Shown piece by piece: positions 1 to 64,000 of a stretch of 64,000 nucleotides of DNA. The position numbers and the translations under genes are program-made. Every line of letters begins with the position of its first letter. Within the stretch, counting starts at the first letter, position 1. Source of the DNA: Haliclona indistincta (taxonomy: Eukaryota; Porifera; Demospongiae; Haplosclerida; Chalinidae); assembly GCA_964017065.1 (NCBI GenBank), contig OZ024789.1, forward strand, positions 7,506,191 through 7,570,190, given 5' to 3'. Below the pieces are notes generated by a model. That model did no database searches. It was not told the origin of the DNA and worked only from the letters and a program-made list of their open reading frames with translations.

Positions 1-94
1 TGTCCTCCAACACGTGGTCTTCTGTTGCTATTTGATGAATGGTCCTGTGCTTTATTTTCGCATAGATGATACAGTATCATCTTTGATTTTCGGT

Positions 95-460
95 TTGGAG
101 TTGTCGAAAGACGCGGCTACACTTGTGTGAAGCTGGTTAAGTTCACCATCAACGAAGAAAGCGAAATTCAACAGTCTTATCTCGTATCGTTCCTCGCTCT
201 GAAGGTTGTTGACACTTGTTGTCGTATTACAGTCTCTCCACCAACAGGATGGAGAGACTGTAATACAATTGCATCTCTACCAACAGGAATTATCGCAAGA
301 GATGCATGCTCTATTTAGCGCATACACGAAGAAACGGGTGTAAGTAGTATAGTGGTCTCAGTGCTGAATCGATAAAAAGGAAGAATGTTTCACAAAATCA
401 AAAGTAAAGGAAAACCAAGGAATTCTTTCAGACATTGCTTTCAGACATTCCTTCAGGTAT
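95..460 (+). pseudogene. Decayed duplicate of exons 2-3 of the basic orphan gene at 19436-20831
   Basis: Bases 95-165 are nearly identical to exon 2 of the gene at 19493-19614 (reading LELSKDAATLV), but the CGA arginine codon of the parent is TGA here (128-130), and the frame is lost again further on. A second block near 385-460 matches exon 3 of the parent (TKSKVKE region) and also ends at the same GTATTA donor-like site. The rest of the gene is absent and transposons follow directly. This is seen in the sequence. That it is a dead fragment of a duplication is a safe inference. Confidence 0.75.
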
Positions 461-635
461 TATGTTCTATTAATTTTTTTTACTTGCATAATCATTAGTC
501 AGGCGAAACCTAACTCTGGTGTCTAGCTAAGTACCCCTTGTCTCTGTAGACTAGACTTAAGAGTTAGGCCCAGCTTAATTACTTGTAACTAGAACAATCA
601 AAAATAGTTAGAAATTTAAGCACCAAAGGTGCAGA

Positions 636-931
636 TTTTTTAACACTGCATTACAACTTCAACCTAGGGAAGTTGTAAGTGTCCGGAAAGTGTCCGGCTT
701 TAACTACGGAGTCAGGCAGCAAAAGATGGCTTTTGCTGCCTGCCAAAACTTAAGGTACAGGAAACCCAATTGGTGCCACACGCTACGCGTCCCTAGAAAT
801 GTGCACAGCGACAAACGAGACTCTTTTCCTGCATGAGTGCTATTTTCTTGCTGCCATCTTGCTAGTTTAATCCGGACACTCTGCCCACAGGTAAGCTCCC
901 TAGGTGGAAGTTGTAATGCAGTGTTAAGAAA
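636..931. mobile_element. ~300-bp MITE with ~32-bp terminal inverted repeats
   Basis: The sequence starting TTTAACACTGCATTACAACT at 640 returns as its reverse complement ending at 931, followed on each side by the shared CCTAGGGA motif. The copies of TCCGGACA are also inverted. There is no coding capacity. It lies directly beside the larger transposon at 939-3446. Confidence 0.65.
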
Positions 932-938
932 TCTTAAC

Positions 939-3446
939 TACTAGTCAGGTTCACTATGTTCATGAAAACAGTTTCGTTCAAATTTTGTGGAGATTAGTCA
1001 ACCATTACATTTTTGAAAAGCTTATGACATGAGGAATCCAAAAATCAATGTTTGCATTTGCACCGAACCTTATTTGGCCGCTTTTCGGGGACTTAAAAAT
1101 GGCTACCTAATTAATACTAATTAACAGAAATCATAGATGGTTTTCAAACATGATATGTAATAAGTGATCAAAACTCACATAGCAACAGAAAAAGAATTTT
1201 GTGGCAACTAATACTAATCATTATCATCGTCATCACTGCATGTCCGTATCATTTCCAATGTTACTGTCTTCATCATATTTGCACATTCTGTGTCACATGA
1301 GCAGAGTTCTGTGCATGGTAGATTATTCTTCCTGCATGAACATCTTAGTGTAGAGCAATCAGTTTTATACTTGCATCTAACTATAGTTCGATGATGGCCT
1401 GTGCAGGAAGAACCTTTGTAGTGAGTGGCAAAATTTGACCATCTGTGTTCTTGTAGTATCCAAAATTTAGTGGTTCAAAAGGTTGCTGCTGCATTATGGT
1501 AGCTTGGAACCATACTCGGCTTTGTAACCGCACGCGCTTGATGTGTTCCTCAAGTGCTCCATGTGTAGGTGGTAATTTGTTGCTTTCAGCTATAGTTGTT
1601 TGCAGAACAGATGCCATCTTAAATCAGGTAATGCAGATACCCTTTGGACAGTACCTCAAACAAACAATATTAGCCAATTCATCTTTCACTTCCTGTGTAA
1701 AGTCACCTTCCATTGGTAGTTTCATGAGTGCTCTCGGCAAACTCACATCACCTTTCATGAGTACTGTTGAAATCATCTTGTTTTTCCTATCCCTGAAATT
1801 TCCAATGTGGTCTGCTCCATAAAAATTGTGCCTTTTCTTCGCCTAATGCTCTCCAGATTGGTTCAACATCCACCATACCTGAAACCATTGAAACTGATGT
1901 CTTTTTGCAGAGCTTCTCATAGTGTGTCACGGCCAGAACCAAGACATCTGTATCAGGAGAGAAGAATACCAATCGTGCATCAGGACATCGTTGTGATGCT
2001 TTTGCTGCCAGGCAGATCATAAGTGTGTCAGCCTCTTCATGATTGTTATGATCTTCGAAGTGAAGGTTCCCATTGTTTCTGGTATGACCCGAGGCTGCTG
2101 TGATGAATAGCTGAATCGATTCCTTTTGCAATCCAGGATTGCTTTGGCGAGGTAGTCTGTTAGATCTGCTTTTGATTTTTCATGTGATAGAAACCGTGCG
2201 ATTGGAATGTGCTTGATGTCTGTATCATCTGCGATCTTGTATTGCATATAGGAACTATTCCTTGTCGTCGTTTCTCTCTAGTTTTCTCTTTGAGGGAGTT
2301 GGGTTTGTATGTATCAAAGACCAAGATGACTTCACTGAATCCTGCTGTCAGATTTGTGAGCCTGTCATTAAAACTCTTGGCTAGATCTTTTACTGTACTG
2401 AGTCTGAGTCAGTCTGAGTGTCCCTTTCTTAGAGTAGAGATTGATTGCTACGTCCATAATAATTATAGGTAGTATCGTGGTAGCTCTTAGTATCGTGGTA
2501 GCTCTTATTGTGGTAGTTCTTAGAGTAGAGATTGATTGCTACGTCCATAATAATTATAGGTAGTATCATGGATCGAAACGTCTTATCAATGATTATTGTT
2601 TCTGTGCTACGGCAAAAAAGCTACCACGATACTACCTATAATTGTCCCTTTCTTCTTTGCAAACTTCTGAACTAGAACCATTCCATCAACAACAGCAATT
2701 TTTCTAGTTGTACTGTTATTGCCTGCAGATATTTGGCCTGTGTTTCCCAGCTTCTCTAGGTTTTGAATCAGCGTAACTTTTTCGGTGCACGGCAACATTG
2801 ATCCATATGTTGCAAAAGTGCTCTTGGAGTCAGCTCTTGGAGTCATCATCAACATCAACATGCAGCTTTACGACCATACAGATTTTTGGTCTCTTTCATG
2901 TCAATAATCTGATCGTGAATCTTTACTGTCTCCTTCTTGCTGCCAGACAAATACATTTTTTTATTTTGCTTCTTGACTGGGTACATACACATGTGTGATG
3001 AAATTGTATAGCTGGTTGCCTTCTACAATAAATGGATTTCCATGGCTCAATATTGCTGCCTTAATCTTTCTGACAGCTTCATGTTCTTGTATGATAACAG
3101 TAGGTCGATCGCAATACGTGATAAAATTAAATTATTTCACAGCCACTAAAATGACTGAAATCGATAGAATCAAAATTTTATTTTGCTACCACTGAATTGT
3201 TTACATCTGAATACGTAGGTATTGAATTTTAAATGACCTTCATATGTCAAGTATAAGTTAAATTATTTGAAAGTTGCTAATTAATACTCGTAATTTTAAT
3301 ACGCTTAAAAAAGTACAATACAAGCATCTGTGCAAATGCAAACATTGATTTTCAGACTCCTTATGTTATAAGCTTTCCAAAAATATATAGTTTTCCAAAT
3401 CTCCCAAAAATTTGAACAAAATTACATAGTGAACCTGACTATACCA
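939..3446 (-). mobile_element. DNA transposon with ~130-bp terminal inverted repeats and a broken ORF
   Basis: Bases 939-1073 (from GTCAGGTTCACTATG to CAATGTTTGCATTTGCAC) reappear inverted at 3330-3446, framing a 2.5-kb unit. Inside, on the minus strand, are pieces of one protein: 2861-2650 (AVVDGMVLVQKFAKKKG), 2247-2135 (ADLTDYLAKAILD), 2131-1800 (HEEADTLMICLA, then LVFFSPDTDVLVLAV and VDVEPIWRALG) and 1617-1381 (LNFGYYKNTDGQILPL). I know this protein type only as a repetitive, unnamed family in invertebrate genomes. The HEEADT and PDTDV acidic motifs recall PIN/FEN1-like nucleases, which is inference. At least two frameshifts and an insertion at about 2430-2643 break it. Confidence 0.6.
2430..2643. 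mobile_element. Small palindromic insertion inside the 939-3446 transposon
   Basis: The insert is flanked by direct copies of TGTCCCTTTCTT (about 2418 and 2643). It contains the motif ATAGGTAGTATCGTGG twice in direct orientation (about 2464 and 2556) and once inverted (2623-2640). It separates codons of the transposon ORF, so it arrived later. Confidence 0.55.
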
Positions 3447-4398
3447 GTAGTTCTCGAAATCTCAACCTAAAACTGCCATTCCAGTGGGCATGATATGCCG
3501 CCATATTGCGACACGCCCATGTCACGTGACACAAAACCATTATGAATTAGTGAGTTCAGTAAGGATAGAGGATCATAACGGTACCTGAACATGATAGTAG
3601 GACACTTGGTTCCTAAGAAATGAAGCAAAATGTCAATAACAGTTTTTGCTTTTCCGTGTGGAACACTGTATTTTTCAGTAGCCAACCCTAAAGTACTAAC
3701 ATTGAATGAATATTCATGAGGTTGATGCACTTTATTAGCTTTACTTCTGCAGTGGGAGGGGCATTCTGAGTATGCAGCAACTTACTGGCAAAAGGATGCA
3801 AGTTTGAGAGCAATAGCACACGAGATGCTTGCGAGAGAATTGGTCAGAAACTAAAAGGTAAAAATTTTCAGCAAGATTATTTAGTAATTTTAGTTAAGTT
3901 AACTACTTTTGAATTGGAAGCAGGAATTTCTCCACCATTCTAAACTAAAGTTTTAGAAAAACAACTCTTTTCAAGAACAGATATCCAATGCATCATTTCC
4001 AGAGCGATTCAGTATGCACATCATATTTTTTAAGTTAATACAAGCTCCACATAGACAAAAAAAAGAAAAGACGGAACATCTTGTATCAGAAAAACTCATT
4101 CTTTTTGTACTTTTTACATTGATGTGTTATGTGTTTTTGACAAAAAATTTGACAATAAGAATTATTAACTTTCAGTAGCAGTACTCACGCACAAGGTTTA
4201 TGGTACTTTTCTCGTACTTTTACTATGCTGTAGGACAGCTCTGAGGCCTCACACACATAATTATTCACGCCCACGTGAGACCTTGTGGTCAGCAGTTTGC
4301 TTAGAGTTTCTAGCCTCAATAGTGGGCCGGGTGTGGTGAGCAATGTTACTGCTCACCCCACTTGCATTGTGCATTATGCTGATTTCAATGGCATAATA
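3447..4398. other. No gene recognised
   Basis: AT-rich intergenic sequence. An 87-codon minus ORF at 3467-3730 has no recognisable motif and no splice support, and I do not call it. Confidence 0.4.
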
Positions 4399-4486
4399 TT
4401 AGTTGGCAGGTAGCAGTTGGCAGGTATTAGTTGGCAGGTAGCAGTTGGCAGGTAGCAGTTGGCAGGTATTAGTTGGCAGGTAGGAG
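4399..4486. repeat. Minisatellite, 15-bp unit
   Basis: About six tandem units of TTGGCAGGTA preceded by either TTAG or GCAG, so the unit alternates between two variants in a higher-order pattern. Confidence 0.85.
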
Positions 4487-5896
4487 CAGCAACCAGTGAG
4501 GTCTATACATGTATACTAAAGAACTAACACTATTATTGTGCATTACAATTGTACAAAAATGAGCATGTTCAGAAACTTGCTCTAAAATTTGTCTGAGAAA
4601 TGGAGTACAAATTACCATGATCTGATCTCTTGGTCTTAGTCATGTGGTTTCCTGAGCACTTCATCATCAGGAAACCACCTTCAGCATAATTATGACACTC
4701 AGTCATTTTGTCATTCTTAGTCTGCTAAGACCTCTTCCCAATTCTGGTACTCTATACCAGCTCAAATAGTACATAATATTATTTATTACATAGTACGTCA
4801 TCTTTCACCAATCGGATTGCACTATTCGAGGGTATTAATGTAGGTTATTGACTGCATAGCGTCTTCTATAGCAACAGACCGTTGCGTCTTTGCAAGTTTG
4901 AAAATTCGCGATGTTATTGCGCTCACAGTGATGAACTATGCAATAAATCATTTATTGCCCTACACAACTCGGGCATTAACCAACATTAATGACCTCGGGA
5001 AAGTCGGTTAATGCCCTCGCGTGAGGGCAATAACTAATACAGGTTTCACTTTTAATTTAGCACTTTGTTGTTATTGTGTCCTTCCTGAATTGAAAACTCA
5101 GTTTGTTGCTGATAGTATTCTTAGTAATTTTTCTAGAAAGGAGGAGACTATTTTCAATTTGGTATTTCCAGGAATTAAATGAATTTGATCATCTCACAAT
5201 TGCAATAATTCCACAAATTTATGGGCGTGCTTGTGTAGCGGCTATTCCGATAAATTGACCGCAATGTGGTGAACTATAAAACCTGAATTTTGCAGCGTCG
5301 TTGTTGTTCTTGTCTCGCTTATTTTCTGTAGGTAAGTTCTGGTATTAAACTGTGTAAAAGTCATAATAATTTGTGGACTCGTGCTATGAATTTTTATATT
5401 TTTAGCTGGTGAGAACTACTGGACTTATTATTCCAGATTTCAAAATAATCTCATGATGCAAGTATGTGTTTAACAATTACAAGATTTAAAACTGTTCATT
5501 AATTCAGGCTTGGGGTCAAATACTGTTATTTGTATTTCAACCATCTATATAATTATTTGTATTTAGCTATTCAAATGCACACTGATGAATTCCTTTGCAT
5601 TGCAAAACTAGTGCCTAATTGTGCCTGCACAGGTACACCTGTCAAATGACTATTTTAGCACTACTGACTGTTCTGGCCAGACTTTTCGACAAGACTTTTG
5701 AGTATAATTGTTGTTTGTAGCTGTGTCCTGCATTACCTTATGTGTCTCAATAGATATTACAGTCCCTACTACAATGGCTTCATATTCAGCTAATCCCATT
5801 GCGGCCTTGAATAGGAACATACATGTCTGAGAACTTAATAGTAATTAAATTCATAGTATTACCAAGAAAATTATGTAATATCTATGGTGTCTCTAA
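4487..5896. other. Intergenic, no gene recognised
   Basis: Contains a short hairpin at 4646-4679 (GTGGTTTCCTG with its inverse) and inverted GGGCAATAA motifs around 4950-5035 that look like a decayed MITE. No ORF of substance or splice pattern is visible. Confidence 0.4.
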
Positions 5897-6324
5897 CAGG
5901 GTTGGGGTGAAGTACTTTTGAAAGTATTTAAGTAAAGTACAAGTACTTTCAGAAGATACTGAAGTACGAGTACAGCAAATTTTGCCTTGGGACTTAAATA
6001 CAAGTACAAGTACAGTTTTAACTGTGAGCTTGTCAAGTTTGTTGGAGGAATGACTTCATGTTTATGCAAGTCATTTCACTGTTCACACTTTTATAAACCC
6101 AAAGTCCAAAACTATGGCTAATACATACCGTTACTTATTCAAAGTGGATTGATATTAATTATATTTAAGTACAAGTACAAGTACAAGTACAAGTACAAGT
6201 TCAAGTACAAGTACAAGTACAAGTACATCCATAAAACTGATATAGGACTTAAGTATAAGTACAAGTAAGGCAAAATTGTACTTAAGTGCAAGTACAAGTA
6301 CCAATGTACTTGGCCCCAACCCTG
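5897..6324. mobile_element. TIR element with internal AAGTAC repeat
   Basis: It starts CAGGGTTGGGGTGAAGTAC and ends with the inverse GTACTTGGCCCCAACCCTG. The sub-terminal GGCAAAATT motifs are also inverted. The interior is dominated by AAGTAC in both orientations, with a near-perfect array at about 6165-6226. CAG/CTG termini suit a hAT-type MITE, but no clear 8-bp target duplication is seen. Confidence 0.6.
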
Positions 6325-6888
6325 GAGAGATTCATTATGTCTACTTGTAGTTCATAAGACAGCTCTGACTAAAACTATGTTATAGCTTGTAATTACAACT
6401 ACTGAAGTTGGCAAGTTAATCGTCACTGTCAAATTGTCAATGCATGCATGATGATAACAGCCATACACTGTTTCACTGTATTATTGTTACTTTGTGGCCA
6501 ACATCAAAGGCACAGTCTAGACTCTAATCTCTGTATTTTTATGAGCGTAATATCTAATACATTGCAGCCAGAGTTTGTGCGCCACAGTCACAATTTATTT
6601 ACATTATTAACTGAATGATGCTCAAGAATGATAGCAATGCTGTTTTGATCACGTTGGTGCTTTTTTGGGTGAATAGTTTTGACAATCAATTCTCTATCTT
6701 CATCTCTCTGTACTGCAAAAACTAAAAGAGGTAAGGATGGGGTAAGGTAGCTTAAACGAAAGCTCTTGGGTAGTAGTATCCATTCCGCAACATACCTACC
6801 GTCCAAATTGTCCTCTAAAGACGAAGCAGACCAGGAAAGTTGCAATGTATTTTGATTTACCCTACGTGCAGCAACGTCAGAATAAATT
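6325..6888. other. Intergenic, no gene recognised
   Basis: No coding or repeat structure that I can support, apart from the 9-bp duplicated target GAATAAATT at 6880-6888 belonging to the next element. Confidence 0.4.
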
Positions 6889-7295
6889 GGGACGCTGTAA
6901 AATGCGGAATAACGGAATTGCGGAATAACAGAATTGTTACTACTACTAAGCCCTAAACCCAAGACCCTAAAACCTTCGCCTAACAGCGCCCAGTATGGAC
7001 CTAACGGCGCCCAGTATGGACCTAACAGCGCCCAGTATTCGCCTAACACTAAACAGCGCCCAGTATTCGCCTAACAGCGCCCAGTATCCGCCTAACAGCG
7101 CCCAGTATTCGCCTAACAGCGCCCAGTATTCGCCTAACAGCGCCCAGTATTCGCCTAAGGTGCCAGAATAGTACTGGGCGCCGTTAGGTCCATACTGGGC
7201 GCTGTTAGGCGAATACTGGGCGCTGTTAGGCGAAGGGTTTAGGGCTTAGTAGTAGCAATTCTGTTATTCCGCTATTCCGCATTTTACAGCGTCCG
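6889..7295. mobile_element. 407-bp foldback element with 9-bp target duplication
   Basis: The ends GGGACGCTGTAAAATGCGG and its inverse give terminal repeats of ~70 bp, flanked by perfect GAATAAATT at 6880-6888 and 7296-7304. The interior is a minisatellite of CGCCTAACAGCGCCCAGTAT units, read forward up to 7158 and inverted after 7171, so the whole element can fold into one long stem. A 9-bp duplication suits MULE- or Merlin-like transposition; no transposase is present. Confidence 0.85.
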
Positions 7296-7848
7296 GAATA
7301 AATTAGCTTCCGGCCCCTAGGTACTATATACTATACAATGCGTGGGTGTATACGCATGCGCATTCTATGCCTCGCGCGCAGCAAGATGGCTTGCTACAGC
7401 GGTTTTCCGAGATCTTGCAATACTGTACCGTCAAGCGTCGCACGCATGCGTGTTCGTAACTCTGTTTGTGAGAAGATAACAATTGTGTACACCCGCAGAG
7501 AAGTTAGAAGTAGACGTCTACTACTTTCTTCCACCGTGATTCGAGCTGCCTAGCTGTCACAAGAGCTCTGAGAGCTGCAGCTAGCTAGATTGTGCGTCAA
7601 CACTGTGTATTCGAAGTGCCCGTTGCTGTTTGAGGGCATTGCGTGCCCATTTGCAATCCAAGAATCGCTCGCTCGAAGGCATTGCTTGTCTAGGAGTGGA
7701 GCCAGCCAGCGTTCCCAAAGTATTTTGTATTCCGAACCGTTTGGGATCGTTCGCTCAAGGCACTGTGTGCTCACGAGCGAGCTGAGCGTAGGATTACTGT
7801 AAGAAGGTATCACTCGTCGATTGCATCGTTTCCTGTCAACAAGCGCTT
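7296..7848. other. CpG-richer stretch, possible unrecognised exon or promoter
   Basis: Unlike its surroundings this stretch is CpG-rich (for example CGCATGCGCATT and CTCGCGCGCAGCAAGATGG around 7350-7390) and open in several short frames. An ATG at 7386 opens a 55-codon frame ending at 7553 with no domain I recognise. It could be an old promoter or 5' exon, or part of another repeat. Confidence 0.25.
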
Positions 7849-7857
7849 GGTTTTTCG

Positions 7858-9244
7858 TAGCCTCGCCTCCAGGCGGGAGGTGGTAAAACCAGGAACGGGG
7901 AAATGGGGAATAAGAAACGGAAACGAGGAAATGAACAACTTTCCCGAGCTAAGCTGGTTTAGGACGACCCTTAGGCTAGGGTCCGTAATGAAAAAAACGA
8001 GTGTTACAGATTCAGCGGGATTGCGTCTCAGCGTGTAAAGTGGGTTGACCCGAACATAGAACAGGTAAAGAGAGAAGCGCCAAGTCCTTCATTTTTGCAG
8101 GAAAAACAAAAGACTTAAAATAACGTGGGCGGAGCTAGCCAATCGCAATTAAAATGCTTTTTATTCGAACAACATTCAACGCCGAAGCTTAGTGATGTTC
8201 GTAAGGACGCTCAGAATCATACTTTCAAGAATTCCGAGGTCTTGGACGTCGCAGCGTACTTCGTGTGTTCATAATTTGAAAGGGGGCGGGGCTCCCAAAA
8301 CGGCGAAAAATACTCTTTGGGCTCGAGCGCCTTTGTACATTGTGCTGCAGCAACCCTATTGCAGATTTAACTAAGTTAGGTGACAATGTATCTACATAGC
8401 AAGTTTTATGACGTTTATGCATTTCCTTCCATCTGGCTTAAAACTTTTAACATTTTTTGAGCCAGATGGAAGGAAGGATGTAAAGTTTATAAAATTTGCT
8501 GTGCAGATACATTTTCACCTAACTTAGTTAAATCTGCAATAGGGTTGCTGCAGCACAATGTACAAAAGCGCTCGAGCCCAAATAGTATTTTCTCGCAGTC
8601 TCGGGAGCCCCGCCCCCTTTCAGATTATGACCTGGAAACAACACACGAAGGACGCTGCGACGTCGAAGACCTCGGAATTCTTGAAAGCATGATCCTGAGC
8701 GTCCTTACGAACATCACTAAGCTTCGGCGTTGAATGTTGTTCGAATAAAAACCATTTTAATTGCGATTGGCTAGCTCCGCCCACGTTATTTTAAGTATTT
8801 TTGTTTTCCTGCAAAAAGGAAGGACTTGGCGCTTCTCTCTTTACCTGTTCTATGTTCGGGTCAACCCACTCTACACGCTGAGACGCAATCCCGATGAATC
8901 TGTGACAGTCGATTTTTTCATTGCGGACCCTACTTAGGCTTACCAAGGGCCGAAGGCCCGGTTTAACCCTCCCGACGATCCTTAGGCTTACCAAGGGCCG
9001 AAGGCCCGGGTTAGGACGACCATCCCGACGATCCTTAGGCTTAGTAAGGGCCGAAGGCCCGGTTTAGGACGACCCTCCCGACTTTGCGCAGTTAGGCGAA
9101 GGTTTTTAGGGTCTTGGGTTTAGGAGTTTCTAGTGCAATAATGGCGCCATTTCTTCATTTCCTCGTTTCCGTTTCTCATTTCCCCGTTCCTGGTTTTACC
9201 ACCTCCCCCTCCAGGCTAGATATCATGGCCTGGAGGCGAGGCTA
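7858..9244. mobile_element. 1.39-kb foldback element with 9-bp target duplication
   Basis: Left end TAGCCTCGCCTCCAGG, right end its inverse, flanked by GGTTTTTCG at 7849-7857 and 9245-9253. The arms pair almost throughout (for example CTTAGTGATGTTCG at about 8189 against its inverse at about 8708), with the turning point near 8450. The right arm is longer because it holds three copies of a ~55-bp GGGCCGAAGGCCCGG-containing minisatellite (8938-9080). No transposase ORF is present. Confidence 0.85.
8938..9080. repeat. ~55-bp minisatellite also found inverted at 11210-11430
   Basis: Three units built from CTTAGGCTTACCAAGGGCC, the self-complementary GGGCCGAAGGCCC and CCTCCCGACGATC. The same unit, in the opposite orientation, makes the array at 11210-11430, and a fragment lies at about 7955-7975. 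Confidence 0.8.
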
Positions 9245-9412
9245 GGTTTTTCGTGGCTAAGCGCTGGAGGTGATTATTATGGGATGGACTAAGTAAACTA
9301 AATCCTAAACCCAAGACCTTAAAACACTTCGCCTAACTGCGAAAAGCCAGGAGGGTCTTCCTAACTAACTAAGGATCGTCGGGAGGGTCTTCCTGACTAA
9401 CTAAGGATCGTA

Positions 9413-9482
9413 TTGAGCCACCGAAACCTGATGCCAACTTGACTTTGGAACTAAGCTTTATAGTGATATTCTATTATAATAC
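9413..9482 (-). repeat. Partial SINE, same family as 11465-11640
   Basis: Shares GAGCCACCGAAACC and the following CTTTATAGTGAT with the tRNA-like repeat at 11465-11640 but lacks its B box. It is preceded by two GGAGGGTCTTCCT units. Confidence 0.45.
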
Positions 9483-9536
9483 ACATGCGCGGGCATGTCA
9501 CGTGCTTCCTGCCCGTGACGTCACACATCCGCACCT

Positions 9537-10390
9537 CAGGTACAGGCATAGATACAGTATACCAACAGGGATTAGCAACGCCAATACATTTTGTATTACG
9601 AGCTGATTTACATCCTCGTTACGGGTTAAATATTAACCGTTGCCTTGCAACGAGCTCGTTGCTAAGCTAGCTCTTGACGACAGTGCTAAAAAGAGTCACT
9701 GGCTCGGCACGTTGTCGAGCTCTGGTGATTGACTAGTACGTTCTGCCTACACTTTGATAGTAAAGGCGACTTGAGTACTGTTTCGTTTTGATCGCTAACC
9801 GGCGAAGCGGTTGTTGGTTGCAGGACGAGCGTTGTAAAACGCTAACAAACAGTTTGTTTACTCTGCTGAAAAGTGGTTCTGTACCTGTTACTAGTTTTTA
9901 GTTGTGCTTCGGTCCATTCTTTGCTGATAACATGTTAGTTCGTACATGTCCTCGTGAGAATAGCGCATTTTTTATTCTCGATCTCACACAGTGTAGCGCT
10001 GTCGCACTAGACAAACTAAGGAATTCAGCCCTACGGTACGGGTTTTTCTGTACCTCTTCTGACAATAGAAACACTCTGGCTGATCTTGTTTTCAGTTTAT
10101 CCTCGAGAAGAAAGGCCGTTCTATGAGAATAACTGTGCTGAAAGAAGATCTTGCTTTTAACATTGGTTTTCTCGTGCTTTGAATCCTTCGTTGTACTGAC
10201 AATTTTCCTGCCTTCGCGTTACAGCAGTCCTACCCACACACGCGATTTGTCAAGCCATGCTATTCGGCGGGCACTACTCTTCGCACGCTGTGCTCTAACA
10301 CGTTGGAAATTTAACCCGTAACACGGATGTAGTTGAAATTCCTGTCCGTTGCTAATCCCTGTGAGTATATTGTATCTATGGTACAGGTTG
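9537..10390. mobile_element. Element with ~80-bp inverted terminal repeats
   Basis: AGGTACAGGCATAGATACAG at 9537 onward, including CAGGGATTAGCAACG and GTTACGGGTTAAAT, recurs inverted at 10307-10390. The interior has small ORFs (for example 74 codons at 9902-10126) that I do not recognise. Confidence 0.5.
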
Positions 10391-10427
10391 GGTGAGCTTA
10401 GTCTATCCCTGATTATTATGCCTCGGT

Positions 10428-10482
10428 GGGCGGAGCCACGAGGCATACAGTAATCGCGTTGTCTGTCTGTCTGTCTGTCTGT
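10428..10482. repeat. Palindrome TATGCCTCG...CGAGGCATA plus (GTCT)n
   Basis: A short perfect hairpin (TATGCCTCG with its inverse, GGGCGGAGCCAC loop) is followed by five GTCT units. The 147-codon minus ORF running through it is an artefact of the repeat. A related ATGCCACG hairpin lies at about 41793-41815. Confidence 0.6.
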
Positions 10483-10699
10483 TACACCATTTTTGCGGCG
10501 CACGCTGGAAGGTAAGCTCTGAAACTTGCAATGCAGGTAGAACTCGATATTATCTCGGTTGTGAACTAGCGAAAGTTCGATGCAAAGCTTTGTTCTAGAG
10601 TTATGGCGCGGTTTGCTTACTTTGTTTACCGTTGCTGGCGATCTGGACTTCTCCAAAGGCAAAGCTGTCCACAGTTGACTGCCTAGAAGCTGATAGGTT

Positions 10700-11083
10700 A
10701 GAATTTTACTACAGGATAGCAGCGCAGGTCCAGAGAAATCGTGTATGGAAGCTATCCTTTGCCATCGATGTCATCGGCAAATGGAACTCCATTCCTGGTC
10801 ATATAGTATCCATCTCCACAACTTCTACATTTAAATTGTTATTAAGGCACTTTATTTACCAATAACTCTCATTAACCTTTGTTGCTTGTATATGTTTTGT
10901 CGTGTTCCTTTTTCTATTTATTTCTTTTTGTTATTGTTTCTGACTTCATTGCTAAGTTTATTTGTTTATCTGTCTTTGTTCCTTTGTGTGTCCTGTTTTT
11001 CTTTTTTCTCACTGGTTGGCCTTTATATTAGCTTTGCTAGTTGGTCACACCTGCCTTTGGCAAAGATTTAAAAAAAAAAAAAA
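10700..11083 (+). mobile_element. 5'-truncated LINE 3' end with poly(A)
   Basis: The frame at 10632-10865 ends in a segment reading NRVWKLSFAIDVIGKWNSIP, which resembles the last conserved block of many LINE reverse-transcriptase ORFs (a W-N-S-I-P type motif followed by a short basic tail). About 200 bp of untranslated sequence and a run of ~15 A follow, ending at 11083. The call is by pattern memory only. A chance ORF next to an A-run is the alternative. Confidence 0.4.
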
Positions 11084-11190
11084 ATCTCGCTCGTGGTATG
11101 CGTGTGCTGTGCATGCTAAAAGAATCCCACTATGCACCGCGAAGCCGGGGGGCGTGTCCCGTTTTCACGCCATCAAAGTTCAACATACAA

Positions 11191-11430
11191 CTAAACCCTA
11201 AACCCTAAACCCTAAACCAAACCCTCCTAACCCGGGCCTTCGGCCCTTGTAAGCCTAACCCAACCCTAACCCTAAGGATCGTCGGGAGGGTGTCCTAAAC
11301 CGGGCCTGCCCTTCGGCCCTTGATAAACCTAAGGATCGTCGGAAGGGTCGTCCTAAACCGGGCCTTCGGCCCTTGATAAGCCTAAGGATCGTCGGGAGGG
11401 TCGTCCTAAACAGGCCTCACTAAGAAGAGG
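11191..11430. repeat. Telomere-like CCCTAAA run and ~55-bp minisatellite
   Basis: It begins with about three CCCTAAA units, then four diverged units containing the self-complementary GGGCCTTCGGCCC and GGATCGTCGGGAGGG. It is the inverse of the array at 8938-9080. Confidence 0.8.
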
Positions 11431-11464
11431 CTAAAAACTTGATTTGTACTGAAAAGAAAAACAA

Positions 11465-11640
11465 AAAAAACACGCATTCAGAGGGAATCGAACCCTAACC
11501 GATTGCATTACAAGCCACCATACTAAACCACTTAGCCACCGAAACCAACTGACCGGTTAGTGCTACAAACAAGCCTTTATAGTGATTCTGTACGCGGGTG
11601 TACACGTAGAATTAAATACTAGTACATTTATAAAATGCAG
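11465..11640 (-). repeat. tRNA-derived SINE head with A/B boxes and T-run terminator
   Basis: On the minus strand, TGGCTAAGTGG fits a pol III A box and GGTTCGATTCC a B box about 45 nt later. The acceptor-like flanks pair over about five bases (TTCGG with CTGAA), and a TTTTTTTT run follows the tRNA-like part. The acceptor and anticodon stems are too imperfect for a working tRNA, so I call it a SINE head. A related fragment at 9413-9482 supports a dispersed family. Confidence 0.5.
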
Positions 11641-12091
11641 GGGGCGAGCCTGAGCATATCAGCAGCAGCAGCAGCAGTACGGAAAGCAACTGCAATCAGA
11701 CATTAATAATAGCGTGACAGCAGGCCTGAAGCTTGCATGTCGATTACCGATCGTCACGAGCCATCTCCCACCGTTTGAATTCTTCCACCAGCCTTCTAGA
11801 CTTCTGGATTCCGCTTCTTAATTGGTAGCAACTTAGCAGTTAGCACAGCTGTTATGTTTCTCGTCGTCCATTCCTGGACCTGGAATACGAACGTTCGTTT
11901 CATCTGGAAGGCGTTGTCCATTGATCACGTGCGCTACGTGTTGTTATTGATTGAATAGGCGTGTTCTCGGGAACATTGGAGAACTAACGCTACCCCGGCC
12001 ACATAGATAGATAGATAGATAGATAGATACGTTCCCCGCGACGTGGGACCTACATCACGATCAATGTGGGGCTCGCTCAGGCTCGCCCCAA
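11638..12091. mobile_element. Copy 1 of a GGGGCGAGCCTGAGC-ended element
   Basis: The ends GGGGGCGAGCCTGAGC and GCTCAGGCTCGCCCC are inverse. Near the right end come a (GATA)n run, GTTCCCCGC and ATCAATGTGGGGCTCGC. Copy 2 at 43389-44175 shares both ends and this right-hand region. Confidence 0.55.
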
Positions 12092-12180
12092 TTATTGACA
12101 CGCCCCCGGGCTTCGCAGTGCATAGTGGGATTCATGCTAAACACTGTAGACACGCCCAGTTGAATAGTGGTTAGCACAGT

Positions 12181-13385
12181 ATGGCAAGCCAAAGGGGACA
12201 ATATTATGAAACACAATATTTTCATGGTCAAAATTTGATTATTGCATGGGTAAATTCATTTGTGCATGGGCAAAATCATTTTAGCATGGGAAATTTGATT
12301 TGACCATGGGAAAATTAAGTCTTTCTTGGCATGGGCAAATTGATTTGAGCATGGGCAATTAGATTTGAGCATGAGCAAATTCATTGTTAGCATTGGCAAC
12401 TTGTTTGAGCATGGGCTACTCATTGGTGCATGGTCACATTCATTACATTTGCAATTCAGTTTATTTTCATGCACAAAATAATGACCGCTCATTGGTATGC
12501 GCAAACCCCAGCAACATTATTGCATGCGCAAACTTTTTTTGCATGCATGGCAAAAAGCCATTTTCATGCGCAAAATTCACTCAGGCTCGTCAACACGTTG
12601 GTCACACCCCCAAGAGCTTTATGGCTGGGAACAAAGCAGGACACTCCAGGCTCAAGCAGAGACCACTAACCAGCTATACTACTTGCAAGTTCTATCTAAA
12701 GCAATTCTGTAGTTCGACAGTTTAATTTTTGCTCATGGCACCGCTTGCTGACGCTCCGAGAAGCCTACTCGAACTTAGTAACTGTTCGCTAGGACGAAGT
12801 CGGGCATTGCAAGAAACTGTCCTCTACAGAATTACCATGATTGAATGGTACTTGTCTGTAGCAGTTTCTTGCTCCTAGCACTGCTTGCAATGCCCGACTT
12901 CGTCCTAGCGAACAGTTACTAAGTTCAAATAGGCATCTCGGAGCGTCAGCAAGCAGTGTCATGAGCCAAAATTAAACTGTCGAACTACAGAATTGCCTTA
13001 GATAGAACTTGCAAGTAGTATAGCTGGTTAGCGGTCTCTGCTTGAGCCTGCAAAAAAAACGTTTGCGCATGCAATTATGTTGCTGGGGTTTGCGCATACC
13101 AATGAGCGATCATTATTTTGCGCAAGAAAATAAACTGAATTGCCAATGCAAATGTAATGAATGTGACCATGCACCAATGAGTTGCCCATGCTCAAATAAG
13201 TTGCCAATGCTAACAATGAATCTCAAATCTAATTGCCCATGCCAAGAAAGAATTTCCCATGGTCAAATCAAATTGCCCATGCTAAAATGATTCTGCCCAT
13301 GCACAAATGAATTTACCCATGCAATAATCAAATTTTGACCATGAAAATATTGTGTTTCATAATATTGTCCCCTTTGGCTTGCCAT
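12181..13385. mobile_element. 1.2-kb foldback element with ~20-bp sub-terminal repeats
   Basis: ATGGCAAGCC at the left and its inverse at the right bound two ~530-bp arms that pair nearly base for base (for example CCAGCAACATTATTGCATGC at 12508 against its inverse near 13060). The turning point is near 12845. Each arm carries about ten diverged, evenly spaced units of the form GCATGGGCAAATTGATTTGA (12245-12450, and inverted 13160-13325). The left arm has an extra unpaired ~110 bp (12545-12655). No transposase ORF. The flanks share only AGCAC. Confidence 0.85.
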
Positions 13386-13886
13386 AGCACTGATTGGCTT
13401 CTGTTTGCATAACTAAAGCACTGCATTGTGATTGCTGTACAGAAATCCTGTATACAGCATGCATCTGCAGTTGGGAATGGTGGATAGTTGTGTTTGCGGA
13501 TAATGGATATATATAGCCTGTCATTAGGTGCTTATTGCTGTACAGAAATCATGTATACAAGCATCTGCAGCTGTTGTCGTGTTTGTAGAATGGTGGATAG
13601 TTTACTGTGTTTATGGAATGGTAGATAGTTCTGTTTGTGGATATTTTTGCTTATGGTGTTAGTAAAAACTGCTAAATGATAAGCTCAAGATCATGTTCAA
13701 CTAGCAACAGCAGACTTTCATTACTGCTTGTGTATTTCAGTTCAGTGTGTTTAGTCAGACAGGCATGTATGCATAACATTCCACCGAGGCATAAGCACCT
13801 TCAGTGCCTAGTTTTCACTGTTCTAACTGTATGGACCACATGAACATTATTACAGTTCACATAATTGTTCACATTGTTCTCTACAG
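13386..13886 (+). other. Upstream region of the multicopper oxidase, no exon resolved
   Basis: Contains a diverged duplication of TTGCTGTACAGAAATC (about 13433 and 13530) and TGGATAGTT repeats. The exon carrying the initiator Met of the oxidase should lie here, since the first recognisable exon opens at a splice acceptor, but I cannot place it. Confidence 0.4.
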
Positions 13887-16800
13887 GTACTCTTGATACT
13901 GTTTATTGTGATACTATCTTGTCAAGCACAGCTGTACTGTGATCGAGCAGATACAGAATACACTGTGTGTAACCATACCACACCAGTGTGTGAATGTAGC
14001 GAAAAGAATTCAAAACTGATCGATAACGTATGCCGTTTTTGCTTTGAAATTGAACAACGACACACATTCACACGATACGTTATAGATAATGAGATTGAAA
14101 TCCCAGGATACGGAGGAAGAGTTTTGTATTTTAACGAACAAGGGCAGCTGGAAGAACTTCCACCAGAGAATCCGAATGGAACACCTTCCTTGTGCGCAAA
14201 CGATTCTTCACGTTGCACTGATGCTTACACTACTGATGGTAACAGTTTTCGACCGATTATCACAGTCAACAACCGATTTCCAGCTCCAACTCTTATTGTG
14301 CCAAATAATGCAATAGGGTCATTCCATGTGAAATCAACCACACTTTGAAAGTTCAAGTTACAGAAATGCACGAAACTTGGTACACATGTTGGGTAGAGTA
14401 AGGTTATTACTGTCCTGAAATAAAAGTGATCTATGATGAACGGCTTCTGAGATATAGCCTATTAACTATCGGACATTTTAACGAAAATGCCTTCGCTAGC
14501 TGTTACTCATGTCATTGTAACTTTTTTTTCAGAACATTTCTACATCATGAGGCTAGTACCATCTTATAGCTCATGAAACTGGCTTTCACATGAAATGTTG
14601 TAAGGCTTCATTTTCAAAATTTATTAATTAATTAACAGGTTGTTAAACTTTGACCTACGATTTCTAAAAAAAAGCGTCCTGAATTTGTTTTGTTGTGATT
14701 GTATAATCATGCCACACTATTGGTCTATCATTTGCCAGAGTTTAGTTTTGGGACCAGCACGGGCTACAGAAATATGTCTAATGATATATGAATAATCGGC
14801 AAATAAGAACCAATATCATGGTAAAAACAAACATACGAGTGTACAATTTGTAATAAAAATTCATCATTGCCCTGCACATACAGTATGTTGAGTGTTGCTA
14901 TCCATGTGACATTTTCAAATATTGATTTATAGCATAGCTTAAATCTCAAAAATATAATACCTAGTCTATATTGAAAGAAGTACATACACTATCTGTGCAC
15001 TATAGTTATTTTCTTGTCACTAGCTACTGCTATGGCCATGGGTGTGCCAACAATTAGCATTAAAAATATGTTTAGTAAAAATAACCATGAGTGCAAATGA
15101 GCCTGAGCAAGCACATTTTGTGAACCTGTCTGACCAGTACAATCATCTATCAGGAGGCTTGAAAATCACACTAGAGTTCAATACAGCCCTGTAGTTAATC
15201 AATTCATGGGTCTCCAAAACAATGAGAAGTTAATCTCAATACATCATCAAGTAAGCATTGAAAGGGTTAATTTTCTACAGATTTTTCATATAGTTTTAAA
15301 ATTAATGTTACTAAACATCTTATAATAAGCTTTAGTAGTATTATAGTCACAAATGAACTGTTTTGTTACAAATTGTACACTCGTATGTTTGTTTTTACCA
15401 TGATATTGGTTCTTATTAGCCGATTATTCATATCTCGTTAGACATATTTCTGTAGCCCGTGCTGGTCCCAAAACTAAACTCTGGCAAACGATAGACCAAT
15501 AGTGTGGCATGATTATACATTCACAACAAAAAAATTCAGGACGCTTTTTTTGAGAAATCGTAGGTCAAAGTTTAACAACCTGTTAATTAATTAATAAATT
15601 TTGAAAATGAAGCCTTACAACATTTCATGTCAAAGCCAGTTTCATGAGCTATAAGATGGTACTAGCCTCACGATGTAGAAATGTTCTGATAAAAAGTTAC
15701 AATGACATGAGTAACAGCTAGCGAAGGCATTTTCGTTAAAATGTCCGATGGTTAATGAACAGACGGACTGTTTGGAGCACTCATTGTCAGAGATACTTTT
15801 TCACCCCAAGGCATAGGTTCATTTACTGATGAACCTGAGAAACACACGCTTACCCTGATTGACTGGCAGAAGGAGAATTCACTCGACTTGTTTGCTCAGA
15901 TCCATGCTGGTATTAGATACTTTGAACAAGATGGAGTACCACCCACACCAACTCGTACTGCTGATGCTGAAGACCCTCGTGTGCCTCGTACCTGTTCTCC
16001 TGATGGGACAGAGGTTGGTCCAGTGAGCTACTGGTCTGGTCTGATCAATGGTTTAGGAAGACACCGTAATGTTTCATATAGCAAAACCTTGCTGTCTACA
16101 TTTGTAGTTCAAAGCAACTCTAGGTATAGGTTCCGTCTCATTGGGGCTCAAAGTCTGTTTGCATATCGGTTTTCAATTGATGAGCACCAGCTTAAGCTCA
16201 TTGCTACAGATGGGCACTTTGTAGATGAGACACCTTTAGATTATTCATTCCGGGGAGAGATACGACTTTGTTCTTGAAACAATTGAGAAAACTGTTTCGA
16301 AGACAGATTTTATTATCCGAGCCGAGACACTAGAAGCAGAAGGATCCGATCCAAGTGTTTGTAGCAATGGTCAAGATCAACTATATCCTCTTTTTTCTGA
16401 TCACAGTGCCGAAGCAATCCTTCATTATGGCAGCATTAATGACATCCCTAGCAACCAAATGTACGAACAGATAGCAAACAGTGCCATACCAAAAAGTACA
16501 CAGTGTGCAATGAGTGGAAATTGCAAGGCAGTTAATTGTCCTTTTGAAAGTTTTCCCACATCGTATGGAATAGAATGTATCCATATACATCAGCTGAATC
16601 TATTGGACAATATTCCTGACGATGATCCACAACTGCCTGATTTTAATAACTTTGAAACTTTATTTTTTAATTTTGGTTTTGAAGGTGATGGCAGCACTAG
16701 CGCTATTAATGGAAGGAACTTCATTTTCCCACCAGCTCCTCTTCAACTGAGTCAAAACGACATACCAAACAAATGCTCTTTTGATGTAAAATCTTGTGAG

Positions 16801-17415
16801 AATGATGGTCGGGTAATAACTCCAGACTGCTTATGCACTCATGTTCATGATATAGAATACGGGAAAACTTATCGATTTGTTTTTACAGCTGTTGGACCGA
16901 ATCGCACTGATAACACAAATTGGAACTTCGCTCACCCAATTCATCTTCATGGGCATAGCTTTCATGTTGCTAAAATAGGTTTTGGAGACTACAGTGACAA
17001 CAATGGAAGAATAACAAGTGCATCGGAAGATATCTCATGCAATAACAATGGGTTGATATGCACTAATCCTCAGTGGTCTAGTGGAAATATTGACCAAGGT
17101 AAAAATAACAAACGGGCTCCTCTTAAAGACACTGTTCTTATTCCTGCTGGAGGCTATGCTGTCGTATACTTCAAGGCTAACAATCCTGGCTACTGGTTCC
17201 TACACTGCCATATTGAGGTCCATCAACTAGAGGGCATGGCTGTTGTCATCAATGAGGCTCAAGGAAAGCACAAAACACCACCAGCAGGGATGCCTGAGTG
17301 TGGCAGTTTCTCTTGGAGTGTTGAAACATTTAAACAAATTTCCTCATCAACTCAAGTAAAAGAGAGCCTCTTCTTGATGCTGTTCGTAATCTTTTGCATA
17401 ATGATGATAATGTAA
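13887..17415 (+). pseudogene. Multicopper oxidase (laccase-like), broken by a palindromic insertion and a frameshift
   Basis: Exon 1 as seen (from 13887, after CTCTACAG) encodes a hydrophobic signal-like stretch, a Cys-rich segment and FPAPTLIVPNNA, the usual lead-in to the first cupredoxin domain. Coding stops at about 14315. It resumes at 15764 with TDGLFGALIVRD, so the intervening exon with the HWHG and HxH copper ligands is missing and a ~1.4-kb palindrome sits there. A second lesion lies at 16243-16246, where DY and HSGERYDF are in different frames. From 16246 to the stop at 17415 the frame is open and holds intact C-terminal ligands (HLHGHSFHV, FLHCHIEVHQLEGM) and a hydrophobic tail suggesting a GPI or membrane anchor. 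Without the N-terminal ligands the trinuclear site cannot form, so this is a pseudogene unless misassembled. Confidence 0.88.
14316..15763. mobile_element. Palindromic insertion within the oxidase gene
   Basis: Arms 14461-14850 and 15367-15757 are inverse copies (for example ATCGGACATTTTAACG at about 14467 and its inverse near 15740) around a ~515-bp AT-rich centre. The 145 bp at 14316-14460, beginning GGGTCATTCCATGTGAAATC, has no partner on the right, so the right end looks truncated together with the neighbouring exon. No ORF of substance. Confidence 0.8.
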
Positions 17416-17513
17416 AAATAAACTTGACAATCTAATATTAGAGTATGAAGCTGTATGTAGTGACTATTAATTTGTACTTGTACTGTGTGCTGCAAATTGT
17501 GTCTTATTAGATG

Positions 17514-17819
17514 TACCGTATTTCTTCTAAAAATTCGGAGCAAAATAAATAATTTCAGATTTGCTTGCCAAATATTTGGAGGTAATTGTAGCTGAAGTTC
17601 CAGAAGCGCCGAATAATTGGAGGTGTGGCGATGAGCATGTGTTTGAACGAGAACGCGTCTACAGCTCTTTTCCATGAAGTGCAGGACTTTTTACGTCGGG
17701 CTATTGACTTACTGTGACGAAGAACCAAAGCGCTTGCCGAAATTTAGAGGTTTGCTACGCATTTCAGCGACAACGTGCCGAAAAATAAGGGGTGCCGAAT
17801 CTTTAGAAGAAATACAGTA
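17514..17819. mobile_element. ~306-bp mariner-like MITE
   Basis: The ends TACCGTATTTCTTCTAAA and their inverse (TTTAGAAGAAATACAGTA) begin and end with TA, as expected for a TA target. It lies just 3' of the oxidase pseudogene, in the space where the 3' exons of the NUBP1-like gene would be expected. Confidence 0.7.
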
Positions 17820-18208
17820 GATGTAGAACCAAAAACGAATATTGACCAGAAGACTTTAAATAACCTGTAACCTGCAGTTTAAAAACATTTTGCAATAATT
17901 ATTATTAATGATAAACTGTTGTGTGTATTTTTTGCTGCTGTGGAGAATGATTGGTGAAAATAATTGATGCAGCACAATGGATTGGTAATGCATGCTACCT
18001 GTAAGCATGCAGTGCATCAATAGTGTCACCGTAATCATATTTCAACAACTACTGGTACAGTGGGTAATTTTGGAGGGTCCAAATTTTGGTGATGACCCAG
18101 ATTTTGCATTTGGCGAATTCTGGGTCATCACCAAACGCATGGAATATCTGTATGATAATTTTGAGGATTGAGTGCTTAAATTTGTAGAGGCAGTCAAGTT
18201 AGGTTCAC

Positions 18209-19376
18209 CAAAAATGAGGTAGTCCAATTGTCCCCAAAATGTGTCTTTGACAAATCTCTTGATAAGTGCTGGAAATTGAAGAAAATCTACTTTTGTACAG
18301 TATCATGGTTTCCTAACCTGCTTTACGTGGTCCCCTCCACACAATACTGTAGAATAGAGAAACTCTTAACCATTACGCTCGCACTACAAACACACTACAG
18401 CTTACGCAGTGTCACGTTCATCTAGTGAGCATCCAGTGGACATCACTTTTACACTACAATGAGATCTGTACGAAATGATCAAACTGTAAATAAGCAGAAC
18501 AGAGTTATGAAGCATACAGTAGTCATGGTAACATACATGTATTTCTCATTTTATGACAGAATGGGTGAGAAAGGTCACTCACTTTAGAGGGGTCCACCCG
18601 TACTCTGAACTGACCACCTGTTTTCCACCAACACTCATCAGTTGTGGGATACTGGGACCACAGATATCAAGATCGAGGAGACCAACCTGCACAGAACCAG
18701 AGCAACAGGCATCATGATCATTCAATGCATCGTACCTTCTTGCCGGTTGTTGCTAGGGCAATTGCTATATTAGCAGCAATGCTGGACTTTCCAACACCTA
18801 CACATAGCATCAAATAATGCATAAGTGTCCGTGCAAAAATGACATTAACTTGTATTGGTACATAATTCTATTTCTCCATCAATGGTTGTGTAGCAAAAAT
18901 CAATATAACACTTTGTCTATAAAATCGAACTCTATATAAAGTTGATTTACCAGTAATGTAAAGATGCAGTGTTTTCAGTTTTGTTATGGATCTACTCAAG
19001 GTACAATAATTATAAAGTTACTGACCTCCCTTTCCTGAGAGAATCAATATTTTTCTCTTGACAGCATTCATTCTCACATCGATAAACTTCTGATCATCAT
19101 CAACTCCACCTACACGAGTCATAATGGCAGTGCGCAGTCGTGATGCAGTCAGTACCTTGCTTTAAGCACAGTTCTCTTCCAGGGCACCCGCTACATACTC
19201 CTGCTCTCCCAGCCAAAGCCTGCATATGCATACACATGTGCATAATAAAAGACGCTGTAGATTTGCAGTGAAAGATGCAGCTGTTTGTATAAAGCACTCA
19301 CGGATTCCGAAGGGCATCCCTGAACTGCACTTGTAGTCGAGCTTGTAGCGGAGGACGATTCATTTTCCTACTCCAT
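18209..19376 (-). CDS. NUBP1-like: NUBP1/Nbp35-like P-loop Fe-S cluster assembly protein, 3' truncated
   Basis: NUBP1 is a cytosolic MRP/MinD-family ATPase that scaffolds Fe-S clusters for the CIA pathway. Eight minus-strand exons with matching phases are seen: 19376-19302, 19219-19156, 19109-19026, 18797-18736, 18686-18583, 18483-18406, 18346-18318, 18268-18209. They give the N-terminal Cys motif (GCPSES, then AGVCSGCPGRELC), the P-loop LSGKGGVGKSS, LLDLDICGPSIPQLM, IVWRGPRKA and FWGQLDYLIF. The last exon ends in the phase needed for the conserved DTPPGTSDEH, but no such exon, nor the C-terminal CxxC, is found down to 17416. The start is unclear: the only in-frame ATG (19376) is followed two codons later by TAG, while the ATG at 19363 is in the wrong phase. 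One intron is only 46 nt. It is probably a truncated copy or dying gene. Confidence 0.82.
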
Positions 19377-19435
19377 TGACCACGCCTTTGGGGTGGTGTC
19401 ATTTACCACGTGGCCGTGGCCGTGTAAATCTGTGG
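19377..19435. promoter_or_regulatory. Bidirectional promoter interval
   Basis: Only ~60 bp separate the candidate starts of the divergent NUBP1-like and orphan genes. The interval is GC-rich for this window and contains an E-box CACGTG at 19407-19412 within CCACGTGGCCGTGGCC. Role inferred from position. Confidence 0.5.
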
Positions 19436-20831
19436 ATGGCTGTAAGTGTTTGTCTCAAAAAAGATGGATTTTGTACTTTATCTTCTCTTTAGAGTAGTTT
19501 GGAGGTGTCGAAAGACGCGGCTACACTTGTGCGAAGCTGGTTATGTTCACCATCAACGAAGAAAGTGAAATTTCCGCATTCTTATCCTGTTATCCTTCCC
19601 CGGTCTGAAAGGTACAGGTATTACAGTATACTATACAATCAAGGCCGTATAGAGATAACAATGTATACATCAACGTTCCTTACTGTGTTACTATTCTTTT
19701 CAGATGTGGTCTCGGAGCTGAGTCGATGCAAAAGTCTGAAGGTTTCACAAAATCAAAAGTAAAGGAAAAACTGAGGAAATCTTTTAAAAGACAAAGTAGT
19801 TCAATGCTGAGTGCTGCTGCTATGGTACCATCTACTACTGTTCCTTCAGGTATTATTTAAGATTGACGTGGTATTTGAATGTTATGTTACTTGCATAATA
19901 ATATTAGTCCAACTCTCGTGTATTCCTCTCTTCTTCCTGTCTTCCTCATCAGTACTGTCATTCTTTTCAGCAAACAGGCTTTTTAATAATGGAAGCATAT
20001 TCTATTGTACATATAAACACACTAACAATGCCTTCAAAAAATACTGTTCTCAACAGTTCTAATCTTCCTACCTTGGTGTCTTCAGCGCTGCTCTCCCTCT
20101 CTTCTCCCTTTCTTTTCTCTGCGGTCAGTCTGCAGTTGACTGTATGCTTGCCACTCGTCGCTGTAAACAACATTTTCTGGTTTATGTGATAGTGTTTTAT
20201 CAGTAACAATAATGACTGCATCTTGTACCTACTAAACCTCTTCTCAAGATTCGCCTTAAAACTTGGGCTCGCAATTTCCTACCTGTGCATTCATCCACGC
20301 TTCGTCCTGGCCGTTTCCAGCTAAGGCAAGCGCGAGTTCAGCCAGAGCCATGGCCGCTGTCAGCGCAAGCGGCGTACTTTAGACTTCAGTTGAATGCTCC
20401 TTCCCCTTATATGCTCCTGATTCCACGATTTCGTGAATAAAACTAGTATGGTAATGTTTATTTTACTCTATTAGATAATGATGATCCTGATGAGGATAGT
20501 AAAGTTGCTGTTATTGAGCAGACAGCAAAACAAAAAAGTAAAAGAACTGCACTCTCCGCCTTACTGAAAAAGAGGAGAAACAAAAAGAGAAAACGTGATA
20601 TCTCACTATCTGAGACACAGTCATCTCTATCCAAAAGTGAGCTGATAGAGAAACACAGCTCTATTGAAGAAGAAGACATATCAGAAGAGACAGATACATC
20701 ACTTGCACAGCCTCTTAAAAAGGTAAATGGTATTCTTGCACTGCACATTATTTTTGAGTGTCTCATTCTCTTAGGCTAATACATGCTCATATAGATCAAG
20801 ACAGAAGCGAAAAAAAGGCAGAACATTGTGA
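19436..20831 (+). CDS. Small basic nuclear-looking protein, family not recognised
   Basis: Five exons: 19436-19441 (ATG GCT), 19493-19614, 19704 to about 19790 (3' edge uncertain), 20475-20722 and 20775-20831. The product begins MASSLEVSKDAATLVRSWLC. A Lys/Ser-rich stretch (TKSKVKEKLRKSFKRQ) follows, then an acidic run, a strong basic cluster (LLKKRRNKKRKRD), an acidic Ser/Glu region and a basic C-terminus SRQKRKKGRTL. The basic clusters look like nuclear or nucleolar signals. With the good donor at 19850 the frame into exon 4 is off by one, so either the weaker donor after CAAA (about 19790) is used or there is a one-base lesion in the T run near 19801. Intron 3 carries a MITE. Decayed exons of this gene also lie at 95-460. 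Confidence 0.6.
20245..20419. mobile_element. Partial copy of the CAGGAGCGTATAAGGGG MITE family
   Basis: Ends with GAATGCTCCTTCCCCTTATA and shares CATTCATCCACGCTTCGTCC with copies at 28440-28689, 40809-41063 and 54602-54853. The 5' half is missing. It lies inside intron 3 of the orphan gene. Confidence 0.75.
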
Positions 20832-20985
20832 TAATTTGTTTACTATAGATACTCATTATATTTTTAATAGAGACTTATTATTATAACAAAAGCTCTTGGT
20901 GTATGATGTTGCAAGAAAAGTTGTTGGTTTTAGTAATGTTAAGCATGAACAAGGCATGAATAAACCACACCATAATTATTGTCAT

Positions 20986-21097
20986 TTGTGTTGGTGAATG
21001 AGGAACTGCGAGGCTGGAGTAGTACATTGGCACTGCTGATGCCATGATGAATGATCAGAAAGGGCCTCCAATTGTGTAAATAGCACAGCCACATGCA
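20986..21097 (-). pseudogene. Protein kinase fragment (catalytic-loop region)
   Basis: The minus strand reads LHNWRPFLIIHHGISSANVLLQ in short: a YLH helix, then the catalytic loop with HHG in place of HRD, followed by SSANVLL. This matches the VIb region of tyrosine-kinase-like enzymes. The frame is broken on both sides, and the catalytic Asp is lost. It lies 430 bp downstream of the NACHT exon of copy A. A fragment carrying the next part of the domain lies in the same relative place in copy B (31957-32262). Confidence 0.55.
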
Positions 21098-21528
21098 AAC
21101 TTTCTTTTTCGCAGGCTGGTAGGCATAAGCTGTGTGGATGACTGCCTCTTCCTCTCTTGTAGTTCCTAAAAGATGATACTGTGCAGGATTTTTGCGAGTC
21201 CTCAAAATTTGGCACCTTCACCTCTCTCCAGATCAAGCAAGTTTCTATCTATCAATGTCATTGCCACAGTAGCTCCGGGCAGCCCTGCATAATACACTGC
21301 TCCTGAGGCTCACTATCCAGGCTGACCCAGAACTCTTTACACTAGCTCATCCCCAGCATCACCTGACTAGTTTTTGGGAATAGGTTAATTACTTTATCGC
21401 TTTTGTCAGTGCAACTATAGCTAAAAAAATATGTGATGGTAGAGTTACAGGATGAATAGATCGATCAGAGCAAGTAATTAAAACAACATTGCAACAAAAA
21501 TTCAGCATTACAGTGTATTTTAATAATA

Positions 21529-23944
21529 TTATAGTGTGTGCAATGGTGCATTTGCACAATTTTGCCTATCAAACAAAACAAAACTTGAACCTGTAGAATT
21601 TTTCCCAAAAAATAAAATTCTACAGGCATTTTTTACTTTGCCGCACAGTTTAAGAATTATTGTGTTATTGTGAAATTCAGTAAAGGAGCCAGTGCATCGA
21701 TCTTGCAATTGAAACTTCTGTACTGCATTGTTGAAAGAAGAGTCAGAAATAGCTTCAAATACCGACAACAGATATTGGCAGTCGAGCAGTAGCAGTGGTG
21801 TAGATAAAGAAATGACATCAATTTGTCTATTCAGACTCATTTTGAAGAAATTAGATACTGTTTCAATGGAAGTGATCAACGATTTTGGATTTAAATTCAC
21901 ATGAGCACCTAAAGAACAGTGTTTGTAAAGATTCAGATCGTCAGTTACTTCACCAATAATGGATCCCCCCAAAAATAACGTCACTTTAGACTCAACATTT
22001 AGACTTGCAAATGCTGAGAAATTTAAGAACTTACTATCAATTAGTAATGCATCCACTGGCAATTGAAGTGTTATTTCTGCTAAGTTTTTTCGCCAGCTTG
22101 ATATTACCTTAAAATTATCAGCAAATTCATTGATGTACTTGACTCTCATGGCTGTTACAACTGATAAAGTTATTACAACAGAGGTTAAATTTGGAAATGG
22201 ATTGGGTATGTTCTTTGTAAGCAACTCCAATGAAGGAGAATCCTCTGTGATAAACAAATGTGTTATGGTGGTATGAATAATAGGAACCAAAAGTTCAAAA
22301 TCTTGATTCTGAAGATAAGTCAGCGATATGATATAATGCCGTTGGAAATCTAGTACTGTTCCGAAAAGCTGAGAATAAATCTCGACTAACAAATCTTCAT
22401 GTCCAGACTCTATACTACACCGTGCTAAGTACTTTAACCGACCAGTCCAACCACGGTATTTAAGCAATGTTACAAAAACTTGACGGACCAGTGTGCTGTT
22501 CGAAGAGTACATCTGGCAAGCAAAGTAGAGATACCTAGAGTTAAAAGAAGTACGCTGTCCAATGCCATAAACGTCATTCTCTCTAAATGTATAAAAAGCT
22601 GCCCAAAATTCTTGAAAGATGAAATGCGGAAAAGAGAATTTTTGATGAACTGGCCGTTCATGTCCATAATAACTGGGAGGTAATAAACCAAAGCTATCAC
22701 CAGATGGTAAGTATAATGAAAGCTCCTTTGCAGAAAACTGAGTTCTTAAAGATTTATGCTTAAAGTTTTTAGCTGCATCTATGTCAATAATAGCCAAGTT
22801 ATTAAAAGCCAAGCGAGAGATATTAGTAATTGCATCAGCAAGGTCTTGGTTACACTCTCTGATAGAATAGAAGTTACTTAAGGTAATATTGTAACAACCT
22901 TCTTCACTTGAATTTCGTCTCATCATTTCCTGTTCTAAAGCACATGAAAGTGCTCTTGTATATGCATCTGCTAAAGTTACTGGAAAGTTAGTTTTATGAT
23001 GTTCAATGCTCACTAAAAAAACAGTGAGATGAAGAGGCGAAGTACACAATTTTTTGATATCAGGCAGTCTTTCTAGATAATCCAAAAATCTTTCGGCAAG
23101 GGTATGATCACGAATATTTTCATTGACATACTCTGTTATGGCGTTAGAATTAAAGCCAATCAAATCGTATGCCCGAAAGCCACTGGTTCCACTTATCTTA
23201 AAGAAATTTTTATATGCCTCAGGTCTAGATAGCACAATAACTGTAGCAGAAGGAAGCTCTTTGCCAGTAATGATCCTGTATATGTAGTTGTTGTCATCTT
23301 TGTATGCTGGAGGATATAGATCTAGGCCATCAAATATAATGCAAAGATTTGTAGCATTTTCCAGTTCTGACAAATAGTCGACAACTTCTTTTTCTAAGTG
23401 TTTAATAGTGCCATTAATGCTCAGAATGTCTAACAAACTTATGTCTTGTCTCTCAGGATGAAATTCTTCCATAGGAATTCGCAATAGTATAGGGCATTTA
23501 GCAATTTTCGAATTTTTAATTTTACTAGTCCAATCTTTAATGAGTCTTATGGCTAGAGTAGTTTTTCCGCTGCCAGGTATGCCTTGAATTAGAATACGCT
23601 GACCAGAAGCTGTAAACCTAAAGAAAGTGTCAAACTGAAGCTCTGTCCTGTCTTGCTGCTGTGATTCTTGGCTGGTGAAGTCGTAAAGCACTGGTGAAAT
23701 AAAATTCACAGCAGTCTTGTTATAAAACAGAAAGACTATACCAGGAACTTCATACTGATTCTTGTAAATGTAATGAGATTTCAAATCTTTTATGTACTTC
23801 AAAACAGGCTTTGGCATGCTTCCAACTGGATAGAGTTGACGGTAACAACAACCAGAGACAATAACAATGAAAAGTGCAAATACACAGGCATAGGAGATGG
23901 TGCTCTTCGTAGGTCCATCAGATCTTTTTATGACAATATTTTCA
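21529..23944 (-). CDS. TM-NACHT exon of DEATH-TM-NACHT gene A
   Basis: The exon opens at acceptor TTTTTGTTTTTAG (exon base 23944) with one base to finish a codon, then about 804 codons. Order: basic stretch (VIKRSDGPTK), one membrane segment (SYACVFALFIVIVSGCC, about 23896-23846), the linker VPGIVFLFYNKTAVNFISPV shared with copy B, a NACHT domain with Walker A GIPGSGKTT (about 23585) and Walker B LCIIFDGLDLYPP (about 23330), a GxP-like motif (LCTSPLHL), and a helical region with FPHFIFQEFWAAF, typical of NLR proteins. One copy of the ~500-residue post-NACHT module ends the protein. No leucine-rich repeats are recognisable. The GLDE glutamate is Leu here. An internal ATG (MPKP) would lose the membrane segment. 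I join it to the death-domain exon at 28903-29228. Confidence 0.9.
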
Positions 23945-24186
23945 CTAAAAACAAAAAGGTTAAAATATCATTACTGTAGGTGGTAATGAAAGAAATGCTG
24001 GATTGCCCCTTTGCTAACAGAAAAGGGTGAGGTTACAGGTGAAACAACATACAGGTGGCACACCAACAAATACAGTGTTCCACATGAAGAGAGGGGAAAA
24101 TTGTGTGTTTGATAATATTGCTTTATTTATCTGTCCTAGAGTTGTGATGTATGTATCATTTTGATCGTCTATCCTTACTGAATAAA

Positions 24187-24562
24187 GAAAATTAAAAAGA
24201 TTTCTATCGAAATCAAAAGGATTTAGGGTTGTGAAATCTACCACTGGTCCACAATGTAAACTAACAAGGAACAAGCATGGAATGGTAACACGATTGACTT
24301 GCTAACTGACCATAGATCCCTACATCAGTGGCTGCTGTGATTGCAAGTTCAGCTATAGTGTTGACTGACACCTGACGTGTATTCAGCTTGTAACAAACCA
24401 TTGCTCTTATGTACAGCCACTGATGTAGGGATCTATGGTCTGTTAGCAAGTTAATCGTGTTACCATTCCATGCTTGTTCCTTGTTAGTTTACATTGTGGA
24501 CCAGTGGTAGATTTCACAACCCTACATCCTTTTGATTTAGATAGAAATCTTTTTAATTTTCT
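24187..24562. mobile_element. Foldback element
   Basis: GAAAATTAAAAAGATTTCTA at the left is inverse to the right end. Arms of ~145 bp include CCACTGGTCCACAATG and ACCATAGATCCCTACATCAG; the centre is ~90 bp. Its end motif CCTTTTGATTTCG also recurs at 28150 and 40637. Confidence 0.75.
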
Positions 24563-24742
24563 TGTTTGTGTCCTTTTGTATTTTTCAGCGAAGTGCAGTT
24601 CAATATCATACACGTACTGAGCCGTCTTTGTTTCCACCATTGGTTTATTTTTCCTGTTGTTGATGGCTTTTCTTTATTATTAACAATTTTAGCTTGTATC
24701 TAAAAATAATTGTTATGCTGTACATATCAGCTCGCCTAAGCA

Positions 24743-24783
24743 TGCATGCATATCGCATGCATATCGCATGCATATCGCATGCA
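24743..24783. repeat. GCATGCATATC tandem repeat
   Basis: About four units of GCATGCATATC, themselves partly palindromic. Confidence 0.8.
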
Positions 24784-25392
24784 TGCAGTGCATACGAGCC
24801 CCGCCCACACTTGATGTAGAGACCTGTACGGCGGTTATAATTATCTGGCAAGCGCAGAATGGCAATCCTACTCGAGCTTACCGTTCTTCGAAGACTCCAG
24901 ACAAATATGTGTTCTCCGTCATCCATACGGCGGGACGATACTCAAGCTAGTGCTTGGTCACGTGTGCTATAGTGCTTGGTCATGTGCGTATTGCGCAATC
25001 GCAATAATGGCGTCTAACACTTAGCTGACAATGGATCACGATCGAGAACTCGCAGAATTTAGATCGCCGTTTCGCTAAAAACAATATTCAAAAGGCACCT
25101 GCCAGGAGAATTTCACAACTGTTCGTGAGTGTTTTGGTCTCGGCACCACTCGCGTAAAGTCGCTAGGCGAGTAGAAGAAAGAAGAAGAAAATGAAGATGA
25201 CGAAAGTCGATTTTCACCGTTTCCAGGTTCGTCACTTTAGTAACAATTTCGAGCAATCTCCTTGCTACTGTAAGATGGGGCAACGCCAGTGAGCAGATCT
25301 AAGTGTCTTTCATCACCAGGCGAAATATCAGTGTTTGAACGCTAATACATTGTATGTAGCCGCCATCTTGTTTTTCCGTTCAACCCTACATA

Positions 25393-25413
25393 GGGAGGCA
25401 CTACCGTGCCTCC
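25393..25413. repeat. Small hairpin GGGAGGCA...TGCCTCCC
   Basis: A short, perfect inverted repeat with a CTACCG loop in otherwise unremarkable intron sequence; possibly a MITE end remnant. Confidence 0.5.
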
Positions 25414-25763
25414 CTCATTATGCTTCATATGGCTTCTTGTCAGATGACACACACGTGACATAAATTTGGAAGACAGGCAGCCATTTGGAAAAACACGTTA
25501 GGGAAAGGATCTCAGGGACTACTGGTTATCGCTGCATTTAAGGTTTCACCTCGGATGCTTATCTGTTGGCAGCGAGATTGGTCCCAATCAGTGCTACATC
25601 GGTGACAGAAAGCAAAAGTTGGATGTTCACGACGAACATAACATTAGGAACAGGAATTCCAGTTCTACTGGTAGTTAAACTCTGAAACTTCATGACTGCA
25701 ATGCTAAAACATTAATCATGAAAGTAGATCTCACCTAGTGTTTCTAGAAAGCATGCGACAAGC

Positions 25764-26322
25764 TAGTGTTGTACTGGTATACTAATACTAAAACTAAAAC
25801 ACCTTATACTAGAGGGTATTTTGTTCTAGTATACTAAACTAATACTAATACTAGAAGATCACTCATGGCTGTACTAAACTAAAACTAGAACTATAAGTAA
25901 ATTCTCACTCTAAACTAAACCATAACTAAATGTTTTTTCAACTAGTTTTAGTGTCCAGCTTTCTCAGCCCCAGCCAGTAGAGCGTGTTTTTTCGACAGTA
26001 GGAGAAGCTACAACTGAAAGTGAAATCGACTAACAGATTTAAAGTTAGAGCGTGAAGTATTTCTTAGGCAAAATAAAAAGTACTTGTGACTGTACAATCA
26101 TGTGTACTTGTATAGAATACCCAATTTTATATCAAAACTATAATTCAATTTGGTGTACTAAAACTAAACCAAATTAAATGTGTTATAGTATACTATACTA
26201 ATACTATAACTAAAACATATGAAAGTGATTACTAGAACTAAAACTAAAACTAGAATAAATTTATCCTGAGAAAAATACTAATACTAATACTAAAATGGAA
26301 TCTGGCTACTAAAACAACACTA
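25764..26322. mobile_element. hAT element relic with 8-bp target duplication
   Basis: The ends TAGTGTTGT and ACAACACTA are flanked by perfect CGACAAGC at 25756-25763 and 26323-26330. The interior is full of ACTAAAAC/ACTAATAC motifs in both orientations. At about 25975-26095 (+) it retains a coding scrap reading PVERVFSTVGEA and, after a frameshift, NRLTDLKLEREVF, which matches the hAT C-terminal dimerisation domain. It is internally deleted and not autonomous. Confidence 0.85.
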
Positions 26323-27084
26323 CGACAAGCGCGACTTCATTTTGCATGAGAGCAGGTTTTTGGCGACCATGTTGCTATTGACATGACGTCATACATTTCA
26401 TAACATTATTCCCTCTCTTTGTGTGGAACACTGTATCTTGCTAAACACAGTCGCCAAGAATAAATCAAATTTAAATAATTATAGGCTAGACTCTAGTCTT
26501 ATTGACCGACGAGATTGACTACAGCTTGGATTCTAAATAGCTTAGTATCCATGCTTGCTATTCTATTCAACACGGCGTCTTCTTTTTTGAGCAAACAGTT
26601 ATACTGTCGTATCTCGGAAAACATACGATTTATGCACTTATACTTTCTATTTAGCTTCTCTAAGCTTAAGCACTTCCCAAAGTAGCACTGACACATTGCT
26701 GAAAAATGGAGCGTCGTCACTAACTTTCAAGTTCAAATGACTACACACTCTCGTACGAGTTTTGTTCCACAGCAGAAATGCTGATACTGCTGGCTTCCAA
26801 AATAGACGCACCTTGCGTTATGTGCTCGGGACGTTTATACCATCAGTTTCTGCGGTAAAATAAATCCTGTATTACCCTCCTTTTTATATAATGTATTTCC
26901 GTATTTCAAGTTGATGGTTAATAGATACACTAGTAATAAGGGCAACCAAACAGGTAAACCCTTTTGTGTTACCTGCTGGATGTTGGGTTGTCTGACGAGT
27001 ATTTCTCACATTCACTAAAAAGAGAAACAAATTGGGTGACTAAAAGAGAGGGGTCATTTTAATTGGTATGGTAATTAGTTGAGC

Positions 27085-27688
27085 CAGGAGCGTACAAGAG
27101 GATGGAGCATTCAACTGTATAACCAAAAAGTCCACCACTTGCGCTGATGCATAAGACATAAGACTTTGGCTGAACACTCGCTTGTTTTAGCTGGAGATGG
27201 GCAGGAACAAGCATGAATGAATGTATAGGTAGGAAATAAACGAGCCACAATGCACAAAGAAAGGCCCAAGTTCCAAGTAGCAACAGTGCATGGAGGCGGA
27301 CTTTAGACTTCGTTGTAGCCCAGGCAACCGTAAGATCAAAGGCGCCGCTCAGTGATTATATCTCGTATACCATAGGAAATACGAGTATTTTCCAGGAATT
27401 GACGTCACATAGTAACACCGTAGCAACAAGATGGTGTCGTCGAAAAATGCATGCAAGATTACACTGCCGTCTTTCAGCAACGCGCTGTCATTCGCCTCTG
27501 GTGACTTCTATGGAGGCTCTACTACCTTGAGCGCTTCATTTAGTATCCATAAGATTTTACTGCCCTCGTGCGCTTCGCGCCCTCGGGCGGTAAAATTAAC
27601 CCCCTTGGTTATATCGTGTACCGCCTCGGTTGCCATGGTTGCTATAGTGAATACAACAGTCGAACACTTCTTTCTTTATACGCTCCTG
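27085..27688. mobile_element. MITE of the CAGGAGCGTA family with 7-bp target duplication
   Basis: Starts CAGGAGCGTACAAG, ends TTTATACGCTCCTG, flanked by GTTGAGC at 27078-27084 and 27689-27695. It is longer than the ~250-bp norm because other sequence, including a TTTTACTGCCCTCG hairpin near 27555-27596, lies inside. Confidence 0.75.
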
Positions 27689-27766
27689 GTTGAGCTCATA
27701 GCTACAGCAGACCAAAAAGAAACAAATGTCAGTGACACAATGTGTAACTGTATACTATAATATAAT

Positions 27767-28038
27767 ACTGAGAGTCTTATGTGCAGCCACTGAAGATGCG
27801 CTCTGCTTCAAGCCAAGGACATTTTCGAGGCCATGACGGATCCTTTTTTCGATACTTTGCTTGAGTCGTGAGTTATCACCGATAAAGCGAGAAAACATTA
27901 ATACATAGTGGCTTTCTTGTTATCGATGATAACTCATGACTCAAGCAAAATATCGTAAAAAGGATCCATCATGCCCTCAAAAACGTCCTTGGCTTGAAGC
28001 AGAGCGCTTCTTCAGTGGCTGCACACAAGACTCTCAGT
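27767..28038. mobile_element. Foldback element
   Basis: ACTGAGAGTCTTATGTGCAG and its inverse end two ~130-bp arms that include TTCAAGCCAAGGAC and GAGTTATCACCGATAA, with the centre near 27905. Confidence 0.8.
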
Positions 28039-28439
28039 CAACACCACTATTCCTGGCCTATAGCCAGTAAAGCAGCACTGATGTAAGGAAGCATGGTCTA
28101 TTATCCAGTCAATCGTGTTACCATTCCATGCTAGTGGCAGATTTTTTCATCCTTTTGATTTCGTTAGAAATCTTTTTAATTTCTTTTTATTCTATAGAAT
28201 AACACAAGTGGAACAGTGCTGGGCTTGTTAGGTTTTTGCGGAACAGTATTAGAACAGTGTTAGGCTTAGGCTTAGAACAGTGTTAGGTTTTTGTATAGGC
28301 TTAGTCAAGTGGAACAGTGTTTTTTTGTAAACTAAGCCTAATCACTACCATTCAGGTATACGTCACATCAATCAGCTCATTACTAAGCATGCTCAATGAA
28401 GAGAAGTAGCTATGCAGTCAATTGAATAACAAGTACATA

Positions 28440-28689
28440 CAGGAGCGTATAAGGGGGAGGAGTGTGCAACTGACATATTCCATAATTTCCCTATTTCAAT
28501 TAAAGTTCGCCGCCGTGCACTGATGCGTCTTTCCATTCATCCACATTTTGTCCTGCTCGTCTCCAACTAAAACAATTTAAGCAAGCGGAAAGCCAGTCAC
28601 AATCGCCGCCTACCAAAACCTTTTTGCATCATATAGTGCAGACTTTGGAATCAATAGAGTTGGACGTTCCTTCCCCTTATACGCTCCTG
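28440..28689. mobile_element. MITE of the CAGGAGCGTATAAGGGG family
   Basis: Complete ~250-bp copy with both ends. It sits in a block shared with 40625-41200, so it predates the segmental duplication. No target duplication is visible. Confidence 0.8.
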
Positions 28690-28902
28690 ACTATGATTAA
28701 TTATACGTATGGTATGTTTACCCAGCAATAAATTAACCATAACTTTTGATCAGAATGAGCTATAAAAATGATTCAAGTTTCAAATTACTCTTTAGAAGCT
28801 GAGCTTTAGTATGGTATAATTTTATGGTATATACTGCCTATTTTTCATTACACTACGGTACTATGATGTACAGTATAAAGGTTATTCTGCTATCTAGCTT
28901 AC

Positions 28903-29228
28903 CGAAGAGCTTTCTTAAACTTCTTTAGTGTTGCATCCTTGTCGGCTTTCAGCCACGCGTCGAACATATCCAGCAAGCACGTCCTTGACGAGTTTGGTTT
29001 CCCAGCGTTGTTATATTGAATTTCGTTCAGTTTACCAGGCTCCAATCCTGATCGAGTGCCAAGCTCTCTCCATTGATCAGCACTCAACTTTCTCTTGTCA
29101 AAAAGAGTCTGCAGATCAGTGACGGTCACCCGAGGCTGAGTCCTTGACGGTCCCTTACGGCCACCTGAGTCACAGTCCTTGTTTGACTTTGAGTTGCCTC
29201 GGCGTCTACCTCGGCGTCGTCCTGGCAT
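28903..29228 (-). CDS. Death-domain exon of gene A
   Basis: The ATG at 29228 is the start shared by all three copies. It opens about 25 Arg/Lys/Ser-rich residues (MPGRRRGRRRGNSKSNK), then a death domain: VTDLQTLFDKRKLSADQWRELG, then LEPGKLNEIQ, LLDMFDAWLKAD and ATLKKFKKAL. The frame meets TAA directly after KKALR, but that TAA lies in CTTCG-GTAAGC, a strong splice donor in phase 2. Splicing to the acceptor at 23945 gives KKALR followed by ENIVIKRS in frame. Death domains bind other death domains in apoptotic or NF-kB-type signalling. The alternative is a free-standing 109-residue death-domain protein. Confidence 0.82.
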
Positions 29229-29314
29229 GCTCACGGAATCCTGGATCCTAGGCCTAGCAGTTGACACTCTCTCCACGCCTACAAAAAGCACGTACCTGAC
29301 TGCTGTGCTTGTTT

Positions 29315-29690
29315 ACAGCGCAGCGCTTTGCAGTTAGGTTGTCAGAAGCAAGCAGACAGAGTCTAGCTTGTGGTTTATACAGTGCACATACTTGTTTATA
29401 ATGATATTCACAATGCGTGGGTGTCTGTTTGTGGTACATCATTGTGTACATGTACTGCAGTTTGCAAGTTGGTTGTCATGGTCAATGGGTTATCAGGTGT
29501 GGCTAGTAGCCACACCTGATAATATTGTGCAATACAGGGAAGCCCTGTATAGCTGTTATCACAGGCTAACCACACATTCACATTCTTGCATTGACTATGA
29601 CAACCAACTTACAAACTGCAGTATACTGTATCAAGACCACAAGCTAGACTCTGTCTGCTTGCTTCTGACAACCTACCTGCAAAGCGCTGT
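29315..29690. mobile_element. Foldback element 5' of the gene A death-domain exon
   Basis: ACAGCGCAGCGCTTTGCAG and its inverse bound arms that include CAGACAGAGTCTAGCTTGTG and TTGGTTGTCATGGTCAATG, with a tight ATCAGGTGTGGCTA hairpin near 29490-29519. It is absent from the other two death-domain copies, so it inserted after duplication, within ~90 bp of the start codon. Confidence 0.8.
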
Positions 29691-30168
29691 ATATCAGATT
29701 GCAGAAACGTGAATAAAGGCTTGTTTTCAGCCAAAAAAAAAACTTGCATTGTTTATGGTAGACGTAAACTTACTAGCAATCCATCTCGTAGACAGCAATA
29801 CGCTCCACCATCATGACCATAATATATTTGCCATCGCAAACATAATGTATTGGATTTCATGAACTACAATGAAGTGCAATTAATGACTTCCATCATAGAG
29901 ATCAAGAAGGGTCAGCTGCTAAACTAGTGGGCCGAATTGGCACGTTGGCTCCGACATATTACAGGAGATGTGCTTAGGACTTTAGAATAATTAACAGGCA
30001 GTCAGTGAAGCACTGAAAAAACAAACATTTACAATAATAAAATTAAAGTTCAGTACACACAGAATGAGAATCACTCTCACACACACAAAGTGTTGAAAAG
30101 CACAAATCGTATACACACACAACAGACTCGAAACAGCCCTTTATAATACACTGGTAGACTGATTCTTC

Positions 30169-30344
30169 TCATGTGCCGCGTTGGTTCTTCGCTGTTTGAA
30201 TCAACCACTGGAGAGTGATATCTGAAGAAGAAAGGTATATAATGCATGTGGTGAGCTGGAGTGAATTCAGTACCGATATTTTCTCGCTCTTTACAGGAAA
30301 TGAAGTAACAGCAAATTTCTCTGTCTTTAATGTCACCTAGCCCC
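30169..30344 (-). pseudogene. Duplicated last two exons of ARL8
   Basis: 30344-30274 and 30221-30169 correspond to exons 6 and 7 of the ARL8 gene at 46324-50114, with splice sites kept. The peptide [19 protein letters not shown] has one Ser-to-Phe change, and the end [17 protein letters not shown] is identical. Exons 1-5 are absent, so it cannot make a GTPase. It marks the edge of the segmental duplication. Confidence 0.88.
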
Positions 30345-31059
30345 CTGCACAGTGGAAACAATGTCATGTTCTGGGAATGAAAATGTGATTCTACACTACT
30401 ATAAGGTGGCGGTCTGCCTAGCTTCTAGCATGCACCTGTATTTACTTCGAGATATGGGCTAACCTACTTAAGGCTAAAAATCAGTTTGTAGGTGTGGACG
30501 AAGCGTTTTGTTAACCCACGCTGCTGTTTTATACACCGACAAACATGGCCGTCACTGCAAAATCAGCCATGATTTTGGATGTCAAAAGTGTTTTTTTTTT
30601 AATCAGAAAAGATTAATGCAGAAAACTCTTCGTAAGCACCTAGAAATGAGTTAAATTTCAGCCAGGAGATTTTTGGCTAGCAAAATGCGTATCCGTACGA
30701 TGTCAATTCTTCTTTGGTGTAGAATATTGTGCAACATTTCAAACTGCATTATATTACATTGAGACACACTCAATGATGCATCAGAGCGAGTTTCATGCTG
30801 CTAGTGTTGTTCTGTCACGAGCTGAAGACAAAAGAAAGTCGCTCATTAATATTCCTATACCACCACTGTTACGGAAGGCGACAGCAGTGTTTGAAGTGTG
30901 TTGATACGTCACTCGACATAACAGCAACAGGTGTATTACACTTCATGGAGAGATTGAGCTGCATAAATATGAATATTGCTAAACTTGCAAATGCTAACCA
31001 CGTGACCCCTAGCAAAATCAGATCGCTCAAATGCAATGCACATGACACTGTGTCACGTT
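30345..31059. other. Duplicated intron sequence of ARL8
   Basis: 30345-30480 and 30870-31060 are similar to 46509-46570/47200-47290 and 47470-47640 in ARL8 intron 5. The TTAA-bounded insertion of copy B is absent here. Confidence 0.6.
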
Positions 31060-31174
31060 TGTGAGCTTCGAGCACATTGTTCAAGGAGCTGGCTTCTACA
31101 ATGCCTTCAAGATACAGTCCACTCCGTTTCAGTCCTGCTGTCCAATCCACAGATGGCATCTCTAGCGACGTCAT
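31060..31174 (-). CDS. Possible 5' exon of an unrecognised gene
   Basis: An ATG at 31174 in a locally CpG-rich setting (GCGCGCGATTCGCGGCATGC just upstream, about 31218) opens MTSLEMPSVDWTAGLKRSGL and continues through YLEGIVEASSLNNVLEAHK to a possible donor at about 31060. The composition looks coding, but no family is recognised and no second exon is found; the sequence downstream is ARL8-intron duplicate. It may be an orphaned exon at the duplication boundary. Confidence 0.3.
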
Positions 31175-31213
31175 GATGATCAACCTTGTGCTCGACCTAG
31201 CTTGCTCTTCCAA

Positions 31214-31462
31214 TTTCGCGCGCGATTCGCGGCATGCAGCAGCAGGCTAATTATTATTCATGACTAGTCACGTGAGGGGGCATGAAAGTAATAAACCCCA
31301 TAATGAGCTCCGCACGAATTCCTGCGTAGATCCGCCTACCCCTGCAGTTGTGACTAGATGGTCTCCTGCAAGCGAAATCCGTCGGGCCCCGCGAGACTAG
31401 CCCAGCTACATGTACACTTGAGCATTATTCTGTTTGCAACTTTTGTACAACAGCTTGTACAG
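31214..31462. other. Intergenic, possible promoter
   Basis: CpG-richer sequence upstream of the possible exon at 31060-31174. Nothing else recognised. Confidence 0.3.
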
Positions 31463-31770
31463 TTGCTGGATAGCTGCCACTAGGCTGCACTTCCAGACCA
31501 TAGCACTGATGCTATATGATCTGCTGCTGCTGGATAGCTGCCACTAGCCTGTGCTTCCATAGTACTGTTGCTATATGATCTGCTGCTGCTGCTGGATAGC
31601 TGTCACTAGCCTGTGCTTCCATAGTACTGTTACTATGATCTGCTGCTGCTGGATAGTTGTCACTAGCCTGTGCTTCCATGGCACTGTTGCTATGATCCGC
31701 TGCTGCTGGATAGCTGCCACTATAGCCTGTGCTTCCATAGCACTGTTGCTATGATCTGCTGCTTGCCTGA
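31463..31770. repeat. Minisatellite, ~68-bp unit
   Basis: Four to five units built from GCTGGATAGCTGCCACTAGC, CTGTGCTTCCATAG and ACTGTTGCTATGATCTGCTG, with a variable number of CTG triplets between them. Confidence 0.85.
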
Positions 31771-31956
31771 ATGTTCCATGGATCTGCTGGTCACTTCTAC
31801 TGCAGCTTCAGTGCACATTGCGTGCTTCCATGGAACTGTTTGATGCTTCTATTGATCTACTGCATGCATACGTGCTGTCATTATGCATCTGCTAATTGCA
31901 AGCTAGCATACATGCTACTGCACCGAGGCATCTGCACCTTTGGTGCTTTATTTTAG

Positions 31957-32262
31957 TGAAGTGGTTGAGTTGATCTACAATGGAACTCATTGCTGGTCGT
32001 TTGTTAGGGTCTTGTTGCACACATGAGCTGATCAGTTGGTGCATTAGTGGCCAGTCCTTAAGGGGCCATGGACTGCAGCATGGAGGGGAAGGCACTGGGG
32101 TCAGGAAAACAGTTATTGAACACTTCACACAGGAGCTTGCCTAAACTAAAGGTGTCCATCTTGGTAGTCTGTTGCTCTCTCCTGAACACTTCAGGAGCAG
32201 AGTACATTACAGCTTCTGGACCAGGAGTGCTACAAGATTGGCAGAACCAAAGTTTGACAACT
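31957..32262 (-). pseudogene. Protein kinase C-lobe fragment with frameshifts
   Basis: The minus strand reads NFGSANL (DFG region with Asp changed to Asn), then in another frame STPGPEAVMYSAPEVF (activation segment/APE), MDTFSLGKLLCEVF (helix F region) and, after another shift, WPLMHQLISSCVQQDPNKRP and AMSSIVDQLNHF (helices H-I, with the conserved Arg). This is the second half of a tyrosine-kinase-like domain. At least two frameshifts make it non-functional. With the loop fragment at 20986-21097 it suggests that a kinase gene lay 3' of the NACHT gene before duplication. Confidence 0.7.
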
Positions 32263-33256
32263 TACCTCTCCACATATTATTGGGTAGAGCTTGCATTTGC
32301 TGAAGAAGGGTATATTATTGTTTATTTAGATGGTTCAACTTCATCACAAGTACTTTAGGAGGTTTAGGAGGGATACTGCTTAGGAGGCAATTTTGGTGGA
32401 AGACTACAGTAACTTGAAGGATCTTGCAATTGTGATTTGGAAATAGACAATACCGAGGGTAAGCTGCGATGAACAGAGATATCTAGAAGAGAAACAAAAT
32501 TAATGATCAATGTTTAACAGCAAGTTAGATAGTAACTTTTTTGTGGTACACTCACAAACCCCAGAATGGTTTGTGTGTTGGTAGTCCAGTCCACAAATCT
32601 TAGTGACCAGAGGTTAACTTGTAGCTCTCATCACTATTATGATAAAAAATGGTATGATCTATAATCCAGCTGTCAGAGTATCACGCCATTCCCATGAATC
32701 ACTAGGAATGCAGATATCTTCAGGAGATTGTGTTGTCATACCTCTAGACTGAGCTGGTAGCAGCTAGATATTAACAAGGAATTTGTGATGCTCACATTCA
32801 GCTATATACACATGTAGACACTTACACAGGCTATGGGACTGCCATACTCTGCAAGTATCTTCATCTGGAATACGGTACCTATAGTGCTAACAGTTGCTCA
32901 GTACATAGTAGCAGAGAGAATGTATGCCTCGGTATCGAAGCTGTTATTCATGATGCTCTTTAGCAACAGCATCATCAAATCAGATACTGACAAGAAGTTC
33001 AACTCCAATTTTAAAGAATGCCTTAGCTATATCATTTTTGTTGACTATAAATAACTTTTTGCATTTTCTTAATTCACAGACAATACGTGAATAAATTTAC
33101 AAACAGCATTATAGTAGCCGGCATTAAGCGCAGGCGCTCCATTGTCTGCAAAGGAATGGCTGCGTGATGTCTTATTAACATTGCAGATGTGTATTTCACA
33201 TGTATAAATATTATAACAAAATCAATTAGCTGTACTTTTCTATAGTAAAGATAAAA
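32263..33256. other. Region 3' of gene B, no intact gene
   Basis: A proline-rich scrap (PPKLPPKQYPS, minus, about 32370-32420) may be a further remnant of the kinase. A 73-codon + ORF at 32833-33054 is unrecognised and I do not call it. Confidence 0.35.
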
Positions 33257-36200
33257 TTATTGTGAATGCAAATATCTATATGCACAATCTTCAAGTTTTA
33301 ATTGTTGGTCATATGTATACATCAGGCCTGAGTATAGATCCAGTATAGACACTTTACTATTGTTGGCACTCCTTAGACTAATGAGTACTTTGCTGCTATC
33401 ATTCTTGTTAGGGAGTGATAGAAAAGTTACAGATGACTTAGTGCAATGGTCGAACATAGTGAAATCTTGAATTGCATTGGAAAATAGTAGGCTGAAAAAT
33501 GTCCGGACATATTGGCAGTTAAGAAATGGAACTGGTGTGACGGAGTCAATGTACAGTTTGGACAGTTTATAATAGCTGGTAAAGTTCACCAGGGCAGATA
33601 AGAACAGGTTTGGTGTTATTAGTTGAAGTGTAGGCAAAGATTTCCATTCTGAAGAACAGTTGGCATACGTGCCCAACTCTTCAGGCACTTTACCAAGAAG
33701 AGATCCAGCTACAATTATGCTCATATCTCCAACATCAATATCAACCATCCCATAAAATAAATCAAAGAAATCTTGATCAATGAACACATTTAATGGCAAA
33801 GCCCATTCTAATCGAGGTATCTTCTTTTCCCTAGTGAATATCAGTCTTAAATTGTCGATGAAATCAAATGGGTACTTGAATGTGCCATTTTCAGAAACAA
33901 TTATTATGGTGGTTAGGTTTAGGTTCGGAAACAAGTCAGTTATGTTGTCTACGTAAGGTCTCAATGAAGGAGAATGCTGAGTGAGGACTATCTCTGTAAT
34001 ATTGGAGTGAATAGTGTTAATAAAGGACTTGACTTTTACAAGTTGAGGAGTATAACGAGTTAGATATTTTAAGTCCAATACTGTTCCATGCACTTTAAAA
34101 TATGTCTCAGCAAGTAGCTGATTGCTGTATCCAGATTCAAAACCACAAATTGAGTAGTCTTGCAACATACGAGTCCATCGAAAACGAAGCAACATCTGAA
34201 AAATTTCATTGAGCACTGTTGTGTTGGAAGAATACATGCCGCAAACGGTGTATAAAAAGTTTGGGTGCAGAAAAATGCGATCTACAATTTTAGAGACATT
34301 AAACTTCACAACCACTGTTACATGAAAAGCTGCCCAAAATTCTTGAACAACAATATGTGGAAAAACGAATTTCTTAACCAGTTTGCCATATTCATTTGTA
34401 CTATAGCGAGGAGACAGTAGCCCATAGGTGTTGCCAGAGGGTATGTATGAGTGAAGTTCCGTGTCAAGAAATTCAGTTTGAGTTGAGTTAGAGGCCCCAA
34501 AGCTGTCAAATGCTAGCCTAGAAATATTAGTAATTATGTCTGCAAGATCACTGTTACATTCTCGAAGAGAAGAAAGGTCATATAAATGAATGTCAGAGCA
34601 GGCTGCTGCAGGTGAATTTTGCTGTGTAATTTCTTGTTTGAAAGTGTTCGATTGTGAGTTGACACATGCCTCTGTTAATGATTCATCTGTATCCTTCAAG
34701 TTCTTTACAATCATAGCAAGGTGAAGTGGATTAGAACACATTCGAGATACTTCAGGATATTTACAAACTCGAAAACCATGTAATAACTTTTGTTTATACT
34801 TTGTGTAAATATCCAGTAGGCCTGAGTGGAGATCCATTATCAACATGCTAGAACCATTGGCACTGTTAAGTCCAATGAAAACATTATCAACTGAGTATTT
34901 TACAAATGAATCAGTGCAAAGGTCACGCATAGTAAAATCTTGCATTGCACTAGAAAAAGATAGCATGTGAATATCTTTGAAAAAGTTCTGAATGTACTGG
35001 CAGTCAAGAAATGGAACTGGTGTGACAAACTCGATCTTTATTGTAGACATTTTGAAGTAACTGGTGAAGTTCTGTATGGCAAATAAGAATGCGTATGGTG
35101 ATAAGTTAATTGTAGGCCAGGATTCCCATGTTGAATAACAGCTTGTGTAACTGTCTAAATCTTTAGGCACTTTAGCAAGAGATCCAGCTACAATTATGTT
35201 CATATCTCCAACATCAATATCAACCATCCTATAAAACAAATCAAAGAAATTTTGATCAATTAACACATCTAACGGCAAAGCCCAAACTAATCGAGATAAC
35301 TTCTTTTCCCTAGTGAATATCAGTTTTAAATTGTCGACGAAATCAAATGGATACTTGTCACTAACATTTCTAGAAAATGTGACTTGTATGGTGGTTTGGT
35401 TCAGGTTTGGAAACAAGTCAGTTATGTTGTCTACGTATGGTCTCAATGAAGGAGAATGCTGATAAAAGACTATCTCTGTAATATTCGTGTGAATAGTGTT
35501 AATAAAGGACTTGACTTTAACAAGTTGAGGAGTATAATGAGTTAGATTATTTAAGTCCAATACTGTTCCATGCACTTTAAAATATGTCTCAGCAAGTAGC
35601 TGATCACTATATCCAGACTCAAAACCACACATTGTGTAGTCATGCAACATATTAAGTAAATGTAAGACTGCTGTGTTGGAAGAATACATACCGCAAACAA
35701 AGTACAAAAAGTTTCGGTGTAGATAAAAGTGTTGCATAAATTCAGGCACGTTAAACTTCGCAACCACTGTTACATGAAAAGCTGCCCAAAATTCTTGAAC
35801 AACAATATGTGGAAAAACAAATTTCTTTAGCAGTTCAGCGTTCTTTACGTCCAGTTCATTGTTCTCTACCAGTCCAATGTTCTTTAACAGTTCAATGTTC
35901 TTTATCAGTTCAATGTCTGTACTATAGCAAGGAGACAGTAGCCCATAGGTGTTGCCGGAGGGTAAGTATGTGTGAAGTTCTGTGACAGAAAATTCAGTTT
36001 GAGCCAAGCCAAAGCTGTCAAATGCTAGCCTAGAAATATTAGTGATCGTGTCTGCAAGATCACTGTTACATTCTCGAAGAGAAACAAGGTCATACAAATG
36101 AATGCTAGAACAAGCTGCTGCAGATGAATTTTGCTGTATAATTTCTTGTTTGATGACTTTCGATTGTGAGTTGACACATGCCTCTGTTAATGATGAAAAT

Positions 36201-39200
36201 TCAAGTTTATCTTTAAAGCCTTTAACAAGCATAGCAAGGTGAAGCGGATAGGTACACAGTCGAAATGATTCTGGATATGTCGACCAAACTGGAACATTTT
36301 CCTCATAAATTTGCAGCTGGCCCGAGTAGAGATCTAGTATACATTTCATGTTATAGTCATTGCCACTCTTTAGCCTAATATAGGCTTTGTCATCATCAAC
36401 TGATCGAGATAAGTATCTTACAAATGAATCAGTGCAAAGGTCTTGCATAGTGAAATTTTGAATGGCCAATGATGTACGAAGAGCCTTGAAGAGCGTCTGA
36501 ATGTACTGGTGGTCAAGAAATGGAACAGGGGTGTAACAAACTACATCAACTTTGGACAGTTTATAGTAACTGATAAATTTATCCAGAGCATATAGGAATG
36601 TGTGTGGTGTCAAGTTAATAGCAGGCCAGGATTTCCATGCTGAATAACAGTTCTTGTAATTGTCCAAATCTTTAGGTACTTCACCAACTAGAGATCCAAC
36701 TACAGTTATGTTCACATCTCCTATATCAATATCAACCATTCCATAAAACAAATCCAAGAAGTCTTGATCAATTAACACATCTAAAGACAGGATCCATTTT
36801 ACTTTTAGCAATCTTCTTTGCCTTGTGAACAACAGTCTTAAGTTGTCGATGAAATCAAATGGGTACTCAGTAGAATCACTCTTATGAACTACTCGTATGG
36901 TGACTAGGTTTAGGTTTGGGAAAAAATCAGTTACGTTACTTATGCATGGCCTCAATGAAGGAGAATGCTGCGTGAGGACAATCTGTGTAATATTGGAGTT
37001 GATAGCGTTAAAAAAGGATCGAGCCTTTACAAGTTGAGGTGTTAAGTTTTCCACGTTTAACACTGTCCCGTGCAGTTTAATAAATGTCTCAGCAAGTAGC
37101 TGATTGCTGTATCCTGACTCAAAGCCACAAATTGAGTAGTCTTGCAACATACGAGTCCATCGAAAATGAAGCAACATCTGAAAAATTTCATTAAGCACTG
37201 TTGTGTTGGAGGAATACATGCCGCAAACAGTGTATAAAAAGTTCGGGTGCAGGAAAATGTGATCTATAAATTTAGAGGCATTAAACTTCGCAACCACTGT
37301 TACATGAAAAGCTGCCCAAAATTCTTGAACAACAATATGTGGAAAAACGAATTTCTTATCCAGTTTGCCATATTCATCTGTACTATAGCGAGGTGACAGT
37401 AGCCCATAGGTGTTGCCAGAGGGTAAGTATGAGTGAAGTTCCGTGTCAAGAAATTCAGTTTGAGTTGAGTTAGAGGCCCCAAAGCTGTCAAATGCTAGCC
37501 TAGAAATATTAGTAATTGTGTCTGCAAGATCACTGTTACATTCTCGAAGAGAAGAAAGGTCATATAAATGAATGTCAGAGCAGGCTGCTGCAGGTGAATT
37601 TTGCTGTGTAATTTCTTGTTTGAAAGTGTTTGATTGTGAGTTGACACATGCCTCTGTTATTGATGAAAATTCATCTGTATCTTCAATAATCATAGCAAGG
37701 TGAAGTGGATTAGAACACATTCGAGATACTTCAGGATATTTACAAACTCGAACACCTATGTAGTCTGTTTGCTTGTAAATATGCAGTAAGCCTGAATGGA
37801 ATTTCATTATCAATATGTTAGAATCATTGGAACTGTTTAGTTCAATGAAAACTTCATCGTCATTAACTAGCTCGTACAACAGGTATGAATCAGTGCAATG
37901 GTCATGCATAATGAAATATTGCATTGCATCATAAAAAGATAGCATGTGAATATCTTCGAAAAAGTTCTGAATGTACTGGCAGTCAAGAAATGGAACTGGT
38001 GTGACAAATACGATCCTTAATGTAGACAGTTTGAAGTAACTGGTGAAGTTCTGTATGGCAAATAAGAATGTGTATGGTGATAAGTTAATAGTAGGCCAGG
38101 ATTCCCATGTTGAATAACAGCTTGTGTAACTGTCTAAATCTTTAGGCACTTTATCAAGAAGAGATCCCAATAAAGTTATGTTCATATCTCTTACATCAAT
38201 AGCAACCGATTTATTAAACAAATCAAAGAAATCTTGATCAATGAGTACATTCAATGGCAACATCCATTTTAATTGTAGTAATCTTCTTTGCCTTGTCAAT
38301 ATCAGGCTTAAGTTGTCGATGAACTCAAATGGGTACTCAGTAGTACCGTTTTCATAAACAGTGACTGTTATGGTGACTATGTTTAAGTTAGGAAACAAGT
38401 CAGTTATGTTGTCTACGTAAGGTCTCAATGAAGGAGAATGCTGAGTGAGGACTATCTCTGTAATATTGGAGTGAATGGTGTTAATAAAGGACTTGACTTT
38501 TACAAGTTGAGGAGTATAACGAGTTAGATTATTTAAGTCCAATACTGTTCCATGCACTTTAAAATATGTCTCAGCAAGTAGTTGATCACTGTATCCTGAC
38601 TCAAAACCACACATTGTGTAGTCATAGAACATACGAGTCGTTTCAAACTTAAGCAGCATTTGAAAAACTTGCTCAAGCACTGCTGTGTTAGAAGAATACA
38701 TGCCACAAACAAAGTAAAAAAAGTTTGGGTGCAGAAAGATGTGCTCTTCAAATTCAGAGATTTCAACCTCTGCAATTATTTTAACATAAAAAGCTGCCCA
38801 AAATTCTTGAACAACAATATGAGGAAAGGAAAACTTTTTAACCACAGTACCATATTCATCTGTACCATAGTAAAGAGATAGTAACCCATAGGTATAGAAG
38901 GAGGGCAAGTATGAGTGAACTTCTGTACTGAGAAATCGAGTTTGAGTTGAATTGTAGGTCATAAAGCTGTCAAATGCTAGCCTAGAAACATTAGCAATCG
39001 TGTCTGCAAGATCAGAGTTACATTCTTGGAAAAAAGAGAAGTCATATATTGAGCGAATTTTGGAACAGGTAGATGTAGTTAGATCTTGTCGCGTAATTTC
39101 TCGTTTGACGGCTTTTGATAGAGACTTGACATATGCCTCTGTTAAAGATGACGAAAACACATTCGTAGCTTTGAAGCTTTCTACAAACATTGCCAGGTGA

Positions 39201-39215
39201 AGGGGAAAAGCACAC
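33257..39215 (-). repeat. Four ~1.46-1.52-kb coding tandem repeats
   Basis: Module edges by the PLHLAM landmark: 39215-37720, 37720-36260, 36260-34745, 34745-33257. Nucleotide identity is high; the segments 34318-34509 (module 4) and 37300-37491 (module 2) are almost identical, so conversion or recent duplication has acted. Module 3 lacks about 11 residues after CGMYSSNTAVL and has gained a small in-frame repeat (KNIELLKNIGL, 35820-35935). Confidence 0.9.
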
Positions 39216-40115
39216 AGTTTATACAATTCTGGATATTCATTGAAATGACTGCCAAACCTACAAGCATTCTCATCATTATCTATGTTTATTTTCACATATT
39301 CATTAATTCCCTCGCAATTAAAACCACCAAGTTCATATAACTGATATCCACTTTGTCCACTTGTTTTAAAGAATGTTTCATAAGCTTCTGGTCTTGAGAA
39401 TACTATAACTGTGGCAGTAGGAAGCTGTTCGCGAACAATGATCTTGTATATGAAGTTACTGGGATCATTGTATGCTGGAGGGTATTCATCTAAACCATCA
39501 AATATAATGCAAAGATTCACTGCATTTCTTGGTTCTGACAGATAATCAACTAGGTTTTTGTCTACAGTTTTAATGTTGTCATTCATACTCAGAAGGTCTG
39601 ATAAGCTTAAGGCTGGTCCTTTCCTTTCCATTTCTTTCAGTGTAACACGTAACAAAAGAAGGCAATCAGAAACTTTTGAATTCCTTCTACCACTGGACCA
39701 TTCCTTAGTAAGCCTATTGACTAATGTAGTTTTGCCTGTGCCTGGTCTGCCTTGAATTAGAATGCGTTGACCAAGAGCCGTATATTCGAAAAGGTTGTCA
39801 AAACGAAATTCTGAGCAGTCGGTGTCATTCTGACGGATATCTAACTTGAAAAAGACCGGAGAAATAAAGTTCACAGCCGTCTTGTTGTACCAAAGAAATT
39901 CTATACCAGGAACCTCAGGAAGGTTATTGTAAAGAGATTGCAGATTCTCTATGTACCCGAGAAGAAACTGTGGTTGGGGCTCAACCGGATTCATTAGATG
40001 ATAGTGATAACAGCCGGAAATAATACTAATAATCGAACTGACAAGTGATACCACTAGTAGAAGCCTAATACATTTTGTCCTTCGCGCCACAGGATGGTGT
40101 TTATGTTCACAGTCA
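33257..40115 (-). CDS. TM-NACHT exon of gene B with four tandem post-NACHT modules
   Basis: One uninterrupted 6.86-kb exon of about 2,285 codons. It starts after acceptor TTTTTATGACAG with one base to complete a codon; the ORF upstream to 40189 is probably intron. Order: basic HKHHPVARRTK, one membrane segment (LLLVVSLVSSIISIISG, about 40063-40016), the VPGIEFLWYNKTAVNFISPV linker, NACHT with Walker A GRPGTGKTT (about 39750) and Walker B LCIIFDGLDEYPP (about 39510), then four copies of a ~495-residue module. Each starts at a C-x-x-PLHLAM motif (39215, 37720, 36260, 34745) and contains ECNSDLAD, TNISRLAFDSF, FPHIVVQEFWAAF, CGMYSSNT, CGFESGY and DCQYIQ-type blocks. Only the first follows an NTPase core. 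Spliced to a death-domain exon the product would be ~2,390 residues. No stops interrupt the repeats, which suggests selection. Confidence 0.9.
35820..35935 (-). repeat. In-frame coding minisatellite in module 3
   Basis: AGTTCAATGTTCTTTA-type units encode tandem (I/L)-KNIEL-like residues just before FVFPHIVVQEFW. The unit is specific to module 3, and the length change keeps the frame. Confidence 0.75.
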
Positions 40116-40808
40116 CTGTCATAAAAATAAAATATGCTATTACATATGAGACAATAATATGGCATAATTTTGTTAGGGCAGAGACCCATAATTATTTCAG
40201 CGATCTATATCTACTATAAGGGTATAAATGTAGAGGTTTACAATATCATGCAGTGGTTTGCGCTACGTTGCGTTGCCAATTCAAATTGTAATGCAATGCA
40301 ACATGACACAGAATGTAGAAATAGCTGTGATTCCAATAGGTTACAATTCTCTGTCTATGGCTGTAAAAAGCTATGGCAATACCATCACTACCACACTGCG
40401 AAATAGAGGGCAGGTCCTCTCCCGCATCGCACCCGCCCCCTTTTTCGTTTTGCGAGAGAGGGTCATAGCGCGCTAGGCTATACCATCACAGTGTTTACAC
40501 TAAAACGATCAAACAAAAACCGAGAATGTTTGTGGATTGAACAGCAGCGTTTTGGTTGTTTACACTACTCCGTTTTTTTTGCCAACGGAAGTCATGGAAT
40601 GTAGGCGTGTCGATTTCTCCATCCCTACATACTAAGGACCTTTTGATTTCGTTAGAAATCTTTTTAATTTTCTATTTATTCTACAGGAACAGTGTTTTTA
40701 TAAACTAAGCCTACTCACAACCATTCAGGTATAAGTCACAGCAATCAGCTAATAATACTAATGAAGAGGAGTAGCTATGCAGTCAATTGAATAATCAACA
40801 AGTGTATA

Positions 40809-41063
40809 CAGGAGCATACAAGGGGAGCAGTGTGCAACTGCCATATTCCATGCACTGTTGCTACTTGGGCCTTTCTTAATGCGTCTTTCCTACCTTTACA
40901 TTCATCCACATTTCGTCCTGCTCGTCTCCAACTAAAACAATTTAAGCGAGCGGTAAGCCAGAATCACGATCGGCATCGCCGCCTACAAAAAACCTTTTTG
41001 TATCACATAGGGCAGACTTTGGCATTAGTAGAGTTGGACGTTCCTTCCCCTTATACGCTCCTG
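40809..41063. mobile_element. MITE of the CAGGAGCGTATAAGGGG family
   Basis: Both ends present (CAGGAGCATACAAGGGG and CCTTATACGCTCCTG). It is the paralogous partner of the copy at 28440-28689. Confidence 0.8.
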
Positions 41064-41642
41064 ACAATGGTATGTTTACCCTTAGCTATAAAATTAACCA
41101 TAACTTTTGATCAGAATGAGCTATAAACATGATTCAAGTTTCAAATTACTCTTTAGAAGCTGAGCTTTGATAATTATGGTACTGCCTATTTTTCAAGAAA
41201 CTCAGTAAGACGGAAAATAGTTCATTAACACCTTGAGGTCGGCAAAATTCAAATCTGAAGTATCTGCCTGACTATAACAGTGCAGCATTACGCGCAAAAT
41301 CATGTGCATATTAATTAGCTACCTGGTTAGCCTTGTCCCCAGACTCAGAACCTGGGGACGAGGCTAGCTGCCTGGTCTTCTATCAAGCTCTTCAAAACAC
41401 ACACCACTATAACCATGCTTTAGACCACAGCTAAGCGTCACTGACCAACCAGATTGCGTAGCTGCGGGTCTCTATTTCTCGTAGTGGAATCCCGCCACTA
41501 CCGCGACTCTATAGTGGAATCCCACCACACGGCGCAGATTACGGTTCTGTGAGCGGAGTTCTACTGAATAATTTTTACAACGCTCGCGTGTCCTTGCTCG
41601 TCGTTCGCGTCGTTTCTGTTTGCTGTTGCTATGGTCTAAATC

Positions 41643-41785
41643 AGTTAGACAGTGCATCCAATCGGATCTACGCGATGTAGAAGCCCTCGCGCCGTTACCA
41701 TAGCGCCCTCGCTACGCTCGGACGCTATATAGCAACGGCTCTCGGGCTTCTAAATCGCGTAGATCCTCGGATGCGCTGTCTAACT
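41643..41785. mobile_element. 143-bp hairpin MITE
   Basis: AGTTAGACAGTGCATCC and its inverse end arms that include GATCTACGCGAT and GAAGCCC, with a short CG-rich centre. Confidence 0.7.
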
Positions 41786-42719
41786 ATTATTTATGCCACG
41801 CGGTAGACGTGGCATATTTAGGGTTGGGCGGAAAACAAGATGGCGGCTACACGTAGGCTAAACGCAATAATTCACGTATATCTTGGCTGTTGACGACATC
41901 AGGGGTATTTTAACTACCTAGGGGCTATCCTAAAAGGTAAGCGCTTACAATGAGTCTACTAATAAAGACTATAAAGCCAGGTGCTATGGGCATGAAAAGA
42001 TGGCGTCTCGCCTGGAGGCACTATTACGGCACTGCCATATCTTCGCCGTACGGGCGTTTCAAGCTAATCTAACGTTCTAAAGCTCTTTGCACGATTTGTG
42101 CGATTATAAAGAGACCTTCAGAAGCAAAAGAAACCAGGTCTAAGGTGGTAAACCAGAGTTCACGTGGTCACCCGGCCGTTTGTTCATCTTCTTTCTTCTT
42201 CTTCTTATTCTTCTTCAGAGAGCCTAGCGCCGTGGCTAGTGAGCTATTCAAGACAAAAACTACACAGAAACTACACTAGTCGTTGTGATCAGTGCACCTG
42301 ATATCTATTTAAGCCTAAAACACTAGCAGAAGCGAGTATTTTCAGGAAAACAGCGAATTTTGGTCCATAATCAGACTCCATTTCATCATTCTGTTTGAAC
42401 TCCGTTACTAGGTTACGCCTACTCGCGCACGCTCGTGTATGAAATTATTCTAATACAAGCGCACCTTAGTACAAATTGCTTGGAACGCGAGTGCTGCTGA
42501 CACTACTAGCAGTGTTCACAGCAGACAACGAGCAAATCGTCACTGTTACACTGGATTTGTCTGTTCAGGCTTGTAAGAATGTTAGCTTAAGCTTAGCTAA
42601 TGTTGCATGGTACGTGTTGCATGCAGTGCAGAGTCGATCCAGTGCAGTCAGTGGAATAGTTCTCTTTACACTGTATTAGCATAAGTGGCAACTAAGTCAT
42701 TAATAAAAAAAGAAAAGAA

Positions 42720-43015
42720 ACAAGTAATAAAAACATTTTAACCAAAATGCAAGAGATTTAGGGTTGGTACATTTATCGAAAAAGTATGGAAACAAGATTT
42801 TGAAATGAAAAGCGGTATTGTAACAATAGCAGTGTAATGCTACCTCCCTAAATTAACTGCTTTCGATAGTTGTGGTTAATTTAATAGGGAGGTAGCATTA
42901 CACTGCTATTGTTACAATACCGCTTTTCATTTCAAAATCTTGTTTCCATACTTTTTCGATAAATGTACCAACCCTAAATCTCTTGCATTTTGGTTAAAAT
43001 GTTTTTATTACTTGT
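42720..43015. mobile_element. 296-bp perfect-stem MITE
   Basis: ACAAGTAATAAAAACATTTT and its inverse end ~135-bp arms that pair essentially perfectly (for example GGTTGGTACATTTATCG, GTATTGTAACAATAGCAG). It truncates the helicase ORF at 43016. Confidence 0.85.
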
Positions 43016-43300
43016 ATATTTACTGCTACGAAGCAAGTTGAAGATACTTGGTAGGACTAGGTAGCAAAGAGACTTCCCAGCGCCTGTGGGAAGAGAAATA
43101 AGCACGTCTCGCCCTGCTACGAAATTGACCACGACTTCTTGCTGCTCAGCCGACAAACACGCGAATATCCAAGCTGTTTGGCGCTCTTCGATATCGATTC
43201 CATGATAGCACTCCTTGGGTAAGCCATGATCAATGCAAGTGGTGGTCGCGTGCAGGTCATGTGAATTTTTTGAAATACTGCAATCTGATTGGTATTTCAC
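43016..43300 (-). pseudogene. RecQ-like helicase N-terminal fragment
   Basis: The frame reads LSAEQQEVVVNFVAGRDVLI and then SLPTGAGKSLCY, the Q-like motif and motif I (Walker A, TGAGKS) of RecQ-family helicases, plus about 15 residues. It stops at the hairpin MITE, and none of motifs Ia-VI follow. Multi-copy helicases of this kind are common in invertebrate genomes; whether this comes from a gene or a transposon is open. Confidence 0.6.
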
Positions 43301-43388
43301 AAAAAAGGGTCTGGGGACGAGACTCGACTACTAGCATCTATGGTACTAGTGATGTGATAGTATTACTAGTACATTCATGGAATGGCAG

Positions 43389-44175
43389 GGGCAAGCCTGA
43401 GCATTGATATAATTTAGCCTCGTTAGTGTATAGTTGTGTATTGTTATTTGCACCAGGTTATGTGGTGAGTCCAGATTTTAGTAGATAAGTCTGTATTATG
43501 TGAACACCAGTTTCACCACAGATAATTATTTGTGCTATAAAGTTAATATTTATTGTTTATGGTGAATAGAATCAATATTTTGGTTATGTTCAGATATGGT
43601 GCACTTTCTCCAACTATCTCTTGCTGAGTGTGTTCCTTGCCTAGGCGTCATGGGAACAATGTACCTGGAAGATGTGATGAGTAGGGTTCCTCGGTCTCCT
43701 CACTCACTGCAGGCTCTACTGCTATCACACACGAGCTCATTAGACGTACCTAAGTTACTGTTTGCTCTGTTGCCGGCGGAAAGCAGTAGCTACTGCTTTC
43801 CGCCGGCGTCTCCAGTAGGCCCTTTGATATTCCTTTTGTCGCTCCAGTCGTCTGCTTCCACGTTGATTGGGTGACTCTGCCTCTCGTCGTCGCTTTCTGG
43901 TAGCGGCCTTGTCGTGTAAAGTTGTTGCTTTTTAGGTGTCTCTGATCTCTGTTGTTGTCGTCCCTGAGTCATCTGCATCATTGCCAGAATGCCAGGTATC
44001 TTGTTTGAAACCAAGCGCCAATTATAATGTGCGCACGTGCTAAAAAGGGCGTTTCCTAGTTATCGGGAACATTGAAAAAGACAAACGCTACCCCGTGACA
44101 GATAGATTGATAGATACATTCCCCGCCGCGTGGGCCATTGTGCCAATCAATGTGGGGCTCGCTCAGGCTCGCCCC
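43389..44175. mobile_element. Copy 2 of the GGGGCGAGCCTGAGC-ended element
   Basis: Shares with 11638-12091 the left end (GGGGCAAGCCTGAGCAT), the AACGCTACCCCG...GATAGAT...CATTCCCCGC block and the right end GCTCAGGCTCGCCCC. It contains a 74-codon minus ORF (44014-43790, Gln/Pro/Asp-rich, unrecognised) and a 36-bp perfect palindrome. Confidence 0.55.
43772..43807. repeat. 36-bp perfect palindrome
   Basis: GCCGGCGGAAAGCAGTAG followed exactly by its inverse, with no spacer. Confidence 0.95.
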
Positions 44176-44210
44176 AATTAGTATAAAGCTTATTATGCTA
44201 TCTAGCTTAC

Positions 44211-44521
44211 CTAAGAGCTTTCTTAAACTTGTTTAGTGTTGCATCCTCGCCGGCCGACTCGATTTTCAGCCACGCGTCTAACATCTCCAGCAAGCACATC
44301 CTTGACGAGTTTGGTTTCCCAGCGTTGTCACTTTGAATTTCGTTCAGTATACCCGGCTCCAATCCTAATCGAGTGCCAAGCTCTTTCCATTGATCAGCAC
44401 TCAACTTTCTCTTGTCAAAAAGATCCTGCAGATCACTGACGGTCACCTGAGTCCTTGACGGTCCCTCGCGGCTGCCTGAGTCCTTGTTTGACTGACGTCT
44501 ACTTCGGCGTCGTCCTGGCAT
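44211..44521 (-). CDS. Death-domain exon B1 of gene B
   Basis: MPGRRRSRRQSNK-type basic leader, then the same death domain as copy A (VSDLQDLFDKRKLSADQWKE, LEPGILNEIQ, CLLEMLDAWLK, ATLNKFKKAL) with a five-residue insertion (IESAGE) before DATLN. The frame ends in the donor CTTAG-GTAAGC at phase 2, compatible with the acceptor at 40116 (codon AGT, giving KKALS then DCEHKH). It is the nearer of two candidate first exons. About 100 bp upstream (TCCTTGACGG, CAGCCTGCAGAATCTTTTAG) is conserved with copy B2. Confidence 0.8.
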
Positions 44522-45086
44522 GCCCACTGTGACGGAATCCTGGATCCTAGGCTACTGAGCAGCTGACACTCTCCACTCCACGCGTATAAGGAACCGTCAA
44601 GGATTCAGCTTAGCCTGCAGAATCTTTTAGATCTAATTATGTAGGCTATGAATATTAAGGTGGCGGGTGGGGTATTTAATATTCATGAAATTCATCAGTT
44701 GTTCTCTGCAGGCCTGCTTGCAATGAATAATGTTTAGTCTGCCCACGTGTTATGATACGCGGGAATTCAATAGGCCAGTTGCGTGTAAGAGCCAAGGAAT
44801 TTAATTATTGATAATTGAACGTAAAGTCACTTCCGGACTGCTCGTAGCCGCCTACTTGTACCTTAGCCTCGTCCCCAGGCTCTCGATAGCTTTGGGAGGC
44901 GGGGCATGGGGACGAGGCTAACTTGTTGTACCTACTTTGTATGGAGTTCATTGAGAAAATATGAGTTTTTAAAACTTCGCGGGCAGCCAAAACTTGGCGC
45001 ATGTGCAGGATCTAAGAATGCGATGCGCAACTACTACCATTGGCACATGCAACGCAGTAAAAACAGAGACGATCGGTGGAGGCGCG

Positions 45087-45320
45087 GTCGAGAACGAGCC
45101 ATCACTGTACAGCTAGGTAAGCCAATGTGACGAGCGATGAAAACGCGAATACTAACACAGCTTAACTAATGGTAAAGCAAGATGCTCACTAGATTGCTCG
45201 AGAGACAGTGAAAGGTGACAGATTTGATACTTACATTGCGAGTGATGACAATCTAGGCACGCATTTTGCCTCTGACAAAAAGAGCATACCCAGCTGTACA
45301 GTGATGGCTCGTTCTCGACC
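45087..45320. repeat. Inverted repeat running into the assembly gap
   Basis: 45087-45115 (GGTCGAGAACGAGCCATCAC and on) returns as an exact inverse at 45292-45320, the last bases before the Ns. The stem therefore continues into the gap. Confidence 0.85.
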
Positions 45321-45520
45321 NNNNNNNNNNNNNNNNNNNNNNNNNNNNNNNNNNNNNNNNNNNNNNNNNNNNNNNNNNNNNNNNNNNNNNNNNNNNNNNN
45401 NNNNNNNNNNNNNNNNNNNNNNNNNNNNNNNNNNNNNNNNNNNNNNNNNNNNNNNNNNNNNNNNNNNNNNNNNNNNNNNNNNNNNNNNNNNNNNNNNNNN
45501 NNNNNNNNNNNNNNNNNNNN
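45321..45520. other. Assembly gap (200 N)
   Basis: Exactly 200 undetermined bases; the length is probably nominal. It lies between the two death-domain exons of gene B. Confidence 0.99.
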
Positions 45521-45616
45521 TCTGCCCGACTATAACAGTGCAACATTACTACACTATGGTACCGGTACTGTACTAGTGATGTGATAGTATAAAGCTTATT
45601 ATGCTATCTAGCTTAC

Positions 45617-45918
45617 CTAAGAGCTTTCTTAAACTTGTTTAGTGTTGCATCCTCGTCGGCTTTCAGCCACGCGTCGAACATCCCCAGCAAGCACATCCTT
45701 GACGAGTTTGGTCTCCAAGCGTTGTCACTTTGAATTTCGTTCAGTATAACCGGCTCCAATCCTAATCGAGTGCCAAGCTCTGGCCATTGACCAGCATTCA
45801 ACTTTCTCTTGTCAAAAAGATCCTGCAGATCCCTGACGGTCACCTGAATCCTTGACGGTCCCTCGCGGCCGCCGGAGTCCTTGTTTGATTGACTTCTACC
45901 TCGGCGTCGTCCTGGCAT
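45617..45918 (-). CDS. Death-domain exon B2 of gene B
   Basis: MPGRRRGRSQSNKDSGG leader, then VRDLQDLFDKRKLNAGQWPE, LEPVILNEIQ, CLLGMFDAWLKAD and ATLNKFKKAL. It ends in the same phase-2 donor CTTAG-GTAAGC as B1, so it could replace B1 as first exon or belong to a separate transcript. Substitutions at usually conserved core sites (Trp-Pro for Trp-Lys/Arg, Gly-to-Val in LEPGI) hint at relaxation. It starts 406 bp from the ARL8 stop, in the same strand order as in copy A. Confidence 0.75.
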
Positions 45919-46323
45919 GCTCACTATGACGGAGACACTATCCACTCTACCCGTATAAGAAACCGTCAAGGACTCAGCTCAGCCTGCAGAATCTTTTAGA
46001 TCTAATTTTATGTAAACTACAAACAGCAATGTCGTCCATCGTGAAGAAGGGTCAGCTGCTAGACTAGTGGGCACGAAGCTACCGAATTAGCACCCGGGGG
46101 CACCGACCTATTACAGGAGATATGCTTAGGACTTTAGAATAATTAACAGGCAGTCAGTGAAGCACTGAAAAAAAACAACAAACATTTACAATAATAAAAT
46201 TAAAGTTCAGTACACACAGAATGAGAATCACTCCCACACACACAAAGTGTTGAAAAGCACAAATCGTATACACGCAACAGACTCGAAACAGTCCTCTATA
46301 ATACACTGGTAGACTGATTCTTC

Positions 46324-48770
46324 TCATGTGCCGCGTTGGTTCTTCGCTGTTTGAATCAACCACTGGAGAGTGATATCTGAAGAAGAAAGGTATATATTGC
46401 ATGTAAATTCAAGCTGGAGCTGGAGTAAATTCAGTACCGATATTTTCTCGCTCTTTACAGGAAATGGAGTAACAGCAAATTTCTCTGTCTTTAATGTCAC
46501 CTAGCCCCCTGCACAGTGGAAACAATGAGATGTTCTGGGAATGTAAATGTGATTCTACACTACTTTACCAACTTAAGGTGGCGGTGCACTTAGTTAATAT
46601 TCAACACCCACGCAACGTGCGTTTTATTAATAACTAGACTTTATAACTACAGCGATTTACATAACAGTATGGGGGAAATAATACATGAAGCATCTGTGGC
46701 TGCTATCTCGACTGTCGAACAATAGATCGACGCACTTCAAGCGCAGCAGCATGCAGAAGCATCTTGCCCACAGACATATAGAGCGAATTTCCGTAATACG
46801 ACCCAGAATTTTTTAAAAGAATTTTTTCTGGTCTAGGCTTGCTGTTTTGCAGGGTTAGCAAGGGAGTATCGAAAAATCGCTCTATACGTCTGTGCGCGCT
46901 GGAATTTTAAAGCTGTAAACGACGGTCTTTACTGGGCGAGCTCGCTGCTCCACGTTAGCTAAATACTTCGTGACTGAAACTTGCTATAATCGATATTTAT
47001 CGATGGACAAAACAAAAAGGATACTGGAGCACGCCTGTACAAAATACCATTGTACAGAAAATAAAGCTACTTGCAAAGTTATGAATCTCATTAAATTGGC
47101 ACACCGCCACCTTAAAGTGGTGGTTTACATGTACATGTTGCTAACTTATGAATAATTAATGAGCAAACGAGGTACCACCACCTTAATGTTAATTCAAGTC
47201 CACTTAGCTTCTAGCATGCACCTGTATAATTATTTACTTCAAGATGGGCTAACCTACCTAAAGCTAAGTAAATTTTGCAGGTGCGGACGAAGCGTTTTGT
47301 TAACCCAAACACTGCAGTGAACAGCAACACATTGCCCTCAGACGTGCAGAGCAAATTTTTGATACTCATTTGCAGGTGGAAAATCAGCATGGGGAAAGTT
47401 GTCAAAAAATGCTGGATGGTACATGTATTTCACACATTCACTCTGTATGTTTGAGGACAAGGAGCTGCTCTTCACGGCAGTGTTTAAAGTGTGTTGGTAC
47501 GTCACTCGACATAACAGGAGCAGGTGTATTATTTCTGCCACACTCTTATGGAGAGATTGAGCAGCATAACTATTGCCAAATGCTAAATCACGTGGCCCCA
47601 AGCTAAATCAGATTGCTCAAATGCAATGCACATGACACCTTCCAGTCGAGCACAAAAACACAAAGCCTACATATTTAGCCAGTGCAATATGCGATATGAG
47701 GCATCTGTGCGAGCCAATAATTCCCTCACACTTTATATCATCTTGTAGCCCAGGTTATTGTTAAGATCAAAGGTATGCATTATATACCCTCGGGGTTAAT
47801 ATAATTGACTTATGTGGTTCGTGTCTTCAGGCAATAGATTTAATGACTCTCAGGTATATCGCGTACCACCTCAGAGTCAGAACCATGGGCATAATTCACG
47901 TCGATGCTTTTCAGTCAGACGTAAAAATTGCTAGTGTTGTAGTGTGTTGCTCACATTCTCTCTATCAGGTCTCTCTCTCGAAGAGCATTGGGTAGATCAA
48001 CCTTGTTACCGAGAACCAGTACCTGAGAAATAAAGAATAATACTGTAGTCAGATAGTCAGAGCACAAAACTGTTCAACCCAGGGTTTCATTTGAGGGGGG
48101 GCACTCACCCCCTCGCCCATCTTGATTCATACATAGCCTAGTACCTAGTCGTTAAATTAATGCCTAGTGTCAAATGCACATGCATGCGTGAATAAAATGG
48201 GCGGGACAGCTGTAGCATTGTATCCAACCTGTAGCTACGAGTATCCAACCGTGGATACTCGTAGCTACAGGATTGTAAGTCCACGTTTGCTGCCAATTAC
48301 GTCTTGTCGTTCTTCATTATTCGAATTTCTTCGTCGGCAAAACTGAAGCACGAGGTCAGAGCACATGTCACAAACGTAAACGGAATATATCCGGTAATTC
48401 GGAATGTCGGTAAAATTTCACACATGTGTGTACATTTGAAACTAGTTGGCGCCGAGGTACTAGGCTAGATTCATACAATACCACTATAGTTCTTAGAATT
48501 CATCGACAGGTACTTCATCCCCTTGCAACAACAAACACATTCAAATTATTTGTACAATACAAGTTACATGTGTACACTACCTAGCTGCATGTATAATTTT
48601 AAACACAACTATTTTCTATTGGGCTTCTCTCTTACTGGAATATTGGCGAGTTGAGGCTTGTCCAGTAGCGCATGAAGCTCTGTCTTGGATGCATCGATCT
48701 TTTCGTGGTCAGCTGCATCAACCATGTAACTATGGAAACAAGTAGTAGTCGGTCATGATGATAATAGACG

Positions 48771-48808
<38 letters not shown>

Positions 48809-50114
48809 CCTACACGATGGCGGTAACTCCTCTACAGTAGCGTTCCCACATGCTGCGGAATCGTGGTTGTCCACCAATATCCCATAGCTAAAAGAAAAAA
48901 AGAAAGAATCAATGTAAGCTCATCTAACCAAAATTATTTTTAAATGCTGACAATTTTTTTACCTCTTACAAAGCAATTTTTCACTTTGTTGGTTCGTACT
49001 ACAAGCACATTACACAATAGAACAAACTACATGTACCATAAACGAAATTTGTTGTAGGCCTTTTTTGTCTAAATTTTCATGGGAAAAAACATTGAATTGT
49101 ATGGGGAGTACGTGAAACTTGCGCACTTTGAGAGAGCACCCATGAAGAACGTAAAAATTTATGCACCAAATTCTCTATAGTGACAGCTCCATTTACAAGA
49201 CACTGTGTAACCATAACAAGATAGTAGCGGTGATAATCTGTGCAAACCTTAAAAACTATCAGATAATATCAGTTAATCTTAACTAGAACTTCTAGTATCA
49301 GCTGCTGTCACATGAAATAACAACTGATAGATCAACAAAATGGCAAGCAAGCAAGTAAGCTAGTAGTGACATAATTATACTAAAAGTTTCATATTACAGC
49401 TAGAGCACTAACTGCTGCTGCATGGATGATGTTTAACAACTTGAGCTCATAAACACAGACAACACTACAAAACTTGTACATCAACATCACCAATACTAGG
49501 TTTTATTTATTTACAGCTGTTTCGCTGAACATTATAACATAGCCCTCAACTGTGCATGATTTGTCCATTTCGAGTTAAAATTTTTCGTAAATTCAAAAAT
49601 TGTCACTCATTTTAGGTCATTTTGTTGAGGTCCTTGTTTATAATAGTCATTGTATACAAAACCATTCAGTTTAGTAGGCACACAGTGGTTGTACCTTGAT
49701 AACTACGTTTCCCTTGGACACCTTCCTCATGTTAAAACCTACTGTAGGTATCATGTCTTCATTGAATTGACCACTCTATAAAAAAAAACAAAGAAAGATT
49801 AGAAACAGAAATAGGAGATAAAAGGAGAAGAAAAATCGTAAGATACACACACTAAAAAAGGAATAGAGCGAAACAGAAAGATGTGAGAGTTTGTGTTATG
49901 TAGGAATTGATTATGTTTTCACCATAGAAGTATGTATGTGCTGAGAGAAGGCGTTAATTAGAATAACAGCACCTTGTCATATTACACTTACAGCTATCAC
50001 GTTGACGAATGTTGTCTTGCCAGAGTTCTGGAGCCCGACCAGCGTCAACTCCATCTCTTCTTTCCAGAAGAGGCTCTTGAACCAGTCGACAATTCTGTTG
50101 AGGAACGCCAACAT
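46324..50114 (-). CDS. ARL8: ARL8 small GTPase, complete
   Basis: ARL8 is an Arf-like GTPase of lysosomes that recruits kinesin adaptors and tethering factors. Seven exons with consistent phases: 50114-49992, 49775-49695, 48887-48814, 48729-48636, 48022-47955, 46508-46438, 46376-46324; 187 residues against 186 for the human proteins. Visible: amphipathic N-terminal helix [20 protein letters not shown]1 GLQNSGKTT, switch [13 protein letters not shown]3 [17 protein letters not shown]4 LGNKVD, SCKE, and C-terminus [12 protein letters not shown]. It lacks an N-myristoylation Gly, as the family does. A TTAA-bounded element interrupts intron 5. The last two exons also exist as a duplicate at 30169-30344. 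LRGUK ends 299 bp upstream on the same strand. Confidence 0.96.
46573..47186. mobile_element. TTAA-bounded element in ARL8 intron 5
   Basis: Ends TTAAGGTGGCGGT and ACCACCACCTTAA; the tetranucleotide TTAA on both sides fits piggyBac-type insertion. A second CCGCCACCTTAA copy lies internally at about 47103. The paralogous site at about 30405 keeps only AAGGTGGCGGT. Confidence 0.55.
48776..48806. repeat. (GA)n microsatellite
   Basis: About 14 GA units in ARL8 intron 3, just before the exon 3 donor. Confidence 0.9.
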
Positions 50115-50412
50115 TTTGATTGACCGCTACTCGTACACAGACTGGTAAACACCCTCTGGAGGACCTTTAGACAGATGGAGAGCAAAAGAAGGAAGAGGAT
50201 GATGAAAAGGGAAAGAGAGTCTCTCAAAGGCACTTACAGTAGGCGTGCTTTGTCGATTGCAAGAGATAACAGCACGTGACGGGAGCAGCACACGCCCACA
50301 AATAATAGATTATCATATCACGTGATTGAGATCGTACGATACGTAACGCGACGCAACAATACATAACGTTTACGTAACGGATATTATATCAATCATGGGT
50401 AATAATAATACA

Positions 50413-52360
50413 TCAATGCACAATAGGTGCTGAAGATTGTGATGAGTCACTTTGATATTCCTCTTCATCTTCGTCGCTATCTTCCTCTAGTTCTTCCTCC
50501 CAGTCCCTAATGGTTCCTGTTCTTGCAGCCATCTCTTTGAGATCAGTTGATGGTGCGTAACTGGAGACAGGCCTGCTGCTCCCACTACACACAAGAGACA
50601 ATACAATCAATAAAATAAGTAAAAACAGTAAACAAAAGCAGATAAAACAAGCAACTAACGTTGAATGCAATGTTATTGTATGTGGAAATTTTATGAAACA
50701 AAATCAATGCAATTGAATAAAGATAATTATTGGCTACATCCGATATCCATAATAATATTGACGATAAGCATATCATTGTAGCCTGTGAACTGGACGAAGA
50801 GGAAGATCAAAGAGGGATGAGGTCTAAACCACAACTGAACTGGGACACAGGAATGCAACTGGACAAGAACAAGGATATTATTTTTTGTCGTTCATTTGTC
50901 TATAAGACAGTCTCCCTGTAGCTGTATAGATGTCAGTAGTTAGTTTATAAAATTTGATGTAAATCCTCAGTTCGAAATGTTTCAAATAGGCTACAGCAAT
51001 AAGCTCATAATTCTCTATACAGCGGAGGCCCTCTAGGCGGACACCATTGGGACCAACAAATTGTCCATTGTAGAGGGTTTACTCATTATGTGGATTATAT
51101 TTGGGATTCAGTAAGTTGAGGGTGTCCTCTAAGACTTTTAGAGGGGTTCTACTGTAGTCTAAAATCAACATGTTTGTGTGACTCAGGTTAGGAAAAACCA
51201 GCTTTGCAGTGACATGTCACATCAGTGCTGTATACTGTGTCAGATTCATCATGCATGAGCCTATTCTACATGTAGATCTACTGTGTTGGTTTTAGTCCAG
51301 TAGAAACAACCCTCTGAAGCTAACAAGATCGAGTTTATAAACTTTGCAAGTACAAGCATGTTTTCAGTTTCGGATAAGTCATAGATGCCTATTGGTCACT
51401 GTGGGCATTTTCCATGTACACTCCGCATTGTGCCGGAAGTGAATTTGCCTTGAATACAGCATGGTTACAGTATTACTTAATACAAAAGCTGCCTGAATCG
51501 AAGGCGTTTTGTGACAAGATACGCTTTGTCTGCATACAGATTATGGCCTATACCAATCGAATCATTCAACAATATCTCCAAGGTATTAAAATTTATTCAG
51601 ATAGTCGTCATGTTGCATCCAGAGGTACACAGACGTCACGAGGTCACTAACGAGTACAATTTCTGCACTGCAGTATTGCCCTAGCATAGGCACCAAAACA
51701 TGCCTACACCACATTGATCAATGTGAATAACAATTATAAAGTAACAGCATACAGTTTGTATTTATAGTAGAGGTTCACAAAGTTTACGACTTTCAGCTCA
51801 CTATTGTATTGCGGCATTTAGGTCAAGTACAACGCGGAGTGTGCACACCAAAATGTATCCGCTCACATGAGCTAGTGATCAATCCTAGTCCAAGGCCAAT
51901 ATAATATCTATAAAGCCAATATAATATCTATGGATATTATATTGGCTATCTACCTTTGATGTCTGGTAATATCTACCTTTGATTGTCTGGTATTCCGGCA
52001 GCAGCTGCCTTCATAATCTCTCGTCGTCTGCTACTGTTGAGACTTGGTTCAGACAATGTCTACAAAATAATAGAGAAGAGATTCTGTTAGTACTCTAAGA
52101 ATATCTTGAAGATAATGTAATACTAATGAGTGTGGTCGTTCTACCAAAATTAATAAACGACAATTTGTGAGTGCATGCGTGCGTGTGTGTGTAATTTTTG
52201 TGTGTGCATGGGTGTATGTGTGTGAATGTGTGTGTGTGAATGTGTGTGTGTGCATGCGTGTGTGTGTGTGTGAGTATGTGTTTGTGTTTATGTGTGTGTT
52301 TGTAATGTGTGTGTGTGTGCATGTGAGAGAGTGTGTGTGTGTAATGTGTGTGTGTGAGTA

Positions 52361-52404
<44 letters not shown>

Positions 52405-52419
52405 GTGTGTGTGTGAGTA

Positions 52420-52467
<48 letters not shown>

Positions 52468-52486
52468 GTGTGTGTGTGAGTATGTA

Positions 52487-52530
<44 letters not shown>

Positions 52531-52545
52531 GTGTGTGTGTGAGTA

Positions 52546-52585
<40 letters not shown>

Positions 52586-52600
52586 GTGTGTGTGTGAGTA

Positions 52601-52660
<60 letters not shown>

Positions 52661-55600
52661 GTGTGTGTGTAATGTGTGTGTGTGTTTGTGTGTGTGATGT
52701 GCTTGTGTAGATCAGACTCACATGTCTTGTTCCATTGCGATGCTGAGTGGGAGTGATACTGGAGCTACCATCTGAACTGGATGGGCGGGACCAGGCCTGT
52801 GCCATGACTACTAGGTTAGCATGTCCTTGAGGAGGTACTGTTCTGTGCTTCTCAGCTACTCGAGCAATGCTCTCTGAAGATGGTCGTGGTGGAGGATACT
52901 GGCTACTGCCGACTGCTGTCGTCGGCATAGTGGTATTAGCTGTGGTGTCGTGGTCAGGAATGTCGTAGGTAGAAGCGAAGGAAGATGAGGTCTGGTGTGT
53001 GGTGGGACGAGAGGCAGAGAGGGAGAGAGTGAGAGGAGTTTCGGGAGTGATGCCTCCATACGCCATGACGATTGTTCTCAGAACACTGTATCCTTCGTGA
53101 AGACTGTCTGTGCAACAAAGGGAGGAGAAAATGACAAACTAGCAAAAATTAGCCTACAAGTGAAATACATGCAAATTTTGAATGAATGCAGAGTACTGGA
53201 TAGCAGATAGACCATTTTAGTCGCTAATAGGTGCAAATGTTTGGACCGCCATATTGACGGTATTGTGCTGCAGGTCAAATGCTTTGCTGGCTGTTCAAGA
53301 GATAGATACGCGCATTTTCAAGCTCATGAGTAATATACTATTGCTTGTGTGTGCAAAGCACCTAGCTAAGCACATAAAAAGACGAAGCCTTGTGTTTTGC
53401 CTGGAGCACAATACCGTCAATATGGCGGTGTCGACCCGAGATCATGTCCGGTATTGTACGGGCGGGCACGGAAAATGATTAGCGCCTAAAATGGTCCATA
53501 AATTTTTGCTTGAACCGTGAAATCATGGTGATTTGTGTAACAGGCTCATAAGAGAAAATTAAACAAGTGCAACGTTGAAACACTTGAATTATGCACAACA
53601 GAAATTACCCGTTATACAACAAGGTGCTTTCAGAAAAAATAGCGATTTTACTTGTAGGTGGATCTTTTTTTCTAACAGTGACATTTAAGCCTTTTCTATT
53701 AATACATGTACAATGTAAATACAGCAGACAGTATGGACTACCAGTATTGATGGCTGCATCAAAGAGTCCTGGACGATCCTGGTGTAGTTTCTGATACATG
53801 AAGACGTCTTCTATAGCTCGAGCTATCTCACCATCAGAATAGTACTCCCGTGCCTTCAAACGCTGACAATGTATCTGAATAGAGAAACAATCATTGTATT
53901 ATGTCAGTAAATGTACAATAACACACATTTCAAATACCTCAAGGTCACTATTATTGGCGTGTACAAAATTTAGCGATTTTACAAAATTTTCAAATTGGCG
54001 AGTACTAATTTTAGCGTTCCCTTAAAAAATTTTTAAACCAATTTGGTGTGTACTACCATACAGCTAGATATTTTGGTGACTAAAATTTTGGTGAATTTGG
54101 CGAATCGTCAAGCATCCGCCAAAATAGAAGTCGCCAAAATCTGTTTTTCTATTACAGCAATACGTGAGCCAGGCGCCAAAATATTAGTCGCCAAACGCAA
54201 AATCTGGGACATCTGCCACAATTTTGTCCACCAAAATTTCTAGCTATACGGTATCTTTTTAGCAATTATGATGTCATCGCTAAATTCGCTAAAAATAGTA
54301 CCCGCTAATAATAGTAACATTAAGGTAACCTCTTACAAAAGTTGGTTAGCTACTAGTTGATTTTTTTATGCAAACATAAATCTGTTACAATATATTCACG
54401 TACCTGGTTAGTGAGAGGCATGGCAAGAATATAGCGCGGTTCAAAATGAGTGTTCTTCAGTGTCAGCACACCCTACAATGAAGAGAAGAAAGTGCTTATC
54501 CAAATAACAGAAACACGTTCTACTCATTTTGTGGTTACTTTGAGCATGCTCAAATACAGAAATTTACAAGTTGGAGTAGAAACTTTGGTGATGTATTGTG
54601 TCAGGAGCGTATAAGGGGAAGGAGCGTTCAACTGCTGTATTCGCTATAGTAATATCGAAGTCTGCCACCATGTGCTGTTGCTACTTGGAACTTGGGCCTT
54701 TCTTTGCATTGTGGTTCGCTATTTCCTACATAATATACATTCATCCACACTTCGTCCTGCCCATTTCCAGTTAAAAACAAGCGAGCGTTTAGCCAGAGCC
54801 ATGATCACAGTCATAATTTTATGTTGAATGCTCCTTCCCCTTATACACTCCTGATTGTGTTAATAATGTTAATAATTTGCATTGCTTTATTCAGTAATAA
54901 TCTGTGTTTTTGAGGGCATTACCCCGTATAAAAAATAATTTGGCTGAATCGATAACTTCCACAATTGAACAGCACTTGCAAAATTCACGAAATTAAGTTA
55001 CCGTGAAAATTCCTACGGCTACAGTATTAAAATCAATTCTAATTGTGGACTTAGCCTGTTTGCACGTTTACATAGCCAACCACGTCATGTGTCAGTGGTA
55101 ATATTGTGAACTCAGTATAATTTTCCACAATGACTTGTTTCCTTGAGAAAATGAGGCTTCAACTGTACTAGATTGCATTCTTAACCTCTACACCAATTTT
55201 CAGAACGGAAATTTCGCTAAATAATACAATTATGGTTATCACATGAAAAACCCCACTACACTACATTCTCCATTATATTACTTCATGTTTCAATAATGCA
55301 TTCCTAGTACAGCATGCTAGATTGACCATTTCCTTGTCCACTCTGACCTAGTGCTAAGTGAAGCACATGTCACAACTCTCCAGAGAGCAGTGAAACGAGC
55401 ACAAAGTAAGAATGTTCAAACTGGCTACTACTGTTTACTACAAGACCGCTAAGTTAACATTGCATTGCAATCTCTGTTTTGAAATAAGTGCTAATAAATA
55501 TTGCTAGTATTACTAACCGCTACATGTAATTATTAATTGTGCTTTTAATAGCATCTTAAATGTGAGCTAGCTAGCTCTAGAATTTCTATAAGGTAGAACT

Positions 55601-58600
55601 GGTACATGTACACTGTGTTTTAAAGTGTTTTAAAAATCAAGTAGTTACCGACCGTATGGCTGATAACAAGTTTGACGCTAAGGCGTAAAAAATAATTCCC
55701 GCTATCAATCAAAATTGTATTGATTAACCGCAAAATTTAACATCAAAATTACACAAGCAAATAATTATTACCAGCTATAATATGATATGATCATTATTAT
55801 CTACTAATATCTCTCTCTTTCTCTCTCTTACCTCAATGCTCATGTGAGTCACACAGGCTAGCCCTTGCTGAGCAACCTGCTCAACAGCAGCCATAGTCAG
55901 TCCATACCAGTAGCCGGATATCCTGTACGTCTGAATAAACTCACCCTGTACAACAAAACACATTACTCATCAAGACATAAAGAAGGCAGAAGCATCCTCA
56001 AAAATCGGTGTGTAACAATCCCTGAACCTCAAAATTGTTATTACACAAAATAATGCTCATGAGTTGGTCATTTTATACAACTCTGAATTACAGCAGAGAC
56101 AGTCTGACTGACAGACAGGAATGGAGACAAACTGACAGATGGAGACAAACTGACAGATGGAGACAAACTGACAGATGGAGACAAATAATTATGTGCAGAT
56201 TGTACTAACAGCATCAGAAGCTCTGTTGAAAGTTGCATCATTGATAAAGTAGTAATCTCTTCCATGGCTCTCTCTGGCTCCTTGAGGTCGTGTGGTATGA
56301 GACACTCTATAGAACACATACACAACACTACGATGATAGTTTTGTTAGGCAGTTGAAATTTGAATACACGATGAATGTTGCAATAGTAACTAATAGTAAT
56401 TATCACATTGCGCAGTTGCACTTTGACACAAGACAAGTATGGTCCCTAACTCCTTTTTAGTAGCTCATTGCTCATTTACCGTGATGCTTACTCACAACTT
56501 ACGCGTTCAGTTATTTACTTGCTCACTCGCTGACTCAATCCCTCATTGATCCACAGTCCCTCCCTCCTCTATACCCACTTACTTACTCACTCACTTACCC
56601 ACCCTCTCACTCACTCACTCACTCACTCACTCACTCACTCACTCACTCACTCACCCACCCACCCACCCACCCACCCACTCACCCACCCACTCACCTACTC
56701 ACTCACTCACTCGCCCACCCACCCACTCACCCCAGTCCAAAGAAGCTAGGGAACTCCTCCACCAGTGTGTGGCAGAACTGTCCTTTCGCTGATCCAGGAG
56801 GACCACACAGTACCAGCATTGGATATGGCTCATCTAGCCTTGTCAGAGTACTGCAAGAGTGTTGAAAAATAAGCTCTGTGTGTGTATCACATACATACAT
56901 TTTGTAAACAGAAGCTCCATGAGTTGCTTGCAACAACGCACATACTTAAACCCTGGTAATGTGCGTGTTAGTTTAATGTATGCTTTTCCGTTATTATTGA
57001 TCTGACCTGAATCTTAGTCTGGCTGCTTTTCTAGCAGCTCTGCTTGTGTGCATGATGTGATTATGAGCTGCCAGTAGACTGATCGGGGGATTGAACCTGT
57101 TGTTAGCCGCTACCTGTGATCAAGAAAGAGAACATGAGTGAGTGAAAGAAATGAGCAGGTGGGTAGGTAAGTGAGTGTGAGTGTGGGTGTGGGGGTGTGT
57201 GTGTGAGGTAAGCACAAGGAGTGAGTGAATGAGAAGTGAGTGAGTAAACGAAAGGTGTGTGAGTGAATGAGTGTGCAAGTGAGTGTGCAAGTGAGTGTGT
57301 AAGTGAGTGAGTGTGCAAGTGAGTGAGTGTGCAAGTGTGTGTGTGAGTGAGTGAGGTAAGCTAGTAAGCAAACAAGGATTAAGTGAATCAGTGAGTGAGT
57401 AAGCAACAGAGAGATAGAAAGAGACGTGTAGGGGTGAGCGCAGAGAGAAGTACATGTACATGAGAACGCGAGTAATTGCATTACACGCAAATTTCAGCAA
57501 AAATATATTAAGTTAGATAAATTGGTGTACATGCAAATCTAGAGTGATGTGGTTTCCATGATATCCTGTTATCATAGGATAGTGATACACAGAGAGGAGC
57601 TCCACAGACCATTGGCTACTATTAACATACTAGCTCAGGAAATACCAATCTTTGAACGTGTAGAAGAAAACTATCGCAACTTCAAATTTGGTGAAAGCTA
57701 TTTCAGAAATGCAGATAACTCTTATCGTCTGCATAGTCTATTTCTCAAATGCAATGTGTTGTAACTTGCAGCTATAATATATCAATACATAATACATCAC
57801 GATCCATATGATCCAAAACTGCTGGCACAGAGTGATGTCACGAGGTGGAGGAACCACAAATTTTGCTCAATGCTCTTCTTTCATGAAATGATGGAAGAAG
57901 GGGGTACCTAACTCTGTATAGGCTAGTAAGTGTTGTGATTGTAGCTTGCCTTCTCTTCAGAGGACACTGGCTGCTCGTCCAGACATGTGAGAGAAGGAAA
58001 GTGCAGTATCACTGCCTGTCGGTAGTCACCAAGAGCCTGTGCAAAGAGAAAATCATATAATTACTGGACAGTGCACTATAATCAGAACTTGCGACCCGAA
58101 GTTTAGATCTACTTTCAAAAGATACCCGAACAATCTTGTACAATTACAACAGACTAAACCATCAAAGATTTAAATAGACCTTTGATAATAAATTTCATGT
58201 AGTTACCCCACATTTACTGTGCGAGTGGGAGCAATTTTCACTGGCTAAAAACTGACCAAAAACAAAAACTAGAATCTGATTTTTGTCGACCTCCAAAGGC
58301 ATAGTCACATGTAGGTGGGACCATAGGTGTTCAAACTTCAATGGAAGACACAATCTGATACTCGAGCAACTGTCTAACGTCTAATGGTTCCATGGTATGT
58401 ACTGTATTACCACGTTTAGCAGTGCTACAGTTGTATGATAATTCATCCTAATGTGTTTACTCCTCTCACCTGAACAGGGTTTCTTCTGAGGCTCAATCGT
58501 GTCAACATCTCCACGTCCTCCAAACGCTCTATTTCACTGATACCCATCACCTGTTGACGTATACACAAAAAATTATTTGAAGCCATACCTTATACAAATG

Positions 58601-60392
58601 CTGTGTTTGAACTATGATTATTTAAAAAATGACATTATAAAATCTGCGTAACAAGATGTTCATTGTTTTGATAGCACAGGAAATGGTACATCTGTGCATT
58701 CCTCTATTATGTCAAAAAGTACACTGCAAATAATAGATTCTGAGAAATCTGCATAAACTCTAGTATAGTGTGGTATACATGTAGCTAATGATTGCTAATA
58801 CAACATTTGAATATGATGGTAGCCTACGGAATGCATAATTATTTTTATCAAGCGCAGGCGTAACAGTGTATAATGCCCAAAGGCATGAATCCACTGAATG
58901 TACCCGTGATTCAGTGGTTTGTACTAGTACTAGTGCACAAGCGTGCTACAAATGCCTCTGGTAACACGTGCCGACTGATTCTGCCCACCAATGTACTACA
59001 TAAATACAGTACTAGGGGTGCTATGTAATTAACCAAAAGCAAATGTGAGATTCTAGTTAGCATTATAATAGCAACAAGTCTGCTCATTGTGAGTGAAAAA
59101 TTGATAAAGAAACTGTTCTAAGTTTAGCCGCAAAACTAGGCTGTGATAGGTCTGGTTTGTTAGGGGTTAAATAATTCTTTGCTGCATTGGCTTTTTATGA
59201 TCCATTCTGAATGATAACCAAGAAATACAACACTCCAATGAATAAAGCTTGCTTGCACCAACATTGTGAAGTACTGTGAAACCCAAAGATGCGCCAGGGT
59301 TGCTCAACATACAAAGTGTCTATTTGGAATTATATGCAGTACACCGATTAACGTGGGTGTTCTTATTAAGGGATGCCCACAAGGGTTCCACTATACATGA
59401 TAATTTATAAAACTTTACCATTATGAGGGTGGGAGTAGTATAGGGAATTCGGGTATGTTTCTTGGAAAGGTACTCAGACCCTAGTGCCAGCATGTCATTG
59501 AGGTTTGTACTGCTGACAGATTATCTCAATGTGAGTAGTGTTTGTATTAGCGGTAACCATAAGATAGCCACAAGAATGTACAACATAATTACCACACACA
59601 AACACACTGACACCGTACTACATGTAGCTGACAAGAGTAGTATGATAATAAACAAAGCATCAAAGATGCCGCCAGTACCCTGTGCTACGCAATGGTTAGT
59701 CTATTTAATAACACGCTAGTGAAGGCGCTATTGACGGGAGGATTAGCAATTGCAACAGAGAGATTAACTATTGCAACAGACTTGAATCAGATCAATACTT
59801 GTTAACACATACCAACGCATCCTACACCAAATGCTTACAAATTTATAAGTTGCATAACATCAGTAGTATCTTATACCATGGACACACACAAATGCATGTC
59901 ATACCATACTTACTGACTCATAACTTACGCTGCTCTCAGACAGAATTTGATAGATGCACACATTCGCATGCTCTTACACAATACGTACACTTTATTGTCA
60001 TTCACACTTTACAATACTACGCACTTTATTTCTATGCTCACACACACACACGCTTACTTGCACGCACACGCACACGCACACACACACACACACACGTCAC
60101 TATCACTGAAAACATTCACGAATGTGATAATTTCGATACTTTTGCCCAGCCCTAACCTCATTGTCTTCCATATTGATGTCTTGCAGATAGCGATGGTTGC
60201 TCAGACCAGTCAAACTATGTATCTGATTCGAAGACAAATTAAGTACCTGCATGAAGAGGTAAAATGACATCCATGCAAGGTCACAAACTCTGCAATTGCT
60301 TATTGCATAATCAGTGGTGTGGGTTTGTTACCTTTAGTAGTTTTAGTGTTTCTAAGTTAGTGATCTCCTTGATGCAGTTACCAGACTATTAT

Positions 60393-60427
<35 letters not shown>

Positions 60428-62447
60428 AGGTAAGTGCACTCAAAACGCTGACTCAAAATAAGTAGTGTGGGTGTCGCAGAGATTGACATGCACGCCAGTC
60501 TAGTCGTTGGTGACAGTAGAATTATTTTTTATGATGCATGCACTTTTAACTGGTGAATCATTCTTTATTATCATCATCCTGCAATACATTTAAAATCAAA
60601 TAGCTTCATTGAGATTACTATGTTAATTGAATGTATGGGATATAAATCTATGGAGCAATGACAACCACTTTTATAAGGTCAAATTCCAACTCTTTGCTGC
60701 ACATTTTTTCTCTGACACACACGTGCCTCCGTGTATACTATCATTGTGTGACTGAGTGAGTGACTGTTGTAGCATACCAGGTTTAAATACTTCAGTGGAA
60801 GATGGTCCAAAGACTCTATTCTCTCCAGTCTATTGTCAGCAATACTGAGATGAGTCAGACTGACCAAGCCCTTGATCCCTTTAATAACAGTGATCTGATT
60901 ACCTAAAATAATTATTAAGATAATTCACCTACATTAATCGCATTAGACACAGTAAATCAAGTTAGTGTGCGGCCCAGTAAAGGTTATGTAATCTTGAGAG
61001 TGGGCGAGGTTGCGTAATAAATTTTTAAACCCAATTAATTCACTACTAGATATGATAATGTAAGAGGCATGCATAGTAAACCATAGCTGGTCCATGATCT
61101 GTACATGAAGTGGTGAAGGTCGGCCGTTCAGTGAGGAGTAGAAAGCTTTTGAAATAGCATGACATAGTCAAGTGTTTTGTCTACCTCATTGCTTACGTCA
61201 AGTTAGAACATGGATTGTACATGCATGACAGGGCAGATGGCTGAGGTGCATAACGTGTCAGAGAGTATTGTAGAGAGGTTCAAACCACTCATGACTAGAC
61301 CAACCAGCTACAAATAAAATGTCTTAAAGAGTGATATTTTAACCCTTTTAAGAAATGCTCTGTTTAGTACGTAGTTACAGTAATATGAGTGCTGTGGATG
61401 ACTAACCATCTAGAACCAGTTTAACAAGAGTCTGATGGTGTGATAAGCTTGGAATCTCCTCAATTTCGTTGTAGCCATAATCTGCTTCCTGAGGCAGACC
61501 ACAAGAGATCATATGAGCACATTCCACAATAGATGCAGATACACACATCAAATGAGGAGCTAGCCTCACTTTACTTAGCAAGAAGCCATTATTTCATGAA
61601 GCATGCAGGCTACCTTGAGCGACTTGGGAGAATCAAACTCCAGTACTCTGGTGAGCTTGTTGCCTGACACGTTCAGGTGGGTCAGATACGGCAAGCTACC
61701 CAGTGCAGTCACATCTGGTGAAGAGAAAGAGATGTCGTCATAATAATTATACTGTGAGGTGGTGGTATAGACAAGCAGCAGATACAGTAGTATTACAATA
61801 GTAGAATTTCATTCTCTGAAAAAAAACCGATGAAAATGCTAAGATTGACTACAGGCCTTTTAGATGTCTGACTAAAGAGTGTGCACATGTACTGCAAGAA
61901 CTGGGCTAAATAAAGGTCAAAATTCCTCAAATCTATATTCCTCAAAACTAGACTTCTAGGGATTCTGAACTGGGTGTGGATTGAACATACTCTTATACAG
62001 TGATCTTAGTGCACATAGTGAGAGAGAGCTGTCTCTGGTGATCTCACTAACAGTGTATACAAGCGCAATTAACTTAGTCAACCACTGAAGTTCTTGTCTG
62101 AGAGAGTAGCATAGCAACAGCATGTAGCAGATATGTGAAACCCTAACCATGCAAATTGCTACAAAAACGGCAAACAACAGAGTGTCTAATAGACCATAAA
62201 GTCAATATTTAGCTGGAGCCAGTGACAGAAACAGCATAATGGTATAGTGGTTCAGAGGTATATTGGAACAGTGGTATATTGGTACAGTGGTATATTGGTA
62301 CAGTGGTATATTGGTACAGTGGTATATCGGAGACTTGTTAAAATAGTTCATCAGTCATTCATTACCTGAGAGTTGGTTGGATGATAGATCTACTCTCTGG
62401 AGGTTAGGATAGCTAGCCAGGAGAGAAATATCCAACAAACCGCAATT
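50413..62447 (-). CDS. LRGUK: LRGUK: leucine-rich repeat and guanylate kinase-like protein, 5' partial
   Basis: 17 exons, phases all consistent: 62447-62366, 61714-61614, 61488-61407, 60902-60778, 60385-60332, 60246-60157, 58550-58470, 58036-57950, 57113-57007, 56850-56731, 56306-56210, 55945-55832, 54472-54404, 53874-53742, 53107-52722, 52059-51977, 50584-50413. LRRs come first (LQRVDLSSNQL, LTHLNVSGNKL, LTHLSIADNRL, VLNLSSNQI), then a guanylate kinase-like domain (LVLCGPPGSAKGQF, VSHTTRPQGARESHGRDYYF, YWYGLTMAAVEQV, FEPRYILAMPL). A Ser/Thr/Pro-rich tail and an acidic C-terminus (EELEEDSDEDEEE) end it. In vertebrates LRGUK acts in sperm tail and acrosome formation. The P-loop has Lys-Gly instead of Lys-Ser/Thr, so kinase activity is doubtful. 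The exon ending at 57950 uses a GC donor (AAG-GCAAGC). Upstream exons were not found to 64000. Confidence 0.93.
51018..51156. mobile_element. Small TACAG-ended MITE
   Basis: TACAGCGGAGGCCCTCT and TCTACTGTA ends with TA borders. Internal TGGGACCAACAAATTGTCCA and GAGGGTGTCCTCTAA are shared with the copy at 62710-62882. In the last LRGUK intron. Confidence 0.7.
52166..52700. repeat. Long (TG)n array with higher-order units
   Basis: Runs of TG are punctuated by GTAATGTGTG and GAGTATGTGTTTG at roughly 65-85-bp spacing, giving at least five higher-order units. It lies within one LRGUK intron and leaves open frames on both strands that are not genes. Confidence 0.95.
53209..53502. mobile_element. 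Foldback MITE
   Basis: GACCATTTTAGTCGCTAA and its near inverse end the unit. Inner inverted copies of CCGCCATATTGACGGTATTG lie at 53249 and 53410. In an LRGUK intron. Confidence 0.75.
53947..54316. mobile_element. MITE with a second MITE nested inside
   Basis: Outer ends ACTATTATTGGCG...TTTAGCG and their inverse. The inner unit 54054-54253 has its own ends, TACCATACAGCTAG and CTAGCTATACGGTA, with TTTTGGTG motifs inverted beside them. Confidence 0.65.
54602..54853. mobile_element. Complete MITE of the CAGGAGCGTATAAGGGG family, 7-bp target duplication
   Basis: 252 bp with ~32-bp ends (CAGGAGCGTATAAGGGGAAG and its near inverse), flanked by ATTGTGT at 54595-54601 and 54854-54860. In an LRGUK intron. 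Confidence 0.85.
56580..56730. repeat. (CACT)n/(CACC)n array
   Basis: Tandem CACT and CACC units immediately beside the donor of the LRGUK P-loop exon (56731-56850), on its intron side. Confidence 0.9.
57120..57360. repeat. (GAGT)n/(GTGAGT)n array
   Basis: Tandem GAGTGAGT and GTGTGCAAGTGAGT units just upstream (minus sense) of the exon at 57007-57113; complementary to the array at 56580-56730. Confidence 0.9.
60052..60097. repeat. (CA)n microsatellite
   Basis: ACGCACACGC and (CA)n run in an LRGUK intron, near the donor at 60156. Confidence 0.85.
60394..60426. repeat. (GA)n microsatellite beside an LRGUK acceptor
   Basis: On the gene strand this is a (TC)n run ending nine bases before exon base 60385, so it serves as the polypyrimidine tract. 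Confidence 0.85.
62240..62335. repeat. Minisatellite, ~17-bp unit
   Basis: About five units of GTGGTATATTGGTACA in an LRGUK intron. Confidence 0.85.
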
Positions 62448-62709
62448 CTAAGAGAAAAGAAAAAGGTATGAGACGACAGTAGAATGAAAAATGAATCTTA
62501 TGCTAGCTTTGGTTGACTGCTATTGTTACAGTATAATGAAGCATTTATGTGAGATCTTGACAAGTCATCCTTGAAAAGTTTTTAATACAATATCAAGTTT
62601 GCACGGCAATAATAGAGTAAATCAGGTCATTACAAATTGAATAGTACTATATGAAAGTGCCTAGCAACTGAGGATAGACAAGGCACTCCTCCATAGTAAC
62701 ATATGCTAC

Positions 62710-62882
62710 TACAGTGGAACCTCTCTAAGGCTGACACCATTGGGACAAACAAAAATTGTCCATTATAGAGAGGGTGTCCTCTGGTCAGGGGTTTATTATA
62801 CATTATGTGGGTTATATTTGAGATTCAGTAAGTGTCCATTATAGAGGGATGAGGGGTGTCCTCTAAGAGGGGTTCCACTGTA
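62710..62882. mobile_element. TACAGTGGAACC-ended MITE
   Basis: TACAGTGGAACCTCTCTAA and its inverse GAGGGGTTCCACTGTA end with TA. Same family as 51018-51156; the TA-flanked CAGTGGAACC type ends suggest a pogo/mariner-type source. Confidence 0.8.
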
Positions 62883-63692
62883 CTAGTACTGTCCTTCTCA
62901 AGCGATAAACAGGCATGTTTTCGACCACACACACACACTGTAATCTTTACTGTGTCTACTTAGAATAGCTAACTTTTCATAAAACATAAAACATGGTAAT
63001 TGATGCTCCATTCAGCTGTGACTGCCCCTCTCTCAGTCGTAATATCAGGCACATCAGATTATTTACAAACCACGTCATTGTAGTAAACACTCGATTTACA
63101 CGGGACATTGACACTGACGCTACAGATCGTCTCAAATTCCTTAAATGACTCAGGAATCCTAAACATGCTAACTAATATCCAGATCGATGACGTCCACCGT
63201 AAAATGACTTTTTTATCGGTTATTAGATATGCATACCGACCAATAGAAAATTAAATCTCATTGACCATTTAGCTAGTTAGCATATTAGCAGTGTTGTGCA
63301 ACATCTATTAGCCGAGTAATATCAACAAATCTATGATCTTTAGATAACTGATCACTGGACAACATATGTAACAGTGCTACAAAGTTTCAAATCTACTCAA
63401 AATTTGCTTTTTCGCTCATTTTGTTAACTTCAAAAGCTCAAGTTCACTAGAACGCAAAGACAAGGGGGTCTTGGAACACACGTATGCATAAGCTATGATC
63501 TGTTCCCCCCAAGGCAGTGAAAGAGTAGACTTGTAATGGAATGCGATTCTCACTATTCAGTATAATACAGTTGTTGCTCATACACTATGCCCCATTGTTT
63601 TCCTTTTAGTTCGAATCATCTCTAGTGTGAACTTAGCCTCGACATTCCCAGGCTCTAAAAACACAAAAGTCAAACACAAGTAAAAGAGCCTG

Positions 63693-63755
63693 GTATGAGC
63701 CCAGGTCCAGAGCCTGGTATGAGCCCAGGTCCAGAGCCTGGTACGAGCCCAGAGG
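63693..63755. repeat. ~22-bp tandem repeat
   Basis: Three units of GAGCCTGGTATGAGCCCAGG, each partly self-complementary. The minus ORF through it is an artefact. Confidence 0.8.
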
Positions 63756-64000
63756 GCTCTTTTTGCTCTACAGGAAGTTTCAGAGATTGAAAGCAATGCA
63801 ATATAAAGCTGTGTAACTGGCTGCTTGTAGCTGTTGGGTACATGATAAGGTAGACCAGGAAATGTCATACCAAGGAAGTAGTAAAAATAAAAGAGCTTTA
63901 GTATTCGGTATTCATGCTTGTCGGTTATTCATGCTTGACACATCATGACAAACTATCATGATAACATGAGTAATATGACACAGGGGACTTCTGATCCATG

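Follow-up and report, generated by a model that had tools for sequence, protein, structure and literature searches.

Two genes on the reverse strand of the window, the 64,000-nucleotide stretch of Haliclona indistincta DNA analyzed here, were designated W1 and W2. The original prediction, that death domain, membrane segment and NACHT are encoded in one chain, is supported for both genes by their sequence and that of their paralogues. In seven paralogues outside the window, one of them broken, the two exons follow in the same order and the intron has the same phase, bringing the agreement to 9/9 genes, and in five of these paralogues the intron, with matching phase, is just 49-55 bp long. The two-exon genes would form a small NLR subfamily, with exon 1 coding for a death domain shortened to five helices and exon 2 for a single membrane-spanning helix, a NACHT ATPase, the WHD/HD2 of an NLR and a tail resembling LRRs. 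With moderate confidence, we regard the family as type II receptors, with the death domain cytosolic and the NLR module extracytosolic.

Exon layout of W1 and W2

All coordinates are those of the window, and all features lie on its reverse strand. The first exon of W1 (28903..29228), located by profile search and base check, runs from an ATG through the death domain to a CG|GTAAGC donor. Base-by-base inspection indicated that CTTCG|GTAAGC closes this open reading frame, with 28903 as the last exon base. W2 has two death-domain exons, an upstream copy (45617..45918) and a downstream copy (44211..44521), and the same inspection found both closed by CTTAG|GTAAGC, at 45617 and 44211. All three GTAAGC donors are phase 2 and leave two codon bases over, while the NACHT exons each supply the one base that completes the codon, at 23944 in W1 (...TTTTTAG|T GAA) and at 40115 in W2 (...GACAG|T GAC). 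Both sides of this match had been predicted, and each was borne out at every junction.

The second exon of W1 (21529..23944) encodes the membrane segment, NACHT, WHD/HD2 and LRR-like tail up to the stop; that of W2 (33257..40115) encodes the membrane segment, NACHT and four C-terminal NLR modules up to the stop. The open NACHT frames are long and intact (812 and 2315 aa, respectively), and both exons have a hydrophobic segment near their start. It had further been claimed that neither NACHT exon has a convincing initiator. This held for W1, where inspection of the open frame found no Met ahead of the membrane segment, but not for W2, whose open frame has Mets at residues 6 and 14, both ahead of that segment. 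Because the window introns are long (4-5.5 kb), the window alone is ambiguous on exon joining; from the family as a whole, we infer that the two exons are spliced.

Predicted domains and membrane orientation

Profile searches placed the NACHT at 23107..23598 in W1 (50.0 bits), with Walker A GIPGSGKT kept and Walker B LDE reading LDL, and at 39290..39766 in W2 (61.8 bits). Across the aligned rows, Walker A retains its GK(S/T) core, and the predicted structure of the NACHT part resembles the NACHT-WHD-HD2 of NLRP3 and NOD2. The four C-terminal NLR modules of W2 span 37751..39247 (499 aa), 36290..37750 (487 aa), 34772..36289 (506 aa) and 33260..34771 (504 aa). The LRR-like region of the tail is weak; a Pfam search of the W1 and W2 proteins returned no LRR family, and some NLR chains extend into the tail in structural comparison (7wbt_A, model residues 74-754, rmsd 11.2). 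Since the modelled tail has WHD/HD2 and a weak LRR-like region, W1 and W2 appear to be NLRs with an added membrane segment, rather than proteins that lack an NLR tail.

Exon by exon, the death-domain assignment in the window is weak. The three window exons scored 18.5, 26.2 and 16.8 bits with Pfam Death, for which the cut-off is 22.6 bits, and only 1/10 death-domain exons scored above it. The profile search proposed along with the original prediction succeeded in full for NACHT, which exceeded its cut-off of 26.7 bits in both genes, and for Death in just one of the three exons. The window exons align to positions 4-71 of the 86 in the Pfam profile, and the predicted structure, a poor model (pLDDT 52), has five helices. 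With this model, Foldseek gave no match at E <= 0.001, and the Fas-FADD and TNFR1 rows appeared at E > 1. An intermediate exon carrying death-domain helix 6 was ruled out in five genes, where introns of about 50 bp are too short to hold it.

The predicted membrane segments, with coordinates obtained by arithmetic, lie at 23845..23901 in W1 (KD19 2.24) and 40016..40072 in W2 (KD19 2.33). Judged on hydropathy as the sole basis, a membrane-crossing helix is predicted in these two genes, as had been proposed, and in 9/9 genes of the family, and the segment is retained despite sequence divergence among them; 14/15 other NACHT ORFs of the comparison have no membrane helix. A single membrane helix would place the death domain and the NACHT on opposite membrane faces. 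Lys and Arg are commoner on the death-domain side of the helix in 9/9 genes. Net charge across the helix favors the orientation with the death domain inside in 5/9 genes, is equal in three (W1, h and the gene on C1) and is reversed in f.

One sequon is conserved in 23/23 aligned rows. Sequons occur in the family at 1.6 times expectation, compared to 1.0 in other NACHTs, yet the raised ratio is not specific to the membrane family because a few non-membrane NACHTs exceed 1.6 too. In the non-membrane rows L022, L024 and L025, 9 sequons were seen (4 reversed, 5.4 expected); the 16 other NACHT proteins had 58 (45 reversed, 42 expected), and the C1 gene had 8 (6 reversed). Cys counts per 480 aa were no higher in the family (7-12) than in controls (7-18), and thus the conserved Cys do not prove disulphides. 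We hold the type II reading less firmly since sequons are also raised in non-membrane NACHTs and since in 4/9 genes the net charge is either equal on the two sides or points the other way.

As a single-pass type II protein, the chain would have its death domain in the cytosol and its NLR module on the other side, either extracellular or within the lumen of the secretory pathway. From this topology, itself predicted, we infer ligand binding and signaling as follows. The outer NLR module would bind a microbial or damage ligand, perhaps with extracellular ATP, and then cluster; clustering would gather the cytosolic death domains, which would recruit death-fold adaptors or caspases.

Well-studied NLRs act in the cytosol and use cytosolic ATP. 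This precedent favors a second and unlikely reading, in which the single chain is right and the NACHT is cytosolic, either because the helix is embedded in the membrane but does not span it or because the orientation is reversed with the death domain outside, so that the protein would be a tethered but otherwise ordinary death-domain NLR. The retained Walker A core, the non-specific sequon ratio and a net charge that supports type II in only 5/9 genes are consistent with a cytosolic NACHT, whereas the conserved sequon and the hydropathy of a crossing helix throughout the family argue against it, and a death domain on the outside would run counter to the Lys/Arg trend found in every gene. Among membrane-bound NLRs, sea cucumber AjNLRC4 is described with a cytosolic NACHT (PMC8699970), in line with this second reading.

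Copying of the death-domain exon and the paralogues

W1 and W2 share intron sequence, as had been claimed. The 5' part of the W1 intron (28311..28847) matches a block in the W2 intron (40686..41195) at 79% over 562 columns, and a second shared piece pairs 28151-28197 with 40639-40686. Sequence preceding the W1 death-domain exon (29904..30043) likewise matches sequence preceding the W2 death-domain exons (46044..46200) at 85%. A repeat element was rejected as the origin of the entire intron block, since a genome search (56 matches in total) found it at full length only at the two window places and in short pieces elsewhere. Recent duplication of whole genes was also rejected, as dS is 0.03-0.11 among the three window death-domain exons and 1.46 between the two NACHT exons. 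These values indicate recent copying, between two old genes, of a 5' cassette made up of the death-domain exon and the first part of the intron.

Values of dN/dS among the window death-domain exons were 0.98, 1.01 and 2.22, and that between genes f and h was 1.00. Ratios of about 1 or above in recent copies suggest that some may be decaying. We consider it improbable that the family is real and one or both window genes do not work as drawn, with the recently acquired death-domain exons now relaxed and W2 enlarged by module repeats. The high dN/dS at low dS would fit such a history, as would the two death-domain exons preceding one NACHT exon in W2 and the broken or shortened sister copies a and d, but all three death-domain frames, their donors and both NACHT frames are intact, and dN/dS between the W1 and W2 NACHT exons is 0.35, although with dS near saturation.

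Eight genes with enough NACHT sequence group in one clade (99/95). Gene a is broken, and no NACHT was found behind the death-domain exon of copy d. The genome is rich in both domains (150 death domains and 102 NACHTs scored), an expansion in keeping with a sponge, and chance pairing of the exons was rejected on the basis of the five short introns and the phase agreement in all nine genes. The 51 proteins matching the joined chains include one, P0054, in which a similar death domain and a NACHT share an ORF, but the insert that separates them is a different one and lacks a strong hydrophobic helix. Among the proteins compared, none combined all three parts in one ORF; the family matches are ORF calls and cannot span introns. 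It is very improbable that the death-domain exons are part of other transcripts and the NACHT exons, with a promoter of their own and a Met after the hydrophobic segment, encode soluble NLRs: the window introns could hold other exons, Mets lie past the segment at residue 51 in W1 and 71 in W2 (which also has the two before it) and both domains abound, but the short, phase-matched introns of five paralogues, the agreement across the family and the hydrophobic segment kept through divergence all argue for joined exons.

Relation to known receptors

Fas and TNFR1 are type I proteins with a cysteine-rich ectodomain as extracellular sensor, one TM and a cytosolic death domain. The proposed W1/W2 receptors share the extracellular sensor, single TM and cytosolic death domain, but would be type II with an NLR ectodomain. 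DEATH-NACHT(-LRR) NLRs (NLRD) are known from sponges, sea urchin and amphioxus (PMC12909245, PMC11508797). As these are described, the W1/W2 family resembles them in its death domain N-terminal to the NACHT, NLR core, lineage expansion and occurrence in some clusters; it differs in the helix between death domain and NACHT, with the two predicted on opposite faces, in its weakly LRR-like tail and in its shortened death domain.

The statement that animal NLRs are normally soluble is right in general, with reported exceptions in sponges, anemones and sea cucumber. Membrane-bound NLRs are described in D. avara and, by citation, in A. queenslandica (PMC12909245); one NLR of D. avara, predicted to have a TM, is up-regulated by microbial patterns (PMC6208332), anemone NLRs carry 3-5 N-terminal TMs (PMC5094078), and membrane-bound sea cucumber NLRs are in print (PMC13133943, PMC8699970). 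The W1/W2 proteins are, like those of sponges and anemones, NLRs with membrane segments, but have one helix that is preceded by a death domain; in the passages compared, the sponge and anemone reports give no topology for DEATH-TM-NACHT. Sea cucumber AjNLR-new has an extracellular NACHT, an intracellular Ig and two TMs (PMC13133943). Compared by description only, it shares with the proposed W1/W2 topology a NACHT outside and a signaling part inside; in W1/W2 a death domain takes the place of the Ig, and there is one TM instead of two. In sea urchin, NLRs carrying 2A-like signal sequences may likewise be routed into the secretory pathway (PMC4981915), although their N-terminal signal is described as partly separated by translational recoding, unlike the W1/W2 death domain before its membrane anchor. 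As far as these reports describe them, membrane NLRs and an extracellular NACHT are already known, and DEATH-TM-NACHT is a variant.

We tentatively advance, as a possibility somewhat short of even, an 'inside-out' NLR, in which the entire ATP-dependent NLR switch, extracellular or endosomal, would act as a ligand-binding type II head and drive a cytosolic death domain across the membrane, much as if a death receptor had been assembled from an NLR. Extracellular ATP would be part of the signal, the two sides would evolve separately, with the death-domain exon copied between loci as a cassette and the NLR exon diverging, and the order may have arisen twice (C1:11.50 Mb, in another NACHT clade). 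In standard accounts, NLRs sense in the cytosol and death receptors at the cell surface. Nine DEATH-TM-NACHT genes are now located in one genome and, if the proposed topology is true, the NACHT switch can operate beyond the cytosol, and a chain with its NLR outside would link the NLR and death-receptor classes in an early-branching animal.

Exon junctions in the window and in paralogous genes

Two genes on the minus strand of the window, W1 and W2, carry membrane-NACHT exons at 21529-23944 (open frame of 812 aa) and 33257-40115 (2315 aa), respectively. Upstream of these lie three small death-domain ORFs on the same strand, one in W1 (28903-29228) and two in W2 (44211-44521 and 45617-45918). 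The GTAAGC donors and one-base acceptors described in the original prediction were all present, exact to the base: the donor reads CTTCG/GTAAGC at 28903 and CTTAG/GTAAGC at both 44211 and 45617, and the NACHT exons open at the acceptors TTTTTAG/TGAA (23944) and GACAG/TGAC (40115). Joining the exons kept the frame continuous and gave proteins of 913 aa for W1 and, from the upstream death-domain copy, 2386 aa for W2. The Pfam NACHT profile scored 50.0 bits in W1 and 61.8 bits in W2 (cut-off 26.7). The window alone was insufficient to decide whether each set of exons forms one gene, because the introns measure 4958 bp in W1 and 4095 or 5501 bp in W2.

The 144.0-Mb assembly containing the window was searched independently with the W1 NACHT exon and the W1 death domain. 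Each search returned 18 rows; some of the NACHT matches clustered on contig C6 at around 5.26-5.35 Mb, where seven of the death-domain matches also fell. In six genes of this cluster (a, b, c, f, g and h) a membrane-NACHT exon comes after the death-domain exon, and all six pairs have a phase-2 GT donor and a one-base opening of the next exon. Their introns are 51, 54, 49, 1425, 55 and approximately 3050 bp, respectively, the last including 128 unread bases; the NACHT of gene a is broken. A more distant relative on contig C1, 28% identical to W1, has the same order, with a 53 bp intron and a death-domain exon scoring 18.8 bits. Exon order and phase thus agreed in 9 of 9 genes, five of which have introns too short to hold another exon. 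These results supported the proposal that death domain, membrane segment and NACHT are encoded in one chain, which on this sequence evidence is very likely.

A further copy, d (G000:C6:5279007-5282213), nearly duplicates gene c over its death-domain exon, its intron (49 bp in d) and its membrane segment; no NACHT was found behind it. W2 carries a single NACHT, behind which positions 33260-39247 encode four C-terminal NLR modules in tandem (487-506 aa each, 62-74% identical), and we know of no other NLR with this arrangement. The W1 and W2 introns contain long inverted repeats (24185-24563, 27767-28038 and 42711-43024; 86-93% over 274-383 bases) that resemble palindromic transposable elements. 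Also within the W2 intron, at 42974-43327, the start of a DEAD/DEAH helicase was matched at 25.4 bits, just below cut-off; this fragment is perhaps a mobile-element piece. Two neighbouring plus-strand ORFs at 15759-17415 have multicopper oxidase domains (PF00394, 48.4 bits; PF07731, 96.4 bits).

The death domain and the history of the gene family

The Pfam Death profile scored 18.5, 26.2 and 16.8 bits on the three window exons (cut-off 22.6), with the match stopping at position 71 of 86 in each. Across the ten exons of the nine genes, scores were 15.6-26.2 bits, one exceeding the cut-off. The window death domain stops near helix 5, both by sequence and in a poor structural model (pLDDT 52.4), and a Foldseek search with this model gave no significant match. 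A distant protein, P0054, combines a NACHT in one ORF with a death domain resembling those described here (blastp E as low as 1e-5); the insert between them is different and lacks a strong hydrophobic helix. P0054 is evidence that a death domain of the W1/W2 kind travels with NACHT, not evidence for the membrane form. Both repertoires of the assembly are very large: 150 of 1372 Death candidates and 102 of 631 NACHT candidates were scored, and all listed were over the cut-off.

A tree was built from 40 NACHT sequences, gene a being left out as too short. One of its clades, with 19 rows (99/95), held W1, W2, b, c, f, g and h together with 11 homologues and the C1 gene, whose position is less sure because of its long branch. 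Another membrane NACHT, L047, fell outside this clade. A death-domain exon of its own (17.4 bits) lies approximately 2.4 kb upstream of L047 (L047/L055, G000:C1:11497559-11505000), with a phase-1 donor matching a phase-1 acceptor. This locus is a candidate for a second, independent origin of the DEATH-TM-NACHT order, a case weakened by the long intron.

Across 21 pairs of membrane-NACHT exons, in most of which dS approached or exceeded 1, dN/dS was 0.27-0.54; older death-domain pairs gave 0.17-0.63. Among the three window death-domain exons, dN/dS was 0.98, 1.01 and 2.22, from few changes, and dS was only 0.03-0.11, compared to 1.46 between the W1 and W2 NACHT exons. This youth, together with a common upstream stretch and intron block, indicates that a 5' cassette was copied between the two loci.

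The membrane segment and its orientation

The best 19-residue hydropathy window after the exon junction scored 1.76-2.61 in W1, W2, a, b, c, f, g and h, and 3.17 (KD) in the C1 gene. Of 15 other NACHT ORFs of the genome, only L047 (C1:11.50 Mb; 2.95) exceeded 1.56 ahead of the P-loop; the remaining 14 did not. Sixteen of 33 homologues of W1/W2-type genes scored at least 1.6 in the called ORF, and most others begin past that point; one homologue, P0053, resembles the C1 gene and has a hydrophobic stretch at its start. Seven genes have a long NACHT side, and none of these showed a second stretch of at least 1.6. A single predicted helix would place death domain and NACHT on opposite membrane faces.

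Over 30 residues each side of the helix, the death-domain side had more lysine plus arginine than the NACHT side in all nine genes; over the nearest 15 it did so in eight, and the two sides tied in the ninth. Net charge over 15 residues agreed with a type II orientation in five genes, was equal in three (W1, h and the C1 gene) and was reversed in f.

N-glycosylation sequons were counted over 480 aa from the P-loop, with the reversed motif and a shuffling expectation as controls. Seven genes had 46 (24 reversed, 28 expected) and 22 homologues had 160 (81 and 95); 14 other NACHTs of the genome had 30 (24 and 29), and eight top-scoring NACHT loci, mostly near-copies, had 3 (6 and 14). The excess is real but unspecific, because three non-membrane rows (L022, L024 and L025: 9 seen, 4 reversed, 5.4 expected), 16 other NACHT proteins (58, 45 and 42) and the C1 gene (8 seen, 6 reversed) count against specificity. 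All 23 aligned rows keep one sequon (in most of them N-I/V-S followed by RLAF, KLAF or ELAF), and 19 of the 23 keep a second; no reversed motif exceeded 0.65. Eleven cysteine columns were kept in at least 70% of rows, with total cysteine not above that of control NACHTs. Taken together, these observations favour, rather than prove, an arrangement in which the death domain is cytosolic and the NLR part extracytosolic.

In a 308-aa open frame elsewhere on C6 (L026/L059, G000:C6:6894161-6895084, minus strand), a TRAF-like RING start is fused to a membrane segment and the first part of a W1/W2-type NACHT. This frame looks like a broken chimera because the RING seems shortened and the NACHT breaks off. 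Neither a hydrophobic helix nor a P-loop was found in seven RING relatives examined among 144 rows, within the available part.

Relation to known NLRs

Membrane NLRs and DEATH-NACHT NLRs are already known. In the accessible parts of the papers cited here, DEATH-NACHT NLRs (NLRD) are described from sponges, sea urchin and amphioxus (PMC12909245, PMC11508797), and D. avara has NLR architectures with transmembrane domains, their first report being credited to A. queenslandica (PMC12909245). One D. avara NLR, predicted to have a transmembrane domain, gave one of the strongest responses to microbial patterns (PMC6208332), and in H. panicea every receptor class has membrane-bound members (PMC8242945). 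Anemone NLRs have 3-5 N-terminal TMs (PMC5094078), and 2A-like signals can direct urchin NLRs to the secretory pathway (PMC4981915). One sea cucumber NLR has an extracellular NACHT and an intracellular Ig (PMC13133943), a layout reversed in the older AjNLRC4 (PMC8699970). In the search listings of the open literature and in the text passages cited here, neither a DEATH-TM-NACHT chain nor its topology was found described. Given one chain, the best reading is a type II protein whose NLR module lies on the outer side, which we consider reasonably probable, and we infer that these chains would function as receptors.
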